From positions 1-52,756 of the IMG/VR virus record IMGVR_UViG_3300003323_000185: a stretch of 52,756 bases of DNA; one strand, 5' to 3'. This DNA comes from a virus. Below, piece by piece: positions 1 to 52,756 of the stretch. Below the pieces are notes generated by a model that searched no databases, was not told the origin of the DNA, and saw nothing but the letters and a program-made list of their open reading frames with translations. Each line of letters begins with the position of its first letter. Within the stretch, counting starts at the first letter, position 1. The translations under genes were made by a program, and so were the position numbers.

Positions 1-231
1 CGTGAAGATTGGTCTGCTTATGATGCCAACTATTTCTTCAGACATGATGATGTATATCCATTCGATTTCAAATATATTTGTATAGATTCTATCGCCGGTC
101 CATTTCCCGCCAGAGAAGAAGGTGGATTATATAGTTCAATGATTGTCATTGATTATGCAGCAACCTTTGAGGGTCCGGGAAGAGCAGATGACTGGGGAAA
201 TAATGATTATGGTCTTGGAATGCGCATTTAA
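1..231 (+). CDS. Tail-associated protein, C-terminal part (5' end outside window)
   Basis: An open frame enters at base 1 and runs 76 residues to a TAA at 229-231, ending in GLGMRI. The residues are rich in aromatic and acidic amino acids and show no motif I recognise. Its place directly before the major tail protein is where siphoviruses keep tail-terminator or tail-completion genes, so that role is inferred from position only. The missing start prevents a firmer call. Confidence 0.6.
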   Translation, partial: REDWSAYDANYFFRHDDVYPFDFKYICIDSIAGPFPAREEGGLYSSMIVIDYAATFEGPGRADDWGNNDYGLGMRI

Positions 232-232
232 T

Positions 233-261
233 TTGCTTAATAACACCTCCACTGGAATAAT
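233..261 (+). promoter_or_regulatory. Sigma70-like promoter before the major tail protein gene
   Basis: TTGCTT (233-238), a 17-nt spacer and AATAAT (256-261) fit a bacterial -35/-10 promoter. It sits in the gap between the stop at 231 and the gene at 321. The same -35 hexamer with 17-nt spacing recurs at 1105. No transcript data support it. Confidence 0.45.
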
Positions 262-320
262 AATAAACGGAAGAAGACGCTGTACCTATAACTCAAATTT
301 AACGGAGGTGAAAAATAAAA

Positions 321-1061
321 ATGCCTAATTTTAAGGATCGTAACATTATCATTGGTGCTGCTGCGGTTTACCTTTCTGCTGCGGACTCAACCAGTCCTGG
401 TTGGAACTCTGTTGCATTGCCAGCAAGTACTAGCGGTACTCCTTTTACTGGTAGTCTAGATGCCGACGCTAACAACTGGCGCTCAACTGGATACACATCT
501 GATGGTGTGGAATTCGCATATACTCCTGACTACGGTGAAGTAGAAGTTGACCAGCTACTTGATGCTGCTAAGCTATTCAAGCAGAAGATGACCGCGACAG
601 TTAAGACTACCTTCGCTGAAGCTACTCTTGAAAACCTCATGGTTGTTTGGGCACAGGGAGGCTCTTCACGTCGTCGTTACGGAGCCGCACCAGTTAACAT
701 TGATGATGTTACCGGTGTTTCTCGTGACGTAACAAAGGACTTTGATGGTGTCTCTGTACCAAAGCAGGAAGAAGTTCTTGGTATTGAAGCTGGTGCTCTT
801 GGTATTGAGCCTGTTGAACGTCAGATTGTATTCGTTGGTAACTCACCACGTACCTACAATCCAACCACTCCAGCAGAGGATAACAAGAAGCGTGAGCGTA
901 TTTACCACGTACGTCGTGCTCTTAGCGTTGAAGCTACCACTCACTCCCTAAAGCGTAACGAAGCTACATTGTTCCCAGTAACATTCCGTTTGCTTCCAAG
1001 TACTGTTTCAGGTGCTGAGTATGGAACCATTCGCGACCGTGTTATTACAGCAATTGCTTGA
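321..1061 (+). CDS. Major tail protein (tail tube subunit)
   Basis: 246 residues, starting at an ATG preceded by a strong AACGGAGGTG ribosome site at about 301-310. The size, the repeated beta-strand-like pattern with Thr/Ser/Gly-rich loops, and the position just before the frameshifted chaperones and tape measure match the tube protein that polymerises into siphovirus tails. It is flanked by its own promoter-like site and a strong terminator, as expected for a protein needed in hundreds of copies. No catalytic motif is visible. The call rests mainly on gene order. Confidence 0.85.
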   Translation: MPNFKDRNIIIGAAAVYLSAADSTSPGWNSVALPASTSGTPFTGSLDADANNWRSTGYTSDGVEFAYTPDYGEVEVDQLLDAAKLFKQKMTATVKTTFAEATLENLMVVWAQGGSSRRRYGAAPVNIDDVTGVSRDVTKDFDGVSVPKQEEVLGIEAGALGIEPVERQIVFVGNSPRTYNPTTPAEDNKKRERIYHVRRALSVEATTHSLKRNEATLFPVTFRLLPSTVSGAEYGTIRDRVITAIA

Positions 1062-1079
1062 TAGTCGCTTTATGCAAGG

Positions 1080-1106
1080 GGCTCGAACTTCGGTTCGAGC
1101 CTTTTT
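1080..1106 (+). terminator. Rho-independent terminator after the major tail protein gene
   Basis: A perfect 9-bp stem (1080-1088 with 1093-1101) carries a TTCG tetraloop and is followed by TTTTT. It begins 19 nt after the stop codon and would isolate expression of the tube gene from the downstream tail genes. Confidence 0.92.
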
Positions 1107-1133
1107 GCTTTGCCCATTACAATATGTTAAAAT
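1105..1133 (+). promoter_or_regulatory. Sigma70-like promoter overlapping the terminator tail
   Basis: TTGCTT (1105-1110), 17 nt, TAAAAT (1128-1133). The -35 box starts inside the T-run of the terminator, so a stop and a restart are packed together. It would drive the chaperone and tape measure genes from about 1140. Confidence 0.5.
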
Positions 1134-1162
1134 TATGACAGTACATGAAAGGTATTTAATAA

Positions 1163-1531
1163 ATGACAAAAAAGGTTTACGACGAAGAAAGCATCTTTTT
1201 GCAAGGCTGGGAAGATAAAGAAGGAAAACAGATTCCTATCAAGATTCACCCCCTTACCATTAAGAAGTTTCGTAAGCTAGCCGAAATTCTAAATACTCAA
1301 CAGCGTGAAGCTGAAGACGAAGTTCCTGTTGAGGAAAGAACAGAATTTCTCGATGTTCTAATTAATGCAGTCGCTTTTTGTATGGAAACATTCGAACCAA
1401 AACTATCAGATCCTGATAAGGTTGCTGATTATGTCGATTATCCTACAATCACCTATATCCTTGAAGTTGCCGGTGGGGTGAAGCTTGGGGACCCAAATCT
1501 TCAGGCGGCGATGGCGGCTGGGATGAGCTAA
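1163..1531 (+). CDS. Tail assembly chaperone, unshifted form (gpG-like)
   Basis: 122 residues, the zero-frame product made by most ribosomes. It is acidic, with a helical middle, and ends in a Gly/Ala-rich tail after the slippery site. Chaperones of this family coat the tape measure protein before the tube polymerises. Identification rests on position between tube and tape measure genes, on size, and on the adjoining -1 frame described in the next entry. Sequence similarity to lambda gpG is not evident by eye. Confidence 0.85.
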   Translation: MTKKVYDEESIFLQGWEDKEGKQIPIKIHPLTIKKFRKLAEILNTQQREAEDEVPVEERTEFLDVLINAVAFCMETFEPKLSDPDKVADYVDYPTITYILEVAGGVKLGDPNLQAAMAAGMS

Positions 1532-1827
1532 TCGAATTGGAAGCGGAACTCCTCTATCGCTATCCTGGAGCATATAAAAACTTTGATGATCTAGAAGAAC
1601 ATTTAACCAGGGAAGAGGTAATCAAGATGTACGAAAAGGCGCACGAAGTAGTACATCAGGATCGCAAATTCACTGCCGCTCTTAAGGGCATTGATTTGGA
1701 TGAGGGAGCTACCAACACCGAATTCGAAGATATTAAGCGCCGCGCAGAAGCAAAGGTACTTGGTATAAACGAAGAAGAGATCGAACTTGATGGTTTGATT
1801 AATATAATTGATGAAGATGAGGACTGA
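1163..1827 (+). CDS. Tail assembly chaperone, -1 frameshift product (gpGT-like)
   Basis: The zero frame contains the heptamer C-CCA-AAT at 1492-1498. A -1 slip there enters an open frame that runs without a stop to 1827. The fusion is about 221 residues: 112 from gpG, then a Gly-rich linker leading into WDELIELEAELL and an acidic helical T domain ending in IDEDED. The T half has no good start of its own, only a TTG at 1537. The arrangement matches the conserved G/GT system of long-tailed phages, in which the longer form binds tube subunits. The frame change is deduced, not measured. Confidence 0.85.
1492..1498 (+). other. Programmed -1 ribosomal frameshift site (slippery heptamer)
   Basis: CCCAAAT reads C-CCA-AAT in the gpG frame, the X-XXY-YYZ pattern. 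After a -1 slip the P-site reads CCC and the A-site AAA. It lies 11 codons before the gpG stop, a normal distance for G/GT genes. Confidence 0.8.
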
Positions 1828-1889
1828 GTAGAATAACATCAGCAAATATTGGCATTAATTTTGATGTCACCGCTAATACCGCACAGGCA

Positions 1890-4800
1890 ATGGCTGCTGC
1901 GGAAGCATTGTCAAAATCCGTTAATAAGCTAGAGAAGCAAGTAGGCTCACTTAACGGTGCCAATTTTGCTGCCATTTCTAATGAGCTAAGAAAGATCGCT
2001 GCCCCTAAATTTCAGTGGGATGAAGGTCTTCGCCAGGCAGATTTGCTTACCAGTAAGATCAAGGCTGGTAAGCTTTCTGTTTCTCAGTATATTGATGCAT
2101 GGAAGACTGGTGCGCAGCAAATCGCGGACCAGCAAGCAAGAATTGCTCGTTCTACCTCAACCCCAATGGGTAATGGTATTCATGCCATGTCTGTTCCAAG
2201 CTCAGCATCTATTGAAAGTTCTGTAACATCAATTGAAAAACTAAATCGTGTATCTCAAGCTTATGGAGATATTCTAAGTGGTTTAGGAACAAAGATTCAA
2301 GACTGGGGTAAGAATACTCAGTGGGCTGGTAGACAGCTTAGCGTTGGTTTGACAGTTCCATTTACTATGGCTGCTGCGGCGGCAGGAAAATATGCTCTTG
2401 ACGTCGATAAGGCGATGGTTCACATTGAAAAGGTATACGATGGGTCAACCAAGGGTCTTCGTGACAACGCAATGCAGGTTTCCATGGATATCACAAAGCG
2501 TCTTGGTGTTTCAGTAAAGTCCAGCCTTGATGTAATGGGTGAACTAGCTGCTGCCGGTAAGCAAGGTCAAGAAATGATGCAGCTTACCACAGAAGCTCAA
2601 AGACTTTCAGCTCTAGGTAACATTGACCAGGCGGAATCAATCAAGGCTGTTATTTCAATGCAGTCTATTTGGAAAATGTCTACAGAGGATGTAGCTAAAT
2701 CAGTTAACTACCTGAACGCTGTTGAAGCTGCAACCCCAACCAACTTGCAAGATTTGGTTGACTCTATCCCTATTGCTGGTGCTATGGTTGCTCAGCTAGG
2801 TGGTACCCTAAAGGATACAACTACTTTGCTTACTGCGTTCAAGGAACGTGGTATTTCTACTGTTGAAGGTGCTAACGCCATCAAGACAGCTATGAACCGT
2901 ATTCTTAATCCAACCGAGCCAGCAAAGAAAACATTCCTACAGCAAACTGGCCAGGATTTGGATGAATTGGTTAAGAAAGCTAAAGGTGATCCACTACAGG
3001 TATTCCAAGCATTATCAGATGCAATTATGGGTGGTAATATTGCTCTTGAAGATCAGCAAAGAGTAATTTCTAAGGTAGTAGGTATTTACCAGTCATCACG
3101 TATTACTGGTTTGCTACAGGGTCTTCAGGATAAAAATGGTGCGGTAAACGCAGCAAAGGCATTAAGTCAGAAGACTGATGCAGAACTAGCAGCTATTGCA
3201 AGAAAGCACGAAGAGGCACTAACACATTCAGCTTCTGGTCAATTTACCATTGCTGTAGAATCATTTAAGGCTCAATTGCAGGCATTTGGTCAGTTTGCAA
3301 TTCAGCTCGCCACTAAGATTATTAAGGGATTTAGTGGCGTTATGGATTTCTTTAATAAGCTTCCTGAACCACTTAAGTGGGCTGCATTGATTCTGGGCGG
3401 GATGACCGCGCTCGCCGGACCACTGTTAATGATTGTTGGTTTGGTTGGTAACCTTGTTGGTTCTGTAATGAAGGCCGGGGCCTGGTTCATGTCTATCGGT
3501 AAGGGTTATAAGACCATGACTCTTGAAGAAAAAGCTGCGGAACTTCAATCAAAAGCTCTAAATGGAGCTATGCTCACACAGGCTCAAACTACTCAGCTTT
3601 TGATTTATAATCTAGATAAATTACAGGCTGCCTATACAGGTATGAATGCTGCTGCTGCACAGAGTATGATTACCAAGGGTGCCTACACAGATTTTGATGC
3701 GCTCAAGAAGAGACGCGACGATGCGATGAAGGCAGAAAAGGACGCCGCCGCACGTGTTGCCGAACTTGATGCTCAACGTACCAAATTGTTGAATGATCCA
3801 AGTAAGGTTACAAAGTCGTCTTCATTTGCCGGAGGAATGATTTTCCGTTCACCTTCAGGTCGTGAGCAATTCAACAAGCTTAATGAAGAAATTGAAGCTC
3901 AGCAAGCAAAGCTTACAGCAGCAATTAATGAGCGAAAGAGTGCTGTTACTGCTGCAATTAATGCTGAAACTGCTGCCATGAGTGCATCACTCAAGGAACA
4001 GGCAATGGCCGTACGCGCTGCTGCTGTAGCCGCTGGAAATAACGAAGCACAAGTTGTGACTGCTGCTGGCAGATCATTCAAGCAAGACGCTGCTGGAAGA
4101 TGGCAAAAGTTTGATACTGAAACTGGAAAATTCGGCGGATTTGCAAGTAAGGATGATCAGAAAGCTCTAAAGGAAGGTTGGAACAGCGTAGCTGTTGCAA
4201 CTAACAATGTCGCAGATAATGTTGAAAAGGCTGGAAAATTCCAGAAGGTATTTAACCAGAATGTTGGATTTGGTCTTGCTACTGTAACAGGAATTGCCGG
4301 AATGGCTGCCGATTCCGGATCTTCATTTGAGAAGTGGATGAATTACATTAGCTTGGCTGCAATTGGATTGACAACAATTGGCCCACTCCTAAGCACCATT
4401 GGTAATAAAGTTAAGGGTATGAAGATTATTGAAAACATGCTCGGGTCCAGCGGTGGTGTAGGTGGTAAATTAAAGGGTCTTACTTCTGGTATTGGTGGCA
4501 TGGTAAGCAAACTGTTTGGACCAGTAGGATTGGCAATTGGTGCTGGTATCGCTGGTGTGACAGCCCTATTCTCTATTATTACAGCAAAGCAGCAGGAGCA
4601 GCGTGAATATCAGAATAACCTAAACAACTCTACTGATGTATGGGTTACCCTGTTGGGTAAGTCTCGTATTCAATGGGGTCAGATTAAGGATGCTTCTGGA
4701 CAGGTTAAGGATACTGTTGATTCACTTGCTAACTCACTACGTGCTTCTGAAGATCCAAAGACTCAAGCACTTTTGAAGTCATTGCGTGAATCTAGTGGAA

Positions 4801-7800
4801 CTGACTTGTTCGGTAACGCAATGAACGAAGTATTCCGTATGCAAGGTCAAGGTTTTAATGCTACCGAAATTGAAAAGTCTTTGCGTGCTGCTTTGACTGC
4901 TGCCGGAAAGTCATTGAAAGAACAGGATGACATTTGGGCTCAAATAAAGGTGCGCTTGCAATTTGATAATGCCAAGGGTGATCTTGATGCCTTTGCCAAG
5001 GATTCAGCTTCACGATTCAAGGATATTTATTCAAAGGCTTTGAATGATCGTCAAGGATTTAGTTACGCGCACCAGGGCGATCAGTACAGCATGGCTACAG
5101 AATTCTCTTCAAAGTTCATGCCGGATATTCAGCGTGAAGCTCAAACAATTGTTGATAGATTCGCCAACCTTGATGGTGTTGATCGTAAGGTAGCTGTTCA
5201 ACAGATGGCCGATAGTATTGGAGATATTACAAAGCAATCATTCGAAGCTCTCAAGCAGAAGGCTCCTCAGCAATTCGCGGGAAGCTACCAAGATGCTATT
5301 AAGTCAATGCTCACCTATGACGATAAGAATCATCGATACTTTGTAGACGCTCCAAAGATGCGTAATGAAGGAAAAGATACAAACTTTATCTCAAATGCCC
5401 AAGATCTAGCTAAGATGACAAATGCTGAACTTGACCTAGCTCGTGCTATTGGTCAGGCAATGCATTTGAGTGATGAACAGATCAATAAGATCAATAGCAT
5501 GAAAGATATTGTTCCTCTTCTTTCAAATGCCAACTTTACTGCTACTCAGGTTCAGGAAGCATATAATAAGGCGGTTAATAATGCTGCCTCATCTGGTAAT
5601 GCTCTAACAGATGCAGAAAAGCAAAAGCTTGCACAGACCTACGCTACAATTTTTGGCCTGGATGCTGCTAAGCTTTCAACTAATGGTTATGCACAATCTA
5701 CTGCCGATGCAACTAAGAAGATCCAGGAAAATGCTAAGGCTCTTCAAGCATTTATTCCAGCTCTAAAGGATGCTGCCAGCGCAGCAGATGATTTCTGGCA
5801 AGAGCAGGCAAATCCAGGAACTGATCAAGGTTCAGGATTCGGCGGGTTGGCGCAGCAGATGCTTGGTACTACTTCAACAGATCAGGCTAAGGCACTTACT
5901 GATCGCGTGAAGGGCATTTACTCTGGAACCATGGATCAAATCTATCAGTCTTACTCAGACAGCGCAGCGGAGATTTGGCAACAACGTCTAGATAATATTT
6001 CAGCAGGCTTCGAAAAGAAGAAGAAGGCAGTTCAAGCTTCTATTGACCAGTTTGACAAGAATTACCAGGCAAAGCAACAAGCATGGTCTGACCACTGGGA
6101 TGAAGTTATGGATGCAAGTAAGAAATCTTTCGATGATCGTCAAAAGGCTATTGAAAATGAAGCTCAGGCTCAGCTTGATGGTATTGACGCTCAAATTGAA
6201 GCAATCCAGGCACAGCAGGAAGCTGAAGATGAACTAGAAAAGCAGCGTCAAAAGTCATTCGATGCTGAAAAGAAGCGTATTGAGCGTATGGCTGAGTTGG
6301 CTAATAGAAATATTGACTATAACAGGGCTCTTTACAGTGGAAATCTAGATGAAGCTGCTCGTGTTCAGAATAACACTGAATCTTTGACTGTCGGTTGGGC
6401 AATTGACGATTCCGATCAGGCTGCTCAAGATAGGGCTGACGAGAAGTCTAAGATGAATGATAAGCAGATCAAGCAGCTTGAATCTACCAAGGAACTTGTC
6501 AATAAGCAGAAGCAGGCTAAGCTTGATGCTCTTAAGGAAGAAGAAGATGCCACAACCAAGTCTCTCGAAAAGCAACGTGAGGCGGAGCGTCGTTCAATGG
6601 AGGCTTCAAAGGAAATTGAGCGTGAGCGTATGCAGGCTCATCTTGATAGCCTTAACCAGCAACAGCAGGCCGCTGAAACTACAGAGCGCAAGAAGCAAGA
6701 ATTACAGCGTCGTACTCTAGATATTCAGCTTGCTACCCTAAAGGCTTTCATTCCACAAAATGAACAGCAATTGAATGACCACATCAATCGTGTTGGTGCG
6801 GCATATGGTCAGTTTGGTTTGGGATTGCAGGGTGCAGGTAGTATCTGGGGTCAAATTGTTGGTAATGCTTTGCAGAATAACGTAGATATTGCACGTCAGC
6901 AAATGTCTAGCGATGCCAACTGGGCTGCTTTTGGTGCCCAGGTAGCAGGTGCCATTTCTCAGGGTGCCTTTGGGTTGAGCTTGCAAGACTTCATGAACCT
7001 ATTGCGTACAGGTAATCCTCCTGCCGGTTGGACTCCACCTAGTGCAACTCCAAAATGGCAGAACAGTGCAAATGGAACCACATTTGCGCCTGCTCATGGA
7101 CCTGCTGGTGGATTTGCATTCCGACACGCTGGTGGTCCAGTTGATGATTCTCCTGGTTCACGTAATGGACTTAGTGGTGCATTGCAGTCAAGCGAAATTC
7201 CAATGATTCTTCAACGCGGTGAATTCGTTATTAACAAGGATGCAGTACAGCGTATTGGTACTCAAAACCTAAATAGAATTAACGCGGGTAATCCAAGGTC
7301 ATTCGATCCAGGTGCCAACATCGCCGGTATTGGTGGTATGATTGCTGCCACCATGGGTTCATATATGACTCAAATGGCCGTTAATAGCATTGGTAGTTAC
7401 TATGCTTCTCAGAACTCAAATATTGCTTACGCTCTTGGATACATGCAGGCGGGGTTAATGGATGCAATTGACTTCGCTAAGGCTCAGGATGGTAAGCCAT
7501 ATATTTGGGGTTCCGCTGGTCCCGTAGGTTATGACTGTTCAGGTTATATGTCTGCTATTGCTAACGTATTGACTGGAGCAGGAAATCCTTACAAGCGTGT
7601 CTTTGCAACTGGACAGGTTACTCCTGGTGTACCATTTGGACCATTCGTTCCTGGTGGAGGAGGACCATTTGAAATTGGTGTTAAGCATGGTAATCCGGGT
7701 CACACTGCTGGTACCTTGAATGGTGTTAATGTGGAATCAACAGGAAATCATGTACGCTATGCAAAGGATGCTCATGGTGCTCGTGATAGACAGTTCACTA

Positions 7801-8501
7801 TGCTATTCCACATTCCACCAGAAAATATTGCTTCTGGTAGTTGGACAGGAACCGGTGGTTCTGAAGGAATGTCTGGTGTTCGTGCAATTGTTCAGCAGGT
7901 AGCTGCTACTCGTGGTTGGGGTGGTGGAATGATGTGGGAGGCCCTTGATTGGCTTATTTCACACGAATCAAGTTGGAATCCAAATGCACAAAACCCAACC
8001 TCAACAGCATACGGTCTATTCCAATTCTTGAATTCAACTTGGGCTGGATATGGAATTCCAAAGACTTCTGATCCTCGCTTGCAGGCTGAAGCCGGTATGC
8101 GCTACATTGCAGCACGTTATGGTAATCCACTAGGAGCTAAGGCGTTCTGGCAAACTCACCACTGGTACGATGGTGGTGGAGATCTAATGCCTGGATTTAC
8201 CAATATGTATAACGGAACCAACATGGTTGAGACTGTTCTTACAAATGGTACAACCCGAGCAGTCGTGCGAGCATTGGAGAATGCTAATTACAGTTATGAT
8301 GGATTTAAGGATGTTCTACGCGACTTCTCAATTCCAGCAATGAGTGGCACAAGCTTTGACAATCCAATGTCTAACACATACAATTATGATATTAATATTG
8401 ATGGATCAGGATTGTCAGCCAAGGAACTTAAGACAACCATTAAGGAAGTAATTGAAGAAACTCACATTAGAGCGGATAAGAAGAGAGGATTGAGGAAGTA
8501 A
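1890..8501 (+). CDS. Tape measure protein with NlpC/P60 and lytic transglycosylase-like domains
   Basis: 2203 residues from the first ATG. The real start is probably upstream: the frame is open from 1821 and reads TSANIGINFDVTANTAQA before M1890, with no ATG, GTG or TTG (see findings). Residues about 150-430 resemble the TP901-type tape measure core, hydrophobic stretches lie near 497-527 and 875-897, and a long charged coiled coil spans about 1370-1615. Near the C-terminus is an NlpC/P60-like papain fold with YDCSGY (Cys1883) and His1938. An SLT/lysozyme-like domain follows with Glu2026 in SHESSWNP and AYGLFQF. At roughly 0.15 nm per residue the tail would be about 330 nm. The two hydrolase domains would open the cell wall during DNA entry. 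Confidence 0.93.
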   Translation: MAAAEALSKSVNKLEKQVGSLNGANFAAISNELRKIAAPKFQWDEGLRQADLLTSKIKAGKLSVSQYIDAWKTGAQQIADQQARIARSTSTPMGNGIHAMSVPSSASIESSVTSIEKLNRVSQAYGDILSGLGTKIQDWGKNTQWAGRQLSVGLTVPFTMAAAAAGKYALDVDKAMVHIEKVYDGSTKGLRDNAMQVSMDITKRLGVSVKSSLDVMGELAAAGKQGQEMMQLTTEAQRLSALGNIDQAESIKAVISMQSIWKMSTEDVAKSVNYLNAVEAATPTNLQDLVDSIPIAGAMVAQLGGTLKDTTTLLTAFKERGISTVEGANAIKTAMNRILNPTEPAKKTFLQQTGQDLDELVKKAKGDPLQVFQALSDAIMGGNIALEDQQRVISKVVGIYQSSRITGLLQGLQDKNGAVNAAKALSQKTDAELAAIARKHEEALTHSASGQFTIAVESFKAQLQAFGQFAIQLATKIIKGFSGVMDFFNKLPEPLKWAALILGGMTALAGPLLMIVGLVGNLVGSVMKAGAWFMSIGKGYKTMTLEEKAAELQSKALNGAMLTQAQTTQLLIYNLDKLQAAYTGMNAAAAQSMITKGAYTDFDALKKRRDDAMKAEKDAAARVAELDAQRTKLLNDPSKVTKSSSFAGGMIFRSPSGREQFNKLNEEIEAQQAKLTAAINERKSAVTAAINAETAAMSASLKEQAMAVRAAAVAAGNNEAQVVTAAGRSFKQDAAGRWQKFDTETGKFGGFASKDDQKALKEGWNSVAVATNNVADNVEKAGKFQKVFNQNVGFGLATVTGIAGMAADSGSSFEKWMNYISLAAIGLTTIGPLLSTIGNKVKGMKIIENMLGSSGGVGGKLKGLTSGIGGMVSKLFGPVGLAIGAGIAGVTALFSIITAKQQEQREYQNNLNNSTDVWVTLLGKSRIQWGQIKDASGQVKDTVDSLANSLRASEDPKTQALLKSLRESSGTDLFGNAMNEVFRMQGQGFNATEIEKSLRAALTAAGKSLKEQDDIWAQIKVRLQFDNAKGDLDAFAKDSASRFKDIYSKALNDRQGFSYAHQGDQYSMATEFSSKFMPDIQREAQTIVDRFANLDGVDRKVAVQQMADSIGDITKQSFEALKQKAPQQFAGSYQDAIKSMLTYDDKNHRYFVDAPKMRNEGKDTNFISNAQDLAKMTNAELDLARAIGQAMHLSDEQINKINSMKDIVPLLSNANFTATQVQEAYNKAVNNAASSGNALTDAEKQKLAQTYATIFGLDAAKLSTNGYAQSTADATKKIQENAKALQAFIPALKDAASAADDFWQEQANPGTDQGSGFGGLAQQMLGTTSTDQAKALTDRVKGIYSGTMDQIYQSYSDSAAEIWQQRLDNISAGFEKKKKAVQASIDQFDKNYQAKQQAWSDHWDEVMDASKKSFDDRQKAIENEAQAQLDGIDAQIEAIQAQQEAEDELEKQRQKSFDAEKKRIERMAELANRNIDYNRALYSGNLDEAARVQNNTESLTVGWAIDDSDQAAQDRADEKSKMNDKQIKQLESTKELVNKQKQAKLDALKEEEDATTKSLEKQREAERRSMEASKEIERERMQAHLDSLNQQQQAAETTERKKQELQRRTLDIQLATLKAFIPQNEQQLNDHINRVGAAYGQFGLGLQGAGSIWGQIVGNALQNNVDIARQQMSSDANWAAFGAQVAGAISQGAFGLSLQDFMNLLRTGNPPAGWTPPSATPKWQNSANGTTFAPAHGPAGGFAFRHAGGPVDDSPGSRNGLSGALQSSEIPMILQRGEFVINKDAVQRIGTQNLNRINAGNPRSFDPGANIAGIGGMIAATMGSYMTQMAVNSIGSYYASQNSNIAYALGYMQAGLMDAIDFAKAQDGKPYIWGSAGPVGYDCSGYMSAIANVLTGAGNPYKRVFATGQVTPGVPFGPFVPGGGGPFEIGVKHGNPGHTAGTLNGVNVESTGNHVRYAKDAHGARDRQFTMLFHIPPENIASGSWTGTGGSEGMSGVRAIVQQVAATRGWGGGMMWEALDWLISHESSWNPNAQNPTSTAYGLFQFLNSTWAGYGIPKTSDPRLQAEAGMRYIAARYGNPLGAKAFWQTHHWYDGGGDLMPGFTNMYNGTNMVETVLTNGTTRAVVRALENANYSYDGFKDVLRDFSIPAMSGTSFDNPMSNTYNYDINIDGSGLSAKELKTTIKEVIEETHIRADKKRGLRK

Positions 8502-8911
8502 TGCCAAATATTCTAGTTCTTCCCGTCGATGCTGGGTTGGCAATTAATGGAAATCGACTCTCAGATCATAACAGATCTTCGATTTCCATCAGCCAAGATC
8601 GTATTGAGAATCGTAAACGTATGGCTGATGGAACTATGCGCACTTTTGTTGTTGCTCAAAAGCGTAAGTTCAAGACATCTTGGAGCTACTTACCAGTAAG
8701 AGACAATCAAACTGTTGATGGTTTTTGGGGAGCACAATCCTTAATAAATCATCATACCGTTACTTTTGGTGAGTTTACTTTGAGACTGTCCTATGGTGAT
8801 GGTACTCATGAAGATGTTTTGTGCATGTACGATGACTTCTCATGGCAGCTGAAAAAGCGCGGGAAGTACACTGATCTATACGATATTGATGTTACCTATG
8901 AGGAAGTGTAA
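8501..8911 (+). CDS. Distal tail / minor tail protein
   Basis: 136 residues starting in a TAATG overlap with the tape measure stop. It has a beta-rich pattern with many aromatic residues and no enzymatic motif. In siphoviruses the first small gene after the tape measure usually encodes a distal tail protein linking the tube to the hub, so that role is inferred from position and size. The tight overlaps on both sides show co-translation with its neighbours. Confidence 0.7.
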   Translation: MPNILVLPVDAGLAINGNRLSDHNRSSISISQDRIENRKRMADGTMRTFVVAQKRKFKTSWSYLPVRDNQTVDGFWGAQSLINHHTVTFGEFTLRLSYGDGTHEDVLCMYDDFSWQLKKRGKYTDLYDIDVTYEEV

Positions 8912-11900
8912 TGAAAGATATTGACAGTTTCTTTGAAACTGCCATATTGCGTGGATACGCAGTGCCAGGAAGTCTAAGGGTTATTGCAGAATGGAACTAC
9001 AATAGCCTTTTTGACGTATCTCCAGTTAATGATCCAGACGATACCGGATGGGTTTTGAATAAAGATCTATTTCCAGCCAAATCAGTTGCGGATCAACTTA
9101 GGCCAAGTACAGGTGTGTTCTATGGAATCACCGACGAGGCTTTAACTGATGCATCTACACTTGGACTAGATGCCAATCGTTATTACACTATTGATGAGCT
9201 TAATAACTACAAGTATTGGATTTGTCCTACACCAAGTTCTCCAACTCCAAATGATAGTGACCTTGGATTTAATATTATCACTGATTATGCGGTGTCTCGT
9301 GGAACTTTGTTGCTTGATTATGGTAATTTCCTCAACATGAACAAGCTTTCTGTTACGTTTAACCTCGGACCAACCCCGGCGGACTGGAGTATTTGGGTTT
9401 TTGAGCAGACAGCTAATGATTGGGTAGAAATTAATAACCCTACTATCGATCCTATTACAGGAAAAGCACAGGTGTGGTGGGATGGGGCTGCTTGGGTTAG
9501 CACTCAGCAACTAAATCAAACTGTTTACAGAAAAATCTCTAAGATTAAAATGGAGGTTCGTAGTCTTACCGAGCCAAACAAGCGCTTGCAAGTAATTGAA
9601 GTATCCGGTCGTAGAGAAATTGATATGACACCTCGCGTTCAAGAGTACAACATCAGTACTTCAATGGATGATGAGTCTTACTTGTATCCAGTAGGTAGAA
9701 TGTCTGCCAATGATGGTCGTATTACGTTTAACAATGATGACCTTGCTTTAAACGGTGAAGATCCTACTTCTGATTTCTACGGAGCATTGGTTGGCTGGTG
9801 TCAATATAGAACCTATGTAAGTTTTGACTTGTCCGAATGGGGCGGGTCATCAAATTATCTAATGCGTACTGGAACAATGTACGCCAATGACTTCCAGCAG
9901 GTTAATGAGTACGAATACCAAGTAGAACTTTTCGATATCTTCAAGATTCTACAAACAATTAACTGTCCCGCTCTTCTTATTGAAGGCCAATCGATTGCCA
10001 GGATTGTTTCAACCATTTTAGATATGGTTGGTGTTGATGCTTATCGATTTGAATTTAATGATTTTGATGTTACTAATAACGTTAAGTATTTTTGGACAGA
10101 TGGTACGCAAAAGGTATTTGAAGCACTAGATAGTTTGATGAAATCACATCAGGCTGCCCTTTTTGTAGATGATGATGGATTCATTAGACTTTTAACTAGG
10201 AATGATATTATTCCAGTAGCCGGAGAAGAGCCAGATTGGATTCTCAAGGGGGAAAAAGAAGGATTAGATCTAGCTGATATTATTACTTTGAAGAAAAAGT
10301 ATGCAATTCAGATCAATAAGGTAAACATCAAATATACAAAGCGTGAGGCTAAGACTGACGCTGCTGATATTAGAGAACAGCCACTAACTTCTCAAATTTG
10401 GCAGGCCGAGGATACTGTTGTTTTGCGTGCGGCCCCACTTGTAAGAAATATGTATATTGATAATGGCTCCGGAATTGGAAACTTTAGCTTTGAAGGATAC
10501 GATGCCATTAACGGAATGCACGACTGGGCGGCATATAACTGTACCTTGACTCAATCAATGGATCATGCCTACGAAGCATATTATTCAGGAAAGATCGTTC
10601 CCAATGGTATAGCTGCTCAAGTAAGTATTGAATCGACTAGAGTAAATGTTCCAACTGATAAGAGTTTGAGTACCACTGCAAGAGTTTGGTTAAATACTGT
10701 TGCGCCAAATAACTTCTCAATGACTGTGAGATGGTGGGATGCAGACAACAATCTAATTTCTAGATCTGATGAGTGGGTAAGTGTTCCTGCGGGTAGCTGG
10801 CAGGAAGTTGTTACCACATTTGTAGCTCCAAATGATGATGCTAAATTTGCGACTGTTATGCCAACTTTGCGTGGCACACCAACACAAACCTGGTACATCG
10901 ATAGAGTTATTTTGTATCCAACTGGATACTTTGATGCTGCTGATATTTGGGTATCTCCGGAAAAGGCTGCAACATGGCCATTTAAGGGCAAGGTAAATAT
11001 CGACGGCGAACTTATCGAATTTGATGGAAAGGCATACGGCTGGTGGGAATGGACCAATGGAACACCGATCTATCGAGAGAATCTCGTTCACAACGAAGAT
11101 GAAAGAAAGCAATGGGATAGATATAGTTATAATTCCTACACTCTTGGCGGTATTCAGGGTGGAGTAAGCACTAATCCAATTTACCAGAATAGATATATTG
11201 GTCGTATCCATGTAAGTAAACGTGATGCTGATGATTCTGGACAGCGAAAAGTCCACAGAACAAATCAGAAGTACGGATGGTATACCATGGATATGTGGTG
11301 TCAGAAAAGTAATTCGTGGGGGTTCCCTGGAAAATACTGGACTCCTGGAGGTAATCAGTACAACTATAATAATCTTAGGGATTGGGATAAAAAGATTAAC
11401 TGGACTGAGTGCCAGTCTCGTGTAACTGTTTCAAATAGTATTTTGACTGTGGACAATTTAAGTCATAACAGTGCACCTGATCATCCATCACATGCAACAA
11501 TTGCAACAATTGACATGGGTGATACGGAATACCGTGAATTTGGAACACGCTTGAAGATTCGTAGTAATACGAAAGGTCAAGCAGTTATAGTCCTATATCC
11601 AACAAACTTGACTGGTTATGATAATAATAACCCATCCACAACTGAGATCTTTAATGCTAATCGCTGTTATCTAATTAATATTTTCAGTACCGAATATGTA
11701 GAATCAAAAAACAGAGCAGTAAATGAAATTACCGTTCAATATAAAAATGGTGATTCATTGAGTAGGGTTTGGAGTGGTGGCCAGGTCGGTGGTAATGAAG
11801 GAAAAATTAAGATTGACTATGACAAGTGGTACGACATTGACATTGTTTATCGAGATGGAGCCGGAGAGAACCTTGAAGGTGGTGGATTCTATGGAGCAAG

Positions 11901-13173
11901 ATCAGCAATTGAGATTTATGTTGATGGTGCTTTCATGGATACATTCTATCCAGGTCAAAGTGACAGTATTAGACCAACAAGTCTTATAGGTATTGGTGCA
12001 CGTGATACTACCATTGTAGATTTCGAATATCTGTATGGATCTACCACTAGCACAACAGGTAGGGCAATTTATGGAGATAACGAGCTTTTTGATGCATATA
12101 ATCTAACTCTTGACGCGGGAACGAATCTATATGAGTCTATTACTCTTCCGATTGGAAATGACTGGGAGGGTGACGGAGTAATCAGTCTATCAACATTTGG
12201 TGCTGACGCATCACTTATAGATTTTGAAGTTATTAGTTATGATAGATCACAGAGTAAGAAGCTAATTGGAAGTACTCCGATAACCTTGAAGAAGGAACAG
12301 AGACTAAGCTACCAACTAGCCGATATTATGCAAATCCCGGGCCAGTTAAGAATTAGGTATAGTGCTACCAACCCTATCTCTATTTGCTTTGAGTACAGTA
12401 AGGTGCGTAATTATCCATATGGAATTGACACAGAGCCAATTCCACCACCAAGTTCATATTATGATTTGCTTAAGGGTGGATTCGTATCAACGAAAGTGGA
12501 TGAAATGTTCTTCACTCCTCAGAGATTCTTTAATACTCAGTATCTAAGTCATAACATCACAACCCCAACCTACCTCTCTTATTTCTTTGAAGATTTCGGT
12601 TCAATTGTTCATGAGGTGCGAGACTTTGAGGTTGATTTTGATCCAGCACCAGCAAAGGGTGTATCTGTGTATTCAAGCAATCCACATTCAAAGGTTATTA
12701 ACCAAAGATATAGTCCAGTTAAGGGTTATTTCACATTGGTTAACACTTCGCACCGTGATGAGATTATTAATGGTACTGAGGAATTGGATGAAAGCAATAG
12801 CATTGATTATTCACTTTTGATGTATGGATATGTACTCGAAGAAAAGGGTAGCGATACAGAAGAGGTAAAGAATGAGTTGAGCATTCGTCGACATGGAACA
12901 ATTTCTGAAGACCTTGATGCAGATTGGATTTTCACAAAAGACGAAGCAAAAGCATTGGGAGCATGGATTGTCGATCACTGGGGTGATAGCATGGATACTC
13001 TAGAACTTCAAACATTCCTTAGTCTTTTCCTTGAAGTTGGTGATCATGTCAAGGTACATTACCAAAACGCTAATATAAATCCTGATTGGTATTATATTGT
13101 CGCGGGTAAGGAATTGAGCTATGACAATGAAGGGTTGTCATTTAACATTATAGTACGTAGGGTAACTCCATAA
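8911..13173 (+). CDS. Large minor tail protein (tail hub with carbohydrate-binding modules)
   Basis: 1420 residues, beginning in a TAATG overlap. Residues about 210-480 resemble the siphovirus hub region (SMDDESYLYPVG, then segments typical of Gp37-like tail proteins). Residues about 515-680 look like a CBM4/9-type beta sandwich, starting near NFSFEGYDA and ending with WYIDRVILYP. Residues about 870-1060 look like a concanavalin/LamG jelly roll, with KWYDIDIVYRDG and IEIYVDGAFMDTFYPG. The C-terminus returns to a hub-like domain. It probably sits at the tail tip and binds host-surface sugars. Domain limits are estimated by eye. Confidence 0.8.
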   Translation: MKDIDSFFETAILRGYAVPGSLRVIAEWNYNSLFDVSPVNDPDDTGWVLNKDLFPAKSVADQLRPSTGVFYGITDEALTDASTLGLDANRYYTIDELNNYKYWICPTPSSPTPNDSDLGFNIITDYAVSRGTLLLDYGNFLNMNKLSVTFNLGPTPADWSIWVFEQTANDWVEINNPTIDPITGKAQVWWDGAAWVSTQQLNQTVYRKISKIKMEVRSLTEPNKRLQVIEVSGRREIDMTPRVQEYNISTSMDDESYLYPVGRMSANDGRITFNNDDLALNGEDPTSDFYGALVGWCQYRTYVSFDLSEWGGSSNYLMRTGTMYANDFQQVNEYEYQVELFDIFKILQTINCPALLIEGQSIARIVSTILDMVGVDAYRFEFNDFDVTNNVKYFWTDGTQKVFEALDSLMKSHQAALFVDDDGFIRLLTRNDIIPVAGEEPDWILKGEKEGLDLADIITLKKKYAIQINKVNIKYTKREAKTDAADIREQPLTSQIWQAEDTVVLRAAPLVRNMYIDNGSGIGNFSFEGYDAINGMHDWAAYNCTLTQSMDHAYEAYYSGKIVPNGIAAQVSIESTRVNVPTDKSLSTTARVWLNTVAPNNFSMTVRWWDADNNLISRSDEWVSVPAGSWQEVVTTFVAPNDDAKFATVMPTLRGTPTQTWYIDRVILYPTGYFDAADIWVSPEKAATWPFKGKVNIDGELIEFDGKAYGWWEWTNGTPIYRENLVHNEDERKQWDRYSYNSYTLGGIQGGVSTNPIYQNRYIGRIHVSKRDADDSGQRKVHRTNQKYGWYTMDMWCQKSNSWGFPGKYWTPGGNQYNYNNLRDWDKKINWTECQSRVTVSNSILTVDNLSHNSAPDHPSHATIATIDMGDTEYREFGTRLKIRSNTKGQAVIVLYPTNLTGYDNNNPSTTEIFNANRCYLINIFSTEYVESKNRAVNEITVQYKNGDSLSRVWSGGQVGGNEGKIKIDYDKWYDIDIVYRDGAGENLEGGGFYGARSAIEIYVDGAFMDTFYPGQSDSIRPTSLIGIGARDTTIVDFEYLYGSTTSTTGRAIYGDNELFDAYNLTLDAGTNLYESITLPIGNDWEGDGVISLSTFGADASLIDFEVISYDRSQSKKLIGSTPITLKKEQRLSYQLADIMQIPGQLRIRYSATNPISICFEYSKVRNYPYGIDTEPIPPPSSYYDLLKGGFVSTKVDEMFFTPQRFFNTQYLSHNITTPTYLSYFFEDFGSIVHEVRDFEVDFDPAPAKGVSVYSSNPHSKVINQRYSPVKGYFTLVNTSHRDEIINGTEELDESNSIDYSLLMYGYVLEEKGSDTEEVKNELSIRRHGTISEDLDADWIFTKDEAKALGAWIVDHWGDSMDTLELQTFLSLFLEVGDHVKVHYQNANINPDWYYIVAGKELSYDNEGLSFNIIVRRVTP

Positions 13174-13174
13174 G

Positions 13175-13203
13175 TGGACACTGGTTGTTCTGGTTGATAT
13201 AAT
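13175..13203 (+). promoter_or_regulatory. Strong extended -10 promoter feeding a leaderless gene
   Basis: TGGACA (13175-13180), a 17-nt spacer and a perfect TATAAT (13198-13203) preceded by TGA as an extended -10. The expected transcription start is about 13209-13212, which coincides with the ATG of the next gene at 13212, so the mRNA would have almost no leader. Confidence 0.75.
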
Positions 13204-13211
13204 TAGATGAA

Positions 13212-13577
13212 ATGGACCAAGTACGCTCAGATCAAATTATTTCAGTAGCTGAAAAAGAGCAAAATAGATATTTTGCACCGCCAAGAGATTTAATTATATC
13301 AACTCAACCAGCTCCCGAGATCGTTCCGAAATCAAAAGATGCTGCGGAGACAGCACCAACTACTACTCAGCCTTCAACCGGCGGCACTAATTATGGTGAT
13401 AATCTAAATGACACTGTCCAGAACCCTCCGACACCAGCAATTAAGAGCGTCAAGAGTCAAATTGTGAATATCGCTGACGATGGAACTGTTACGGTAGATT
13501 TGGTGCTTGATGTTCAGGATATTCCAGGAATTACAGAATACGATATTAGGGTGGCTAAAGATGCAGGGAACCTATAA
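13212..13577 (+). CDS. Tail protein ending in the first half of an Fn3 domain (5' part of a split fibre gene?)
   Basis: 121 residues with no Shine-Dalgarno; the strong promoter at 13175 would start the RNA at the ATG. The first 75 residues are polar, with a Pro/Thr-rich linker. Residues about 76-115 look like the first strands of a fibronectin type III domain (VTVDLVLDVQDIPGITEYDI) but stop before the fold is complete. The missing strands appear at the start of the gene at 14439, in the same reading frame. This suggests one fibre gene cut by the gene at 13561. The 3' end overlaps that gene by 17 nt. Confidence 0.65.
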   Translation: MDQVRSDQIISVAEKEQNRYFAPPRDLIISTQPAPEIVPKSKDAAETAPTTTQPSTGGTNYGDNLNDTVQNPPTPAIKSVKSQIVNIADDGTVTVDLVLDVQDIPGITEYDIRVAKDAGNL

Positions 13578-14439
13578 GCTGATACAAGACGGCAAGGTGC
13601 TCGTTGCCAAGAACGTAATTACAAATAACGGTAAAGCCAGCATTCTCGATGCCGTCGCGGGGAAGTCAGCAGGATTTGCCTCATCTATTGTTGTTGGCAT
13701 TGGAGATACTGCTGCAACAGTTAATGATACTGCCCTTGAATACGCTATAAGCGGAAACGATGTAAATGCAGTAATTGTTGATTATGTCAATGAAAAGATA
13801 TTCTTTAAGGCAACACTCCCATCAAAAGATAGCTATGAGATTCATGAATTAGGATGTTTCTCCATTAACTATACCGGTGCTCAGAATGCATTTGGAGCTG
13901 GCAATATTGTATTAGTAAACTTTGATGAAAATGCAGTGTGGAATGACTCTGTTGGAACTTCAACCAGAGACGCAACCCATAGTCGTGTTGGGACAACATC
14001 CGTACAGTATTCTTCTTTTTCAAGTGCAAAAGGATACATGGAATTATTTAGTGATCTTAGTATTTTGCCAGCTACTGCGACATTTGATTTTGCGTATTAT
14101 ACAAACGGGGTTAGTTCAGTGGAGCTTAGATTCAAAGTAGACGATTCAAATTACTTTGAAGGATCATATGCCTCTTCAAATGGCTACCATATTAGCAAAT
14201 TGCCAGTAAGTTCATTTACTGCTACTGGTGCACCTTCATGGGTAAATATAACTCAACTTGAAGTAGAAGCTGCTGGCACTTCCGCAACAATTGCACTAGA
14301 TACATTACGTTATACCGTATCTAGTCAATCAGAAGCAATCAATGCGAATTTGCTGTCACATGTTATTTTGGATACCCCACAGAGGAAATTGCCGGGGGTA
14401 TCAATGGATATTGAATATATGTTGGAGCTTAATATCTGA
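13561..14439 (+). CDS. Minor tail protein (probable inserted gene)
   Basis: 292 residues from the ATG at 13561. A longer frame opens at 13507 but its extra residues are the shadow of the upstream gene. The N-terminus (GTYKLIQDGKVLVAKNVITN) resembles short tail or fibre attachment proteins. Residues about 125-270 look like a jelly-roll sugar-binding module. It lies exactly between two halves of an Fn3 domain and overlaps both neighbours by a few bases. No intron or endonuclease signature was seen inside it, so it looks like a tail gene that landed within another. Confidence 0.65.
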   Translation: MQGTYKLIQDGKVLVAKNVITNNGKASILDAVAGKSAGFASSIVVGIGDTAATVNDTALEYAISGNDVNAVIVDYVNEKIFFKATLPSKDSYEIHELGCFSINYTGAQNAFGAGNIVLVNFDENAVWNDSVGTSTRDATHSRVGTTSVQYSSFSSAKGYMELFSDLSILPATATFDFAYYTNGVSSVELRFKVDDSNYFEGSYASSNGYHISKLPVSSFTATGAPSWVNITQLEVEAAGTSATIALDTLRYTVSSQSEAINANLLSHVILDTPQRKLPGVSMDIEYMLELNI

Positions 14440-17400
14440 TGGATGTAGTAGTAAAAGGGTTAGATCCGGCCTCAAAATACATACTTCAAGCTAGAAGTGT
14501 AGGAAAAGATGGCAAACAATCACCTTGGTCTAATTCATTTAGAGTTACCACAATAAGTGATACCACCGCACCAAGCCCTGTTTCCGCATTATCATGGACA
14601 GTTAATAAGACTGCTTTTCATGGAACATGGACCAAGCCCACAACTGATTCTGATGGTAAACCGCTCAAGGATTTTAATGGTTATGAAATTACTGTAACAG
14701 CTAGCAGTATTTCAAAGAAGTTCATTTCTATGCAGGAAGTATTTGATTTTACCTTTGATCAAAATGTTGCTTCTTTTGGTACACCACAACCAAGTGTTCA
14801 GATTTCCGTTAAGGTTCGGGACATTATGGGAAATCTTTCAAGTGCCGTTACTGCAACCGCTACGAATTCTGTTCCAGCGGGATTGACTGGATTAACTGCC
14901 ACTGGAATCCCCGGTGCTATTTTCCTGGATTGGGATGATACTGTAGAAGATGATTTTAGTCGCTACGAAATATATAGCTCAACAATTTCTGGATTTACTC
15001 CTGGGCCATCAAACTTAGTTGCGACAACCTACAGCAGCCAATTCCAATTTCCTATATTGGATGTAGTTACCCATTATTTCAAAGTTCGTCAATTAGATGT
15101 ATTTAATCAGGCTAGTGGATACAGCTCTGTTTCCGGAACTGCATTAACAACAACTGGAATTGACACAACTCCACCAAATGCACCTTCAGCAATTGTGGTT
15201 ACTAGTGCCTCCGATTCTGCTGGTACTTCCCATATTGATGTAAGCTGGACCGCATCATCAAGTACTAACTTGGGTGGTTATGTTGTACGATACAGTACTG
15301 ACGAAGTAACCTGGCGATACATCAGTGTTCCCGCAGATAGCACCAATACAACTATTTCAAATCTTGTACCGAACACTGCGTATTATGTTAGCGTTGCGGC
15401 ATTCAGTTATGTATCAAGTTATTCTGCATGGATTCATGCTGGTACATACCCAATTACAACTGCCAAGGACACAACAGCACCATCAACACCAGCAATTCCA
15501 ACCGTATCCTTCAATACACAAATTGTTCAAGTGTCACATAATATGACAAAGTCTGGTGGTGGAAATCTTGAGGCAGATGTTAGATATCTTGAAGTCCATG
15601 CCTCTAGTACTTCAGGTTTTACTGCATCAAGCACTACCTTAATTGGAACTCTCGACGCGGCGGGCCAGGGAATTACTGTTGTTGGTAATTTCCCAGTACC
15701 AGTAACTACCAGTGTTGCTAATATGTATTGGCGTGTAATTGCTGTAGATTACGCAGGTAATAAATCCACTCAATCATTCCAGGCTACTGGTTTGCCAGGG
15801 TTGATTCAGGGAGCAAATATTGCTGATGCAACTATTACAAATGCAAAGATTAATGATCTTTCTGCTGCCAAGCTTACTGCTGGAACTGCTTTTGTTAATA
15901 ATCTTAGCATTCAATCACAATTGACTTTGGATGCTGCTACCGGATATATTGCTTCTACCAACTTCAGCATTCCAAGTAAAACTGGTTGGCGTCTGGATCA
16001 GAATGGTTTAGTTATCTATGATGGATCAATTGCAGCCAAGTCATTGCTTTTACAAAATGGTAATAATATTGCTATGCCCGCTTTTGCTGATTTTGAGTTC
16101 AACGAAAGCTATTACCATGATACAGCAAATAATCCTAGTACCACTACATTAACTGCAACTTCAGGCATGTTAATGGCAATGCAATACACTGGCGTTAAGA
16201 CTGGTAAACAATCTTTGCGTGTATGGAATACTGCTATTACTGGCGCTACACTACACAAATTCCACTTCGGATTGGGCGGGGATTCAGCAACTGGTGTTAA
16301 CATTGATGTTAATCCTGGAGATTATATCTTCTCTATCTGGGCAAAGAAGAATGGTGCAGTAGACCAAACATTGAAGTTAGGTTTATATCCAGATACCGGT
16401 TCAGCAATTGAATCTGCTGGTATAACAGTTAATACCACTGCATGGACACGTTATAGTGCGGTATTGACAATTCCTTCAGGTGTAAGCAAAGTAAAACAAT
16501 ATATTAGCTTGCAAGCTGTAACTACTGGATACGACATTGTAATTGATGCATTGCAACTAGAACCAAAGCTCACTGCCGAAACAACACCATCAGCATGGAA
16601 ACCACCTTCAACAACAATAATTGATGGTGGATCAATTATCACTGGTTCTATTAGATCCAGCGCATCAAGTGCAACTGTCCCGGGTCAACCAGCATGGTCA
16701 ATTAATACTGCTGGTAATATGCAAATTGGTGATGCTTTAGTTCGCGGTAAGCTAATCATGGGTCTAACCGCAGATAGCCGTAACCTTGTGCCAAAGGATT
16801 ATGCAAGCTGGGAAAACTCTCCATCATTTTACTATGATGGATCAAACCTTCCTAATCTTACAAATATGGATCGTGGTGGGACAAACTATACTTTCTTGCG
16901 TATCGCTTTGGATACTACTGGATCACCTCCACATGGTACTAATGGAATGCGCATGTATTCATCCGGAACAGCAGCAGCTAGTTCACCAGCTTACCTTTAT
17001 GCAGGCCATGTAACTAACTTTAATCTTGTTCCAGGTCAGCAGTATATTTATTCTTTCTATGTAAAGAATAATGACGCAACTAAGAATACCCAGATTGAAT
17101 TTGGTCTTTGGAACGGTACTGATTTTAACATCCCATTGCTAACCAATCAGGCTATCACAACTTCTTATGTAAGATATTCAGGAATTTTCACTGCTGGTCC
17201 TACTCAGTCTAACCAGTTTTATATTGGAGCACTTACTCAGGTTGGTGAAACTGCTTGGGATATTACTTGGGATGCTATTCAGATCGAAGCCGCACTAGGT
17301 GATTCAACTACACCTAGTTCATTTACCGACGGTACAATTGGTATTAGTTCTATGGCTTCCGCCAATTATACGGCGGGTGCGCAGGGATGGAGCATTAACA

Positions 17401-18362
17401 GTGATGGTACTGCTGAATTTAACAATACTTCAATTCGAGGTGGATTGCAGGTTAGTGGTACCTCAGGAACAATCAAGACAGACGTTGCCAACACTTATCC
17501 TACCATTTTCTATTATGCAAAGACTGGTGGTCAATATGGATTCATCAACTCTGCCGGTGGTGGAAATACAAAGTCTTGGATTGGTGTTAACAGTTCCCAA
17601 TATGCTGCGGCAACAGGTGGACACACTCTTAGACCGCGAGTATGGCTAGCAGATTCTATTAGAATAGAAAACGTTGATGAATCAGTAGCAGGTGGAAAGT
17701 ATCAGGGTGGAAGATTGATTCTAGATAACCAGTCTTCCCAGATGACAGTATACGACTCAACTAACTTGGCACGAAACCTTCTTGGTTGGGGTAATGATGG
17801 AACTTGGTTTATGAATGCTTATGCATCTACAGGATTATTTAGTTCCTCAATTACCTCTGACATGTCATCTATCACACTGTCACACTTCTTGAACGGTTCA
17901 TTTAAATCCGGTGTATTGTTCGATGATACAAAAATTCGCTGGTCAACATTAAACGGATTTAATATTGATATGTCGGGAACAACTGGTTTCTTGACAAGAT
18001 CTCCTGATGGAAGTTCATGGTTTGCACCAACCTTGACAGCTCCATCAGGTGGTACTGGATCACCATGGATTCAGAGGTCTGGATGGACTACCTTTGGATG
18101 TAAGGTCACTCCGGATGGTATGGTAATATTTAGAGGATCACTTTTGCCAAATGGTGCTGCCAACGCAGGAGATGGAAAGCAGATTTGTACATTACCATCC
18201 CAATTTAGACCAGCAAATAATGTTATTTGTCCAGTTGCTGTTGATACAACTGGTGGTACTGGTAGCCCACGTGTATGGATTCAACCAAGTGGTGCTGTTT
18301 TGATGTATGGTGTCGGTAACAACGCTGTTGGTTTCGACAATGTACAATATTCACTAATCTAA
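14439..18362 (+). CDS. Fibronectin type III tail fibre protein with carbohydrate-binding modules
   Basis: 1307 residues, starting in a TGATGG overlap. Residues 1-37 are the second half of an Fn3 domain (GLDPASKYILQARSVGKDG). About four more Fn3-like domains follow at roughly 43-143, 145-238, 241-340 and 345-445. Next comes a segment typical of phage central fibres (GANIADATITNAKINDLSAAKL, about 455-485). Two related jelly-roll modules lie near 545-700 and 790-945, each with a 'FSIWAKKN / YSFYVKNN'-like strand. The C-terminal 350 residues are Gly/Ser/Thr-rich and probably form the receptor-binding tip. The N-terminal half domain is abnormal for an independent gene. Confidence 0.85.
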   Translation: MDVVVKGLDPASKYILQARSVGKDGKQSPWSNSFRVTTISDTTAPSPVSALSWTVNKTAFHGTWTKPTTDSDGKPLKDFNGYEITVTASSISKKFISMQEVFDFTFDQNVASFGTPQPSVQISVKVRDIMGNLSSAVTATATNSVPAGLTGLTATGIPGAIFLDWDDTVEDDFSRYEIYSSTISGFTPGPSNLVATTYSSQFQFPILDVVTHYFKVRQLDVFNQASGYSSVSGTALTTTGIDTTPPNAPSAIVVTSASDSAGTSHIDVSWTASSSTNLGGYVVRYSTDEVTWRYISVPADSTNTTISNLVPNTAYYVSVAAFSYVSSYSAWIHAGTYPITTAKDTTAPSTPAIPTVSFNTQIVQVSHNMTKSGGGNLEADVRYLEVHASSTSGFTASSTTLIGTLDAAGQGITVVGNFPVPVTTSVANMYWRVIAVDYAGNKSTQSFQATGLPGLIQGANIADATITNAKINDLSAAKLTAGTAFVNNLSIQSQLTLDAATGYIASTNFSIPSKTGWRLDQNGLVIYDGSIAAKSLLLQNGNNIAMPAFADFEFNESYYHDTANNPSTTTLTATSGMLMAMQYTGVKTGKQSLRVWNTAITGATLHKFHFGLGGDSATGVNIDVNPGDYIFSIWAKKNGAVDQTLKLGLYPDTGSAIESAGITVNTTAWTRYSAVLTIPSGVSKVKQYISLQAVTTGYDIVIDALQLEPKLTAETTPSAWKPPSTTIIDGGSIITGSIRSSASSATVPGQPAWSINTAGNMQIGDALVRGKLIMGLTADSRNLVPKDYASWENSPSFYYDGSNLPNLTNMDRGGTNYTFLRIALDTTGSPPHGTNGMRMYSSGTAAASSPAYLYAGHVTNFNLVPGQQYIYSFYVKNNDATKNTQIEFGLWNGTDFNIPLLTNQAITTSYVRYSGIFTAGPTQSNQFYIGALTQVGETAWDITWDAIQIEAALGDSTTPSSFTDGTIGISSMASANYTAGAQGWSINSDGTAEFNNTSIRGGLQVSGTSGTIKTDVANTYPTIFYYAKTGGQYGFINSAGGGNTKSWIGVNSSQYAAATGGHTLRPRVWLADSIRIENVDESVAGGKYQGGRLILDNQSSQMTVYDSTNLARNLLGWGNDGTWFMNAYASTGLFSSSITSDMSSITLSHFLNGSFKSGVLFDDTKIRWSTLNGFNIDMSGTTGFLTRSPDGSSWFAPTLTAPSGGTGSPWIQRSGWTTFGCKVTPDGMVIFRGSLLPNGAANAGDGKQICTLPSQFRPANNVICPVAVDTTGGTGSPRVWIQPSGAVLMYGVGNNAVGFDNVQYSLI

Positions 18363-18373
18363 GGAAAAGGAAA

Positions 18374-18574
18374 ATGGAAGAAGAAGACTGGAAAAGTATT
18401 ATCGCGGAGCTGACCGAGCAGATTCAACAACTAAGTATTGAACGCGCGGTAGCAAGAGCAGATGCTAAAAAGCTAAATGCGATGGCTAAAAACCTTCAAG
18501 AAGAAAATAGGGCTCTTTTAGAGGCTAAGAACCTTGAAGAAAATGGAGAAGTACAAAGAGCAAAGCAGGGCTAA
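18374..18574 (+). CDS. Small coiled-coil protein
   Basis: 66 residues after an AAGGAAAAGGAAA ribosome site. It is almost entirely a charged heptad-like helix (LTEQIQQLSIERAVARADAK), as in oligomerising linkers. Its stop overlaps the start of the next gene. Position after the fibre gene suggests a tail-tip or fibre assembly helper, but no family is recognised. Confidence 0.7.
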   Translation: MEEEDWKSIIAELTEQIQQLSIERAVARADAKKLNAMAKNLQEENRALLEAKNLEENGEVQRAKQG

Positions 18575-19005
18575 TGTTCCGTAAAAAAGAAAATATCTTT
18601 AGCCCGCTAAAGCAGAAATTTAAATACCCTAAATGGACATTCGCCAGACTTAAGGACACTGATAGGTATTTTCTTTTGCTCGATTCAACCAAAATGGAAT
18701 TCATTAGCGAAAGGGCATTTTGGTCTTGGGGTAAGCCTTACGTTTTGGTAACAGAAGAGTCAATATCAGGTTACAAGAACTGGAAGAAGATTGGGTTTGC
18801 ACCAGGTGCTATACTCATCTCGCATGCTGATAAAACCGAATGGTTTATCACAGGAAATGATGTTTTGGCGGCTGAAAGAAGGAGAATTTCTACTCCCGAT
18901 TTCTACCTTAAGCTGGGGTTTGATCTGCGTACTGCGTTCGTGGTATCATTGGATGAAATAGATTTTCATAAAAAGGGAGAAGACATCATTGGCATCAATT
19001 TATAA
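18574..19005 (+). CDS. Hypothetical tail-region protein
   Basis: 143 residues in a TAATG overlap. The sequence is basic at the N-terminus and has many aromatic residues and beta-strand-like stretches (FVVSLDEIDF at the C-terminus). No motif or family was recognised. It is translationally coupled on both sides within the tail-tip genes, so a role in the tail or in host attachment is likely but unproven. Confidence 0.65.
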   Translation: MFRKKENIFSPLKQKFKYPKWTFARLKDTDRYFLLLDSTKMEFISERAFWSWGKPYVLVTEESISGYKNWKKIGFAPGAILISHADKTEWFITGNDVLAAERRRISTPDFYLKLGFDLRTAFVVSLDEIDFHKKGEDIIGINL

Positions 19006-19432
19006 GCGTATGGGTTGGGGACAAGGCGAACCAATCACTACACAAAAATTAAATGATATGATCGGTAATGACGACTGGCTCTTTCAGAATTCTATTACCG
19101 GATATTATGATGCTTTAGGTGTCACCCGAGATTCTGGTCTGAGTTTAAGGACTGGATACATCAAGGCTCTTAAAACCGAAAATACCGGTGTGTTTATCGG
19201 CAATTATTATTCACGACCCTTTCTGCCAGGAGCACGACCAGTTATTGTAACTGGTATGGCGTGTGATAATTACTTTGGTATCATACACGCGGTTAAGGGT
19301 TTTGACGGCCGAGCTGTACCAAATCACCAGGGATTTACATTAATGCTTTGGCAAATGCGTGATCCTGGTGGTCCTACTAAATTCCAAGGAGACCAGAATA
19401 TTAGCTATATAGCTATAGCGCCAACTGGATAA
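18989..19432 (+). CDS. Tail-tip protein with lectin-like C-terminus
   Basis: 147 residues. The start is TTG at 18989, preceded by GGGAGAAG and overlapping the previous gene by 17 nt; no ATG gives a similar length. The N-terminus (MGWGQGEPITTQKLNDM) is typical of short phage tail-spike heads. The C-terminal half, ending in ISYIAIAPTG, resembles H-type-lectin-like beta sandwiches of phage receptor-binding proteins. Receptor binding is an inference. Confidence 0.65.
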   Translation: MASIYKRMGWGQGEPITTQKLNDMIGNDDWLFQNSITGYYDALGVTRDSGLSLRTGYIKALKTENTGVFIGNYYSRPFLPGARPVIVTGMACDNYFGIIHAVKGFDGRAVPNHQGFTLMLWQMRDPGGPTKFQGDQNISYIAIAPTG

Positions 19433-19434
19433 AT

Positions 19435-19803
19435 ATGACAATTATACATGTTACGAGACAGCCACCGAAGTACAATGCTATTCAGTGGACTGGAGATAAT
19501 GAAGCAGATGTACAAGCAGCATTGAACCCAAACCTTCTCTTGGTCAGTTCAAATTTCTTCACACAGAAATTGCAGATCAGAGATAAGTTTACCAATAACC
19601 AGGTAGCTTCTGCATTGGTTGGTTCGTGGATTATATCAGGGCCTTACAATGGGGTTGAGACTGATCAGTTTGGTACCACATTAGAGGTATTAACTGATGA
19701 GGATTTTCAATTACAGTTTATTCAACCACCTGCCCCAACTCCAGATCCAGAGCCTACTCCCGACCCAGTATCAGAAGACCCACCAGTTGATCCAGGAACT
19801 TGA
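19435..19803 (+). CDS. Small tail-module protein with Pro-rich tail
   Basis: 122 residues, ATG 2 nt after the previous stop. The folded part (PKYNAIQWTGDNEADVQAAL, then WIISGPYNG) resembles a small protein found at the end of many actinophage tail operons. The last 25 residues are a Pro/Asp/Glu repeat. Function is unknown. It is the last gene before the terminator closing the tail module. Confidence 0.7.
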   Translation: MTIIHVTRQPPKYNAIQWTGDNEADVQAALNPNLLLVSSNFFTQKLQIRDKFTNNQVASALVGSWIISGPYNGVETDQFGTTLEVLTDEDFQLQFIQPPAPTPDPEPTPDPVSEDPPVDPGT

Positions 19804-19804
19804 G

Positions 19805-19833
19805 TTGATCTCGTTCCAAACGTATGCTAGAGT
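19805..19833 (+). promoter_or_regulatory. Promoter-like site nested before a terminator
   Basis: TTGATC (19805-19810), 17 nt, TAGAGT (19828-19833). The predicted start, about 19840, falls inside the 5' arm of the terminator at 19838. Transcripts from this promoter would lack part of that arm and escape it, while upstream transcripts would be stopped. Confidence 0.45.
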
Positions 19834-19837
19834 AAGT

Positions 19838-19866
19838 ACCCGCTACCTAATCGTAGCGGGTGTTTT
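19838..19866 (+). terminator. Rho-independent terminator closing the tail module
   Basis: A perfect 9-bp stem (19838-19846 with 19853-19861) with loop CTAATC is followed by GTTTT. It lies between the last tail gene and the metallophosphoesterase. Confidence 0.88.
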
Positions 19867-19880
19867 ACTTAAGGAGTAAA

Positions 19881-20633
19881 ATGACGGAAGATATTAAATG
19901 GCTCTTGGCCTCGGATATTCATTTTCCAAAACATGATCCAAAGACAGTAGAGCTGCTACTAAAGGTGGCAAAGTGGTGGAAGCCTAATGCAATTGATTTA
20001 GTAGGTGACATTGATGATGCTGAATGTAGCGGTCGTTGGGTTGAAGGAACACCAGCAGAATCCGTAAGTATGAAATCAGGTGCAGGGTTGGTAAAGGATT
20101 TCCTGGAAGAGCTTACAAAGACATGTCCATCCGCAGAGGATAAGCACTATCACTGTGGTAACCACGACTTCTATAGGCACAAGAAGTATATTGAGAAAAA
20201 TGCTCCAAATGCCATTGACTACATCACTCCAAACACATTGTACGGAATTGAAAATACTGGCTTTGCTTGGCATGAGTATGAAAAGCCTCCAGTTGAGAGA
20301 CTAGGTGGTATTTTTGTTCACCATGGCGAAGCAATTAGCAAACATTCTGGTGAATCAGTTAGGAACGATGTGGCTAATTACATGGTTCCTTTGATCCGTG
20401 GCCATTCGCATCGTGCCGGATCTTATTTCGTAACATATCCTCTTGCAAACCTAGAAATCGAATCTTATGAGATTGGGCATATGACCGTACCGGATAAGCA
20501 CACTTACCAGACAACCCACAACTGGCAACAGGCATTTATGACAGTGCATGTTGTGGATGGTGTTCCTTTCTGTTCTCTGAACATCATTAAGGATCACTCA
20601 GTTGTAGTTGATGGAAAATACTTCTCCGTATGA
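19881..20633 (+). CDS. Calcineurin-like metallophosphoesterase
   Basis: 250 residues from the ATG at 19881, which has TAAGGAG 7 nt upstream (the frame continues to 19860 without a better start). The ordered metal-binding motifs of the family are visible: ASDIHFPKHD near residue 12, LVGDIDD near 46, CGNHDFYR near 88, VHHGE near 148 and RGHSHRAG near 173. Members cleave phosphomonoesters or diesters. The substrate here is unknown but could be nucleotides or RNA ends. It opens the DNA-metabolism module and overlaps the next gene by 4 nt. Confidence 0.9.
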   Translation: MTEDIKWLLASDIHFPKHDPKTVELLLKVAKWWKPNAIDLVGDIDDAECSGRWVEGTPAESVSMKSGAGLVKDFLEELTKTCPSAEDKHYHCGNHDFYRHKKYIEKNAPNAIDYITPNTLYGIENTGFAWHEYEKPPVERLGGIFVHHGEAISKHSGESVRNDVANYMVPLIRGHSHRAGSYFVTYPLANLEIESYEIGHMTVPDKHTYQTTHNWQQAFMTVHVVDGVPFCSLNIIKDHSVVVDGKYFSV

Positions 20634-21427
20634 TTCCTAAGCGGAATGAAATATGGACGCCGCACGGTTATAAAGAAGTAGGGGATTGTTACGTAGGCGA
20701 GCGAGTTATGTCTTATAACTTCGAACGCAATTGCATGGAATACGACACTATTAGTTATATAGAAACTGATTGGTTTAAGGGTGGTGTTGTAGGTCCAACG
20801 CGAGATACTTACCAGTTCTGGCTAACACCAGATCATGAAGTATTGATGTATGATAAAAAGCAAGGCAGAGTTTATCGAGAATTGATTGATAACATCTTTT
20901 GCCAGAATGTTGGCGGTAACAAGCGGCTAGTGCAAATGCGACCATTCGAACCGTACTGGCGCACTCGCCCTATTGAGGATATCGAATGGTCTGCTAGAAT
21001 GGCAGCTAGTTATACGCGCAACAAACTTTATCCGACATACTCAGATGAAATCTGGGAAATAATTCAGGATATGTCTGGCTATGAAGCTCAAGTGTGGACT
21101 CAGACATTTTTTCATTGGGGCATTTTAGCAAGACGCGCACAATGTGCAAAAACGATTTTGATGTATAATCCTTGGGTACTTAAAATGCTCTGGCATTCTG
21201 TGCCACGATCAGGTGTAGGTACACGTTGGGGAAATGTCTATGTTGGATGGAAGAAATGGCGCAAAGGCTTTAGTACTCTTTTTGATAGAGATGCCCAAAT
21301 AACTAGGTTGGAATGGCGGGCGGATAGGCAAGAGCAAATCGTCTATAACATTGCCACCAAAAATGGTACGTTCCTAGGAAAATATAACGGTGGAACATAC
21401 CTATTCACATGCAAATATTCGGAGTAG
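20630..21427 (+). CDS. Free-standing Hint (intein/hedgehog-like) domain protein
   Basis: 265 residues in an ATGA overlap with the phosphoesterase. The N-terminus (EIWTPHGYKEVGDCYVGERV) matches intein block A in layout, LTPDHEVL near residue 65 matches block B, and IVYNIATKNGTFLGKYNGG at the C-terminus matches the last strands of a Hint fold. The block A nucleophile (Cys/Ser) and the terminal His-Asn are absent, so it should not splice. The middle region (about 110-230), Trp/Arg-rich, could be a degenerate endonuclease. It may be a relic intein turned into a stand-alone gene. Confidence 0.6.
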   Translation: MIPKRNEIWTPHGYKEVGDCYVGERVMSYNFERNCMEYDTISYIETDWFKGGVVGPTRDTYQFWLTPDHEVLMYDKKQGRVYRELIDNIFCQNVGGNKRLVQMRPFEPYWRTRPIEDIEWSARMAASYTRNKLYPTYSDEIWEIIQDMSGYEAQVWTQTFFHWGILARRAQCAKTILMYNPWVLKMLWHSVPRSGVGTRWGNVYVGWKKWRKGFSTLFDRDAQITRLEWRADRQEQIVYNIATKNGTFLGKYNGGTYLFTCKYSE

Positions 21428-21430
21428 AAA

Positions 21431-21730
21431 ATGTTAAGTTTGATTTCAGTTGGTGTCGGTATTCTAATTGTATTCCTGACATCATTGCTTAAAAATACAA
21501 ATTGGAATCCAAAGGGCAAGCTAGCAATTGCTACAGTTTTGTCAGTTATTGGTGGAACAATTGCTGTAATTACTACAGGAGGTTGGGCAGCATTCGCGGC
21601 ACTCCCATTGTTCTCATCAATTTCTATGGTGTTCACTGCATCACAGTTGCTTTATAAGTTTATCCTTTCAGGTACTAAGCTTGAAAGCAGCCTGGCAGAG
21701 GTCAAGGTTCTGCCAGGGGGTAAAGAATGA
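21431..21730 (+). CDS. Small membrane protein, possible holin
   Basis: 99 residues starting 3 nt after the previous stop. Hydrophobic segments span about residues 2-20, 32-50 and 52-75, with a charged C-terminal tail ending in PGGKE. The size and topology fit phage holins, but no endolysin is seen next to it. Another inner-membrane role is equally possible. Confidence 0.55.
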   Translation: MLSLISVGVGILIVFLTSLLKNTNWNPKGKLAIATVLSVIGGTIAVITTGGWAAFAALPLFSSISMVFTASQLLYKFILSGTKLESSLAEVKVLPGGKE

Positions 21731-21939
21731 GCTTTCTCCATTGCTCGAAATGCGATGGCAGAGTGTTTATTGATAGAGCTTACAGCAATCAAGGAAACTT
21801 AGAACTGTTTTGCATTCGATGCGGAAAACGCTGGGAGTTGCATAAAGATCATCCAGCAGCAGTTATTATTAATAGGCTAGAGAAGAAAAGGGAGTTTAAC
21901 CACTTTGGAGACAACATTCCCGCTCTTGTTCTTTCTTGA
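21727..21939 (+). CDS. Small zinc-ribbon protein
   Basis: 70 residues in an ATGA overlap. Two Cys pairs, CSKC near residue 6 and CIRC near 33, form a classic zinc ribbon, followed by a basic helix. A nucleic-acid or protein contact role is likely. It overlaps the next gene by 35 nt. Confidence 0.65.
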   Translation: MSFLHCSKCDGRVFIDRAYSNQGNLELFCIRCGKRWELHKDHPAAVIINRLEKKREFNHFGDNIPALVLS

Positions 21940-22387
21940 TGGAGATCTACATAAACGTCTGAAGATAGCTAAGGTAGATAATGTGTTAGTTGCCTGGAAT
22001 TTTCGAAAAGAGGATACCAGGCACTACATATATTCCGATGTATTGCGAAACTATCAACAGGCATTTAATATCAAAGATGCCAGTAGGCTTATCAAAAGAC
22101 CAGTTAAGGAAATAGAGCTGTTCTTGAAAAACAAAGTACTTGATAAGCCGTCTGGTTTCGAATATCATGTGAACAGCAGACGTCCCAAGGGCTATGTTTG
22201 GTCCGAGGATGATATGTTAGATTTGCGTGATAGATTTCACGAACTTGCTCCCAAGGACAATTATGGATACGTTAAGAGTACGTTTAAATTAGCCTCCCGC
22301 GCAGAACTGCTTGTCAGTTTGAAGTCGCATGGAGGATATACTGTCGTGGATGGGCAAGGTAAAACAGTAAGGGTATGGCGATCATGA
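21905..22387 (+). CDS. Putative helix-turn-helix DNA-binding protein
   Basis: 160 residues, using TTG at 21905 with AAGGGAG about 9 nt upstream; no ATG lies near. The segment IKDASRLIKRPVKEIELFLK followed by YHVNSRRPKGYVWSEDDM resembles a MerR/excisionase-type winged helix with a basic wing. The C-terminus is compact and mixed. It lies among genes preceding the helicase, so a replication or regulatory role is plausible. Confidence 0.6.
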   Translation: METTFPLLFFLDGDLHKRLKIAKVDNVLVAWNFRKEDTRHYIYSDVLRNYQQAFNIKDASRLIKRPVKEIELFLKNKVLDKPSGFEYHVNSRRPKGYVWSEDDMLDLRDRFHELAPKDNYGYVKSTFKLASRAELLVSLKSHGGYTVVDGQGKTVRVWRS

Positions 22388-22689
22388 AATATAGAGCATT
22401 TGGTAGAAATTGGAAAGAATTCGGGTTTAACGATTGTTTAACTCAGTCCTTGCATCTGTTAGATGTTGCTGCAACAATTGCAACTGAAGAAGGTGACACC
22501 GAGACGTTAATTGATCTCTCTAGAGAATGGTTGGACATTTATGGTAGGGTGGATAAAGTAACCTCAGAACTTGAGGAAGATGATGAGGAAGAAGAAGTCG
22601 AAGAAAAGCCAAAGAAACAACAGCTTGGATTCGCACCTGGAACAAGCAATAAATTCATTGGAGAGAAAGCAGAGGGTGAGGATGGCTGA
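22384..22689 (+). CDS. Hypothetical acidic protein of the replication module
   Basis: 101 residues from the ATG at 22384 (an ATG at 22375 adds three residues). The N-terminal half is globular, a run of Asp/Glu at about 65-78 precedes a Lys-rich segment, and the C-terminus reads LGFAPGTSNKFIGE. It overlaps both neighbours. No family is recognised. Confidence 0.6.
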   Translation: MKYRAFGRNWKEFGFNDCLTQSLHLLDVAATIATEEGDTETLIDLSREWLDIYGRVDKVTSELEEDDEEEEVEEKPKKQQLGFAPGTSNKFIGEKAEGEDG

Positions 22690-22873
22690 GCCAACAAAAG
22701 TAACTGTCCGACTTGGTGCTAAGATTGTCGAGAATTTTAACAGTCGGACAATTGAAATTGAAGTAACCGATCATGTGCGCGAGGGGGTTGACAAAAGTAC
22801 TTCTGGCGCTATTGATCGAGTATATAAGCTAGTCGAAGCAAAAATTGACGAGAAACTGACAGAGGATGAATAA
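22682..22873 (+). CDS. Hypothetical small protein
   Basis: 63 residues from ATG 22682, which overlaps the previous gene; the longer frame from 22571 is a shadow. It begins with alternating hydrophobic residues (VTVRLGAKIVENF) and ends in a charged helix. Function unknown. It is coupled to the genes that precede the helicase. Confidence 0.6.
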   Translation: MAEPTKVTVRLGAKIVENFNSRTIEIEVTDHVREGVDKSTSGAIDRVYKLVEAKIDEKLTEDE

Positions 22874-23213
22874 GGCAGAGAGATTAAAGCAAGCCAATGA
22901 GTTGGTAACCCTCTTCATGTCCCTATTTAAGGAAAGGTTTCATAAAACTCCTGTTCTAAATAGGTATAAGCAAAGATTTGCTCTCAGCGATATTCTTGAA
23001 GATATGTCGTTTGATGACCTCAAGATGCTTTTGAAGTATTATGTCAAGGTAGACGCTGAACCTTCTCTTACCAGCTTTTGTTATGAATACGACGAGCTTT
23101 ATGTGAAAATGCAGCGCGACGCGAAGGATGAATCGGAGCGTCATCAGATCCGCAAGGAAACTGAGCAAAGAGTACGGGAATTCAGAGAAAGGTACGGCAA
23201 GAATGCTCAATGA
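22866..23213 (+). CDS. Hypothetical protein, candidate helicase loader
   Basis: 115 residues, overlapping neighbours by 8 and 11 nt. It is largely helical with a conserved-looking MSFDDLKMLLKYYV core and a very basic C-terminal helix. Phage helicase loaders and replication adaptors are often this size and sit directly before the helicase gene, but no diagnostic motif is visible. Confidence 0.6.
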   Translation: MNKAERLKQANELVTLFMSLFKERFHKTPVLNRYKQRFALSDILEDMSFDDLKMLLKYYVKVDAEPSLTSFCYEYDELYVKMQRDAKDESERHQIRKETEQRVREFRERYGKNAQ

Positions 23214-24459
23214 GCCAAGAGTGCTTAGGGCAATAATCCAAAAGAAGGATATTGCTCCGGCTTTGCATACTGCAAACATTGATAAAATGTTTGAGTCGCA
23301 TAAAGACGCTTGGACTTTTGTAAGAGATTATTACTACAAAGAGCGTGCAGTTCCACCAGTTGGTGTTATGAAGGAAAAATTCCCGGACATTGATATTGAA
23401 AAGCCTTCCGATGGTTCTGTTCGACACTATGTAGATCAGCTACGTGATGAGTTTAAAACAGTCTACCTTGAGCGAATCAATAGGGGTATGTCCAATGCTA
23501 TTGGAAAAGTTACCAATGATGAATTGATTTCTACACTTCAAGGTTATGTTTCAGAACTGACCAGAGTGACCAGTGGAATTAAAGATCTTGATATTACCGA
23601 TCACAAGAAAGCTACAGAATACTACACTGATACCAAAAGGCGCATGGAAGAAAATGGTGGTGTTCTAGGTATCAGGTCTGGATATGATTCTATTGATGCA
23701 TGTTACCCAACTGGCTTTGCTGGCGGACAATTTATCATGATCATGTCTAGAACTAACCAGGGTAAGTCATGGTTTGGTTTGGATCTTGGGCTTAATGCTT
23801 GGGCGCAAGGCTACAGGGTTTTGGTTGTTTCACTGGAAATGTCTACCCACCAGGTTCAGAATAGGGCCTATACGCTGATGTCCAAGGGTCAGTTTAATAT
23901 GTCAGATCTGTCTAGGGCTCAAATTGATCTGGATGATCTTAGTAAGTGGACAGAGGCTAATCTAAAAAGTGACGGTAGTTTTGTTGTAACTTCAAGTGAT
24001 GGTATGGGTGATTTTAACCCAAGCCAGCTACAGGCAAAGATTGATCAGTATTGTCCAGATATTGTTCTTATCGATTATTTACAACTAATGTCAGATAACC
24101 GTGGATCAAATGGTGAAACTGAGCGTATTCGAAATGTATCAAAAGAGCTTAAGTCATTGGCTATGTCTAATGACATTCCAATTCTTGCAATTGTTAGTGC
24201 TAGCTCTAATGACACTAAAGAATACAATAAGCCACCAGAAATTTATGAAGTTGCATCTTCACGTCAAGCAGCATTCGATGCTGATCTTGTGCTAAGCTTG
24301 TTTTCCGTTAAGCAACATGATGGCTCGCAAAGAACAGATGTATGCGCGCGGAAAAATCGCCACGGGCCGCTTTTTGACTTTGTGGTAAAATTAGACATTG
24401 AGAATGGTTCCATCTCCGAGGATTGGGATGATGGTGAATCCATGCTAGATGATCTATGA
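23203..24459 (+). CDS. Replicative DNA helicase, DnaB type
   Basis: 418 residues from ATG 23203 (the frame extends to 23128 but those residues shadow the previous gene). The RecA-like motor core is clear: Walker A SRTNQGKSW near 181-189, a DnaB-type VVSLEMS strand near 210, Walker B VLIDYLQLM near 287-295, and a terminal SSRQAAFDADLVL motif. Serine replaces the usual first Gly of Walker A, as in some phage helicases. It would unwind the fork ahead of the DnaE-type polymerase. The N-terminal 120 residues should carry primase contacts. Confidence 0.93.
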   Translation: MLNEPRVLRAIIQKKDIAPALHTANIDKMFESHKDAWTFVRDYYYKERAVPPVGVMKEKFPDIDIEKPSDGSVRHYVDQLRDEFKTVYLERINRGMSNAIGKVTNDELISTLQGYVSELTRVTSGIKDLDITDHKKATEYYTDTKRRMEENGGVLGIRSGYDSIDACYPTGFAGGQFIMIMSRTNQGKSWFGLDLGLNAWAQGYRVLVVSLEMSTHQVQNRAYTLMSKGQFNMSDLSRAQIDLDDLSKWTEANLKSDGSFVVTSSDGMGDFNPSQLQAKIDQYCPDIVLIDYLQLMSDNRGSNGETERIRNVSKELKSLAMSNDIPILAIVSASSNDTKEYNKPPEIYEVASSRQAAFDADLVLSLFSVKQHDGSQRTDVCARKNRHGPLFDFVVKLDIENGSISEDWDDGESMLDDL

Positions 24460-24742
24460 GTGGAAGATGCACAATAAGCGAATTAAGAAGTATCAACAGG
24501 CGGGTGAAATCCGTGACGATGCGGATTTCATCCGTCTCCGCTGTGAATTAGAGCGATTAATGATACAGCAAATGCGAGCCGAAGGCTATTTACCCGTACA
24601 TGACATGCGAAGTTTGTGGTCGACGAAATTTCTGGGAAAGAAATATTGTTTTACACTAACGATGTTCGCGGCATACGCGGGTCCGAAAAGGAGTTTAGAA
24701 TATGACTTCTGGAATGAAGGAAGATTGGTTAAAAGCCACTAG
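24449..24742 (+). CDS. Hypothetical protein between helicase and primase
   Basis: 97 residues from ATG 24449, with ATG 24467 as alternative. It overlaps the helicase end and the primase start. The helical, Arg/Lys-rich N-terminal half precedes a compact segment with KYCFTLTMFAAYAGPKRSLE. Similar small genes beside phage helicases are common, but their roles are not known. Confidence 0.6.
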   Translation: MIYEWKMHNKRIKKYQQAGEIRDDADFIRLRCELERLMIQQMRAEGYLPVHDMRSLWSTKFLGKKYCFTLTMFAAYAGPKRSLEYDFWNEGRLVKSH

Positions 24743-25778
24743 CCTTTATAGTGAAGAACAAATAGCAGCGGTACTTGAAGATATCGGTGTTGAATGGGTA
24801 AGTGAAACTGATTCCGTATATATGTGTTATTGTCCATTCCATAGAAATACTGATACGCCAAGTTTCGCGGTGAATAAAGAGAACGGAACTTACATTTGTT
24901 TTTCTCCGGCATGCGATGTAAAAGGCAAGCTACTATCATTGGTAATGGAAGTTGCCAGAATTAACATCTTCCAGGCGAAACGCTTGATCGAGAAGAATGA
25001 AAGTGCTAAGATTCCAATAGCCGAAGAGGTTGAAAGAATCTTGGCGAAGAAGGATGAGCTTACATCATTTCCCGCTGATAAAATCAATGAGATGGCTGAT
25101 GCCTTTTGGGATTCACCAGCGCATGACTATATGCGTAATCGTGGATTTGATGATAAAACATTAGCTTACTTTCAAGTTGGATATTCTAGAATTAAGCATT
25201 TGGTTGCTGTGCCCGTTCACGATTGGGATGGAAATCCTGTCGGGGTAATCGGGAGAACTATCGAGGGTAAGCGATTCCAAAATTCAAAAAAGATTCCAAC
25301 CCACAAGACTCTATTCAATATTCATAGAGCTAAGAAGATTGGCGAAACAGTAATTATTGTGGAAAGTTCAATGGACGCAATGCGTTTGCATCAGGTTGGA
25401 TTTCCAAATGTAGTGGCAACTTGTGGAGGATTCTTTACAAAGGATCATGCAAGTTTGATTAGCAGGTATTTTAACCAAGTAATTATTATGACAGATAATG
25501 ATGATCCAAGTAAACATATTTCAATTAATTGTCGTAAATGCAAGAATACCTGTATGGGTCATAACCCCGGAAGAGCGCTGGGGGAAAAGATGATGGATGA
25601 ACTAAAGTGGGTACGCTTCCGCTGGGCGGCATATGAAGATGGTATTATCTATCCAAATAATGCAAAGGATGTTGGAGACATGACTGATGAAGAAATAATT
25701 CAGTGTGTTAACAACTCTATATCGGCTGCGGAAATGGAGATATGGAAGCGTGATCATCCACACCTAGCTGTGATATAA
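24702..25778 (+). CDS. DNA primase (DnaG-like: CHC2 zinc finger plus Toprim)
   Basis: 358 residues with AAAAGGAG before the ATG. The zinc-binding module reads CYCPFH (near 44-49) and CFSPACD (near 67-73). The Toprim core follows with VIIVESSMDAM near 215-225 and IIMTDNDDPS near 262-271. An extra Cys cluster (CRKCKNTC, about 279-286) interrupts the Toprim region and may hold a second metal. It would make RNA primers with the adjacent helicase. Confidence 0.93.
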   Translation: MTSGMKEDWLKATSLYSEEQIAAVLEDIGVEWVSETDSVYMCYCPFHRNTDTPSFAVNKENGTYICFSPACDVKGKLLSLVMEVARINIFQAKRLIEKNESAKIPIAEEVERILAKKDELTSFPADKINEMADAFWDSPAHDYMRNRGFDDKTLAYFQVGYSRIKHLVAVPVHDWDGNPVGVIGRTIEGKRFQNSKKIPTHKTLFNIHRAKKIGETVIIVESSMDAMRLHQVGFPNVVATCGGFFTKDHASLISRYFNQVIIMTDNDDPSKHISINCRKCKNTCMGHNPGRALGEKMMDELKWVRFRWAAYEDGIIYPNNAKDVGDMTDEEIIQCVNNSISAAEMEIWKRDHPHLAVI

Positions 25779-25779
25779 T
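25751..25779 (+). promoter_or_regulatory. Extended -10 promoter before the SSB gene
   Basis: TATAAT (25774-25779) is preceded by TGA as an extended -10; the -35 (TGATCA, 25751-25756) is weak. It lies at the primase stop and would start a transcript about 55 nt before the SSB gene. Confidence 0.5.
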
Positions 25780-25839
25780 AGATTATGAGCAGTCAGATGT
25801 TGACGGAAGCTCACAAAAACAAATTAGGAGAATGTAAGA

Positions 25840-26505
25840 ATGTCATTAACATTTGCGGATGTGCTAAAAAAGAAGGAACAGCGTGCTGAGCAGGCTGACC
25901 GACTAGAGATTGAATGGTTCAGTCTCAAGAATAACAACCCAGCTAGAGTAGTTTTTCTTCAGGAACTAGATCCTGACGCTCCAAACTTTGACAGCGCAAA
26001 AGGTGGCGCTGTTTACCTTGTTGAGCATGCCAACCCAGAAAAGTTTACTCGTAAAGCCAAGTGCACCATGGAGACCAAGGGTCGTTGTGTTGGTTGTGAG
26101 CTAAATGATGAATTTCCCGGCGAGGGATGGTGGGCCAAGACGAACTTCTATGTTCAGGTTTTCGATGCAAAGGATCAAAAGGTAAAGGTTCTATCTCGTC
26201 CAGCACCAGGTGGATTCTTTGATACACTAACCGATTGGGCTCGTGATGAGAATGATGGAAATGTAACTGGGGTTACATTTAAGATTTCCAAGGGTGCTTC
26301 ACAAAGTGCACCATGGACTCTCACCACAACTAAGAATGAGCTTGAGGTTCCTGATGGTCTCGTACTTCAGGATCTTAGCAAGCTTGGTCTAGAAATCGAT
26401 GTAGAGAAGCAGCGCAATTTCTATCTTCCTGATGGACTTCCAACAAAGGAAAAGTCTGAAAAGAAGACTGAGGAATCAGAGTCAACAGAGGCTCTGGACT
26501 GGTAA
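25840..26505 (+). CDS. Single-stranded DNA-binding protein (phage gp32/gp2.5-like)
   Basis: 221 residues after TTAGGAGAATG. An OB-like body carries a zinc-binding CTMETKGRCVGCE segment near residues 76-88, as in T4 gp32-type proteins. The C-terminus is an acidic tail ending in ESTEALDW, as expected for a protein that recruits replication partners. It has its own promoter-like site and terminator, consistent with a need for high copy number. Its neighbours (primase, polymerase) support the role. Confidence 0.85.
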   Translation: MSLTFADVLKKKEQRAEQADRLEIEWFSLKNNNPARVVFLQELDPDAPNFDSAKGGAVYLVEHANPEKFTRKAKCTMETKGRCVGCELNDEFPGEGWWAKTNFYVQVFDAKDQKVKVLSRPAPGGFFDTLTDWARDENDGNVTGVTFKISKGASQSAPWTLTTTKNELEVPDGLVLQDLSKLGLEIDVEKQRNFYLPDGLPTKEKSEKKTEESESTEALDW

Positions 26506-26511
26506 CGGAAT

Positions 26512-26533
26512 GGCCCGCTTCGGCGGGCCTTTC
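26512..26533 (+). terminator. Rho-independent terminator after the SSB gene
   Basis: A perfect 7-bp GC-rich stem (26512-26518 with 26523-26529) with a TTCG tetraloop is followed by TTTC. The tail is short, so some read-through into the polymerase gene is likely. Confidence 0.82.
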
Positions 26534-26575
26534 CCATTTAAGCAAAAGTTTAGAACGAACTATAAAAGGAATTAT

Positions 26576-29500
26576 ATGTCATACGTAAACCTACATTGCC
26601 ACACACATTACTCCCCAATGGATGGGTTGAGTACTATTAGCGAATACATGCAACGCTGTAAAGAAATTGGCATGAATGCTCTAGCCGAAACCGAACACGG
26701 AACATTGGCTGGATGGCGAGAATTTCAGCGTGAGACGAAAGCAGCCGGGATTAAGCCAATCCTAGGCGTTGAAGCTTATTTTTCACCCACAGATCGTTGG
26801 GATCGCCGCGCTAAGAAAGACCGTGAAGGCGCAGACAGCATCTATAACCACCTTATCATTCTAGGTAAGAATGATAATGGATTGAAGAATCTTCAGACAA
26901 TGACTCGTGTTGCATGGGGTGAAGGATTCTACCAGAAGGCACGAATTGATTTTGACCTACTGGAAACACACTCTGAAGATCTAATTGTTCTTTCTGGGTG
27001 TCTTAATGGCCCACTAGCCAAGTCTTTTGAGGCTGGTGATGTTGAGGGTGCATATAATTGGGCCAGGAAGTTCAAGGATGTTTTCGGAGACGATTTCTAT
27101 ATTGAACTACAGACTCATAACCCACCAGAGATGAACAAGAATCTCATTACCCTTGCTGATGATTTGGAGATAAAGCCGCTGGTGACAGATGACTGCCATC
27201 ACGCATCTCCAAAAGATAAGGTTATGCAAGAAATCTTCTTGATTCTTTCTACTAATCCGAAAAAGAATAAGAAGGCTGACATCGCGGAGGCACAGAAAAA
27301 GGATTTCCTTGATCGCTTCAACTACCTCTATCCAGAGCGTAGAATGAGCTTCCAAACCTTTGATCTTTACCTTGAGGGTTATGCAGAGAAGGTAGAGAAG
27401 TTTAAGAAGCTTGGGTTTGATCGTGAAGACTTATTTGCAAACACTGTAGAAGTTGCTGATAAGGTTGGATCATATGAGTATCGTGAAAACCTTGAAACAC
27501 TTCCAATTGTTGTTAGTGATCCAAACCAGGAAATTGAAGATAAAGTTAAGCAAGGACTTCAGCGTCTAGGATTACTAAATAAGCCTGACTACGTCACTCG
27601 TGCAAAGCGTGAACTTGGAGTAATTAAGAGTAAGAATTTCGCTAATTACTTCATCATCGTTGCCGACATGATTTCCTGGGCTAAAGCTCAAGGTATTCGT
27701 GTTGGTGCCGGACGTGGTTCAGCAGCGGGATCATTGGTTTGCTATGCACTGGGAATTACTGGTGTAGATCCACTGAAATATAACTTGCTATTTGAACGAT
27801 TCTTGGATGAAGAGCGCGCTGACTGGCCAGATATTGATATTGATGTCCAGGATAACCGTCGTGAAGAGGTTCGTAAATATCTTGTCGATAAGTACGAATA
27901 CGTGGCAAATATTACCAACATCAATACCTACCGAGGAAAGAAAGCACTAAAGGACGCAGCACGTGTAATTGGCGTTCCATACTCTGAAGTAAACAAAACA
28001 ATGAAAATTCTTGAGGGTATTGGTGAAGTCACTGGCCATGATGTTATTGGTGAATTCAAGGCTAGTCCATTAGCCAAAGATTTTATCAAGAAATATCCAG
28101 ATGTTCCGCGCATTGCAGAGAGGCTGATCAATCGCATCAACGGTTACGGCATGCATGCGGCGGGCGTTATCATTGCCGATAAGCCTATTGCTGAATATGC
28201 TCCAATTGAAACACGTAAACCACCAAAGTCAGAAGAGCGTGTAGAAGCTGTAGCATTGGATAAGAATGAGTGCGAAAATCTTGGGTTGATCAAGATGGAT
28301 CTTCTAGGATTGAAAACTCTTTCTGTTGTCGACGACGCTGTGAAGCTCATCAAAGAAAATAAGGGAATTTTGGTTGATCCTAATGACCTTGATCTCGATG
28401 ATAAGCGTGTATTTGAAATGCTTTCTGAGGGTCGTACGCTAGGTGTATTCCAAGCTGAAGAATCAGCATCTACCAAACTAATTGAAAAGATGGGCATTCA
28501 CTCATTCAATGACTTGGTTGTTTCCAACGCGCTGGTTCGCCCAGGTGCATGGAACGCAATTGGTGAAGATTACCTAGCATTTAAGTCAGGTAAGCGTAAA
28601 CCGGAACCAATTCATCCAGATGTTGAATCATACATGGCGGAGACTTTTTACCAGCCAATTTACCAAGAGCAAATGATGCGCCTTTCAGTTGACCTTGCCG
28701 GGTTTACTGTAGGTGAGTCAAATAAACTCCGTAAGGGTATTGGTAAGAAAAACCGTGAGGTCGTAGATTCGTTCCATGAGAAGTTTGTCACCGGCGCTCA
28801 GAAGAAGATTAGCAAGGAAAAGGCTGAGAAGCTTTGGAAATCATTTGAAGAGGCTGGTGCCTACGCGTTCAACCTTTCACACGCGGTTGCATATTCCCTA
28901 TTGAGCTATGCTACAGCCTGGTTAAAGGTGCACTATCCACAGGAATTCATGTGTGCTCTTCTCAGAAATGAAAAGAAGAAGGTTACCGACTACCTGCTTG
29001 AATGTAAGCGAATGGGTATTAAGGTAAAGCTTCCACACATCAATCATTCCCAGATTGAATTCAGCATTGACGGTGACGATCTTCGTATGGGTCTTGAAAA
29101 TGTCAAGTTCATTTCAGAAAAGCTGGCTACGAAGATTATTAAAGAGCGACCATACAAGTCATACGATGAATTCAAAGAATATGTTTTGAGAAAAGGTAGC
29201 GGGTTGAACGCTCGTGTGCTGCAAGCGCTCAATTCATATGGTGGAGCATCCTTTAAGGATCATCCAGTGCCAGAAAATTATAAGGAAAACCTATATGAAT
29301 ATCTAGGGGTTCCTGCATTCGATTCAAAGATGGTTACTACCAGGATGCAAGAGCAATTGCGTAAGCTGGAAGATTATACAGATGATGAAACATTCATCTG
29401 TATGGCAATGGTAAAGAATGTGAAGCGTGGTGAAGGATCTACCGGTCGTCCATGGTGTTTGGTAGAATTACTGGATAGTAGTGGTTCGGCAGGGATCTTC

Positions 29501-29878
29501 ACAGATCCTAAAACTGAAATCGATAAGGGTCAGATGTACTTATTCTTGGTGAGCAATAACAGCATCATCAAGGCGATTTCTCTTGCTAATGACTCAGATG
29601 CACATGAGAATATAATTCTTGATTTCCTTCGTAGACCAGTGCTTGAAGAGGTACCAGAAGGACAATATAAGATTATTGCAGCAACAGCTCGGAAAACAAA
29701 CAAGGGTGGTAACATGGCTACATTGATTGTTTCCGACCACGAGAAGAATCTACAGAGCATTGTCGTTTTTGATAAGGAATTTGATAAGGCTAGAATGTAC
29801 TGTAAGATCGGAGCTGTGCGGACAATTACCACTGCGGTAACTCGTTCAGGTTCCGTAAAATTGGAGGATGTATACTGA
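26576..29878 (+). CDS. DNA polymerase III alpha subunit (DnaE-type, with PHP domain)
   Basis: 1100 residues from ATG 26576, after AAAAGGA; the frame upstream to 26432 is a shadow of the SSB gene. The N-terminal PHP domain shows metal-ligand motifs (LHCHTHYSPMDG at 6-17, AETEHG near 39, VTDDCHH near 203), so proofreading or pyrophosphatase activity may be intact. The C-family palm has GAGRGSAAGSL near 380 and the catalytic PDIDIDVQ near 417-424. A helix-hairpin-helix region and an OB-like segment follow. It is the phage replicative polymerase, working with the nearby helicase, primase and SSB. Confidence 0.95.
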   Translation: MSYVNLHCHTHYSPMDGLSTISEYMQRCKEIGMNALAETEHGTLAGWREFQRETKAAGIKPILGVEAYFSPTDRWDRRAKKDREGADSIYNHLIILGKNDNGLKNLQTMTRVAWGEGFYQKARIDFDLLETHSEDLIVLSGCLNGPLAKSFEAGDVEGAYNWARKFKDVFGDDFYIELQTHNPPEMNKNLITLADDLEIKPLVTDDCHHASPKDKVMQEIFLILSTNPKKNKKADIAEAQKKDFLDRFNYLYPERRMSFQTFDLYLEGYAEKVEKFKKLGFDREDLFANTVEVADKVGSYEYRENLETLPIVVSDPNQEIEDKVKQGLQRLGLLNKPDYVTRAKRELGVIKSKNFANYFIIVADMISWAKAQGIRVGAGRGSAAGSLVCYALGITGVDPLKYNLLFERFLDEERADWPDIDIDVQDNRREEVRKYLVDKYEYVANITNINTYRGKKALKDAARVIGVPYSEVNKTMKILEGIGEVTGHDVIGEFKASPLAKDFIKKYPDVPRIAERLINRINGYGMHAAGVIIADKPIAEYAPIETRKPPKSEERVEAVALDKNECENLGLIKMDLLGLKTLSVVDDAVKLIKENKGILVDPNDLDLDDKRVFEMLSEGRTLGVFQAEESASTKLIEKMGIHSFNDLVVSNALVRPGAWNAIGEDYLAFKSGKRKPEPIHPDVESYMAETFYQPIYQEQMMRLSVDLAGFTVGESNKLRKGIGKKNREVVDSFHEKFVTGAQKKISKEKAEKLWKSFEEAGAYAFNLSHAVAYSLLSYATAWLKVHYPQEFMCALLRNEKKKVTDYLLECKRMGIKVKLPHINHSQIEFSIDGDDLRMGLENVKFISEKLATKIIKERPYKSYDEFKEYVLRKGSGLNARVLQALNSYGGASFKDHPVPENYKENLYEYLGVPAFDSKMVTTRMQEQLRKLEDYTDDETFICMAMVKNVKRGEGSTGRPWCLVELLDSSGSAGIFTDPKTEIDKGQMYLFLVSNNSIIKAISLANDSDAHENIILDFLRRPVLEEVPEGQYKIIAATARKTNKGGNMATLIVSDHEKNLQSIVVFDKEFDKARMYCKIGAVRTITTAVTRSGSVKLEDVY

Positions 29879-30102
29879 TGCAAGACGTTTCCCACCTTCT
29901 TCCCTTCATCGTATTGGAGATGGTTGAAGAAAATGGTGGCCGCCTGGAACTAGATGCCAAATCAATTCAGGCTAAATTAGATAATTCTGATATTCGATTA
30001 GCCGTGTCGATGACCAATGACGGCAAATTAGTTATAGAGATTGATGAGGGATATGAAGGTTCAGCTTCTAAGCAAGCTAGCAAAACTACCAAAAAGAGCT
30101 AA
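29878..30102 (+). CDS. Hypothetical small protein
   Basis: 74 residues in a TGATG overlap with the polymerase stop. It has an acidic helix, then alternating strands (RLAVSMTNDGKLVIEIDEG) and a Lys/Ser-rich tail. No family recognised. Its end overlaps the dUTPase gene. Confidence 0.6.
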   Translation: MQDVSHLLPFIVLEMVEENGGRLELDAKSIQAKLDNSDIRLAVSMTNDGKLVIEIDEGYEGSASKQASKTTKKS

Positions 30103-30475
30103 TCTATGGGATGCTGGTGCTGATCTTTTTACAATTGAAGGTGGAATTCTTCAACCCGGTGAGCGTAGGCTTTTTAGCACTGGTATTGCCATTGAACTTC
30201 CAGATAGCTACGTAGGACTTATTTGTCCTAGGTCAGGATCAGCCCATTCATTTGGAATAAGTATCGTAAATGCACCAGGTGTTATTGACAGTGGGTATCG
30301 TGGAGAAATCAAGGTTAATCTAATAAACCTTGGCCAAGAAGAATACCTTATTGGTTGTGGAGATAGGATTGCACAGCTACTTGTACACCAGGTGGCTTTT
30401 CCCAATTTCGAAAACAGTACTGAACTTAATAGCTCGGTACGTGGATCAAAAGGACATGGGAGTAGTGGTAAGTGA
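30053..30475 (+). CDS. dut: dUTP diphosphatase (trimeric dUTPase)
   Basis: 140 residues from ATG 30053; the frame also offers ATG 30044. All five dUTPase motifs appear in order: AGADLF, PRSGSAHSFGI, GVIDSGYRGEI with the catalytic Asp, GDRIAQLLV, and RGSKGHGSSG near the C-terminus, where His replaces the usual Phe. The enzyme turns dUTP to dUMP, limiting uracil in phage DNA and supplying thymidylate synthesis. Confidence 0.93.
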   Translation: MKVQLLSKLAKLPKRANLWDAGADLFTIEGGILQPGERRLFSTGIAIELPDSYVGLICPRSGSAHSFGISIVNAPGVIDSGYRGEIKVNLINLGQEEYLIGCGDRIAQLLVHQVAFPNFENSTELNSSVRGSKGHGSSGK

Positions 30476-31485
30476 CAAACGTTAATGACATTTTGGCGAA
30501 GCTGGATAAAAAGACACAATCTCGACTTCGCCGTGGTTCTGAAATTGAACTAACAAGGTTTGAAACTGCCTCCACTGGGCTCAACAGAGCCCTTGGAGGT
30601 GGCTTCGGCCATGGTCGTCAAAGTCTGGTATATGGATCAAAGAGTGCCGGAAAGTCATCAGTGCTTTTAGAGTCAATCGGTATGGGGCAAAAGAAAGGTT
30701 TGTCTTGTGCGTGGATTGATGCTGAAGGTTCATATGACAAAGAATGGGCGGAGAGACTTGGTGTAAATACTGATGAACTGATTGTGTCAAGGGATAAGAG
30801 TATTCATGACATGATTTCAACGGGTTCTGATCTTTTGGTAAACGGTATCGATGTTCTCGTTGTGGATTCTATTTCTGCACTAATTCCATCTACCTACTTT
30901 GAAAAGAATGATGAGCTTGGTGATGGTCTGGATAAGACTAAGCAAATTGGTGCTCATTCTAAAGAACTTGGTATTGCATTTAACAAGTTCAATTATTTGA
31001 ATGAAAACACTGCATTGATCTTTATTTCTCAGCAACGAAACAAGTTCAATTCGTTTGGTGGCGCAAGTCTAAAGCCACAAGGTGGAGAATCTATTATGTT
31101 CTTTTCTTCAACTGTTGTGAAGCTTTGGGCTAGCGCATCTGATGGAGAACAGAAGAAAAAGGATTTTGTTCTAGGAGATTCAATAATTCAACAACCAGTA
31201 GGACGAGAAGTTACTTACACTGTTGAATTCAACAAGATCGGTCCTCCTAGCTCAAGTGGAAAGTACGACTTCTATTACCGTGGTGATCATGTAGGTATTG
31301 ATCGATATGGTGAAGTTGCCGACCTCTCTCTTGATGCTGGCTTTGTTACAAAGTCTGGTGCCTGGTTTAAATTTGAAATCGATGGTCAGGAATTCAAGCT
31401 GCAAGGCCGCGATAGTTTTGTTAATGCAATAAAAGAAAATGAGGCTGTCCGAGAATATTTATTCGACAAGGTAGAAAATGTCTAA
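30472..31485 (+). CDS. recA: RecA/UvsX-like recombinase
   Basis: 337 residues, starting at GTG 30472 inside the stop of the dUTPase gene. Walker A GSKSAGKSS lies near 56-64, Walker B VLVVDSISAL near 127-136, and a strand-exchange loop region has FISQQRNKFNSFGG near 182-195. The charged C-terminus is short. It would pair homologous strands for recombination-dependent replication and repair, with the nearby nucleases and resolvase. Confidence 0.92.
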   Translation: MTNVNDILAKLDKKTQSRLRRGSEIELTRFETASTGLNRALGGGFGHGRQSLVYGSKSAGKSSVLLESIGMGQKKGLSCAWIDAEGSYDKEWAERLGVNTDELIVSRDKSIHDMISTGSDLLVNGIDVLVVDSISALIPSTYFEKNDELGDGLDKTKQIGAHSKELGIAFNKFNYLNENTALIFISQQRNKFNSFGGASLKPQGGESIMFFSSTVVKLWASASDGEQKKKDFVLGDSIIQQPVGREVTYTVEFNKIGPPSSSGKYDFYYRGDHVGIDRYGEVADLSLDAGFVTKSGAWFKFEIDGQEFKLQGRDSFVNAIKENEAVREYLFDKVENV

Positions 31486-31684
31486 GTTTAGCGATAAGCT
31501 CGGGCCAAGTAAGCCGAAACCTATAGATGATCGATGGAAAGAAATTGACATTGGCATATCCTGTCCATGTGATGACGATCTTGAGAAAGTCTGGTACGAT
31601 AAGTCCTCTAAGAAAGTGAAGACCCTTTGTACTGAGGGTCATGAGGATATTGTCGAAATGGATTTATCGTGGCTGATGCGTTAA
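31478..31684 (+). CDS. Hypothetical small Cys-containing protein
   Basis: 68 residues overlapping the recombinase stop by 8 nt. CPC near residue 29 and a later C-TEGHED segment could bind one zinc. The rest is polar. It is coupled to recombination genes but its role is unknown. Confidence 0.6.
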   Translation: MSKFSDKLGPSKPKPIDDRWKEIDIGISCPCDDDLEKVWYDKSSKKVKTLCTEGHEDIVEMDLSWLMR

Positions 31685-31986
31685 GCGAAAAACAAGAAAT
31701 AAAGAAGTTTGGAGGTACCGCGCAGAAGAATTCCGGGCGCGGTGCCATCCAAAAAGGTGATGCCAGATTGGGGCCATTCATCGTTGATGTAAAAGAGTCC
31801 CTTAAGTCTTTTGCTTTAAATTTGCGGGTATGGGGAAAAGTATGTACCGACGCCGCAAAGCATAGAAAGCAGCCTGCTCTTATGGTAGCAATGGGAGAAG
31901 GTAGAGAGACGGTAAGAATGTGGATCATTTCAGATACCATGTTCAAAGAAATGCTCGACGCCTGGGAGGAAAAGTATGGCGAATGA
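31669..31986 (+). CDS. PD-(D/E)XK-like nuclease, candidate Holliday junction resolvase
   Basis: 105 residues from GTG 31669, overlapping its neighbours. The layout GTAQKNSGRGAIQKGDA followed by FIVDVKESLKSF matches small resolvase-type PD-(D/E)XK nucleases: an Arg/Gly turn, a KGD acidic residue, then D-V-K catalytic strand. A C-terminal Trp/Arg helix follows. A resolvase or flap nuclease role fits the recombination context, but a RuvC-like gene lies nearby, so the substrate is uncertain. Confidence 0.65.
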   Translation: MADALSEKQEIKKFGGTAQKNSGRGAIQKGDARLGPFIVDVKESLKSFALNLRVWGKVCTDAAKHRKQPALMVAMGEGRETVRMWIISDTMFKEMLDAWEEKYGE

Positions 31987-32311
31987 AGATAAGAGTGTAT
32001 TGGAGTATATTTCAAAAGTAGATGAGATTCTTGCGGTATCGGATTTTATCAAGAGTGAACAAGTTGATTTTGCGCTGGATACAATCATAAAAATCATTGA
32101 GAAGAAAGATGCAATGCCAGCACAAGTTGCAGCTCAAGCAATTGTGCAATTGCAGGCCATTAGTTCCATGTGTGCAATTCAGGCATCCTACTATAAAAAC
32201 CTTAATCCAGGAAAGGCCGGGTCAAGGGAATATCAATTGAAGAATATGTACTTTACCCTACATGAAGCTATAAATGAACTGTGTCAGGCACTGAAATACC
32301 TTTGTAAGTAG
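31976..32311 (+). CDS. Hypothetical helical protein
   Basis: 111 residues starting inside the previous gene. It is nearly all alpha helix (AAQAIVQLQAISSMCAIQAS) with no catalytic motif. It sits between two nuclease genes and may be a small accessory factor. Confidence 0.6.
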   Translation: MANEDKSVLEYISKVDEILAVSDFIKSEQVDFALDTIIKIIEKKDAMPAQVAAQAIVQLQAISSMCAIQASYYKNLNPGKAGSREYQLKNMYFTLHEAINELCQALKYLCK

Positions 32312-32319
32312 GGTATAAT
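32291..32319 (+). promoter_or_regulatory. Promoter feeding a leaderless nuclease gene
   Basis: CTGAAA (32291-32296), 17 nt, perfect TATAAT (32314-32319). The expected start at +7 is base 32326, the A of the next ATG, so the transcript would be leaderless. No ribosome site precedes that ATG. Confidence 0.7.
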
Positions 32320-32325
32320 TACTAT

Positions 32326-33099
32326 ATGAAGTTTAATAATTTCGTAAAATTATTCAGTGATAGAAAAGTAGGATTTGACTCAAGAAAACTAACAGAATTA
32401 CTAGACGGAGCATTTTCAGAAGTACAAACAGATGAGTTTATAACAAAAGAAAACTTTGCACCATCAACACTTCTTTATCCATATGGATCAGGAGCATGTC
32501 CTAGGTATTGGTATTTAGCTAGACGTGGCGCTCAGTTTGAAAAGCGTGTTGATGCTTATTCGGCAGATAATATGCAATCTGGTACAGATGCTCATGCTAG
32601 AATTCAGGCTAACTTTGAGAAGTCGGGCATTGAGGTTGAAATTGAGCAGGAGTTGTTTTATGATGACCCACCCATCCATGCCTTTGTTGATATTGTGGTC
32701 AAAAACTTCGATGGGTTAGAGATCCCCATTGAGATAAAAACAACTCGTTCTGAAGCATTTGCTTATCTAGTGGCACGAAATGAAGGACGAGAATATCAGG
32801 TAATGCAACTACTGATATACATGTACATTCGTGGAGATCAATATGGTGCATTGATATATGAAAATAAGAACGACCATAAAAAGCTTTTGATCCCGGTAGA
32901 AATGACGCCGGAAAATAAAGAAAAAGTTGAAACTGTATTTGAGTGGGCTCGCATGGTAAGAGATTTACAAGAACTTCCTAAGAAGCCTTACAGAAGTAAT
33001 TCAAAGATTTGCAAAGCTTGCCCAATCAAGAATTGGTGTTTTTCTCAAGAAGAAGGTACAATAGCCGTAGATACTTTGAGTTACACCGAGGAAGGTTAA
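32326..33099 (+). CDS. Cas4/RecB-like exonuclease with iron-sulphur cysteines
   Basis: 257 residues, apparently leaderless. ACPRYWY near residue 58 and CKACPIKNWC near 228-237 supply the four Cys of a Cas4-type Fe-S cluster. Between them are the PD-(D/E)XK elements: IHAFVDIVV near 117 and IEIKTT near 138, with YQVMQLLIYMYI as the QxxxY motif. Such proteins are 5'-3' exonucleases or end processors. No CRISPR array is present, so a role in phage recombination is likelier. Confidence 0.88.
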   Translation: MKFNNFVKLFSDRKVGFDSRKLTELLDGAFSEVQTDEFITKENFAPSTLLYPYGSGACPRYWYLARRGAQFEKRVDAYSADNMQSGTDAHARIQANFEKSGIEVEIEQELFYDDPPIHAFVDIVVKNFDGLEIPIEIKTTRSEAFAYLVARNEGREYQVMQLLIYMYIRGDQYGALIYENKNDHKKLLIPVEMTPENKEKVETVFEWARMVRDLQELPKKPYRSNSKICKACPIKNWCFSQEEGTIAVDTLSYTEEG

Positions 33100-33419
33100 T
33101 GCCAACAATTAGTAAAACGTACGGACTGAAGGCGTGTCAGTATTGCGGAAGTAAGTTCGAAGCACATAGACCTAACATGATCTATTGCGATAATATTTGT
33201 TGCAGAAAGGCGACAAATGAAAAACTTCTCAAACGCTACCATGAACGCAAAAAAGAGAAAAATACTGTAAGAACATGTAAGAGTTGTTCGGGAAAGTTAT
33301 CTCGGTACAATCGTGACGATAACTGTCATGCATGTCAGATTCGAGAAGAAAACGCGAATCGTACGGCTTTACTAGCTGAATTAGGCATTAAGTATATCGA
33401 TGAAGATGCTACGAGTTAA
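33099..33419 (+). CDS. Zinc-finger protein with two Cys clusters
   Basis: 106 residues from ATG 33099 in a TAATG overlap. A first cluster reads CQYCGSKF with YCDNICC about 20 residues later, like plant-style zinc fingers of HNH-associated phage proteins. A second pairs CKSCSGK with CHACQ. The linker is very basic. Nucleic-acid binding is likely; a nuclease function is not evident. Confidence 0.65.
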   Translation: MPTISKTYGLKACQYCGSKFEAHRPNMIYCDNICCRKATNEKLLKRYHERKKEKNTVRTCKSCSGKLSRYNRDDNCHACQIREENANRTALLAELGIKYIDEDATS

Positions 33420-33951
33420 GAAGAATGGCCAGCGTGTTTTAGGTATTGACCACAGTACCAACACGCTGGCATTCTGCATTTCCGAAGACGGAAAGGTGAA
33501 GGATTGGGGGGAAATTCCATTAGTCGGAAACAATGTTTTCGAAAGAATGGGTGATCTCCATTACAAGCTTAAATATCACTTTGGTAATACTACAGCTAAT
33601 GTCCTGTGTATTGAAAAAACAGTTCAGGTAAATTCTAGAGATACTGTCGTTAAGCTCGCTATGATCGCGGGAGTAATAATAGGCTTCTTTGCCGAATATG
33701 GACTTAAAGTTCATGAGGTACCAGCATTAACCTGGCAATCTGCAACCGCCAAGCCTACCCTGACCAGACCGGAACAGGCAAAGCTTAAATTGGAAAACCC
33801 CGGACGTACCAAGTCTTGGTATTCCAATGAAGCCAGAAAGATACGTAAACAGCGTATTATAGATTGGGTAGAAACCAATTATGGCATTATAGCGCCAAGC
33901 GATGCAGCGGATGCAATTTGTATTAGCCTGTATGGTGGTTCAAAGCTATGA
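33400..33951 (+). CDS. RuvC-like Holliday junction resolvase
   Basis: 183 residues from ATG 33400 (ATG 33406 possible). An RNase H fold is indicated by GIDHSTNTLAF with Asp17, LCIEKT near 69-74 with the catalytic Glu, and SDAADAICI near 168-176 with the last acidic pair. It would cut four-way junctions formed by the RecA-like protein before packaging. It overlaps the small gene that follows by 4 nt. Confidence 0.85.
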   Translation: MKMLRVKKNGQRVLGIDHSTNTLAFCISEDGKVKDWGEIPLVGNNVFERMGDLHYKLKYHFGNTTANVLCIEKTVQVNSRDTVVKLAMIAGVIIGFFAEYGLKVHEVPALTWQSATAKPTLTRPEQAKLKLENPGRTKSWYSNEARKIRKQRIIDWVETNYGIIAPSDAADAICISLYGGSKL

Positions 33952-34094
33952 CCGCCAAACTTCCTCAGAGCGAAGCTTGGCTACGCAAACGTTTTGTGAT
34001 GGATAGAAAATCTCCAGAAGAGATGGCAATTGAAGCCAAGTGTTCTCCACTCACAATACGACGTAAATTGAAAGAATTAGGATTATTGCGGTGA
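33948..34094 (+). CDS. Small helix-turn-helix protein
   Basis: 48 residues in an ATGA overlap at both ends. SPEEMAIEAKCSPLTIRRKL is a plain helix-turn-helix, as in short phage regulators or terminase-like binding domains. Too short for a firm role. Confidence 0.6.
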   Translation: MTAKLPQSEAWLRKRFVMDRKSPEEMAIEAKCSPLTIRRKLKELGLLR

Positions 34095-34819
34095 ATGAAT
34101 TTACTATCATCAGCATTGATGATTCCCGTGAGGAAAAGAAGGCATTGATTAGAAATGCGCTTGATTGGCGAGAAGCTGAGATAGAATTTGTAAATGGAAA
34201 GATTCCAGAAAATTTAAGACAGGCTAAGAAAAAGTGGTCTAAAGTAGAAACACCTGGGCCATTCAAAGCTGGCGAATTCGGCGTATTCTATTCTGTTCTT
34301 AATTGCCTTGAATATGGCGCGGAACATGATGGAATACTATATTTTGAAGATGACGCTACACCAGTCGAAGACTTTCAGGGACAATTGATATATTGTCTTA
34401 CAGAGCTTCCAGACAATTTTGATATGTTTGCCGTATGGTCTCCATTGAATCAGAGGTACGATTACACTGAAGTATCTTCTTTCAATAATAAAGGTGAGCC
34501 AATTTACCAAAGGCATGAAGGTTCAATATTTGATTATGGACACCCAAACCTAGCTAGGTTGTGGCAGGGGTATGGAAATGTAGCAATGTACTTTTCAAAG
34601 CGCGGGTGCCTGAAGACCTTACATTACATTCAAAACAAAGGATTCTTTTCACCGATAGACTGCCTTATTTGTATTGCAGTACATAGTGGATATTTAAATG
34701 GCTTTTCTTTAAAGCCAGACCAGCCAGAACTAATAAAGTATGACTGGAGTGCCCCAACCACTATTCACCAAAGTAAATGGGGAATGATTGAAGACCTGAT
34801 GAAGGAGAATAATGAATAA
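34091..34819 (+). CDS. Glycosyltransferase family 25-like protein
   Basis: 242 residues from GTG 34091. GEFGVFYSVLNCLEYG followed by ILYFEDDATP near 88-97 is the GT25 signature, in which the acidic EDD binds the metal and nucleotide sugar. A later GYGNVAMYFSKRG segment fits the family's acceptor side. It starts a sugar cassette with the following three genes. The target could be DNA bases, a virion protein or a host glycan. Confidence 0.78.
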   Translation: MNEFTIISIDDSREEKKALIRNALDWREAEIEFVNGKIPENLRQAKKKWSKVETPGPFKAGEFGVFYSVLNCLEYGAEHDGILYFEDDATPVEDFQGQLIYCLTELPDNFDMFAVWSPLNQRYDYTEVSSFNNKGEPIYQRHEGSIFDYGHPNLARLWQGYGNVAMYFSKRGCLKTLHYIQNKGFFSPIDCLICIAVHSGYLNGFSLKPDQPELIKYDWSAPTTIHQSKWGMIEDLMKENNE

Positions 34820-35498
34820 TGAGATGATGTTGATTGTCCCATCACGTGGACGACCAAAGAATATAAACAGACTTTGCGAAGCTTTACTGGATACAGAGGC
34901 AGACGTTGATTTATATGTAGGAGTTGACGCAGATGATCCGGAATTGGATGGGTATAGAAGACTTGAAGATACATATGGCTTTAACTTAATTGTCTCTGAA
35001 GAGCGTAAGAGATTTGCTGCAACCGTGAATGCAATTGCTTTGGAACATTATAAGGAATATGAATATATTGCCTGGATGGGTGATGATCATGTTCCTCATA
35101 CCTTGTTCTGGGATTGGCGTTACCGTCGGGCACTAAAGGAAAGTAATAATCCAGTCGGTGTAGTTTATGGGAATGATTTGGTTATGGGCGCGGAGATTGC
35201 AACAGAACTAGCATTTACTTCAAATATAGTGGAGAAACTAGGTTATGCAATTCCTGATGGATTCATTCACCTATTTGTTGATAATTACTTTATGGAGCTT
35301 GGTAGAGCAGTAGGCAATCTAATTTATTTGCCAGATGTAATTGTTCAGCATATGCATCCATGCGCCGGTCAGGCTGAAGAAGACCAGACATACAAGGAAG
35401 CCAATAGCGCGGAGCACTGGACTCATGATGAGCAAGTATTCAGAGATTATGTAGCAAACCAACTTCCTGAAGATGTAAAGAAGTTGAAAACAATATGA
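34812..35498 (+). CDS. Glycosyltransferase, GT-A fold
   Basis: 228 residues overlapping the GT25-like gene by 8 nt. IVPSRGRP at the N-terminus, VGVDADDPE near 36 and WMGDDHVPH near 91 outline a Rossmann-type nucleotide-sugar fold with an acidic metal site; a His-rich VIVQHMHP lies near 176. It probably works in sequence with its neighbour. Donor and acceptor cannot be read from the sequence. Confidence 0.75.
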   Translation: MNNEMMLIVPSRGRPKNINRLCEALLDTEADVDLYVGVDADDPELDGYRRLEDTYGFNLIVSEERKRFAATVNAIALEHYKEYEYIAWMGDDHVPHTLFWDWRYRRALKESNNPVGVVYGNDLVMGAEIATELAFTSNIVEKLGYAIPDGFIHLFVDNYFMELGRAVGNLIYLPDVIVQHMHPCAGQAEEDQTYKEANSAEHWTHDEQVFRDYVANQLPEDVKKLKTI

Positions 35499-36106
35499 CC
35501 TTGAATGAAGGAGAATATAGGTTTTTTGATATAAAGGATGGTGAACCATATTTCTCAACCCAAGAATTTCATGATGAACGTGAAGCTGCTCCGCACATTG
35601 ATCAACATGGAATGCAACGTGATCGTTTAGTTTTAGCTGCGGATTTCGTAAAGGAATTGGTGCTGGAATATAAAATAACTACTGTTTCCGATATTTGCTG
35701 CGGAGATGGTGGATTGCTGGAATATCTAAAACCATTCTTTGAAGAACACGATGTGCAAGCTTGGGGATATGATTTTCAGCCTGCGAATGTTAGAGATGCT
35801 GTATATAAGCGTAAGGTAGATGTATCCTTTGCTGATGTGGTAAATGATCCGATTGAATATGGTGAACTAAGTATTATGACAGAATGCTTGGAACATTTTT
35901 ACGATCCACATGCGATGGTTCGTAAAATTGAATCAGATTACTTTGTGGCGAGTGGGCCAAATGGTGAAACGCCAGAGGCGCATTATGAATTGCATACCTG
36001 GGGCTGGTCTTGGCCAGCATATGAGAAACTTCTTGAGCAAGGTGGATATAATATCTTGCGTCATGAAGAATCTACTATATTTCAGGTGGTATCAGGAAAA
36101 AGATGA
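35495..36106 (+). CDS. SAM-dependent methyltransferase (class I)
   Basis: 203 residues in an ATGA overlap. ISDICCGDGGLLEYL-like motif I near 64-76, a motif II acidic residue in WGYDF, and LSIMTECLEHFYDP as motif IV describe a class I methyltransferase of the sugar/small-molecule kind. No DNA-methylase catalytic motif (DPPY or PC) is seen. Within the sugar cassette it likely methylates a sugar or its precursor. Confidence 0.78.
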   Translation: MTLNEGEYRFFDIKDGEPYFSTQEFHDEREAAPHIDQHGMQRDRLVLAADFVKELVLEYKITTVSDICCGDGGLLEYLKPFFEEHDVQAWGYDFQPANVRDAVYKRKVDVSFADVVNDPIEYGELSIMTECLEHFYDPHAMVRKIESDYFVASGPNGETPEAHYELHTWGWSWPAYEKLLEQGGYNILRHEESTIFQVVSGKR

Positions 36107-36993
36107 AAGTACTTATAACAGGAAGCTCCGGATTTGTTGGGAGGCACTTTGCACAAAAATTAGAGGGTCATGATTTGACTCTCATAGATATCAAAGAGGG
36201 AAATGACGCCGGTGATTTCTTTAGAAAAGATGATACCAGGTTCGATCTGGTAATTCATTGTGCGGCAACCGTGGGAGGAAGAAAAACCATTGATCTCTCC
36301 CCTCATAAACTATTTAATAACTTCAATCTAGACTCAGAATTATTTCAGTGGGCTCTAAAGACAAGGCCGGGTAGGATAGTATATTTCTCTTCATCAGCAG
36401 CCTATCCAATGAGACTACAAGGCGACTATGAAATAGGGCCACATGAAGGTCTTCCTAATAGAAGAGCCTTGTTGGAAACTGATATTAACCTTGATGATAT
36501 TCGTAGGCCAGATCCAAGCATATACGGGCTATCTAAAATAGTGGGTGAACATCTGGCAGAATGGGGAAGACAGCAAGGATTGAATATCTGGATATTCCGA
36601 CCCTTTAGTGGATACTCAGAGGATCAGGATCTAGATTATCCATTTCCATCCTTTATTCAGAGAGCCAAGCGTAGAGATGACCCATTTCAAATTTGGGGTG
36701 ATGGAGAACAAATACGAGATTGGATTCATATTGATGATATTATCAATTGCGTATTGACAACTATAGATGTTGCAGAGCCTACTACTCTTAACATTAGTAC
36801 CGGCCGCGCGACAAGTTTCAATGAGTTTGCTAAAATAGTAACTAGAATGGTTGGATATAACCCTGAGTTAGCACACGATCTTTCTGCACCAGTAGGTGTC
36901 AGGGTTCGTATAGGTGATCCAACCAAGATGTTGCAAATCTATCGCCCTAAGATTTCCTTGGAAGAGGGAATTGCTAGGGCCTTAAGAAACTAA
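36103..36993 (+). CDS. NAD-dependent nucleotide-sugar epimerase/dehydratase
   Basis: 296 residues in an ATGA overlap. The NAD-binding LITGSSGFVGRHF starts at residue 4, VIHCAATVGG lies near 51, and the catalytic SSSAAYP and YGLSKIVGEH (Tyr-x-x-x-Lys) near 98 and 143 are intact. The WGDGEQIRDWIHIDDI segment is typical of UDP/GDP-sugar epimerases. It would supply a modified sugar to the two glycosyltransferases upstream. Confidence 0.88.
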   Translation: MKVLITGSSGFVGRHFAQKLEGHDLTLIDIKEGNDAGDFFRKDDTRFDLVIHCAATVGGRKTIDLSPHKLFNNFNLDSELFQWALKTRPGRIVYFSSSAAYPMRLQGDYEIGPHEGLPNRRALLETDINLDDIRRPDPSIYGLSKIVGEHLAEWGRQQGLNIWIFRPFSGYSEDQDLDYPFPSFIQRAKRRDDPFQIWGDGEQIRDWIHIDDIINCVLTTIDVAEPTTLNISTGRATSFNEFAKIVTRMVGYNPELAHDLSAPVGVRVRIGDPTKMLQIYRPKISLEEGIARALRN

Positions 36994-37003
36994 GGAGAAC
37001 AAA

Positions 37004-37174
37004 ATGCCATTGTATGTGTATCGCTGTAATGTTTGTAAAGCCGAGCATGAGCGTAATGTGCCAGTAGACGAGCGAGATAGTCTACAAAATTGTGAAGAAT
37101 GTTCAGAACCTCTGATTCGTCAGATGTGCTTTACAGGATCAGTTTGGGCACCCACATCCGGCGGCATGCGTTGA
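37004..37174 (+). CDS. FmdB-type small zinc ribbon protein
   Basis: 56 residues after AAGGAGAACAAA. MPLYVYRCNVCKAEHE and a second CEEC pair match the FmdB/CxxC regulatory ribbon family. It is short but has a good ribosome site. Its stop overlaps the TTG start of the next gene. Confidence 0.7.
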   Translation: MPLYVYRCNVCKAEHERNVPVDERDSLQNCEECSEPLIRQMCFTGSVWAPTSGGMR

Positions 37175-37428
37175 CCGTTGGGCTTAGCCCAAATTTGTTC
37201 GTGAGTTATGAGTTTGAATTCAAAGGGAAGCCCGTAACAGCAGGAATGCAATTAAAACTTAAAAACGATCATAGAACTTACACCTTTAATCGTTTGGTTC
37301 ACGATATAAATTTGGGCAAAACCTGGATTATATTAAGTTGTAGAAATAACACTTACGCCAGGTGTATAAGTAGAGTAATGAAGATAGTAGGTATTAAGCG
37401 AAGCTACGCTAGAAAGGTAAAGATGTGA
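37171..37428 (+). CDS. Hypothetical basic protein
   Basis: 85 residues from TTG 37171, in a TTGA overlap; GTG 37201 is an alternative. Beta-like strands precede a strongly basic C-terminus ending in SYARKVKM. No family recognised. It sits just before the terminase genes and overlaps the small terminase start. Confidence 0.5.
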   Translation: MTVGLSPNLFVSYEFEFKGKPVTAGMQLKLKNDHRTYTFNRLVHDINLGKTWIILSCRNNTYARCISRVMKIVGIKRSYARKVKM

Positions 37429-37970
37429 GTAGCGAATTGGAAATACAAGCTCAGAGAGAGCTGGATGAGTATGCGCAGGAGCAAGCTAAAATAATTAGCA
37501 TGCATGCCAAAGGTTATTCTGAATGGGATATAAAGCGAGAGACTGGCTTGACTCTGCAACAAATTCGCACCCATCTTGCTGACTTTAAAGATTTTGCTAG
37601 AAATGACAAGTACATGGCGGCAAGGTCTAGAGAAGTAGTTCTTACTGTAGACCAGCATTATTCTGATATCTTAAAGCAGATGTATGAAGCAGTAGAGGAA
37701 GCTCAAATTAATGGAGACTATAAGGCTAGAATAGCCGGTCTAAAAGACATAGCCAAAATAGAGAACGACAGAGTTTCTTTTCTTCAAAAGGCTGGATTGG
37801 TTGCAGACAACCATGTTGGCGATATGATCGCACAGGCCGAAGAGCAGAAAGAAATACTTGTTGGAATTCTTAAAAATATTGCTAAGAAATACCCAGATAT
37901 TGCAAGAGAAATTGCCAGTGAGCTTTCTAGACTGACAGGAACTGTTGAGGCTGTTAGAGTAGATGGCTGA
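37425..37970 (+). CDS. Terminase small subunit (DNA recognition)
   Basis: 181 residues from GTG 37425. A helix-turn-helix (GYSEWDIKRETGLTLQQIRT) near residues 30-50 is followed by long helices, the usual layout of small terminase subunits that bind the packaging site and form a ring. It overlaps the large subunit gene by 8 nt. The call depends largely on this adjacency. Confidence 0.75.
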   Translation: MSSELEIQAQRELDEYAQEQAKIISMHAKGYSEWDIKRETGLTLQQIRTHLADFKDFARNDKYMAARSREVVLTVDQHYSDILKQMYEAVEEAQINGDYKARIAGLKDIAKIENDRVSFLQKAGLVADNHVGDMIAQAEEQKEILVGILKNIAKKYPDIAREIASELSRLTGTVEAVRVDG

Positions 37971-39738
37971 TCTTTCAGATTTCCTCAATGTACTTAATCC
38001 GAATGACATATTCGAAGAGAAGCCGGTTGATCTAAAGACATGGCTTTATAGTAAGGATCATATGTCACTCATGCCTTTAAGTGATATCCAAGAACAAATT
38101 ATTGAACTTGGATCAAATATTTACTTTGAGGAAACCTGGGCAGAATTGGTTGGAAAGGCTAAAGCGCGCAAAATGGCGGATGCCAATAAGCGTGAACTGT
38201 TCTTCCTATTGGGCAAGGGTAGCGGTAAGGACCTTATGTCAGAACTTATCTGTCTGAGAATTGTTTATCTGCTACTTTGCTTAAAAGATCCTGCTGCCTA
38301 TTATGGTAAGCCAGCGGGAGACTATATTGATATTGTTAACGTAGCGGCCAACGCACGTCAGGCAAGTAACGTCTTCTTTGCTGGATTGAAAACCAGATTA
38401 AAGCACTGTCGCTGGTTTAATGGAAAGTATAAGGCGAGGTCTCTGGATATCGAATTTGATAAGTCTATTCGTATTCACTCGCTAAACTCTGAAAATGAGG
38501 CAACCGAGGGTTTGAACATCATGGTTGCCGTACTTGACGAGTTGGATTCCTTTGATGAAGGTGACACCACTCAAAACGCTGAAAAGATGTATAAGACCCT
38601 GAGAGGTACTGTAGCTTCCCGTTTTGATGAAGTAGGTAAGGTTTTGGTACTAAGCTTTCCAAGACGTAAAGACGGATTCATTATGAATAAATATAATGAC
38701 TTCGTTGGAGAAAAAGAAGTTGTAAAGTACCAGCATACTTTTGTTCTAAACAAAAAACTTCCTCCCGGAACCGAAGGTAATGAATTTACCATCGAATGGG
38801 AAGAGGATGAAATTATCAGCTATAAGTATGATAATGTTTGGGCTTTACGTAGGCCAACCTGGCGAGTAAATCCAACAAAAACTCCGGACAGCTTCCTAGC
38901 AGAGTTTCACTCAGATGTCAATGACGCACTTGGACGATTCGCTGCCTGTCCACAGGACACAGACGGTATTCACGATTGGTACCGTGATAAAGCCCGAATT
39001 GATGCATTATTCTCAAATCCGAACGGGGTTGACAGCGATGGTAGTATTAGGATCAAGCCAGATCCAGATAAAGAATATTACGTTCATGTCGACCTTGCGT
39101 TGGTGCAGGATAATGCAGCAGTAGCACTAGCGCATGTTGACAAGTTCGCACAGGTAGAACTAGGTAATACTTTGCTTGACCCTGCGCCATTCGTCGTAGT
39201 AGACTTGGTGCGCTATTGGAAACCATCTAAGGAAAGACCACTGGACTTCAGTGATATCAGAGCCTTTATTATCTCTTTGAGAAAAATGGGCTTTAATATC
39301 AGAAAGGTTACCTTTGACCGATGGCAGTCAACTCAAATTATCGAACAATTAAATGGTGTTGGTATTTTAGCTGAGAAACTATCTGTACTTAGGGACCAAT
39401 ATAATGAATTTGCATTGCTTATGGGTGAAGGTCGAGTAACAGGCCCCGATTCCGATTTATTGAAAAAAGAGCTAAAGACCATTATCATTAATGAAAAGGG
39501 TAAGGTAGACCACCCTGGACGTACTGGTAATGACCTCGCGGATGCAACATGCGGGGCTATCTGGAATGCTGCTAACCTTACCGAGATGCCCGATGGTTCA
39601 ATGGAAATTGTAACCTTCGCGGATATCGCAAGGAAAAATAGAGAGGAAAGGCAAATTAACGATAACGTAATTCGTCCGGAGAGTAATGCAATGCCAAGTG
39701 ATCTTGCAGACTTCTTAGATGGGATACGTGTGCTATAA
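37963..39738 (+). CDS. Terminase large subunit (packaging ATPase/nuclease)
   Basis: 591 residues. The ATPase has Walker A FLLGKGSGKD near 81-90, where Asp follows the Lys instead of Ser/Thr, and Walker B VAVLDELDS near 189-197. The nuclease domain has YYVHVDLALVQDNAAV near 373, VTFDRWQS near 450 and HPGRTGNDLADATCGA near 514-529 as its acidic clusters. It translocates DNA into the capsid and cuts concatemers. It lies far downstream of the tail genes, after the replication module. Confidence 0.93.
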   Translation: MADLSDFLNVLNPNDIFEEKPVDLKTWLYSKDHMSLMPLSDIQEQIIELGSNIYFEETWAELVGKAKARKMADANKRELFFLLGKGSGKDLMSELICLRIVYLLLCLKDPAAYYGKPAGDYIDIVNVAANARQASNVFFAGLKTRLKHCRWFNGKYKARSLDIEFDKSIRIHSLNSENEATEGLNIMVAVLDELDSFDEGDTTQNAEKMYKTLRGTVASRFDEVGKVLVLSFPRRKDGFIMNKYNDFVGEKEVVKYQHTFVLNKKLPPGTEGNEFTIEWEEDEIISYKYDNVWALRRPTWRVNPTKTPDSFLAEFHSDVNDALGRFAACPQDTDGIHDWYRDKARIDALFSNPNGVDSDGSIRIKPDPDKEYYVHVDLALVQDNAAVALAHVDKFAQVELGNTLLDPAPFVVVDLVRYWKPSKERPLDFSDIRAFIISLRKMGFNIRKVTFDRWQSTQIIEQLNGVGILAEKLSVLRDQYNEFALLMGEGRVTGPDSDLLKKELKTIIINEKGKVDHPGRTGNDLADATCGAIWNAANLTEMPDGSMEIVTFADIARKNREERQINDNVIRPESNAMPSDLADFLDGIRVL

Positions 39739-39749
39739 GGGGCCGCAAA

Positions 39750-40208
39750 ATGAACAAAACTATAAAAGAAGAAACTGTTGCGTTTCTTCGAAAACGTGAT
39801 GGGTGGAAATGCCAGTTCCCTGGCTGTACTAAACCTTTCACTGACGAAGACCCGCCAACAATTGACCATTGGATTCCCTTTTCTGTGTCAGGAGATAATT
39901 CATTGGCAAACCTTAAGTTGATGCATTTTAAGTGTAATAACATTAAGGGAGACACAATTCCAAACCCTGATGGTACACTAGACATTGTCAGGAAAACAAA
40001 GCTGCCCAAGTTGCCTAGACCTAGCTTGTGTGAGCTTTGTATGTCTGGTAGACTACTTCTAGTAGGAGAAAGCTGTCCTTTGTGTGGTTCCGGCCCACAA
40101 CCGGCAAAATTCCCTACCGCCTACCAGCGTAAACCTAAGAATTGTCCACACAGCGGAATATACCATTGTTGGCACTGTACTCTTGGTTTCGTTGCTAGAA
40201 TTGACTAG
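39750..40208 (+). CDS. HNH endonuclease with extra zinc ribbons
   Basis: 152 residues starting 11 nt after the terminase stop. The HNH core reads KRDGWKCQFPGC, then TIDHWIPFS, then NLKLMHFKCNNIKG. Two further Cys pairs (CELC, CPLCGSG) and a CWHC near the end form zinc ribbons. HNH proteins beside large terminases often assist DNA cleavage in packaging; a homing role is the alternative. Confidence 0.88.
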   Translation: MNKTIKEETVAFLRKRDGWKCQFPGCTKPFTDEDPPTIDHWIPFSVSGDNSLANLKLMHFKCNNIKGDTIPNPDGTLDIVRKTKLPKLPRPSLCELCMSGRLLLVGESCPLCGSGPQPAKFPTAYQRKPKNCPHSGIYHCWHCTLGFVARID

Positions 40209-40219
40209 GAGTAATAAGA

Positions 40220-40591
40220 TTGGACAGAGAGGACTACCAGAATCTATTTCTGGAAGCTGCCAGATTAGATGTATCTAAACCACTCAAGGTTGAATTTGAT
40301 ATAGACGTTCAACCGGGGGAAGATGATATAGATGCATTTATGAGGTTTCTAATTGAACGTGGAATAATGATTCCTAATGGCTCCCAATTTGATTTTGATT
40401 TAGAAAAAGCCGAGGAATTTGATCCATATCTACGTAAAATATTTGAAGCCATGCTACAGGCGGAAGCACATTACCAAGCGGATCAACTAATCCAGAATGG
40501 ATTAGTCTACCTCACTGCCGACGAGACTGGTAATATGCTTTTTGAATATACTGAAGAGGGCCAACGTTGGTTGGACGAAAACCAAGAATAA
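40220..40591 (+). CDS. Hypothetical acidic protein
   Basis: 123 residues from TTG 40220, with TAGGAG 9 nt upstream; no ATG gives this frame. It is acidic and helical with FMRFLIERGIMIP in the middle. No family recognised. It follows the HNH gene and overlaps the next frame. Confidence 0.6.
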   Translation: MDREDYQNLFLEAARLDVSKPLKVEFDIDVQPGEDDIDAFMRFLIERGIMIPNGSQFDFDLEKAEEFDPYLRKIFEAMLQAEAHYQADQLIQNGLVYLTADETGNMLFEYTEEGQRWLDENQE

Positions 40592-40872
40592 CCACTCTAG
40601 TATGGAACCTGGTAGATCCTCCCTGGTCATTCTATTCGATCAGATATATATTAGATGATTATAGTGAACATATAGTTTACATTCCACAGGCTACCATAGA
40701 AGAAGAGTTGAAGACTCAGGACATTGTTCAAATAGTTGTAGCTAAATTGAGAGCGTTACTAGACTGTGACCCGATACATATTGACAGGATCACAGAAGAG
40801 ACTAAGGTAGTGAAGCGTAATGAAACCAGACGCGCTGTTGAGCGAAGCCCTACGCGCAGTAGACTGGATTAA
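40567..40872 (+). CDS. Hypothetical protein
   Basis: 101 residues from TTG 40567 inside the previous gene; start uncertain. Aromatic-rich first half (LVDPPWSFYSIRYILDDY), basic second half. The C-terminal 17 residues overlap the next gene in another frame. No family recognised. Confidence 0.5.
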   Translation: MVGRKPRITTLVWNLVDPPWSFYSIRYILDDYSEHIVYIPQATIEEELKTQDIVQIVVAKLRALLDCDPIHIDRITEETKVVKRNETRRAVERSPTRSRLD

Positions 40873-41077
40873 TTTAGGAAGAACACTTGACTCGCTAGTT
40901 CGCGGGAATGAGTGGGATAAGTACGATAAAAATTATATCAAGCCCAACTTCGAGAAGGCATTAACATCTATTACTTGGGTGGTTGACAACGCGGAGGAAC
41001 TTGCTAAGCTGTTTGAGCAGTACGCGGAAGAAGCCAAGGAAAAGCGTAAAACTGGACCTAGGAGTAAAGATGGTTAA
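40820..41077 (+). CDS. Hypothetical helical protein
   Basis: 85 residues from ATG 40820, all helical (WVVDNAEELAKLFEQYAEEA) with a basic tail. It overlaps both neighbours. Function unknown. Confidence 0.55.
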   Translation: MKPDALLSEALRAVDWINLGRTLDSLVRGNEWDKYDKNYIKPNFEKALTSITWVVDNAEELAKLFEQYAEEAKEKRKTGPRSKDG

Positions 41078-41165
41078 TTGGGGCGGTAAAAAGCATAAGG
41101 ATCAAACTGACAATCCTGTAAAAAAGGATCAAAAGTCAGAGAAAGATCGTCGAGGTGGTCATTAA
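41070..41165 (+). CDS. Very small basic protein
   Basis: 31 residues, ATG after TAGGAG, overlapping the previous stop and sharing its last base with the next ATG. Lys/Asp/Arg-rich, like several short proteins of this region. Tight coupling supports translation. Confidence 0.45.
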   Translation: MVNWGGKKHKDQTDNPVKKDQKSEKDRRGGH

Positions 41166-41314
41166 TGCCTAAGAAGAAAAAGAAAGATAAACAAACACCA
41201 GTCAGTGTTATTTTTGTCAAAAGTGCTTGTGGTCATAGGGTCAATGGACAGGGTAATTGTTCATTTAGAACCTGTTGGAATAGCTCAGCAAATAAGTATA
41301 AAGGTCAATCATAA
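41165..41314 (+). CDS. Small Lys-rich protein with four Cys
   Basis: 49 residues in a TAATG overlap. A Lys-rich start (PKKKKKDKQ) precedes CGHRVNGQGNCSFRTC, which could hold a zinc. Function unknown. Confidence 0.5.
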   Translation: MPKKKKKDKQTPVSVIFVKSACGHRVNGQGNCSFRTCWNSSANKYKGQS

Positions 41315-41327
41315 TCTGGAGGTTGCC

Positions 41328-41393
41328 ATGCGGAGAGAAGCTACAAATGGTGAAAAAGAAGAGCTTCGGAAATGGCTGGATAAGAAGAAGTGA
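41328..41393 (+). CDS. Very small protein
   Basis: 21 residues (REATNGEKEELRKWLDKKK) with TGGAGG 8 nt before the ATG and a 4-nt overlap with the next gene. The good ribosome site is the main reason to keep it. Confidence 0.4.
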   Translation: MRREATNGEKEELRKWLDKKK

Positions 41394-41683
41394 AACTACT
41401 TTTCTGCCGTAAATGCGAAGATATCCGCAGGGTAACCAAAGATATCACAATCTGTCGTTGTGGACGTTCATCTGCTCAATATGAAGATGATATTAATGCG
41501 TGGTATTTTGGCCCAGCTAAATTGATTGGTTTTGCCAATATGTCTTTCATTAGAGCATTTTATGCAGATGAAGCAGATAATCCACCAAAGCAACCCGGGG
41601 ATTATGGAGAAAAGTTTGATGCCTTCTTTATTCCCAAAGTTGCATCATCTATTCGCAAAATAGAAGACAAAGATCTCAACTAG
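41390..41683 (+). CDS. Small zinc-ribbon protein
   Basis: 97 residues from GTG 41390 in a GTGA overlap. CRKC near residue 6 and CRCG near 23 form a zinc ribbon, followed by a globular aromatic-rich domain. Similar small proteins occur in actinophages. It is the last gene before the tRNA region. Confidence 0.6.
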   Translation: MKLLFCRKCEDIRRVTKDITICRCGRSSAQYEDDINAWYFGPAKLIGFANMSFIRAFYADEADNPPKQPGDYGEKFDAFFIPKVASSIRKIEDKDLN

Positions 41684-41692
41684 AACTTCGGG

Positions 41693-41721
41693 TTGACACC
41701 ATGCCTCTTCGGGTGTAAGCT
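41693..41721 (+). promoter_or_regulatory. Promoter opening the tRNA region
   Basis: Consensus TTGACA (41693-41698), 17 nt, TAAGCT (41716-41721), starting 10 nt after a stop codon. The same -35 and -10 recur at 46357. It would start the tRNA transcript near 41728. Confidence 0.65.
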
Positions 41722-41746
41722 TGAACATGTCCGGTTAGGGAACCTC

Positions 41747-41763
41747 CGGGGCGAGGCACCCCG
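41747..41763 (+). other. Leader hairpin before the first tRNA
   Basis: CGGGG (41747-41751) pairs with CCCCG (41759-41763); a second small stem GGTT/AACC precedes it. It lies 15 nt before tRNA-Glu, in line with the structured spacers further on. Confidence 0.5.
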
Positions 41764-41778
41764 CCCGCCGGGCTCCAT

Positions 41779-41854
41779 GCTCCGTTAGAATAGTCCGGTT
41801 TAATTCACCTGACTCTCAATCAGGAGATCACGGGTTCAAATCCCGTACGGAGTA
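41779..41854 (+). tRNA. tRNA-Glu(CTC)
   Basis: Full cloverleaf: acceptor 41779-41785 with 41847-41853, anticodon loop CTCTCAA (anticodon CTC), T-loop TTCAAAT. Pair 1-72 is G.U, discriminator A, then C74. Reads GAG. Confidence 0.9.
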
Positions 41855-41896
41855 CGTGACGTCGATGAGCGTGACATGCGAAATCGGGCTATAAAT

Positions 41897-41919
41897 TGTA
41901 CTAGGAAGCCGCTAGTACA
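41897..41919 (+). other. 8-bp hairpin just upstream of tRNA-Glu(TTC)
   Basis: TGTACTAG (41897-41904) pairs perfectly with CTAGTACA (41912-41919), loop GAAGCCG, ending 3 nt before the tRNA. Confidence 0.7.
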
Positions 41920-41922
41920 CAT

Positions 41923-41997
41923 GGCGCATTAGAACAATTGGTTAGTTTCGCCAGACTTTCAATCTGGAGGTTGCGGGTTCGAGTCCCGTATGCGCTA
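41923..41997 (+). tRNA. tRNA-Glu(TTC)
   Basis: Cloverleaf with anticodon stem CCAGA/TCTGG and loop CTTTCAA (anticodon TTC), T-loop TTCGAGT. G1.U72, A73, then CC encoded. Reads GAA. Confidence 0.92.
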
Positions 41998-41999
41998 CC

Positions 42000-42079
42000 G
42001 GGTAAGGCCAGAGATCCCTTTAAGGAAGAAGGAATTGTAATAACCTGATTCCGTGGAGCACTTACATGCTACCTTACCT
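42000..42079 (+). ncRNA. Structured spacer closed by a long-range stem
   Basis: GGGTAAGG (42000-42007) pairs with CCTTACCT (42072-42079; one G.U). Inside, GGAAT/ATTCC and AGC/GCT form further stems. It fills the whole gap between tRNA-Glu and tRNA-Trp and ends 6 nt before the latter. Confidence 0.5.
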
Positions 42080-42085
42080 GACCAT

Positions 42086-42157
42086 ATGGGTGAGCCAACG
42101 GATAGGCAATTGGTCTCCAAAACCAATCAAAACTCGGTTCGACTCCGAGCACCCGTG
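42086..42157 (+). tRNA. tRNA-Trp(CCA)
   Basis: Anticodon stem TTGGT/ACCAA with loop CTCCAAA (anticodon CCA), T-arm CTCGG/CCGAG. Acceptor 42086-42092 with 42150-42156, A1-U72 and U2.G71, discriminator G, then CC. Confidence 0.88.
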
Positions 42158-42161
42158 CCTT

Positions 42162-42254
42162 GAGGGTTCAGTTTGATCGACTGACGTATTTGTGTGATCA
42201 CCAAATGCGACATTCTTCGGGAAAGTTAAAACCCGAAAGAAAGTACCCTCTTTT
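42162..42254 (+). ncRNA. Candidate three-way-junction small RNA with T-tail
   Basis: Outer stem GAGGGT (42162-42167)/ACCCTC (42245-42250) is followed by TTTT. Inside are CGTATTTG/CAAATGCG (42185-42192 with 42202-42209, one wobble) and TTCGGG/CCCGAA (42216-42221 with 42232-42237). It starts 4 nt after tRNA-Trp. It may be a small RNA or an elaborate terminator. Confidence 0.5.
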
Positions 42255-42287
42255 AATTTGTCCTGTTAATAGATCAAAGGAGTAAAA

Positions 42288-42446
42288 ATGGCTGACGCTG
42301 GTAAGAAGACTAATAACTACAAAGATTACCGTACAAAGGGTGATAAGACTCAAGATTTCCGGCCAGATCGTGGACGGACTGAGGATTATCGAGCTGGTAA
42401 GGGTAAGGCTAAGATAGTTACAAAAGTTGTAAAAAAGCGTAGCTAA
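42288..42446 (+). CDS. Small highly charged protein
   Basis: 52 residues with AAAGGAG 6 nt before the ATG. It contains two similar Asp/Arg/Tyr blocks (NYKDYRTKGDK, DRGRTEDYRAGKGK) and a Lys-rich end. Possibly nucleic-acid binding; family unknown. Confidence 0.6.
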   Translation: MADAGKKTNNYKDYRTKGDKTQDFRPDRGRTEDYRAGKGKAKIVTKVVKKRS

Positions 42447-42454
42447 TGTTTAAA

Positions 42455-42468
42455 GCGGGGAAACCCGC
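42455..42468 (+). other. GAAA-tetraloop hairpin before tRNA-Ile
   Basis: GCGGG (42455-42459), loop GAAA, CCCGC (42464-42468), a GNRA hairpin ending 3 nt before the tRNA. Confidence 0.6.
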
Positions 42469-42471
42469 GAT

Positions 42472-42547
42472 GCCGCGTAGGCTTGGCTGGTTGCTGGAGG
42501 CATACTTATAATATGCTTAAAGGTGGGTTCAATTCCCACACGCGGTA
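42472..42547 (+). tRNA. tRNA-Ile(TAT)
   Basis: Anticodon stem GCATA/TATGC with loop CTTATAA gives TAT, reading the rare Ile codon ATA. T-arm GTGGG/CCCAC, G1.U72, A73, C74. Confidence 0.88.
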
Positions 42548-42562
42548 CTTTTGTTGTATAAT
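42533..42562 (+). promoter_or_regulatory. Promoter overlapping the end of tRNA-Ile
   Basis: TTCCCA (42533-42538, inside the T-arm), 18 nt, perfect TATAAT (42557-42562). It would start transcription about 40 nt before the gene at 42610. Confidence 0.5.
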
Positions 42563-42609
42563 GGGTTCATGGGACTTGGTCCTAAATAAAACTCATGAGG
42601 TAATAAATA

Positions 42610-42816
42610 ATGGCTAAGTATAGATATGCGGTAGAAATTAAGCATATTAAAAATGATACTGTTGTGACAACTTTCTTGACTCCTTTAACAGATAGTGCGG
42701 ATATTAATGCCTATGTTAGAGATGTTGCAACAAAGCATCATCTAGTAGCACCAGCTTACATTGCACTTGTTAAGCGAGACAATGTAGATGAAGCGGTAAC
42801 TCAGGTTACCCTTTGA
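42610..42816 (+). CDS. Hypothetical small protein
   Basis: 68 residues, ribosome site GAGGTAATAA. A compact alpha/beta pattern (KYRYAVEIKHIKN, then INAYVRDVATKHH). No family recognised. It has promoter-like sites on both sides. Confidence 0.6.
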   Translation: MAKYRYAVEIKHIKNDTVVTTFLTPLTDSADINAYVRDVATKHHLVAPAYIALVKRDNVDEAVTQVTL

Positions 42817-42841
42817 GTCTGAATAGACATTAAACTAGAAT
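42813..42841 (+). promoter_or_regulatory. Promoter at the end of the preceding gene
   Basis: TTGAGT (42813-42818, overlapping the stop codon), 17 nt, TAGAAT (42836-42841). Predicted start about 42848, 15 nt before the next ATG. Confidence 0.55.
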
Positions 42842-42862
42842 ACCGGGAAGGTAAACGGCGGG

Positions 42863-43147
42863 ATGCCAAGAGAGACAATTTATGGAGATCCAAACACATC
42901 AACACTTATTGATGTTAGATGGGTTAAAGACTGTGATGTACAGATTGGTTTAAGAATCGATCCTGGAACAGATACAGATGCAGCATTTATCAAGCTTTTT
43001 GATTCACATGGCAAGGAAGTTGCCCCTGTACAAGATGGCATCGGCTATGATAGTCTTTGGACCGAGTCACTAACCAGGCAGCAGATCAATAAATTAATTC
43101 AACTGCTACGTAAGGCTAGGGACGGCGCGTATGGGAAAGACGCCTAA
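42863..43147 (+). CDS. Hypothetical protein
   Basis: 94 residues after GGGAAGG. A beta-rich first half (DVQIGLRIDPGTDTDAAF) and a helical C-terminus with QQINKLIQLLRKAR. No family recognised. It overlaps the next gene by 17 nt. Confidence 0.6.
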   Translation: MPRETIYGDPNTSTLIDVRWVKDCDVQIGLRIDPGTDTDAAFIKLFDSHGKEVAPVQDGIGYDSLWTESLTRQQINKLIQLLRKARDGAYGKDA

Positions 43148-43322
43148 GAAGAAAAAAGGCTGTGTCAAATGTGGCAAACAGGCATGTAAGTGTACGCCAA
43201 AAAGCACCTATGGTGATGATGGTGGACTTGGTGCCGCTGATTATGAGCTTTATTATGGTAGAACTGATAATCAAATGCCACCACCAGGTAAGAAGTTTAA
43301 GCCAAAGTACAACCCAAACTAA
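43131..43322 (+). CDS. Small Cys/Lys-rich protein
   Basis: 63 residues. A Lys-rich start and CVKCGKQACKC could bind zinc; the rest is Gly/Tyr/Pro-rich. It overlaps the previous gene and ends 4 nt before a strong promoter. Confidence 0.55.
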   Translation: MGKTPKKKKGCVKCGKQACKCTPKSTYGDDGGLGAADYELYYGRTDNQMPPPGKKFKPKYNPN

Positions 43323-43326
43323 GGGC

Positions 43327-43354
43327 TTGACAGTAGCTGGGAAGCTGCTAGAAT
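43327..43354 (+). promoter_or_regulatory. Strong promoter of the large structured RNA
   Basis: TTGACA (43327-43332), 16 nt, TAGAAT (43349-43354). Predicted start about 43361, exactly where the first long stem of the structured region begins (43362). Confidence 0.72.
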
Positions 43355-43361
43355 AGTTCTT

Positions 43362-43716
43362 ACCAACTCCCCGGGATTTGAAGCGGGGGCGAGGACCAGA
43401 TTGGTAGTTGGTGCGAGAGTATCGCTTAAATACACGGGACGCCGCGACAACGGTGCAATAACATGCTGGTAATATAGCCCGTAATAGAGAGGCCAGCACA
43501 GCGTTTCCTAGCTATTTGTCGATAGCTGCTGTTTAATGGGACGTTTGAGGAAACGGACGTTCCACCAAAACCGGAGAGTATTGCACTAGATTACAAAAGG
43601 TGCTTGGGGACCCCTAGGGCATCATAATCAGGATCTAGGCTGTATGGCGAAATGGCGGTACATATCCCAGGGGCATTGCCCATAAGGATGGTATAGATGT
43701 TTTCCTCTTATGGGCA
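43362..43716 (+). ncRNA. Candidate large structured noncoding RNA
   Basis: No credible gene lies in this 355-nt stretch. Helices in order: ACCAACT/AGTTGGT (43362-43368 with 43406-43412) enclosing CCCCG/CGGGG and ACCA/TGGT as a three-way junction; GCGA/TCGC; ACGGG/CCCGT (43434-43438 with 43478-43482); ACAGC/GCTGT (43498-43502 with 43528-43532) stacked on AGCTAT/ATAGCT (43510-43515 with 43522-43527); GGGACGT/ACGTTCC near 43538-43562; CCTAG/CTAGG; and a perfect 10-bp stem 43677-43686 with 43707-43716. It has its own promoter and runs into tRNA-Asn. Its context recalls GOLLD/ROOL RNAs of phages, but I see no proof of membership. Confidence 0.55.
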
Positions 43717-43720
43717 CCAA

Positions 43721-43794
43721 TGGCGTATAGCTCAATTTGGCAGAGCTGTCGGCTGTTAACCGACCGGTTGCAGGTTCGAGTCCTGCTATGCCAG
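43721..43794 (+). tRNA. tRNA-Asn(GTT), first copy
   Basis: Anticodon stem GTCGG/CCGAC with loop CTGTTAA (GTT), T-arm GCAGG/CCTGC. U1-A72, G73, C74. The 10-bp spacer stem ends 4 nt upstream. Confidence 0.92.
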
Positions 43795-43965
43795 CGTAAC
43801 CGCCCGTCTCCCTCGTGGGTCGGGTTTACAAATAACCGTGAAGCATACATCTAAGGCGTGCCGGTCGTACCCCTGACCATGCTTGAAAGTATGTGGAGAA
43901 TACGCTTAGCGGCGTAAAATGTCCAAGAGTAAAGGGACGTGAGGACAGCGGTTTGTTTTAACATA
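43795..43965 (+). other. Structured spacer between tRNA-Asn and a tRNA-like relic
   Basis: No gene. CTAAGgCGT pairs with ACGCTTAG, enclosing GGTC/GACC and CATGC/GTATG as a three-way junction; CCCG/CGGG and TGTCC/GGACA lie on either side. Confidence 0.45.
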
Positions 43966-44033
43966 CAAGCATTTAGCTCAGTGGCAGAGCAGGTAGAACG
44001 CCAAGACCATGGTTCGATTCCATGATTGCTTGT
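43966..44033 (+). pseudogene. Degenerate tRNA-like sequence
   Basis: ACAAGCA/TGCTTGT can form an acceptor stem, GCTC/GAGC a D-stem and CATGG-TTCGATT-CCATG a T-arm. Only 16 nt separate the D and T arms, about 5 too few, no stable anticodon stem or U33 is seen, and two extra bases follow the T-arm. It looks like a tRNA that lost part of its anticodon/variable region. Confidence 0.5.
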
Positions 44034-44039
44034 ATTTAA

Positions 44040-44115
44040 TCCGGTAGGGTCACTGTTGGTAGTGTCGGATGACTGTTAATCATCTACCCCGTTGGTTCGA
44101 TTCCAGCTACCGGAG
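44040..44115 (+). tRNA. tRNA-Asn(GTT), second copy
   Basis: Acceptor TCCGGTA/TACCGGA, anticodon stem GATGA/TCATC with loop CTGTTAA (GTT), T-loop TTCGATT. G73, C74. Its sequence differs widely from the first Asn tRNA, so it is not a recent duplicate. Confidence 0.88.
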
Positions 44116-44117
44116 CT

Positions 44118-44248
44118 GGTGAAGTATTGGATGGTACGTAGGTTCGAATCCTACCTAAGGTATGGTACTTGCGGTTTGAGCCCGCTATATAAATTTTGAG
44201 TCAAATAGGGTAGCTCCCGCCTGCTGGTTCGAATCCAGCAACTTCACC
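44118..44248 (+). other. Composite tRNA-like element with three T-arm-like hairpins
   Basis: GGTGAAGT (44118-44125) pairs perfectly with ACTTCACC (44241-44248). Within lie GTAGG-TTCGAAT-CCTAC (44138-44154), GCGG-TTTGAGC-CCGC (44171-44185) and GCTGG-TTCGAAT-CCAGC (44223-44239). At 131 nt it is too long for one tRNA and too short for two. The middle hairpin could serve as an anticodon arm (TGA, Ser). Confidence 0.5.
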
Positions 44249-44256
44249 TTCAAGCT

Positions 44257-44286
44257 TGCGTTACCAACTCGCTGAATGGTACAATC
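44257..44286 (+). promoter_or_regulatory. Promoter before tRNA-Tyr
   Basis: TTGCGT, an 18-nt spacer and TACAAT near 44281-44286. The downstream leader folds as a long hairpin (CCTAAAT 44312-44318 with ATTTAGG 44340-44346, extended by CAAAC/GTTTG). Confidence 0.5.
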
Positions 44287-44379
44287 TGGTATAGCTCAAA
44301 CAGAGATAAGTCCTAAATTTCCGGCCGGAGTAAAAGAGCATTTAGGCACCGAAGTTTGTTCAGAGTCAGATCGCACAAT

Positions 44380-44462
44380 GGGGATATTGCAGATACGGCA
44401 GTCTGCACCTGACTGTAAATCAGGAGTCTTTGACTTTGGGGGTTCGAATCCCTCTATCCTCA
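44380..44462 (+). tRNA. tRNA-Tyr(GTA)
   Basis: 83 nt with the long variable arm expected for bacterial Tyr. Anticodon stem CCTGA/TCAGG, loop CTGTAAA (GTA), acceptor GGGGATA/TATCCTC, A73, C74. Confidence 0.92.
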
Positions 44463-44470
44463 CGCAGCGT

Positions 44471-44609
44471 TTGCTAGTTTGAAAGGTAAAACGTGAGCCC
44501 GTAAGCTTGCACCACGGCGTGGACGGGGCAGAAAATACTAGCTGAGATTTGGTAGGTCTCCTAGCCTTGAGCTAGTGGAATCGTAGGGTTCCGAATAAAC
44601 TACTAGCAA
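44471..44609 (+). ncRNA. Structured spacer closed by an 8-bp stem before tRNA-Phe
   Basis: TTGCTAGT (44471-44478) pairs perfectly with ACTAGCAA (44602-44609), ending 1 nt before tRNA-Phe. Inside, GCCCGT/ACGGGGC and CTAGC/GCTAG form hairpins. No gene is present. Confidence 0.5.
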
Positions 44610-44610
44610 T

Positions 44611-44682
44611 GGCCATATAGCTCAGTTGGAAGAGCAATCGGTTGAAGCCCGATGCGCCACGGTTCGATTCCGTGTGTGGCTA
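44611..44682 (+). tRNA. tRNA-Phe(GAA)
   Basis: Anticodon stem ATCGG/CCGAT, loop TTGAAGC (GAA), T-arm CACGG/CCGTG. G1.U72, A73, C74. Confidence 0.9.
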
Positions 44683-44684
44683 CG

Positions 44685-44712
44685 TTACAGGAAAAGACGA
44701 TCGCTTTATACT
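44685..44712 (+). promoter_or_regulatory. Promoter after tRNA-Phe
   Basis: TTACAG (44685-44690), 16 nt, TATACT (44707-44712). It would transcribe a leader with several hairpins (CCAGG/CCTGG, CGAC/GTCG, ACCGG/CCGGT, GGCAG/CTGCC), the gene at 44861 and tRNA-Asp. Confidence 0.5.
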
Positions 44713-44860
44713 GTAGGCAGAGATAAGCCATATTTTGACCAGGATCAACACCTGGCCCTGGCGACTCATGTCGGGGGACCGGTGTCTCAATTTATACAAT
44801 CCACCCCGGTGAAGGCAGGCCACCAGAAACTGCCGGGGTATCAAACAACCAAAGGAAATC

Positions 44861-45154
44861 ATGCAGCTAAAAACATATGATGCAAGAGTGGTTAAAGATA
44901 CAGACTTAGAAGATTTTCTTGAGGAAATTTATGGAGTTAGAGTTGATATCCAAGCAGGAGAATACAGCAATAATTCCTATATTGAATTTGAAGTAAGAGA
45001 TTTTGAAACTGTTGAAGGTTTTGATCTAGAAAAAGAAATAAATGACTGGATTAAATCTGGTGGTCCATACTTTGACGAAGAATTAATTGGTCTAGATTTA
45101 GCAAGAAAAAAGCTTCTACCAGAAGGAAAATATATAATTACCATCTGGTGGTAA
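44861..45154 (+). CDS. Hypothetical protein
   Basis: 97 residues with AAAGGAAATC before the ATG. Acidic, alternating strands and helices (DLEDFLEEIYGVRVDI) with KYIITIWW at the end. No family recognised. It lies between tRNA-Phe and tRNA-Asp. Confidence 0.6.
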   Translation: MQLKTYDARVVKDTDLEDFLEEIYGVRVDIQAGEYSNNSYIEFEVRDFETVEGFDLEKEINDWIKSGGPYFDEELIGLDLARKKLLPEGKYIITIWW

Positions 45155-45161
45155 ATGGAAT

Positions 45162-45235
45162 GGCCTTGTAACTCAGTTGGTTAGAGTGTCACCCTGTCAA
45201 GGTGGAAGTCGCGGGTTCAAGTCCCGTCAAGGTCG
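45162..45235 (+). tRNA. tRNA-Asp(GTC), first copy
   Basis: Anticodon stem TCACC/GGTGG, loop CTGTCAA (GTC), T-arm GCGGG/CCCGT, acceptor GGCCTTG/CAAGGTC, G73, C74. Confidence 0.92.
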
Positions 45236-45240
45236 CTTTA

Positions 45241-45249
45241 TGCTACAAT
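45241..45249 (+). promoter_or_regulatory. Extended -10 promoter feeding a leaderless gene
   Basis: TGC-TACAAT (45241-45249) is an extended -10 located right after tRNA-Asp. The ATG at 45256 lies 7 nt beyond the -10, at the expected transcription start. Confidence 0.55.
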
Positions 45250-45255
45250 AATAAA

Positions 45256-45474
45256 ATGCGTTTACTTGATACAGTTAGAGATAAGACTGGTGATCCAAAA
45301 GCATGGAAAAAGGTTCACTTGACTCTGACAGTGGTATGGGCATTGCTGGTCATTCCTACAGCTCTATTTTGGAATGAATCAGTTTTGTGGATTGGTTTAA
45401 TCAGTTGCTATGCCAATATGGTTGGACATTTTAGTGCTTGGCAAGCTAGCCGAGCAGAAGATAATGGATCTTAA
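45256..45474 (+). CDS. Small membrane protein, probably leaderless
   Basis: 72 residues from ATG 45256. A longer frame begins at 45202 but lies inside tRNA-Asp. Two hydrophobic segments at about 22-40 and 44-60 suggest a membrane hairpin, with a charged N-terminus. No ribosome site precedes the ATG. Family unknown. Confidence 0.6.
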   Translation: MRLLDTVRDKTGDPKAWKKVHLTLTVVWALLVIPTALFWNESVLWIGLISCYANMVGHFSAWQASRAEDNGS

Positions 45475-45523
45475 AGAAAGGGCTAGACGTTAAAAAGTCA
45501 GCGTGCTAGCATAAGTCACACAA

Positions 45524-45602
45524 CGCCCGTGGCACTGCGGTAGGAGTGGTGGCCTCCCTGTCAAGGAGGAAATTCAGGCGGGTTCGACCCCCGTACGGGT
45601 GA
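45524..45602 (+). tRNA. tRNA-Asp(GTC), second copy, atypical D-arm
   Basis: Anticodon stem CCTCC/GGAGG, loop CTGTCAA (GTC), T-arm GCGGG/CCCGT, acceptor CGCCCGT/ACGGGTG with A73 and C74. The D-arm region is oversized and lacks U8, and discriminator A is unusual for Asp. Confidence 0.68.
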
Positions 45603-45604
45603 CA

Positions 45605-45630
45605 AGGATATTGCAGGACAATATCCTTTT
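45605..45630 (+). terminator. Rho-independent terminator after the second tRNA-Asp
   Basis: Perfect 9-bp stem AGGATATTG/CAATATCCT (45605-45613 with 45619-45627), 5-nt loop, followed by TTTT. It starts 3 nt after the tRNA. Confidence 0.85.
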
Positions 45631-45639
45631 ATATATAAA
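45611..45639 (+). promoter_or_regulatory. Promoter-like site overlapping the terminator
   Basis: TTGCAG (45611-45616), 17 nt, TATAAA (45634-45639). The overlap repeats the stop-restart layout at 1080-1133. Confidence 0.4.
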
Positions 45640-45781
45640 AGATATATAACCTGGGAAAATAGGTCTGATCTTGACCCGAGTCAGATCTTGATAGTTTAAC
45701 CCTGATCTCCTTCCACAAGAGGACACGCATGGTACCGCAGGGAGGCTAGAGGTAAAAAGCTAGCTATCGGGTTTCCATAAT

Positions 45782-45867
45782 GGAGAGTTCGCATAATCTG
45801 GTATTGCAGCGGATTGCTAATCCGCCGGGCCTAAAAACCCTTGCAGGTTCAAATCCTGTACTCTCCG
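45782..45867 (+). tRNA. tRNA-Ser(GCT)
   Basis: 86 nt, class II, with the long variable arm of Ser. Anticodon stem GCGGA/TCCGC, loop TTGCTAA (GCT), acceptor GGAGAGT/ACTCTCC, G73, C74. Confidence 0.92.
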
Positions 45868-45890
45868 CAAACCAATCGCTCTGACGTAAA

Positions 45891-45971
45891 CAGTTGAGGG
45901 TTGGGTTCAACGTCGGATGCACGGCGGACAACTGAAAGTGTAGTATCCTGAGTATAAGAGTGGATAACTAC
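45891..45971 (+). ncRNA. Structured spacer hairpins between tRNA-Ser and tRNA-Thr
   Basis: CAGTTG/CAACTG (45891-45896 with 45929-45934), then GTAGTATCC with GGATaACTAC (45940-45948 with 45962-45971, one bulge), then GTATA/TATAC near 45994-46011. No gene seen between 45868 and 46036. Confidence 0.5.
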
Positions 45972-46036
45972 GGGAAGATTCCGGTATAGGGGCGCTTATA
46001 CTAACCTATTTTGAAGAAGGAATCATGCATCACAAT

Positions 46037-46111
46037 GCCACCATAGCTCCAATTTGGTAGAGCGGGTAACTTGTAATTACTTGGTTGAGGGTTCGAGTCC
46101 TTCTGGTGGCT
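46037..46111 (+). tRNA. tRNA-Thr(TGT)
   Basis: Anticodon stem GGTAA/TTACT, loop CTTGTAA (TGT), acceptor GCCACCA/TGGTGGC, T73, C74. The next gene starts immediately after C74. Confidence 0.88.
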
Positions 46112-46112
46112 C

Positions 46113-46274
46113 ATGGCAAAAAGTAGAAATCACGTAATCTATAATACGGATAAAGAAGTTTTAAAAAGGTTAAAAGAAGAATATGAAATGCTTGGTAGGT
46201 ATTGTACAATAAAAGGTGAAAGCCTGATTGTACATGCTCTTGATCCAAGGCACGGTAAAAAGGCTAAGAAATAG
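46113..46274 (+). CDS. Small basic protein starting directly after tRNA-Thr
   Basis: 53 residues (MAKSRNHVIYNTDKEVLKRL). The ATG follows the tRNA discriminator by a single C and has no ribosome site, since the upstream bases are tRNA. Maturation of the tRNA 3' end could release a leaderless mRNA. Basic, helical; family unknown. Confidence 0.58.
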   Translation: MAKSRNHVIYNTDKEVLKRLKEEYEMLGRYCTIKGESLIVHALDPRHGKKAKK

Positions 46275-46280
46275 CCGTAT

Positions 46281-46355
46281 GGTGGCCATGGTGTAAGTGG
46301 TATGCATAACTGACTGTGAATCAGTAGGACTTGAGTTCAACTCTCAGTGGTCACC
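46281..46355 (+). tRNA. tRNA-His(GTG)
   Basis: Anticodon stem ACTGA/TCAGT, loop CTGTGAA (GTG), acceptor GTGGCCA/TGGTCAC with the extra G at -1 (46281) opposite C73, as His tRNAs need. Confidence 0.9.
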
Positions 46356-46356
46356 C

Positions 46357-46384
46357 TTGACAGCTTAGTGGAACATGCTAAGCT
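46357..46384 (+). promoter_or_regulatory. Promoter directly after tRNA-His
   Basis: TTGACA (46357-46362), 16 nt, TAAGCT (46379-46384). It resembles those at 41693 and 43327 and would start about 23 nt before the next ATG. Confidence 0.65.
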
Positions 46385-46413
46385 ACTAGCAACAACGACG
46401 AACGGAGGCTGTA

Positions 46414-46611
46414 ATGTTTCAAACAGGTAATCTTAAGCCGGGAGAAATCTGCCCGGGAATGACTTGGGAGGCACATGCAGACTCCGTTGCTCGTTTTATG
46501 GATAGGCAAATGCATGAGCAATTCAATGTATCTAATCTAGATGCTCTGCGCCGGATTGTTCTAGAGGATATTGATGGAGATGACATTGCCGAGCTTGAGC
46601 AAAATTCTTAA
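46414..46611 (+). CDS. Hypothetical small protein
   Basis: 65 residues after CGGAGGCTGTA. Acidic with a helical C-terminal half (NLDALRRIVLEDIDGDDIAE). Function unknown. Confidence 0.6.
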   Translation: MFQTGNLKPGEICPGMTWEAHADSVARFMDRQMHEQFNVSNLDALRRIVLEDIDGDDIAELEQNS

Positions 46612-46612
46612 A

Positions 46613-46798
46613 ATGTGTGAGGATACTTGGGAAGAATTTCCTAACGATCCTGAGACTTGTCCTCACGATAATGTTCATCAAAAGATGTACTCGACAGTCT
46701 GTGATGACTGTGGTATCGTAGTCTCTTACCGAGAACGAAACATCTTTTATGCAAATAAAAATCCAGATGGAACACTAGACATAACTGGTCCGGCCTGA
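46613..46798 (+). CDS. Small zinc-ribbon protein
   Basis: 61 residues from ATG 46613, one base after the previous stop. CPHD and CDDC with nearby His could hold a zinc. The longer frame from 46571 shadows the previous gene. Function unknown. Confidence 0.55.
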   Translation: MCEDTWEEFPNDPETCPHDNVHQKMYSTVCDDCGIVVSYRERNIFYANKNPDGTLDITGPA

Positions 46799-46830
46799 TA
46801 GAATATCTAAGCAGGCCAACAAAATATCTG

Positions 46831-46922
46831 AATCCAGGGTAGGCGGAGATAAGCTCCTGGATTGGGTGGGGAATAAGCGCGCAAAGGATTCCCTGTCAAG
46901 CTAGGTGGGTGGGTACCTAGCT
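46831..46922 (+). ncRNA. Three strong hairpins before tRNA-Met
   Basis: AATCCAGG/CCTGGATT (46831-46838 with 46856-46863), GGGGAAT/ATTCCCT (46868-46874 with 46888-46894, one wobble) and AGCTAGGT/ACCTAGCT (46899-46906 with 46915-46922) follow one another. No gene is present. Confidence 0.6.
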
Positions 46923-46932
46923 CTCAAATCGG

Positions 46933-47006
46933 TGCGGGGTGTAGCAGTTAGGTAGCTTACTAGTCTCATAAGCTAGTGGTCGTCGGTTCAAATCCGGCCC
47001 CCGCTA
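46933..47006 (+). tRNA. tRNA-Met(CAT) or Ile2
   Basis: Anticodon stem CTAGT/GCTAG, loop CTCATAA (CAT), T-arm GTCGG/CCGGC. The acceptor pairs GCGGGG with CCCCGC-type bases but leaves U1.U72 unpaired; A73, C74. It lacks the three G-C pairs of an initiator anticodon stem. CAT could also be a lysidine-modified Ile tRNA. Confidence 0.8.
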
Positions 47007-47010
47007 CTAT

Positions 47011-47110
47011 TTAACTCGGTATCTAGATATATCTAGTTTAACTGAAAGCATGGCAGTAGGTTAAACAACATGAAAAGCTAGCCCTGAGGGGAAGCAATAT
47101 GCCGAGTTAA
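47011..47110 (+). ncRNA. Compact multibranch RNA closed by a perfect 9-bp stem
   Basis: TTAACTCGG (47011-47019) pairs with CCGAGTTAA (47102-47110). Inside are CTAGA/TCTAG with a TATA loop, GTTTAAC/GTTAAAC (47036-47042 with 47060-47066) and CCC/GGG near 47082-47090. It fills the gap between tRNA-Met and tRNA-Thr; no gene is present. Confidence 0.6.
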
Positions 47111-47121
47111 AACCATGCAAT

Positions 47122-47193
47122 TCCCGGTTGGTGACAATGGTAGCACATATCCTTGGTACGGATATAGCATGGGTTCGATTCCCATACTGGGAT
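47122..47193 (+). tRNA. tRNA-Thr(GGT)
   Basis: Anticodon stem TATCC/GGATA, loop TTGGTAC (GGT), T-arm ATGGG/CCCAT, acceptor TCCCGGT/ACTGGGA, T73, C74. Confidence 0.9.
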
Positions 47194-47213
47194 CAAAGCG
47201 CAAAGCGACGGCT

Positions 47214-47408
47214 GAGCGCTGGAAGTGACAGAAATGGCGCTGTGCAATGTTGGGTGTCAATGTACATCTGGGCGTGGCACTCTTGCAGGGGCAACCGCTG
47301 AGCAAGAGAGGTAGATTTTGTCAGCTACTGAAACGCTTGTGACAAAACAGATGGTTCTAGGTTACATGGCCACTATTGCAACCTAGTTGTGGGTATGGCA
47401 AATCCCAC
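47214..47408 (+). ncRNA. Chain of hairpins upstream of the macrodomain gene
   Basis: Helices in order: AGCGC/GCGCT (47215-47219 with 47237-47241), CTCTTGC/GCAAGAG (47280-47286 with 47302-47308), TTTTGTCA/TGACAAAA (47316-47323 with 47340-47347), CTAGGTT/AACCTAG (47357-47363 with 47380-47386), GTGGG/CCCAC (47389-47393 with 47404-47408). The three longest have loops of 15-16 nt. Confidence 0.55.
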
Positions 47409-47447
47409 CTTCCACTTTTACTAATAACTCCGAATCAAAGGAAAACA

Positions 47448-47906
47448 ATGATTACTTATTCTAATGGATCGATCTTTGATTGCGGAGCTACCGCAATCGT
47501 TAATGCGGTAAACTGTGTAGGCGTTATGGGCGCGGGACTGGCAAAGGCTTTTGCTGATAGGTACCCCCTAATGGACCTAGACTATATCGAGCAATGTAAG
47601 CTTGGATTACTGGAACCAGGTAAGGTTCATGCATATTATTCGAATCTAGATCCTGACGCACCACTTATTATTAATTTCCCTACAAAGGATGATTGGCGAA
47701 ACCCAAGCCAACTTGACTACATTGAATATGGTATGGAAGCATTGACCGATTTGGTTCGACGTTTTCGCATTGGATCAATTGGAATTCCTGCCCTTGGATG
47801 TGGTCTTGGTGGGTTGAAATGGGAAGATGTAAAGTCTATTATTGAGCGTCATGCCAGCCAACCTCCGGTAGATTGGGTTAATTGGATTCTCTTTCCACCC
47901 CAATAA
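47448..47906 (+). CDS. Macrodomain protein (ADP-ribose binding, DarG-like)
   Basis: 152 residues from ATG 47448, after AAAGGAAAACA; the frame open from 47376 is the structured RNA region. NAVNCVGVMGAGLAKAF near residues 18-34 and IPALGCGLGGLKWEDV near 112-127 are the ADP-ribose-binding loops, closest in appearance to DarG-type macrodomains that remove ADP-ribose from DNA. No DarT-like toxin is adjacent. It could undo host ADP-ribosylation defence or process ADP-ribose metabolites. Confidence 0.88.
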   Translation: MITYSNGSIFDCGATAIVNAVNCVGVMGAGLAKAFADRYPLMDLDYIEQCKLGLLEPGKVHAYYSNLDPDAPLIINFPTKDDWRNPSQLDYIEYGMEALTDLVRRFRIGSIGIPALGCGLGGLKWEDVKSIIERHASQPPVDWVNWILFPPQ

Positions 47907-47954
47907 TATTACTTTAAGTTAAGATGCAAAATGCAATCCTCCGTGGTAATATTA
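47904..47954 (+). other. 9-bp AT-rich hairpin at the macrodomain gene stop
   Basis: TAATATTAC (47904-47912, including the stop codon) pairs with GTAATATTA (47946-47954). There is no T-run, so it may protect the mRNA end or act as leader structure for the next gene. Confidence 0.5.
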
Positions 47955-47983
47955 AAATGCCACAAAGAAGGAGGGTTGTTTAA

Positions 47984-48415
47984 ATGACAGTTCCAGACAG
48001 CTCCCGCATTCTTCTGGCTATTAGAGATCTAGCAGATACCATGGTGTATAAAATAGAAACTCTTAAAGAAGAATTGTGGGAGGTGAAAATCAATATGGCA
48101 GATCTAAACCAGAGTGTTGCAGATCTTCAGACTGCTGTACAGGGTGTTTCTGACCGTGTTAATGCTCTTGTAGGTCCTCTACAGGAACAGATCGCTACTC
48201 TACAGTCAGCTCTTGAGACTGAGCGTCAGGCAGCGGCAGACCTTGCAGCGGCTGAAGACGCTGAGGATGTAGCACAGAACCAGGCTCTAGCAGATGCACA
48301 GGCAGCAACTGACGCTGCTCTTGCTGACGCTTCAAACTCAGCAGACAGCATCAATGCAGAAGTTCAGAAGCTTAATTCTGTAGCCGCACCAACCGAGCCA
48401 CCACGCGAGGGATGA
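47984..48415 (+). CDS. Coiled-coil protein
   Basis: 143 residues with AAGGAGGG before the ATG. Residues about 40-85 form heptads (LQTAVQGVSDRVNALVGPLQ) and 90-125 are Ala-rich helix, ending in a Pro-rich tail. GC-richer codons than the neighbours are noticeable. It may be a virion decoration, fibre or scaffold-like protein. Confidence 0.65.
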   Translation: MTVPDSSRILLAIRDLADTMVYKIETLKEELWEVKINMADLNQSVADLQTAVQGVSDRVNALVGPLQEQIATLQSALETERQAAADLAAAEDAEDVAQNQALADAQAATDAALADASNSADSINAEVQKLNSVAAPTEPPREG

Positions 48416-48478
48416 TCTAAACGTCGCGGTTGAGAAGCGCGAAAGCTGTTGTAAGTACCCATTGCAACGAAGCTTGAA

Positions 48479-48512
48479 GCCTGGTAGGGTCTAGGTACAG
48501 GTTCTACCAGGC
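48479..48512 (+). other. 9-bp leader hairpin before the next gene
   Basis: GCCTGGTAG (48479-48487) pairs perfectly with CTACCAGGC (48504-48512). There is no T-run; it stands about 20 nt before an ATG with a good ribosome site. Confidence 0.55.
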
Positions 48513-48531
48513 ATCTCTATTTGGAGGCATT

Positions 48532-48780
48532 ATGCACAAGTCAAAGACTAAGTGGATTTGCGTTGACTGTCCCCGAGACACCAAGTATGAACACTATTTC
48601 GTAAAAAATGAAGTTTGGTTTGGACTTGCCAAGATGCCTGAGTGTGGTATGCTTTGCGTGCAGTGCTTGGAGAGGCGCATTGGTCGGGAACTTTGTGCTG
48701 ATGACTTCACCGATGCACACATTAATAACCCAAAAAAAAACATGATGACTGATTTGCTTCGGTCGCGAATCATGTCTTGA
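48532..48780 (+). CDS. Small Cys-rich zinc-binding protein
   Basis: 82 residues after TTGGAGGCATT. CVDC near residue 10 and CGMLCVQC near 38-45 followed by LERRIGRELCADDF suggest a zinc fold seen in small actinophage proteins of unknown role. The basic C-terminus may touch nucleic acid. Confidence 0.62.
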   Translation: MHKSKTKWICVDCPRDTKYEHYFVKNEVWFGLAKMPECGMLCVQCLERRIGRELCADDFTDAHINNPKKNMMTDLLRSRIMS

Positions 48781-48783
48781 CAA

Positions 48784-48886
48784 GCCGCAAGGCTTACAGT
48801 AAGCTTAAGAACGAACGTGGTGGAAGCGATACCAGTTATACTGTACACAAGAAGCAATCGCAATGCTGGATAGGGGATGATTCCAG
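48784..48886 (+). other. Hairpin-rich spacer before tRNA-Lys(TTT)
   Basis: AAGCC-GCAA-GGCTT (GNRA tetraloop), GCGAT/ATCGC and CTGGA/TCCAG are visible; the last ends 5 nt before the tRNA. Confidence 0.5.
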
Positions 48887-48891
48887 TTTAA

Positions 48892-48963
48892 GCCTCCGTA
48901 GCTCAGAGGAAGAGCAGCTGCCTTTTAAGCAGCGGGTCGAGATATCGTAATTCTCCGGGGGTA
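48892..48963 (+). tRNA. tRNA-Lys(TTT) with noncanonical T-loop
   Basis: Anticodon stem GCTGC/GCAGC, loop CTTTTAA (TTT), acceptor GCCTCCG/CGGGGGT with G1.U72, A73, C74. The T-arm GAGAT-ATCGTAA-TTCTC lacks the TTC motif. Position 54 is A and 58 is T, a swap of the usual T54-A58 pair. Confidence 0.75.
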
Positions 48964-49292
48964 CTTTTAATGTAGTTCAAGTGAATCTTGCAGCAATTAC
49001 AGTAAAATTTAATCGAAACCGTTAATTGAACGGTGAGCAAAAACATTATGAGTAATTATTGGTATCAATCGCATAGGCTATAGAACGGAGTTGGGTTAAA
49101 CCCCCAACAGGTCAATAAATGAAAGTAATGCCAGTAGCAAGCTTAGTAGGTTAACGCTAGTAAATTAAAAGAATAGGTTTTTGATGTAAGACCAGTGGAA
49201 GAACGCGGGCACAGCACATGCGATTAGGAGCCCGAAATGTGGGAGTCGAGCGCCACCATTAATTAAAACAACTACGGACAATAGGAGCTATT
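48964..49292 (+). other. Gene-free stretch after tRNA-Lys(TTT)
   Basis: 329 nt without a convincing gene; only two 11-codon frames. Hairpins ACCGTT/AACGGT, GTTGGG/CCCAAC and CGGGC/GCCCG are visible, but fewer closing stems than elsewhere. Confidence 0.4.
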
Positions 49293-49499
49293 ATGGCTGA
49301 AGAACTATGGGATGTAGATATTAAAAAGCGTCATGGAAATCCTGAAAAATATCTTAGCTGTGATACTAAAACAAAAGATAAGCATGTTAAGCGGAAAAAG
49401 AATAATTCCGATATTGTCAGCGTAGACGTTAAGCCAGGAGCCGATTATTACGAATATGGCGGAAATAAAAAGAAGCTAAAAATGCGTCGAGTTCGTTAA
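49293..49499 (+). CDS. Small basic protein
   Basis: 68 residues after TAGGAGCTATT. Lys-rich with several Asp and Tyr (PGADYYEYGGNKKKL). Family unknown; resembles other charged short proteins of this region. Confidence 0.55.
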   Translation: MAEELWDVDIKKRHGNPEKYLSCDTKTKDKHVKRKKNNSDIVSVDVKPGADYYEYGGNKKKLKMRRVR

Positions 49500-49508
49500 G
49501 AGGTAATT

Positions 49509-49754
49509 ATGTCTGAATTGAAAGACGAAATTATTCGCCATGCCCAGGAAGAAGATGAGCAGGAAGCAAACGAAATTCGATATAGACGAGAAACCTTTTG
49601 GTTTAATACCATTATTTGGGGTTCGCTTTCCACAATCCCTATTGGCTTTGTAATTATTCTTGCTGGGGCCTTGGTTACTGGCTTCGTGTTTATTTGTATT
49701 GGAATTGCAGCAATGGTGCTTATGGTTTTGGGTGCACTTTTTGCGGCTGGATAG
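49509..49754 (+). CDS. Small two-helix membrane protein
   Basis: 81 residues after AGAGGTAATT. A charged N-terminal helix (about 1-28) precedes hydrophobic segments at about 31-52 and 55-79. It could be a membrane anchor or superinfection factor; no family is recognised. Confidence 0.6.
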   Translation: MSELKDEIIRHAQEEDEQEANEIRYRRETFWFNTIIWGSLSTIPIGFVIILAGALVTGFVFICIGIAAMVLMVLGALFAAG

Positions 49755-49930
49755 ATTTAGGTTGGCACCCTAAAAGGTAAATTCCGTATACCTCAAGTAC
49801 GGCGACCGAATTGGGCGGACGAGAGATACCCAAAGGTAGGGAATAGGGTTCCTCTCATACCATAACTGAGCGGGGATAATACGATAATTATCGCGGTATA
49901 TTCCTTTAGCCAAAAGGTAAATCCGTAGTA

Positions 49931-49947
49931 GCTAGGGTGGTGCTAGC
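49931..49947 (+). other. GCTAG/CTAGC hairpin before tRNA-Lys(CTT)
   Basis: GCTAG (49931-49935), loop GGTGGTG, CTAGC (49943-49947), similar to the hairpin at 46899. Earlier in the spacer CCGTA/TACGG, GAGAG/CTCTC and GATAAT/ATTATC also pair. Confidence 0.55.
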
Positions 49948-49960
49948 CCACTCTAGCCAC

Positions 49961-50035
49961 GGGGGTATAGTTTCAAATGGCAAAAACCGCAGACTCTTAC
50001 TCTGTCAGATTTGGGTTCGAATCCCAATGCCCCTA
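49961..50035 (+). tRNA. tRNA-Lys(CTT), first copy
   Basis: Anticodon stem GCAGA/TCTGT, loop CTCTTAC (CTT), T-arm TTGGG/CCCAA, acceptor GGGGGTA/TGCCCCT with G1.U72, A73, C74. A gene starts right after C74. Confidence 0.88.
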
Positions 50036-50036
50036 C

Positions 50037-50246
50037 ATGTTACGAATCAGTGAAGTAATAAAGCAGCTAAAAGATCTCCAGGAAAGACATGGAGATCTTT
50101 TTGTTTTCCAAAGTTCGGATGATGAAGGTAATAGAATTGTCAATGTTGACGAAATTGCTTTCAACGTAGCTGATGACGATGGAATTTCTCAAGAAATAAT
50201 AATCATCTGGCCGGGTTGGACAGATGCATATGAAATGGATTGGTGA
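50037..50246 (+). CDS. Small acidic protein starting directly after tRNA-Lys
   Basis: 69 residues from ATG 50037, one base after the tRNA discriminator. A longer frame from 49977 lies inside the tRNA. No ribosome site is possible outside the tRNA. The sequence (SEVIKQLKDLQERHGDLFVF) is a compact alpha/beta pattern. It repeats the layout seen at 46113. Confidence 0.6.
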   Translation: MLRISEVIKQLKDLQERHGDLFVFQSSDDEGNRIVNVDEIAFNVADDDGISQEIIIIWPGWTDAYEMDW

Positions 50247-50248
50247 TC

Positions 50249-50797
50249 ATGGGTATTTTTGATTTTCTAAAGCGTAAGAAGAAGAGTCAGCCAAAGGCTA
50301 AGAATTACGGCTACCAGCGTGTTGTAGATGACACTCGTAAGCTAAGTCTTTCAACAGGAATTCCTCAGCCTCTAAAGACAAAGCCAGCAGAAATGCCCAA
50401 GCCCCCAAAAGGCATTGTGCCAGGTGCAAAGCATGTTCCTACTGGACGAACTCGCTATAACCAGGATGATGATTACGATTATGGCTATCATGGTTATGGC
50501 TATAATCCTGGCCTTGAAAACCTAACCAGTCCACTAGGTGATGCAGATTACGACGGCACACCAAATATTGTGGACAATTCTCCTTACGGTGGATCAGAAA
50601 CCTATTGTGCACCAGATACTTCATACTCTGGTTCAAGTTCGTCCAATTGGACTAGTGACTCAAGTTCTTCATCCTGCTACGATTCAGGTAGTTCAAATTC
50701 ATACGACTCAGGGTCTAGTTCTTCAAGTTATGACTCTGGTAGTTCTAGTAGCTATGATAGTGGTTCATCATCATATGATTCAGGTTCTAGCTGGTAA
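50249..50797 (+). CDS. Ser/Tyr/Gly repeat protein with calcium-loop motif
   Basis: 182 residues from ATG 50249 (TTG 50240 possible). A basic start is followed by Pro-rich and Tyr-rich linkers, then GDADYDGTPNIVDNSP, a match to the thrombospondin type 3 calcium loop (DxDxDGxxNxxDN). The last 55 residues are near-repeats of YDSGSSS. No catalytic domain. It may be a virion or surface-associated flexible protein. Confidence 0.6.
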   Translation: MGIFDFLKRKKKSQPKAKNYGYQRVVDDTRKLSLSTGIPQPLKTKPAEMPKPPKGIVPGAKHVPTGRTRYNQDDDYDYGYHGYGYNPGLENLTSPLGDADYDGTPNIVDNSPYGGSETYCAPDTSYSGSSSSNWTSDSSSSSCYDSGSSNSYDSGSSSSSYDSGSSSSYDSGSSSYDSGSSW

Positions 50798-50817
50798 TAG
50801 CTAGGAAAGGGGGGATT

Positions 50818-50988
50818 ATGGCTTTAAATGATACTCCAAGAGCTAAAAAGCCTTGCAATATTTGCAATGGTAATCTAGCGGATCATGTCAGATGGATCAG
50901 AGATGGTAAAAAGAAGCCTCATGTCTTCACCGTAAAGGGCGAAATTCCACCAGAATATAAAAAAGGTCCATTCTTGGAGGGTAAGTAA
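50818..50988 (+). CDS. Small zinc-binding protein
   Basis: 56 residues after AAAGGGGGG. CNIC near residue 13 with a downstream His may bind zinc; the rest is basic. Overlooked easily because it is short, but it has a strong ribosome site. Confidence 0.5.
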   Translation: MALNDTPRAKKPCNICNGNLADHVRWIRDGKKKPHVFTVKGEIPPEYKKGPFLEGK

Positions 50989-50989
50989 T

Positions 50990-51244
50990 ATGACTGATAA
51001 CTGCCGAAATTGTGGTAACCCAGTCTCACAGAATAAGCAAGCATTGTGCAACAGTTGCCTTGCCGCCAAAAAGAGAGAAAATAGAGCAGCAGATCCTTCA
51101 ATTAGACAAGAGGATCAGGCACGGTATCGCAAGAAGAAGCTAGATCCAGAGTTCAAGAAAAAGAACTCTGATGCAGCAAATGCTTGGAATAAAAATAACC
51201 GTGACCGCGTTAATGAAAATCGTCGAAAGCGCGGAGGTAAATAA
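50990..51244 (+). CDS. Small zinc-finger, basic protein
   Basis: 84 residues after GGAGGGTAAGTA. CRNCGNP and CNSC form a ribbon, followed by a long basic Arg/Lys/Asn helix (RYRKKKLDPEFKKKNSDA). It resembles the N-terminal part of some phage HNH proteins but the nuclease core is missing. Confidence 0.6.
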   Translation: MTDNCRNCGNPVSQNKQALCNSCLAAKKRENRAADPSIRQEDQARYRKKKLDPEFKKKNSDAANAWNKNNRDRVNENRRKRGGK

Positions 51245-51417
51245 TGCCTATTGAACCACAGGAGACACCAAACCAGAAACGTGCTAGACTGCGTCGTGAA
51301 GGTGCAGCTAGAAGTAAAGATCGTCGTAAAAAAGCTGAAGAGGCAGCAGATCCTTGGTCTCAAAATATTAAGCCTAAAAATGGCAAGAACAAGTCTCAGG
51401 ATGAACATCCAGAGTGA
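51244..51417 (+). CDS. Small basic protein
   Basis: 57 residues in a TAATG overlap. Arg/Lys/Ala-rich (KRARLRREGAARSKDRRKK) with a polar tail. Likely nucleic-acid binding, family unknown. Confidence 0.5.
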   Translation: MPIEPQETPNQKRARLRREGAARSKDRRKKAEEAADPWSQNIKPKNGKNKSQDEHPE

Positions 51418-51429
51418 TTAGGTAAGGTT

Positions 51430-51615
51430 ATGACATACAAACCTCCTGGTATAAAAACGGAATATTGGTGTGATACTTGTGGGCTTAAGCAATGGTCGAG
51501 ACCATATAAAAGCCATAAAGTTTTTGGTCAGAAATGTAATGGTACGGTGATTGAGGTAACATATTCACTTACTCATAAGGTTGTAGTCATCGATCAAGGA
51601 AAACCTAAGTTTTAA
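51430..51615 (+). CDS. Small zinc-ribbon-like protein
   Basis: 61 residues after TTAGGTAAGGTT. CDTCG near residue 14 and a later Cys at 36 with His residues may hold a metal. Compact, aromatic-rich. Function unknown. Confidence 0.55.
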   Translation: MTYKPPGIKTEYWCDTCGLKQWSRPYKSHKVFGQKCNGTVIEVTYSLTHKVVVIDQGKPKF

Positions 51616-51622
51616 ACGACGC

Positions 51623-51650
51623 TTGACAGACAAGGCGGTTGTGCTACACT
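51623..51650 (+). promoter_or_regulatory. Promoter before tRNA-Lys
   Basis: TTGACA (51623-51628), 16 nt, TACACT (51645-51650). Predicted start about 51657, only 9 nt before the tRNA. Confidence 0.65.
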
Positions 51651-51665
51651 AGTGGTACAACCTAA

Positions 51666-51738
51666 GCGCCATTAGCTCAGTTGGTAGAGCAGATGACTCT
51701 TAATCATCGGGTCGGGGGTTCGAAACCCTCATGGCGTA
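51666..51738 (+). tRNA. tRNA-Lys(CTT), second copy
   Basis: Anticodon stem GATGA/TCATC, loop CTCTTAA (CTT), acceptor GCGCCAT/ATGGCGT, G1.U72, A73, C74. Differs from the first CTT copy over most of its length. Confidence 0.92.
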
Positions 51739-51746
51739 CGTGCATT

Positions 51747-51828
51747 TGCTGGTATATGCGCGCGGGACATGAAAGTATGATAGCCTAGGGAACATCATAA
51801 CTGGACACCCCGCGAATCCAAACCAGCA
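51747..51828 (+). ncRNA. Nested-helix spacer between tRNA-Lys and tRNA-Leu
   Basis: TGCTGGT (51747-51753) pairs with ACCAGCA (51822-51828); inside, CGCGGG/CCCGCG (51761-51766 with 51809-51814) and ATGAT/ATCAT (51777-51781 with 51794-51798) form a rod. It ends 5 nt before tRNA-Leu. Confidence 0.6.
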
Positions 51829-51833
51829 CCAAT

Positions 51834-51918
51834 GCCCCTGTGGCGAAACTAGGCAGACGCGCTAGATTTAGGCTCTAGTGTTCGAAAGGACGTGCAGGTT
51901 CAATTCCTGTCAGGGGTA
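51834..51918 (+). tRNA. tRNA-Leu(TAG)
   Basis: 85 nt, class II with long variable arm. Anticodon stem CTAGA/TCTAG, loop TTTAGGC (TAG), acceptor GCCCCTG/CAGGGGT with G1.U72, A73, C74. CTA codons are common in the window's genes. Confidence 0.9.
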
Positions 51919-51968
51919 CTTCACAGTAATAACAGTAAATAACCACTAGTAAAAAAACTGGAGGAAAT

Positions 51969-52199
51969 ATGCGCAAGAACACTCCCAAGATGTCCAAGGA
52001 AGCTCGTAAGGATGCCAATCGACGTAACAAGGGTGCTCTCATTGAGAATGCACATTTCAGTTGCAGGAAGTGTGATTCAGGTAAGTACTGCTCTAAGCAT
52101 GCTGGTGTTTCTCGTTGGCATGGTTCTCAGCTTGCTCTTTCTGCTGATGACCCCAATTTCCTTGACAAGGCTGTTGAAATGCAGCAAAACGGTCACTAA
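51969..52199 (+). CDS. Small Cys/His zinc-binding protein
   Basis: 76 residues after ACTGGAGGAAAT. A basic N-terminus precedes CRKCDSGKYCSKHAG, a likely zinc site. Function unknown. Confidence 0.58.
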   Translation: MRKNTPKMSKEARKDANRRNKGALIENAHFSCRKCDSGKYCSKHAGVSRWHGSQLALSADDPNFLDKAVEMQQNGH

Positions 52200-52218
52200 A
52201 AGATAAAGGTCCCCACCT

Positions 52219-52344
52219 TTGCCAGTAAGACAAACATTTCCCCTCCCAGAAGGGGAAGACCCTAAAAAGAAAATCAAAAAGATCGTTAAGAAAGTTAAAG
52301 AAAAGGCTAAAGAAATAAAGAAAAAGCCTGACAAAGACAAGTGA
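52219..52344 (+). CDS. Very small Lys-rich protein
   Basis: 41 residues from TTG 52219 with AAAGG upstream. More than a third Lys, as an amphipathic helix (KIVKKVKEKAKEIKKK). A weak start makes it tentative. Confidence 0.35.
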   Translation: MPVRQTFPLPEGEDPKKKIKKIVKKVKEKAKEIKKKPDKDK

Positions 52345-52349
52345 AAAAG

Positions 52350-52365
52350 GCGACCTTCGGGTCGC
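52350..52365 (+). other. TTCG-capped hairpin before an unusual tRNA
   Basis: GCGACC (52350-52355), TTCG, GGTCGC (52360-52365). No T-run follows, so it matches the pre-tRNA hairpins and is 3 nt before the tRNA. Confidence 0.55.
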
Positions 52366-52368
52366 TGA

Positions 52369-52443
52369 GCCTAGGTAGCCCAATTGGCAGGAGGCACGTG
52401 ACTAAGAATCACGACAGTATGGGTTCGAATCCCTTCCTAGGTA
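52369..52443 (+). tRNA. tRNA with anticodon AAG (nominal Leu) on a class I body
   Basis: Anticodon stem CGTGA/TCACG, loop CTAAGAA (AAG), acceptor GCCTAGG/CCTAGGT with G1.U72, A73, C74. The variable loop is 5 nt, whereas Leu tRNAs are class II, and A34 is very rare in bacteria. Charging identity is uncertain. Confidence 0.75.
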
Positions 52444-52484
52444 CGCAGTGCGATCAATCATTCATCCCGATGTGCAATAGGCCG

Positions 52485-52513
52485 TTGCACTGTTGACGGT
52501 CATGTGATATGAT
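52485..52513 (+). promoter_or_regulatory. Extended -10 promoter before tRNA-Val
   Basis: TTGCAC (52485-52490), 17 nt, TATGAT (52508-52513) preceded by TGA. Predicted start about 52520, at the edge of the next closing stem. Confidence 0.62.
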
Positions 52514-52520
52514 CCTTGTA

Positions 52521-52609
52521 GCACACAACGAGAAATTGCGGGGATTTTGGTAGCCCTTAATTCGCGAACTAATCCTCCCGTAGCTGGGGCCAGATTGATT
52601 AGAGTGTGC
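52521..52609 (+). ncRNA. Structured leader closed by a perfect stem before tRNA-Val
   Basis: GCACAC (52521-52526) pairs with GTGTGC (52604-52609) and CTAATC (52569-52574) with GATTAG (52597-52602). The closing stem ends 4 nt before the tRNA and starts at the predicted transcription start. Confidence 0.55.
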
Positions 52610-52613
52610 ATAT

Positions 52614-52685
52614 GCCGGGTTAATTCAGTGGAAGAATGCTTGTTTTACACACAAGACGTGAGAGGTTCGATTCCTCTACTCGGTA
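52614..52685 (+). tRNA. tRNA-Val(TAC)
   Basis: Anticodon stem CTTGT/ACAAG, loop TTTACAC (TAC), T-arm AGAGG/CCTCT, acceptor GCCGGGT/ACTCGGT with G1.U72, A73, C74. Confidence 0.92.
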
Positions 52686-52731
52686 CTCCATCGTAGCCGT
52701 TTGCGATGTAAAAAGACAGAACGGCACCTAT

Positions 52732-52756
52732 GCCCGTATAGATTAGTCGGTTAAAT
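52732..52756 (+). tRNA. Start of a tRNA cut by the window edge
   Basis: GCCCGTA followed by TAGATTAGTCGGTTAAA has the acceptor and D-arm look of a tRNA 5' end, and a CATCG/CGATG hairpin precedes it. The anticodon is outside the window. Confidence 0.5.

Follow-up and report, generated by a model that had tools for sequence, protein, structure and literature searches.

Two halves of a predicted fibronectin type III domain lie in separate, conserved tail genes in a family of phages infecting soil bacteria

The window analysed here, which spans the full 52,756 bases of a phage contig, contains a tail gene (B) lodged between two others (A and C), of which the first appears to end with the opening strands of a fibronectin type III (Fn3) domain and the last to begin with its closing strands. 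This arrangement raises the question of whether a fibre gene has been broken by an insertion, whether its pieces are rejoined during expression, or whether two separate proteins contribute to one domain. The positions of the three ORFs reported in an earlier note on this DNA were confirmed (Table 1), as was its statement that B overlaps both neighbours, the overlaps being 17 nt with A and 1 nt with C (TGATG, containing the stop codon of B and the start codon of C). The starts of A (13212) and C (14439) are each divisible by 3 and lie in one frame.

Gene A weakly matches phrog_11696, up to position 119/120 of that profile. The product of the gene preceding A is presumed, from its PHROG match and gene order, to be a hub or Tal-type protein that serves as the attachment point for A, while none of the gpJ/hub Pfam models matched it. 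Further upstream, residues ~1992-2096 of the tape measure protein (window 1890-8501) match transglycosylase and tape-measure PHROGs, and perhaps represent a cell-wall-cutting domain.

Table 1. Features of the tail locus. Positions refer to the window, except in the last three rows, where they refer to the loci named.
Feature	Position	Strand	Description
Upstream tail gene	8911..13173	+	1420 aa; phrog_10359 minor tail protein; C-terminal alignment with relatives
Gene A	13212..13577	+	121 aa; N-terminal part variable and probably extended; half Fn3 at C-terminus
Fn3 first half, strands A, B, C	13431..13574	+	C-terminus of A; AF2 strands and alignments
Putative ribosome-binding motif of B	13548..13554	+	AGGGTGG (Arg-Val), within strand-C codons of A
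Gene B	13561..14439	+	292 aa tail protein; ATG at 13561; phrog_9983, E 1.7e-49
Carbohydrate-binding-module-like beta-sandwich of B	13891..14325	+	residues ~111-255; fold search of AF2 model
Putative ribosome-binding motif of C	14424..14427	+	GGAG, in conserved end of B
Gene C	14439..18362	+	fibre/minor tail protein of 1307 aa; matches phrog_11445 (E 2.4e-191), starting at profile position 1
Fn3 second half, strands E, F, G	14439..14573	+	N-terminus of C; profile match and AF2 model
Second, complete Fn3-like domain of C (FNIII-2 counterpart)	14574..14873	+	AF2 model residues 391-490, pLDDT ~88-95
Further Fn3 repeat in C	15204..15413	+	PF00041, E 2.6e-12
Phage_Tail_Tip region of C	15660..16034	+	PF09327, E 5.1e-11, C residues 408-532
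CBM_4_9-like stretch in C	16320..16514	+	PF02018, E 2.3e-5; score 25.2 bits (curated cut-off 25.9)
A-type genes in tandem, L104	4185-5971
A-type genes in tandem, L109	3161-5963
Extended A-type gene, L114	~6983-7849

The C-terminal sequence of A (VDLVLDVQDIPGITEYDIRVAKDAGNL, followed by the stop codon) lies where strands A-B-C of an Fn3 are normally found, and the N-terminal sequence of C (MDVVVKGLDPASKYILQARSVGKDGKQSPWSNSFRVTT) corresponds to strands E-F-G. The first ~45 residues of C match positions ~51-82 of the 84 positions of the Pfam fn3 profile (PF00041) and carry the second-half signature (the L-P-G-Y-R-W-S region), with the first half of the profile left unmatched in the four C heads tested. 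The corresponding E-values were 0.0003-0.002 for three relatives and 0.017 for the C head of the window, all of these matches being under the Pfam gathering score. No Fn3 was recognised from sequence alone in the last ~45 residues of A, either by Pfam or among PDB sequences, and joining the half of A to C heads added no more than about 1-2 bits to the Pfam fn3 scores.

Structure prediction with AlphaFold2 (AF2) employed a 490 aa input that follows the frame of the window from residue 60 of A to residue 140 of C, with stops entered as glycine, and an alignment in which most rows were unpaired, holding either an A tail or a C head, and two readthrough rows from relatives were paired. The resulting model displayed a confident Fn3 built from the A tail (strands at model residues 18-28, 34-44 and 50-57; pLDDT 80-91) and the C head (pLDDT about 88-94), the 287 nonsense residues between them being disordered (pLDDT mostly 25-42). 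This model is a single-chain surrogate, in which the nonsense linker keeps the halves together, and is not proof of two-chain binding. Of the seven strands of a complete Fn3 sandwich, the composite domain is without strand C'.

The composite and the next domain together aligned with the two-Fn3 protein 7zcb_B (VIA-align; Z 11.0, 3.7 Å rmsd, 171 residues, model range 12-490). As the second domain accounts for only ~100 model residues, at least about 70 of the aligned 7zcb residues must be contributed by the A tail and C head or by the linker. This tandem, composite FNIII-1 plus the following domain, thus matches a two-Fn3 structure; such a pair ahead of the fibre is a feature of the gpJ/pb3 type. 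The second Fn3-like domain of C was also matched to 5fn8 (Z 12.7, 1.9 Å over 86 aa). Many of the other fold matches listed involved the second domain alone, or both domains at 7-13 Å rmsd; the many eukaryotic Fn3 proteins listed reflect the common fold only, and phage tail proteins were not represented among the matches listed.

The distribution of this arrangement was then examined among relatives. A tblastn search with B retrieved 129 phage records (124 Streptomyces and five Rhodococcus phages), all at <60% identity, and the equivalent search of phage records with A gave no match. In the full annotated records (Enygma, Jay2Jay, Coruscant, Emma1919 and SparkleGoddess of the Stanwilliamsviridae; Francesca and NiceHouse of Rhodococcus), the tape measure gene is followed by a small tail gene, then a large minor tail gene, a 'hypothetical' gene of ~120-140 aa (A), B and C. 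More loci were obtained by scanning IMG/VR with profiles of C and B; for searches of contig collections, neither the alignment of A itself nor a joined A+C alignment offered a conserved stretch of sufficient length. Following removal of duplicates, 54 distinct complete loci were assembled, representing Stanwilliamsviridae, Rhodococcus phages such as NiceHouse, and metagenomic phages (locus L083 ends before C). The A-B-C order and the same cut place were observed in all 54, with A ending within five residues of the half-Fn3 in 51, and for this reason the half-domain ends are not a product of chance. The open frame upstream of the C head extends for at most 29 aa, and C therefore never contains the missing first half.

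An uninterrupted gene joining both halves, a search for which had been proposed beforehand in the earlier note, was encountered in none of the 54 loci; a fused gene would have surfaced because the profile of C would match it, although the searches began from B and C and a very divergent fusion could escape them. That note had also described a tail gene that appears inserted so as to split a fibre gene; a disruption peculiar to this phage does not hold, as all relatives found keep the order of the three genes and the point of the cut. It had further named two findings that would together speak against a divided domain, namely the presence of these three genes in every relative and a predicted fold in which neither end is a half Fn3: the former was indeed observed, the latter was not. 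What stands is its central claim of an Fn3 divided between A and C with a tail gene in between, on the basis of the fn3 match of the C head, the AF2 strands and the retention of both ends across the 54 loci.

A recent insertion of B that broke the fibre gene of this phage, leaving halves that decay or have been rebuilt, is extremely improbable. The overlapping ORFs and the mid-domain cut resemble such an event, but distant relatives share the arrangement (B being 23-65% identical), both halves are clearly constrained, and no target-site duplication was present at the ends of B. The arrangement is an old and conserved one, not a broken gene, and is found in a large family of viruses infecting soil bacteria.

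Very little probability likewise attaches to a continuous Fn3 produced by joining the A and C products through RNA splicing, translational bypassing or readthrough. The common frame of A and C in the window, which would suit such joining and which the earlier note had correctly reported, is a coincidence without meaning, being shared in just six of the 54 loci and different in the other 48. Moreover, 29 in-frame stops, counting that of A itself, were identified between A and the start of C; A has its own stop, and C has its own start with a putative ribosome-binding motif nearby. The region 12900-15200 yielded no intron or other RNA family in Rfam at E≤1, and the intact, conserved gene B does not encode a homing endonuclease. 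The suggestion of joining at the RNA level is thus contradicted by the stops, the differing frames and the Rfam result, and an intron-split gene was rejected on the latter two grounds. Taken together, the stops, the motifs preceding B and C, the lack of an RNA family and the lack of a target-site duplication render splicing, bypassing and recent insertion unlikely.

In most relatives examined, the putative ribosome-binding motif of B is located at the same place, the AGG codon of the nearly invariant strand-C Arg of A (for example, TTAGGATG and TTAGGGTGG), such that this codon doubles as part of the motif. In a close relative (L009), an HNH endonuclease gene (4329-4931; PF14279, E 4.8e-11) was observed between A and B, indicating that the A/B junction accepts a mobile gene.

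The AF2 model of the B product (pLDDT 89.8) consists of an N-terminal region, a sandwich (residues 111-255) and a C-terminal hairpin. The sandwich was matched to the CBM11 structure 6r3m (Z 13.6, 3.1 Å over 145 aa), and these searches with B turned up no Fn3 match. From its fold alone, B may be an accessory glycan-binding tail protein. The structure closest to the sandwich was the turret of Haloferax virus HFTV1 (8qpg; Z 16.1, 2.1 Å over 138 aa), which links a tail protein of Streptomyces-type phages with the turret of a haloarchaeal virus.

The observations are best explained by separate A and C chains that complete one Fn3 in trans and thereby couple the tail-tip hub to the fibre, a reading that we regard as probable. 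The possibility raised in the earlier note that the halves still join as two chains is supported by their conservation and by the AF2 surrogate model. A and C would be made as separate proteins, and strands A-B-C of the former would pair with strands E-F-G of the latter to form FNIII-1 between two chains. In the Fn3 topology, strands E and B would be neighbours in one sheet, and strands F and C in the second; given such pairing across chains, neither half should fold alone, and the composite Fn3 would constitute an obligate joint between tail tip and fibre. The N-terminal part of A presumably rests on the hub protein that the gene just upstream encodes, this choice of binding partner being a guess. 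C would bring FNIII-2 and the Fn3 repeats beyond it, together with the tail-tip region and the receptor-binding end, while B would be a separate accessory tail protein, the translation of which between the two halves would ensure that all three are made together. The pairing within the virion and its stoichiometry are what we infer from these data. The literature searched yielded no virion proteomics or mass spectrometry for these phages.

It is unlikely that the ends of A and C are not partners, with the A tail instead binding the hub or B as a small strand motif while the C head packs elsewhere or on a neighbouring C of the trimer. The lack of an Fn3 sequence match for A alone is in keeping with this alternative, and the linker could have helped the modelled pairing. 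However, the two parts sum to one Fn3 minus the C' edge strand, with the same boundary in every lineage; furthermore, the A tail is confident when modelled with C, and the model of B is complete without it.

Regarding the origin of the split domain, lambda gpJ and T5 pb3 comprise an HD hub scaffold, a linker, FNIII-1 and FNIII-2, followed by the fibre (PMC10721106). The present locus resembles these proteins in its place after the presumed hub gene, in the tandem Fn3 pair ahead of the fibre and in the PF09327 tail-tip region. However, gpJ is one chain, whereas here the hub, the first half of FNIII-1, and its second half plus fibre are encoded by three genes, with B in between; the hub, FNIII-1 and FNIII-2 were thus never on one chain, being distributed over three separate ORFs in all 54 loci. 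Single-chain organization was observed in three distant relatives (L045, L047 and L049), in which the profile of C aligns within an ORF of 1400-2000 aa. L045 and L049 carry PF13550 and PF24801 (gpJ FNIII-A), with complete Fn3s in one chain, and in L049, where FNIII-1 is intact, the profile of C covers the end of that domain and continues unbroken into FNIII-2. Judged by eye, a further ~15-20 residues of L049, comprising strand C' and loops, are absent from both A and C, and strand C' is missing in all split lineages. When the joined profile was compared with the single intact relatives by hhalign, only the second half was aligned in L049, and nothing useful was obtained for L045 or L047. We favour, with moderate confidence, a gpJ/pb3-like ancestral chain that was severed within FNIII-1, at the loop following strand C, this direction of change being the one we infer.

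A precedent for cutting a hub domain between two proteins is provided by the HDII-insertion domain, which is split over gpL and gpJ of lambda and over gp13 and gp15 of RcGTA (PMC10721106). As in the present locus, one tail-tip domain is spread over two proteins, and further tail genes lie between the two that encode them; the domain concerned is a hub insertion domain and not an Fn3, and the cut differs. The split Fn3 would be a variant of this known hub-domain fission.

Completion of related folds by separate chains also has parallels. An engineered Fn3 cut in its central loop was reportedly rebuilt from the two fragments with high affinity by Dutta et al. in 2005; those fragments are said to reassemble in trans, as is proposed here, but they are man-made, whereas the present split is natural and conserved. 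In pilin donor-strand complementation, an incomplete Ig-like fold is completed by strands of another subunit; pilins lend one strand, whereas each chain would here supply about half of the domain. No description of a split Fn3 was found in the literature searched, most subscription journals being outside the reach of that search.

A divergent group of loci was found to encode additional, paralogous or extended A-type proteins. L108/L109 carry three A-type genes (525, 94 and 315 aa), L104 carries two (280 and 320 aa), and L114 has one extended gene of this type (about 280 aa). Conservation extends over the N-terminal region and the half Fn3, with 61-70% identity among the copies of L104 and L109; the copies diverge soon past strand C and, except for the short one, possess 190-433 extra residues. 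The four extended A proteins of L104/L109 had no match among Pfam or PHROG families. It is tentatively suggested that the half Fn3 of A acts as a docking plug, for which the C head would be a common socket accepting A-type proteins with different C-terminal domains. If so, one fibre trimer could be decorated with different, perhaps receptor-binding, domains, which would leave the composite Fn3 at its open loop.

The fit with the split domain of lambda and RcGTA suggests that tail hubs evolve by chain cuts inside domains. If true, a natural and conserved Fn3 formed from two gene products would represent an unusual tail-tip-to-fibre junction and would explain the small 'hypothetical protein' that always precedes these fibre genes. 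It would also give the A family, for which phrog_11696 is the nearest profile, a testable role, and would supply an evolved Fn3 plug-and-socket pair.

Follow-up and report, generated by a model that had tools for sequence, protein, structure and literature searches.

The window, a 52,756-nt stretch of viral DNA (positions 1 to 52,756 of IMG/VR record IMGVR_UViG_3300003323_000185), carries an array of 21 tRNAs called by ARAGORN, all on the + strand (41779..52686). Each tRNA is followed by C74 alone, with no CCA, and the last two leader positions, -2 and -1, are usually A-T or A-A. The gaps had been described as mostly holding no gene, which is too strong, since a plausible ORF is absent from just 10 of the 20 tRNA-tRNA gaps and about half of them contain one. 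A terminase-specific scan for close relatives of the window gave no match; the relatives used below were located by terminase profile, DnaE and RNA patterns. The first-pass annotation had listed nine stems or hairpins in the spacers, six of them long-range, and all nine are present in the sequence (p values are against shuffles):

41897..41919, + strand: hairpin 3 nt 5' of tRNA-Glu(TTC), 8 bp, p 0.01
42001..42078, + strand: closing stem GGTAAGG/CCTTACC of the Glu-Trp spacer, 7 bp, p 0.017
42455-42468: hairpin, confirmed in the sequence
43677..43716, + strand: hairpin TGCCCATAAG/CTTATGGGCA upstream of tRNA-Asn, 10 bp, p 0.003
44471..44609, + strand: closing stem TTGCTAGT/ACTAGCAA of the Tyr-Phe spacer, 8 bp, p 0.02
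47010..47111, + strand: closing stem TTTAACTCGG/CCGAGTTAAA of the Met-Thr spacer, 10 bp, p 0.003
51747..51828, + strand: closing stem TGCTGGT/ACCAGCA of the Lys-Leu spacer, 7 bp, p 0.043
52350..52365, + strand: hairpin 3 nt 5' of tRNA-Leu(AAG), 6 bp, p 0.046
52521..52609, + strand: stem GCACAC/GTGTGC upstream of tRNA-Val, 6 bp, p 0.096

For each tRNA, the best perfect stem with a 3' arm ending 1-14 nt upstream, the range given in the first-pass annotation, was compared with those found in dinucleotide shuffles of identical stretches. Such stems are far commoner in the window than expected by chance (Fisher p 1.2e-11, with p<0.05 in 10 of 21 regions). Enrichment was not seen at 15-28 nt (p 0.87), at 43-56 nt (p 0.62) or around coding positions picked at random (p 0.19), and was marginal at 29-42 nt (p 0.009). 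The concentration just before the tRNAs is a property of the phage lineage of the window: it recurs in the divergent relatives Trina (4e-8), Samisti12 (7e-5), BillNye (6e-4) and Dorin (1.2e-3), and in arrays L146 (1.2e-4), L138 (1.2e-4) and L130 (5e-4), all metagenomic, and L134 (6.5e-3). It is weaker in G001/L129 (3.7e-3, or 0.13 with a shorter cut) and not significant in L131, L033, L169 or T5. Most spacers, on the other hand, show no sequence conservation, syntenic relatives included, so that the layout does repeat while the sequences differ. Between L138 and L129 the retention of pairing is mixed, being high in four spacers that are either 88-99% identical or contain RNA-A and RNA-D (see below), with the other spacers giving no information either way. 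The broader claim that structure rather than sequence is selected stands for RNA-A and RNA-C. It may or may not hold for the six long-range stems, whose spacers cannot be aligned even between syntenic relatives.

Folding energy gave a less uniform picture. The mean z of the spacers lies below that of coding segments (-1.51 vs -0.73, p 0.007), and the Met-Thr spacer reaches an MFE z of about -3.5 to -4, but only 39% of the spacers individually beat their shuffles (p<0.05); with ORFs in about half of the gaps, to call the spacers consistently folded was an overstatement. Because clearly conserved RNAs fail it (the measure is not significant for RNA-A, RNA-B or the manA-like RNA), free energy is a poor test here, and single-sequence MFE folding often misplaces T-arms. 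The suggested insulation of tRNAs from misfolding is modestly supported, as an average tendency: across 29 spacers, mean acceptor stem formation was 0.53 with native and 0.36 with shuffled spacers (p 0.008), a modest effect, with individual spacers differing in direction. The unpaired leader would also fit a possible role in guiding RNase P.

Several gaps contain further elements, and sequence comparison shows discrete conserved RNAs missing from Rfam 15 in at least three spacers (RNA-A, RNA-B and RNA-C):

43578..43661, + strand: RNA-E, a block of 84 nt lying 5' of tRNA-Asn, with 82% identity in L138
43829..43960, + strand: RNA-A, a pseudoknotted multi-branch RNA of about 130 nt closed by AAATAACCG/CGGTTTGTT
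43963..44035, + strand: RNA-D, tRNA-like, with D-arm, T-arm and 9-bp closing stem, the anticodon arm replaced by a 3-bp/5-nt stub
44118..44248, + strand: RNA-C, with closing stem GGTGAAGT/ACTTCACC and core AATAGGGTAGCTCCCGCC
44138-44154, 44171-44185 and 44223-44239, + strand: three T-arm hairpins of RNA-C, within its closing stem
47199..47418, + strand: manA-like RNA, full-length match to the RF01745 model (40.0 bits, E 1.4e-7)
47448..47906, + strand: macro-domain ORF 3' of the manA-like RNA (PF01661, E 2.7e-16)
48966..49266, + strand: RNA-B, a conserved noncoding element of about 300 nt, 3' of tRNA-Lys(TTT)

RNA-A lies between tandem tRNA-Asn genes and has no match in Rfam. The window copy scores 145 bits (cmsearch), and homologs were found in L129, L138, L130 and L146 and in 88 Streptomyces phage records; a reciprocal model built from the Streptomyces sequences alone recovers the window copy weakly (E 0.097). 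In the alignment the proportion of paired cells is 98.3%, against 80.8% in shuffles, both sides have changed in 17 of 29 pairs, and the pseudoknot, ACGTCTT/AAGACGT, is paired in 100%. As in the window, RNA-A stands upstream of tRNA-Asn in most inspected Stanwilliamsviridae phages, where it precedes the second copy whenever two tandem tRNA-Asn genes are visible. RNA-C (138 bits in the window) is found in 26 Streptomyces phage records and in metagenomic L129, L138 and L146; one exact-core pattern scan of bacterial genomes did not find it. In Faust and NootNoot it lies 5' of tRNA-Arg. Its closing stem is 100% paired with its own arms and 52% with swapped arms, its T-stems covary, and the three T-arms and closing stem are kept in 11 distinct sequences. 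RNA-A, pseudoknot included, and RNA-C are thus maintained by compensatory changes, and both are conserved in detail across phages that share only about 45% terminase identity with the window.

RNA-D scores 42.9 bits with the Rfam tRNA model, above the gathering cut-off of 29, and is not called as a tRNA by ARAGORN. All three homologs lack an anticodon arm with a 7-nt loop and have GGT-AGAAC-GCC (3-bp stem, 5-nt loop) in its place; in L129 and L138 the T-stem carries compensatory changes. The window array has 3 orphan T-arm hairpins, lying outside any called tRNA; L129/L138 have 5-6, Trina 10 and Samisti12 13. Some of these belong to missed tRNAs or tmRNA, and the chance expectation is at most 0.06. 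RNA-B is 77% identical overall to its counterpart in L129, with some blocks nearly identical, and no phage or further viral homolog was found beyond this single relative; a long-range pairing ATCGCAT/ATGCGAT is possible from the two sequences known. Judged by these comparisons, RNA-A, RNA-B, RNA-C and RNA-D are conserved. A promoter-like TTGACA-16-TAGAAT lies at 43327, 5' of RNA-E.

The manA-like RNA covers the whole RF01745 model, including its conserved 3' part, although at 40.0 bits it falls short of the gathering cut-off (55.2). It ends 30 nt upstream of the start codon of the macro-domain ORF, a potential 5'UTR position like that of manA. Known manA RNAs come from marine metagenomes, two gamma-proteobacteria and cyanophages (PMC2864571), whereas this one belongs to an actinophage relative and precedes a macro-domain gene. 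The relatives of the macro-domain protein that were examined have no tRNA arrays.

A close parallel is the tRNA region of T5, where stable RNAs other than tRNAs, some of them tRNA-like, lie between the phage tRNA genes (annotated as RNA1, RNA2, RNA2H, RNA3, RNAI, RNAIII and RNAIV). The window RNAs are likewise structured and encoded between phage tRNA genes, but they are predictions while those of T5 are annotated as stable. T5 RNA2 has two T-arms in one closing stem and RNA-C three; neither RNA-A nor RNA-C found a sequence match there, and T5 has no stem enrichment directly 5' of its tRNAs (Fisher p 0.33). RNA-C also resembles tmRNA and other tRNA-like RNAs in stacking a T-arm on an acceptor-like closing stem within a phage tRNA array. 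It differs in its three T-arms, with no tag ORF noticed; RNA-D differs in having no anticodon loop, and no covariance match to tmRNA was found in the window. GOLLD (RF02032) and ROOL, large structured RNAs of unknown function found near phage tRNA islands, assemble into homo-oligomeric cages (PMC12286853). The tRNA-island setting is shared, and the array of the relative L134 contains both GOLLD (12883-13298, 199.7 bits) and a tmRNA; RNA-A and RNA-C, in contrast, are about 130 nt long with unlike structures, and positions 41600-52756 of the window gave no Rfam match to GOLLD or ROOL at E up to 5.

We think it rather likely that the array encodes precursor transcripts in which the tRNAs are joined by several further structured RNAs, a reading of the sequence supported by the enrichment and recurrence of the stems, the covariation of RNA-A and RNA-C, the recurring place of RNA-A before a tRNA-Asn, the orphan T-arms, the better acceptor stem formation with native spacers, GOLLD and tmRNA in a relative, and the T5 precedent. 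RNase P would cleave the 5' end of every tRNA and 3' tRNA-processing enzymes the other end, and each spacer would therefore be released as an RNA. A spacer-closing stem would leave just the short leader, with its A/T end, unpaired and available to RNase P, prevent the spacer from pairing with the adjoining tRNAs, and give the released RNA paired ends resistant to exonucleases. RNA-A, RNA-B, RNA-C and RNA-D would have functions of their own after release, and the other, fast-changing spacers would be selected mainly for self-containment. Since its closing stem stacks on a T-arm as in a tRNA, RNA-C would be expected to serve enzymes recognising the elbow of tRNAs as a substrate or to compete for them. 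Against the precursor reading count the lack of sequence conservation in most spacers, the low share (39%) that beat their shuffles in free energy, the modest and variable insulation effect, the arrays in which the stem effect is weak (G001) or missing, and the weak recovery of the window RNA-A by the reciprocal model.

The stems could instead serve solely as insulators or processing aids, shielding tRNAs from the spacer and keeping the leader open, with the released spacers functionless. Their confinement to 1-14 nt before tRNAs, the advantage of native over shuffled spacers in acceptor stem formation, and a layout conserved where most spacer sequences are not all agree with this; yet insulation does not require the covarying internal helices of RNA-A and RNA-C or the pseudoknot of RNA-A, nor their conservation at about 45% terminase identity, and we regard it as rather unlikely to be the whole explanation. 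It is improbable that the spacers consist of tRNA genes in decay, with T-arms and stems as remnants of T and acceptor stems. Orphan T-arms are indeed very common in the arrays, and RNA-D looks like a tRNA minus its anticodon arm, but compensatory changes are not a product of decay. The covariation of RNA-C and RNA-A thus argues against decay as a general account, as do the retention of the T-arms and closing stem of RNA-C across its distinct sequences, the pairing of RNA-D kept in three phages, and an RNA-A with no tRNA-like parts.

It seems very improbable that the small genes between the tRNAs use these stems as ordinary transcription terminators or mRNA 3'-end hairpins. Hairpins 42455-42468 and 52350-52365 lie close behind ORF stop codons, but none of the listed stems is a G+C-rich hairpin that runs into a stretch of T in the coding direction, 52350-52365 alone being terminator-like, on the minus strand; terminator-like sites are not in excess (10 vs 9.0 in shuffles), and the 64-123 nt spanned by many stems does not resemble a terminator. 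One large assembly of all spacers, as had been suggested and as the cages of GOLLD and ROOL (PMC12286853) and the GOLLD of a relative might recall, is scarcely credible for a window with no Rfam match to either at E up to 5. Every conserved element in it forms a closed unit with its own phylogenetic spread, and the parts are distinct RNAs, each related to other sequences.

Descriptions of phage tRNA arrays usually list the tRNAs and treat what lies between them as unknown gaps. In this array the gaps hold conserved structured RNAs shared with a whole family of actinobacteria phages, and the array therefore looks like a store of several small RNA types and not of tRNAs only. Our results also suggest that the spacers of a functioning tRNA array are subject to a folding rule. 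As families, the RNAs look solid. It is possible, and we put it forward tentatively, that the arrays of this actinobacteriophage family and of metagenomic relatives encode undescribed small RNAs, among which RNA-C and RNA-D would act as elbow decoys for enzymes or defence factors and RNA-A as a separate regulator at tandem tRNA-Asn genes; a decoy function for the three-T-arm elbow mimic RNA-C and the anticodon-less RNA-D is a guess. The gap RNAs recur across the Stanwilliamsviridae, culturable Streptomyces phages among them, where they are unannotated or partly labelled 'hypothetical protein' or 'tRNA-Ser'. The old question of what stable RNAs do in phage tRNA regions thereby becomes directly testable, in laboratory strains and at named loci.

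In the window, a 52,756-base virus contig from IMG/VR, the terminase shares 48% identity with its counterpart in Rhodococcus phage Trina and about 45-47% with those of Stanwilliamsviridae Streptomyces phages; as in Trina, the terminase is followed by an HNH gene and then the tRNA array. A single encoded C (C74), with no CCA, follows the tRNAs of the window (21/21) and of two syntenic relatives (34/34), as well as about 95% of the tRNAs of other relatives, and the last two bases of the tRNA leaders are mostly A-T or A-A. Two relatives, the metagenomic 64-kb contig L138 and L129/L139 (G001), have a tRNA order almost identical to that of the window, and most of their spacers cannot be aligned with it, the exceptions being the conserved spacer RNAs (the RNA-A to RNA-D group). 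Strong promoter-like sites occur within the array at 43327-43354 (11/12 matches) and 51623-51650 (10/12 matches), and at the latter a 26-nt palindrome (51636-51661) extends over the -10 region, where it might act in the fashion of an operator. The 8-mer GAGATAAG, rare in relatives, has four copies in the array (44303, 44720, 45278, 46846), on the + strand only, three of them in noncoding spacers.

The tRNA array, its spacer RNAs and a GOLLD RNA in a relative
41779-52686, + strand: tRNA array, 21 tRNAs, all on the same strand (ARAGORN)
43829-43960: RNA-A, pseudoknotted, between two tRNA-Asn genes, with RNA-D in the same gap
43963-44035: RNA-D, scores as a tRNA (42.9 bits)
44118-44248: RNA-C, closing stem around three hairpins that bear the T-arm signature of tRNAs, plus a core, AATAGGGTAGCTCCCGCC
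within spacer 47195-47447: manA-like RNA, full-length match, 40.0 bits (cut-off 55.2), E 1.4e-7
48966-49266: RNA-B, 77% identity to L129 with some blocks almost identical, known from two sequences only
L134 12883-13298: GOLLD RNA, 199.7 bits, within a relative's tRNA array, with tmRNA at 17272-17640

The first-pass annotation had described the spacers as consistently folded and listed nine stems, all of which are present in the sequence (the one placed at 47011/47110 is off by one). The six long-range stems among them lie in spacers that do not align with those of L138 and L129. Under its own definition, which requires perfect pairing and a 3' arm that stops 1-14 nt 5' of a tRNA, we found stems strongly enriched in the window over dinucleotide-shuffled versions of each upstream region (Fisher p 1.2e-11; p<0.05 in 10 of 21 regions). 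When the 3' arm was instead required to stop 15-28 or 43-56 nt upstream, the same test detected no enrichment in the window; enrichment at 29-42 nt was marginal, and random coding points showed none (p 0.19). Enrichment extends to the arrays of phages Trina (4e-8), Samisti12 (7e-5), BillNye (6e-4) and Dorin (1.2e-3) and to those of L146 (1.2e-4), L138 (1.2e-4), L130 (5e-4) and L134 (6.5e-3); it is weaker in L129 (3.7e-3; 0.13 with a shorter cut) and not significant in L131, L033, L169 and phage T5. As far as could be checked, this rule of stem placement across the lineage is undescribed. Free energy is a poorer guide to the spacers than the stem test: their mean z against shuffles was -1.51, versus -0.73 for coding segments (p 0.007), and only 39% were individually significant. 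The stems are thus real, but "consistently" was too strong, as was the statement that most gaps hold no gene, since a plausible ORF occurs in half of the gaps between tRNAs.

Among four metagenomic RNA-A homologs (window, L129, L138, L130), 11 of 32 predicted pairs changed on both sides. A model built from these four matched Streptomyces phages Sham and TunaTartare (E 1.3e-4), Samisti12 (0.0022) and Faust (0.011), and blastn from the phage matches extended the set to 88 records, all of Streptomyces phages. Where Samistivirus and Karimacvirus phages were inspected, RNA-A sits 5' of a tRNA-Asn. In ten Streptomyces sequences, a pseudoknotted structure with three helices and a closing stem has 98.3% of cells paired (80.8 +/- 1.6% in shuffles, 31-51% in slid controls), and 17/29 pairs show both-sided changes. 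The pseudoknot occurs as ACGTCTT/AAGACGT, ACTGATT/AATCAGT, ACGGCTT/AAGCCGT, CGTATC/GATACG and CACATGTCG/CGACATGTG; a single bulge leaves the window's own copy imperfect. Built from Streptomyces sequences only, the reciprocal model gave just four matches in 432 kb: L138 (0.0025), window (0.097) and L130 (0.76) at the expected positions, and a new one in L146 (0.007). A 32-nt hairpin element (CCCG..CTCCCTCGTGGG..CGGG) is conserved near tRNAs at varying array positions (window 43797-43828, L129, L052 15956-15986); the L129 copy is followed 3' by TTTT, and the element may be a mobile terminator.

Streptomyces phage records with RNA-C number 26, most of them leaving it unannotated; L129, L138 and L146 have it too, and its core is invariant save in L129. 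The closing stem is wholly different among phages (GGTGAAGT, GGTGAATA, CACAGAGAG, ACAGAGGGT, TTTATACAGAGT, TGTACAGAGG), and a matching 3' arm is present in every case (100% paired with own arms, 52% with swapped ones). Covariation is seen in T-arms 1 and 3, and T-arm 2 does not vary. Streptomyces phage annotations (Comrade, Karp, StarPlatinum, LukeCage and others, for one RNA or the other) overlap RNA-A with "hypothetical protein" calls and label RNA-C in part as "tRNA-Ser". RNA-A to RNA-D had no match in Rfam (E up to 5) except the tRNA score of RNA-D, the manA-like element being the other exception. RNA-A and RNA-C, undescribed in Rfam and in the literature searched, thus appear to represent new families. 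Where an anticodon arm is expected, RNA-D has a stub of 3 bp and 5 nt; L129 and L138 conserve this RNA, and its T-stem changes there are compensatory. A macro-domain ORF begins 30 nt 3' of the manA-like RNA.

Outside called tRNAs, the T-arm signature recurs in hairpins (3 in the window array, 5-6 in L129 and L138, 10 in Trina, 13 in Samisti12), where shuffling predicts no more than 0.06; some of these hairpins are missed tRNAs or tmRNA. Directly 3' of tRNA-Lys, L138 (about 10573-10659) carries a tRNA-like RNA that lacks a D-arm but has a T-arm and an acceptor-like stem (GGCCTAG/CTAGGCC). Its Leu-Val spacer (12680-12780; also in L129) holds a T-arm-bearing tRNA-like fold inside the closing stem AAAGCAG/CTGCTTT, with three compensatory pairs between the two. 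In Trina (about 27355-27420), the order T-arm, ACCCCCG ACCATA GGGGGT, D-arm, CTGTAAATC looks like that of a circularly permuted tRNA; it adjoins orphan T-arms, 5' of a Ro RNA-binding protein gene. Besides GOLLD and tmRNA, the array of G004, a more distant 115-kb relative, contains an element resembling a reduced RNase P RNA. This element (L135 361-595, directly 3' of a tRNA) matches the class A bacterial RNase P RNA model over its whole length with 74.7 bits (E 8e-21; gathering 100) and is possibly an RNase P RNA encoded by the phage in reduced form.

Phage tRNA regions are already known to carry stable RNAs that are partly tRNA-like, as in T5 and GOLLD/ROOL, and the species 1 and 2 RNAs of T4 are a further case. 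Among the stable RNAs annotated in the T5 tRNA region, whose function is unknown, RNA2 comprises two T-arms in one closing stem, and GOLLD and ROOL are known near tRNA islands (PMC12286853). The proposal that spacer folds insulate tRNAs from misfolding gained modest support: in a direct test on 29 spacers from four arrays, native spacers gave tRNA acceptor stems a mean pairing probability of 0.53, against 0.36 for shuffled ones (Wilcoxon p 0.008). We think that the array is a mixed precursor of tRNAs and other RNAs, a scheme in which we infer transcription, processing, stability and function. The stems would shut each spacer while the short leader stays unpaired, and tRNA-processing enzymes, by cutting at each tRNA, would release the spacers, part of which would be functional RNAs.
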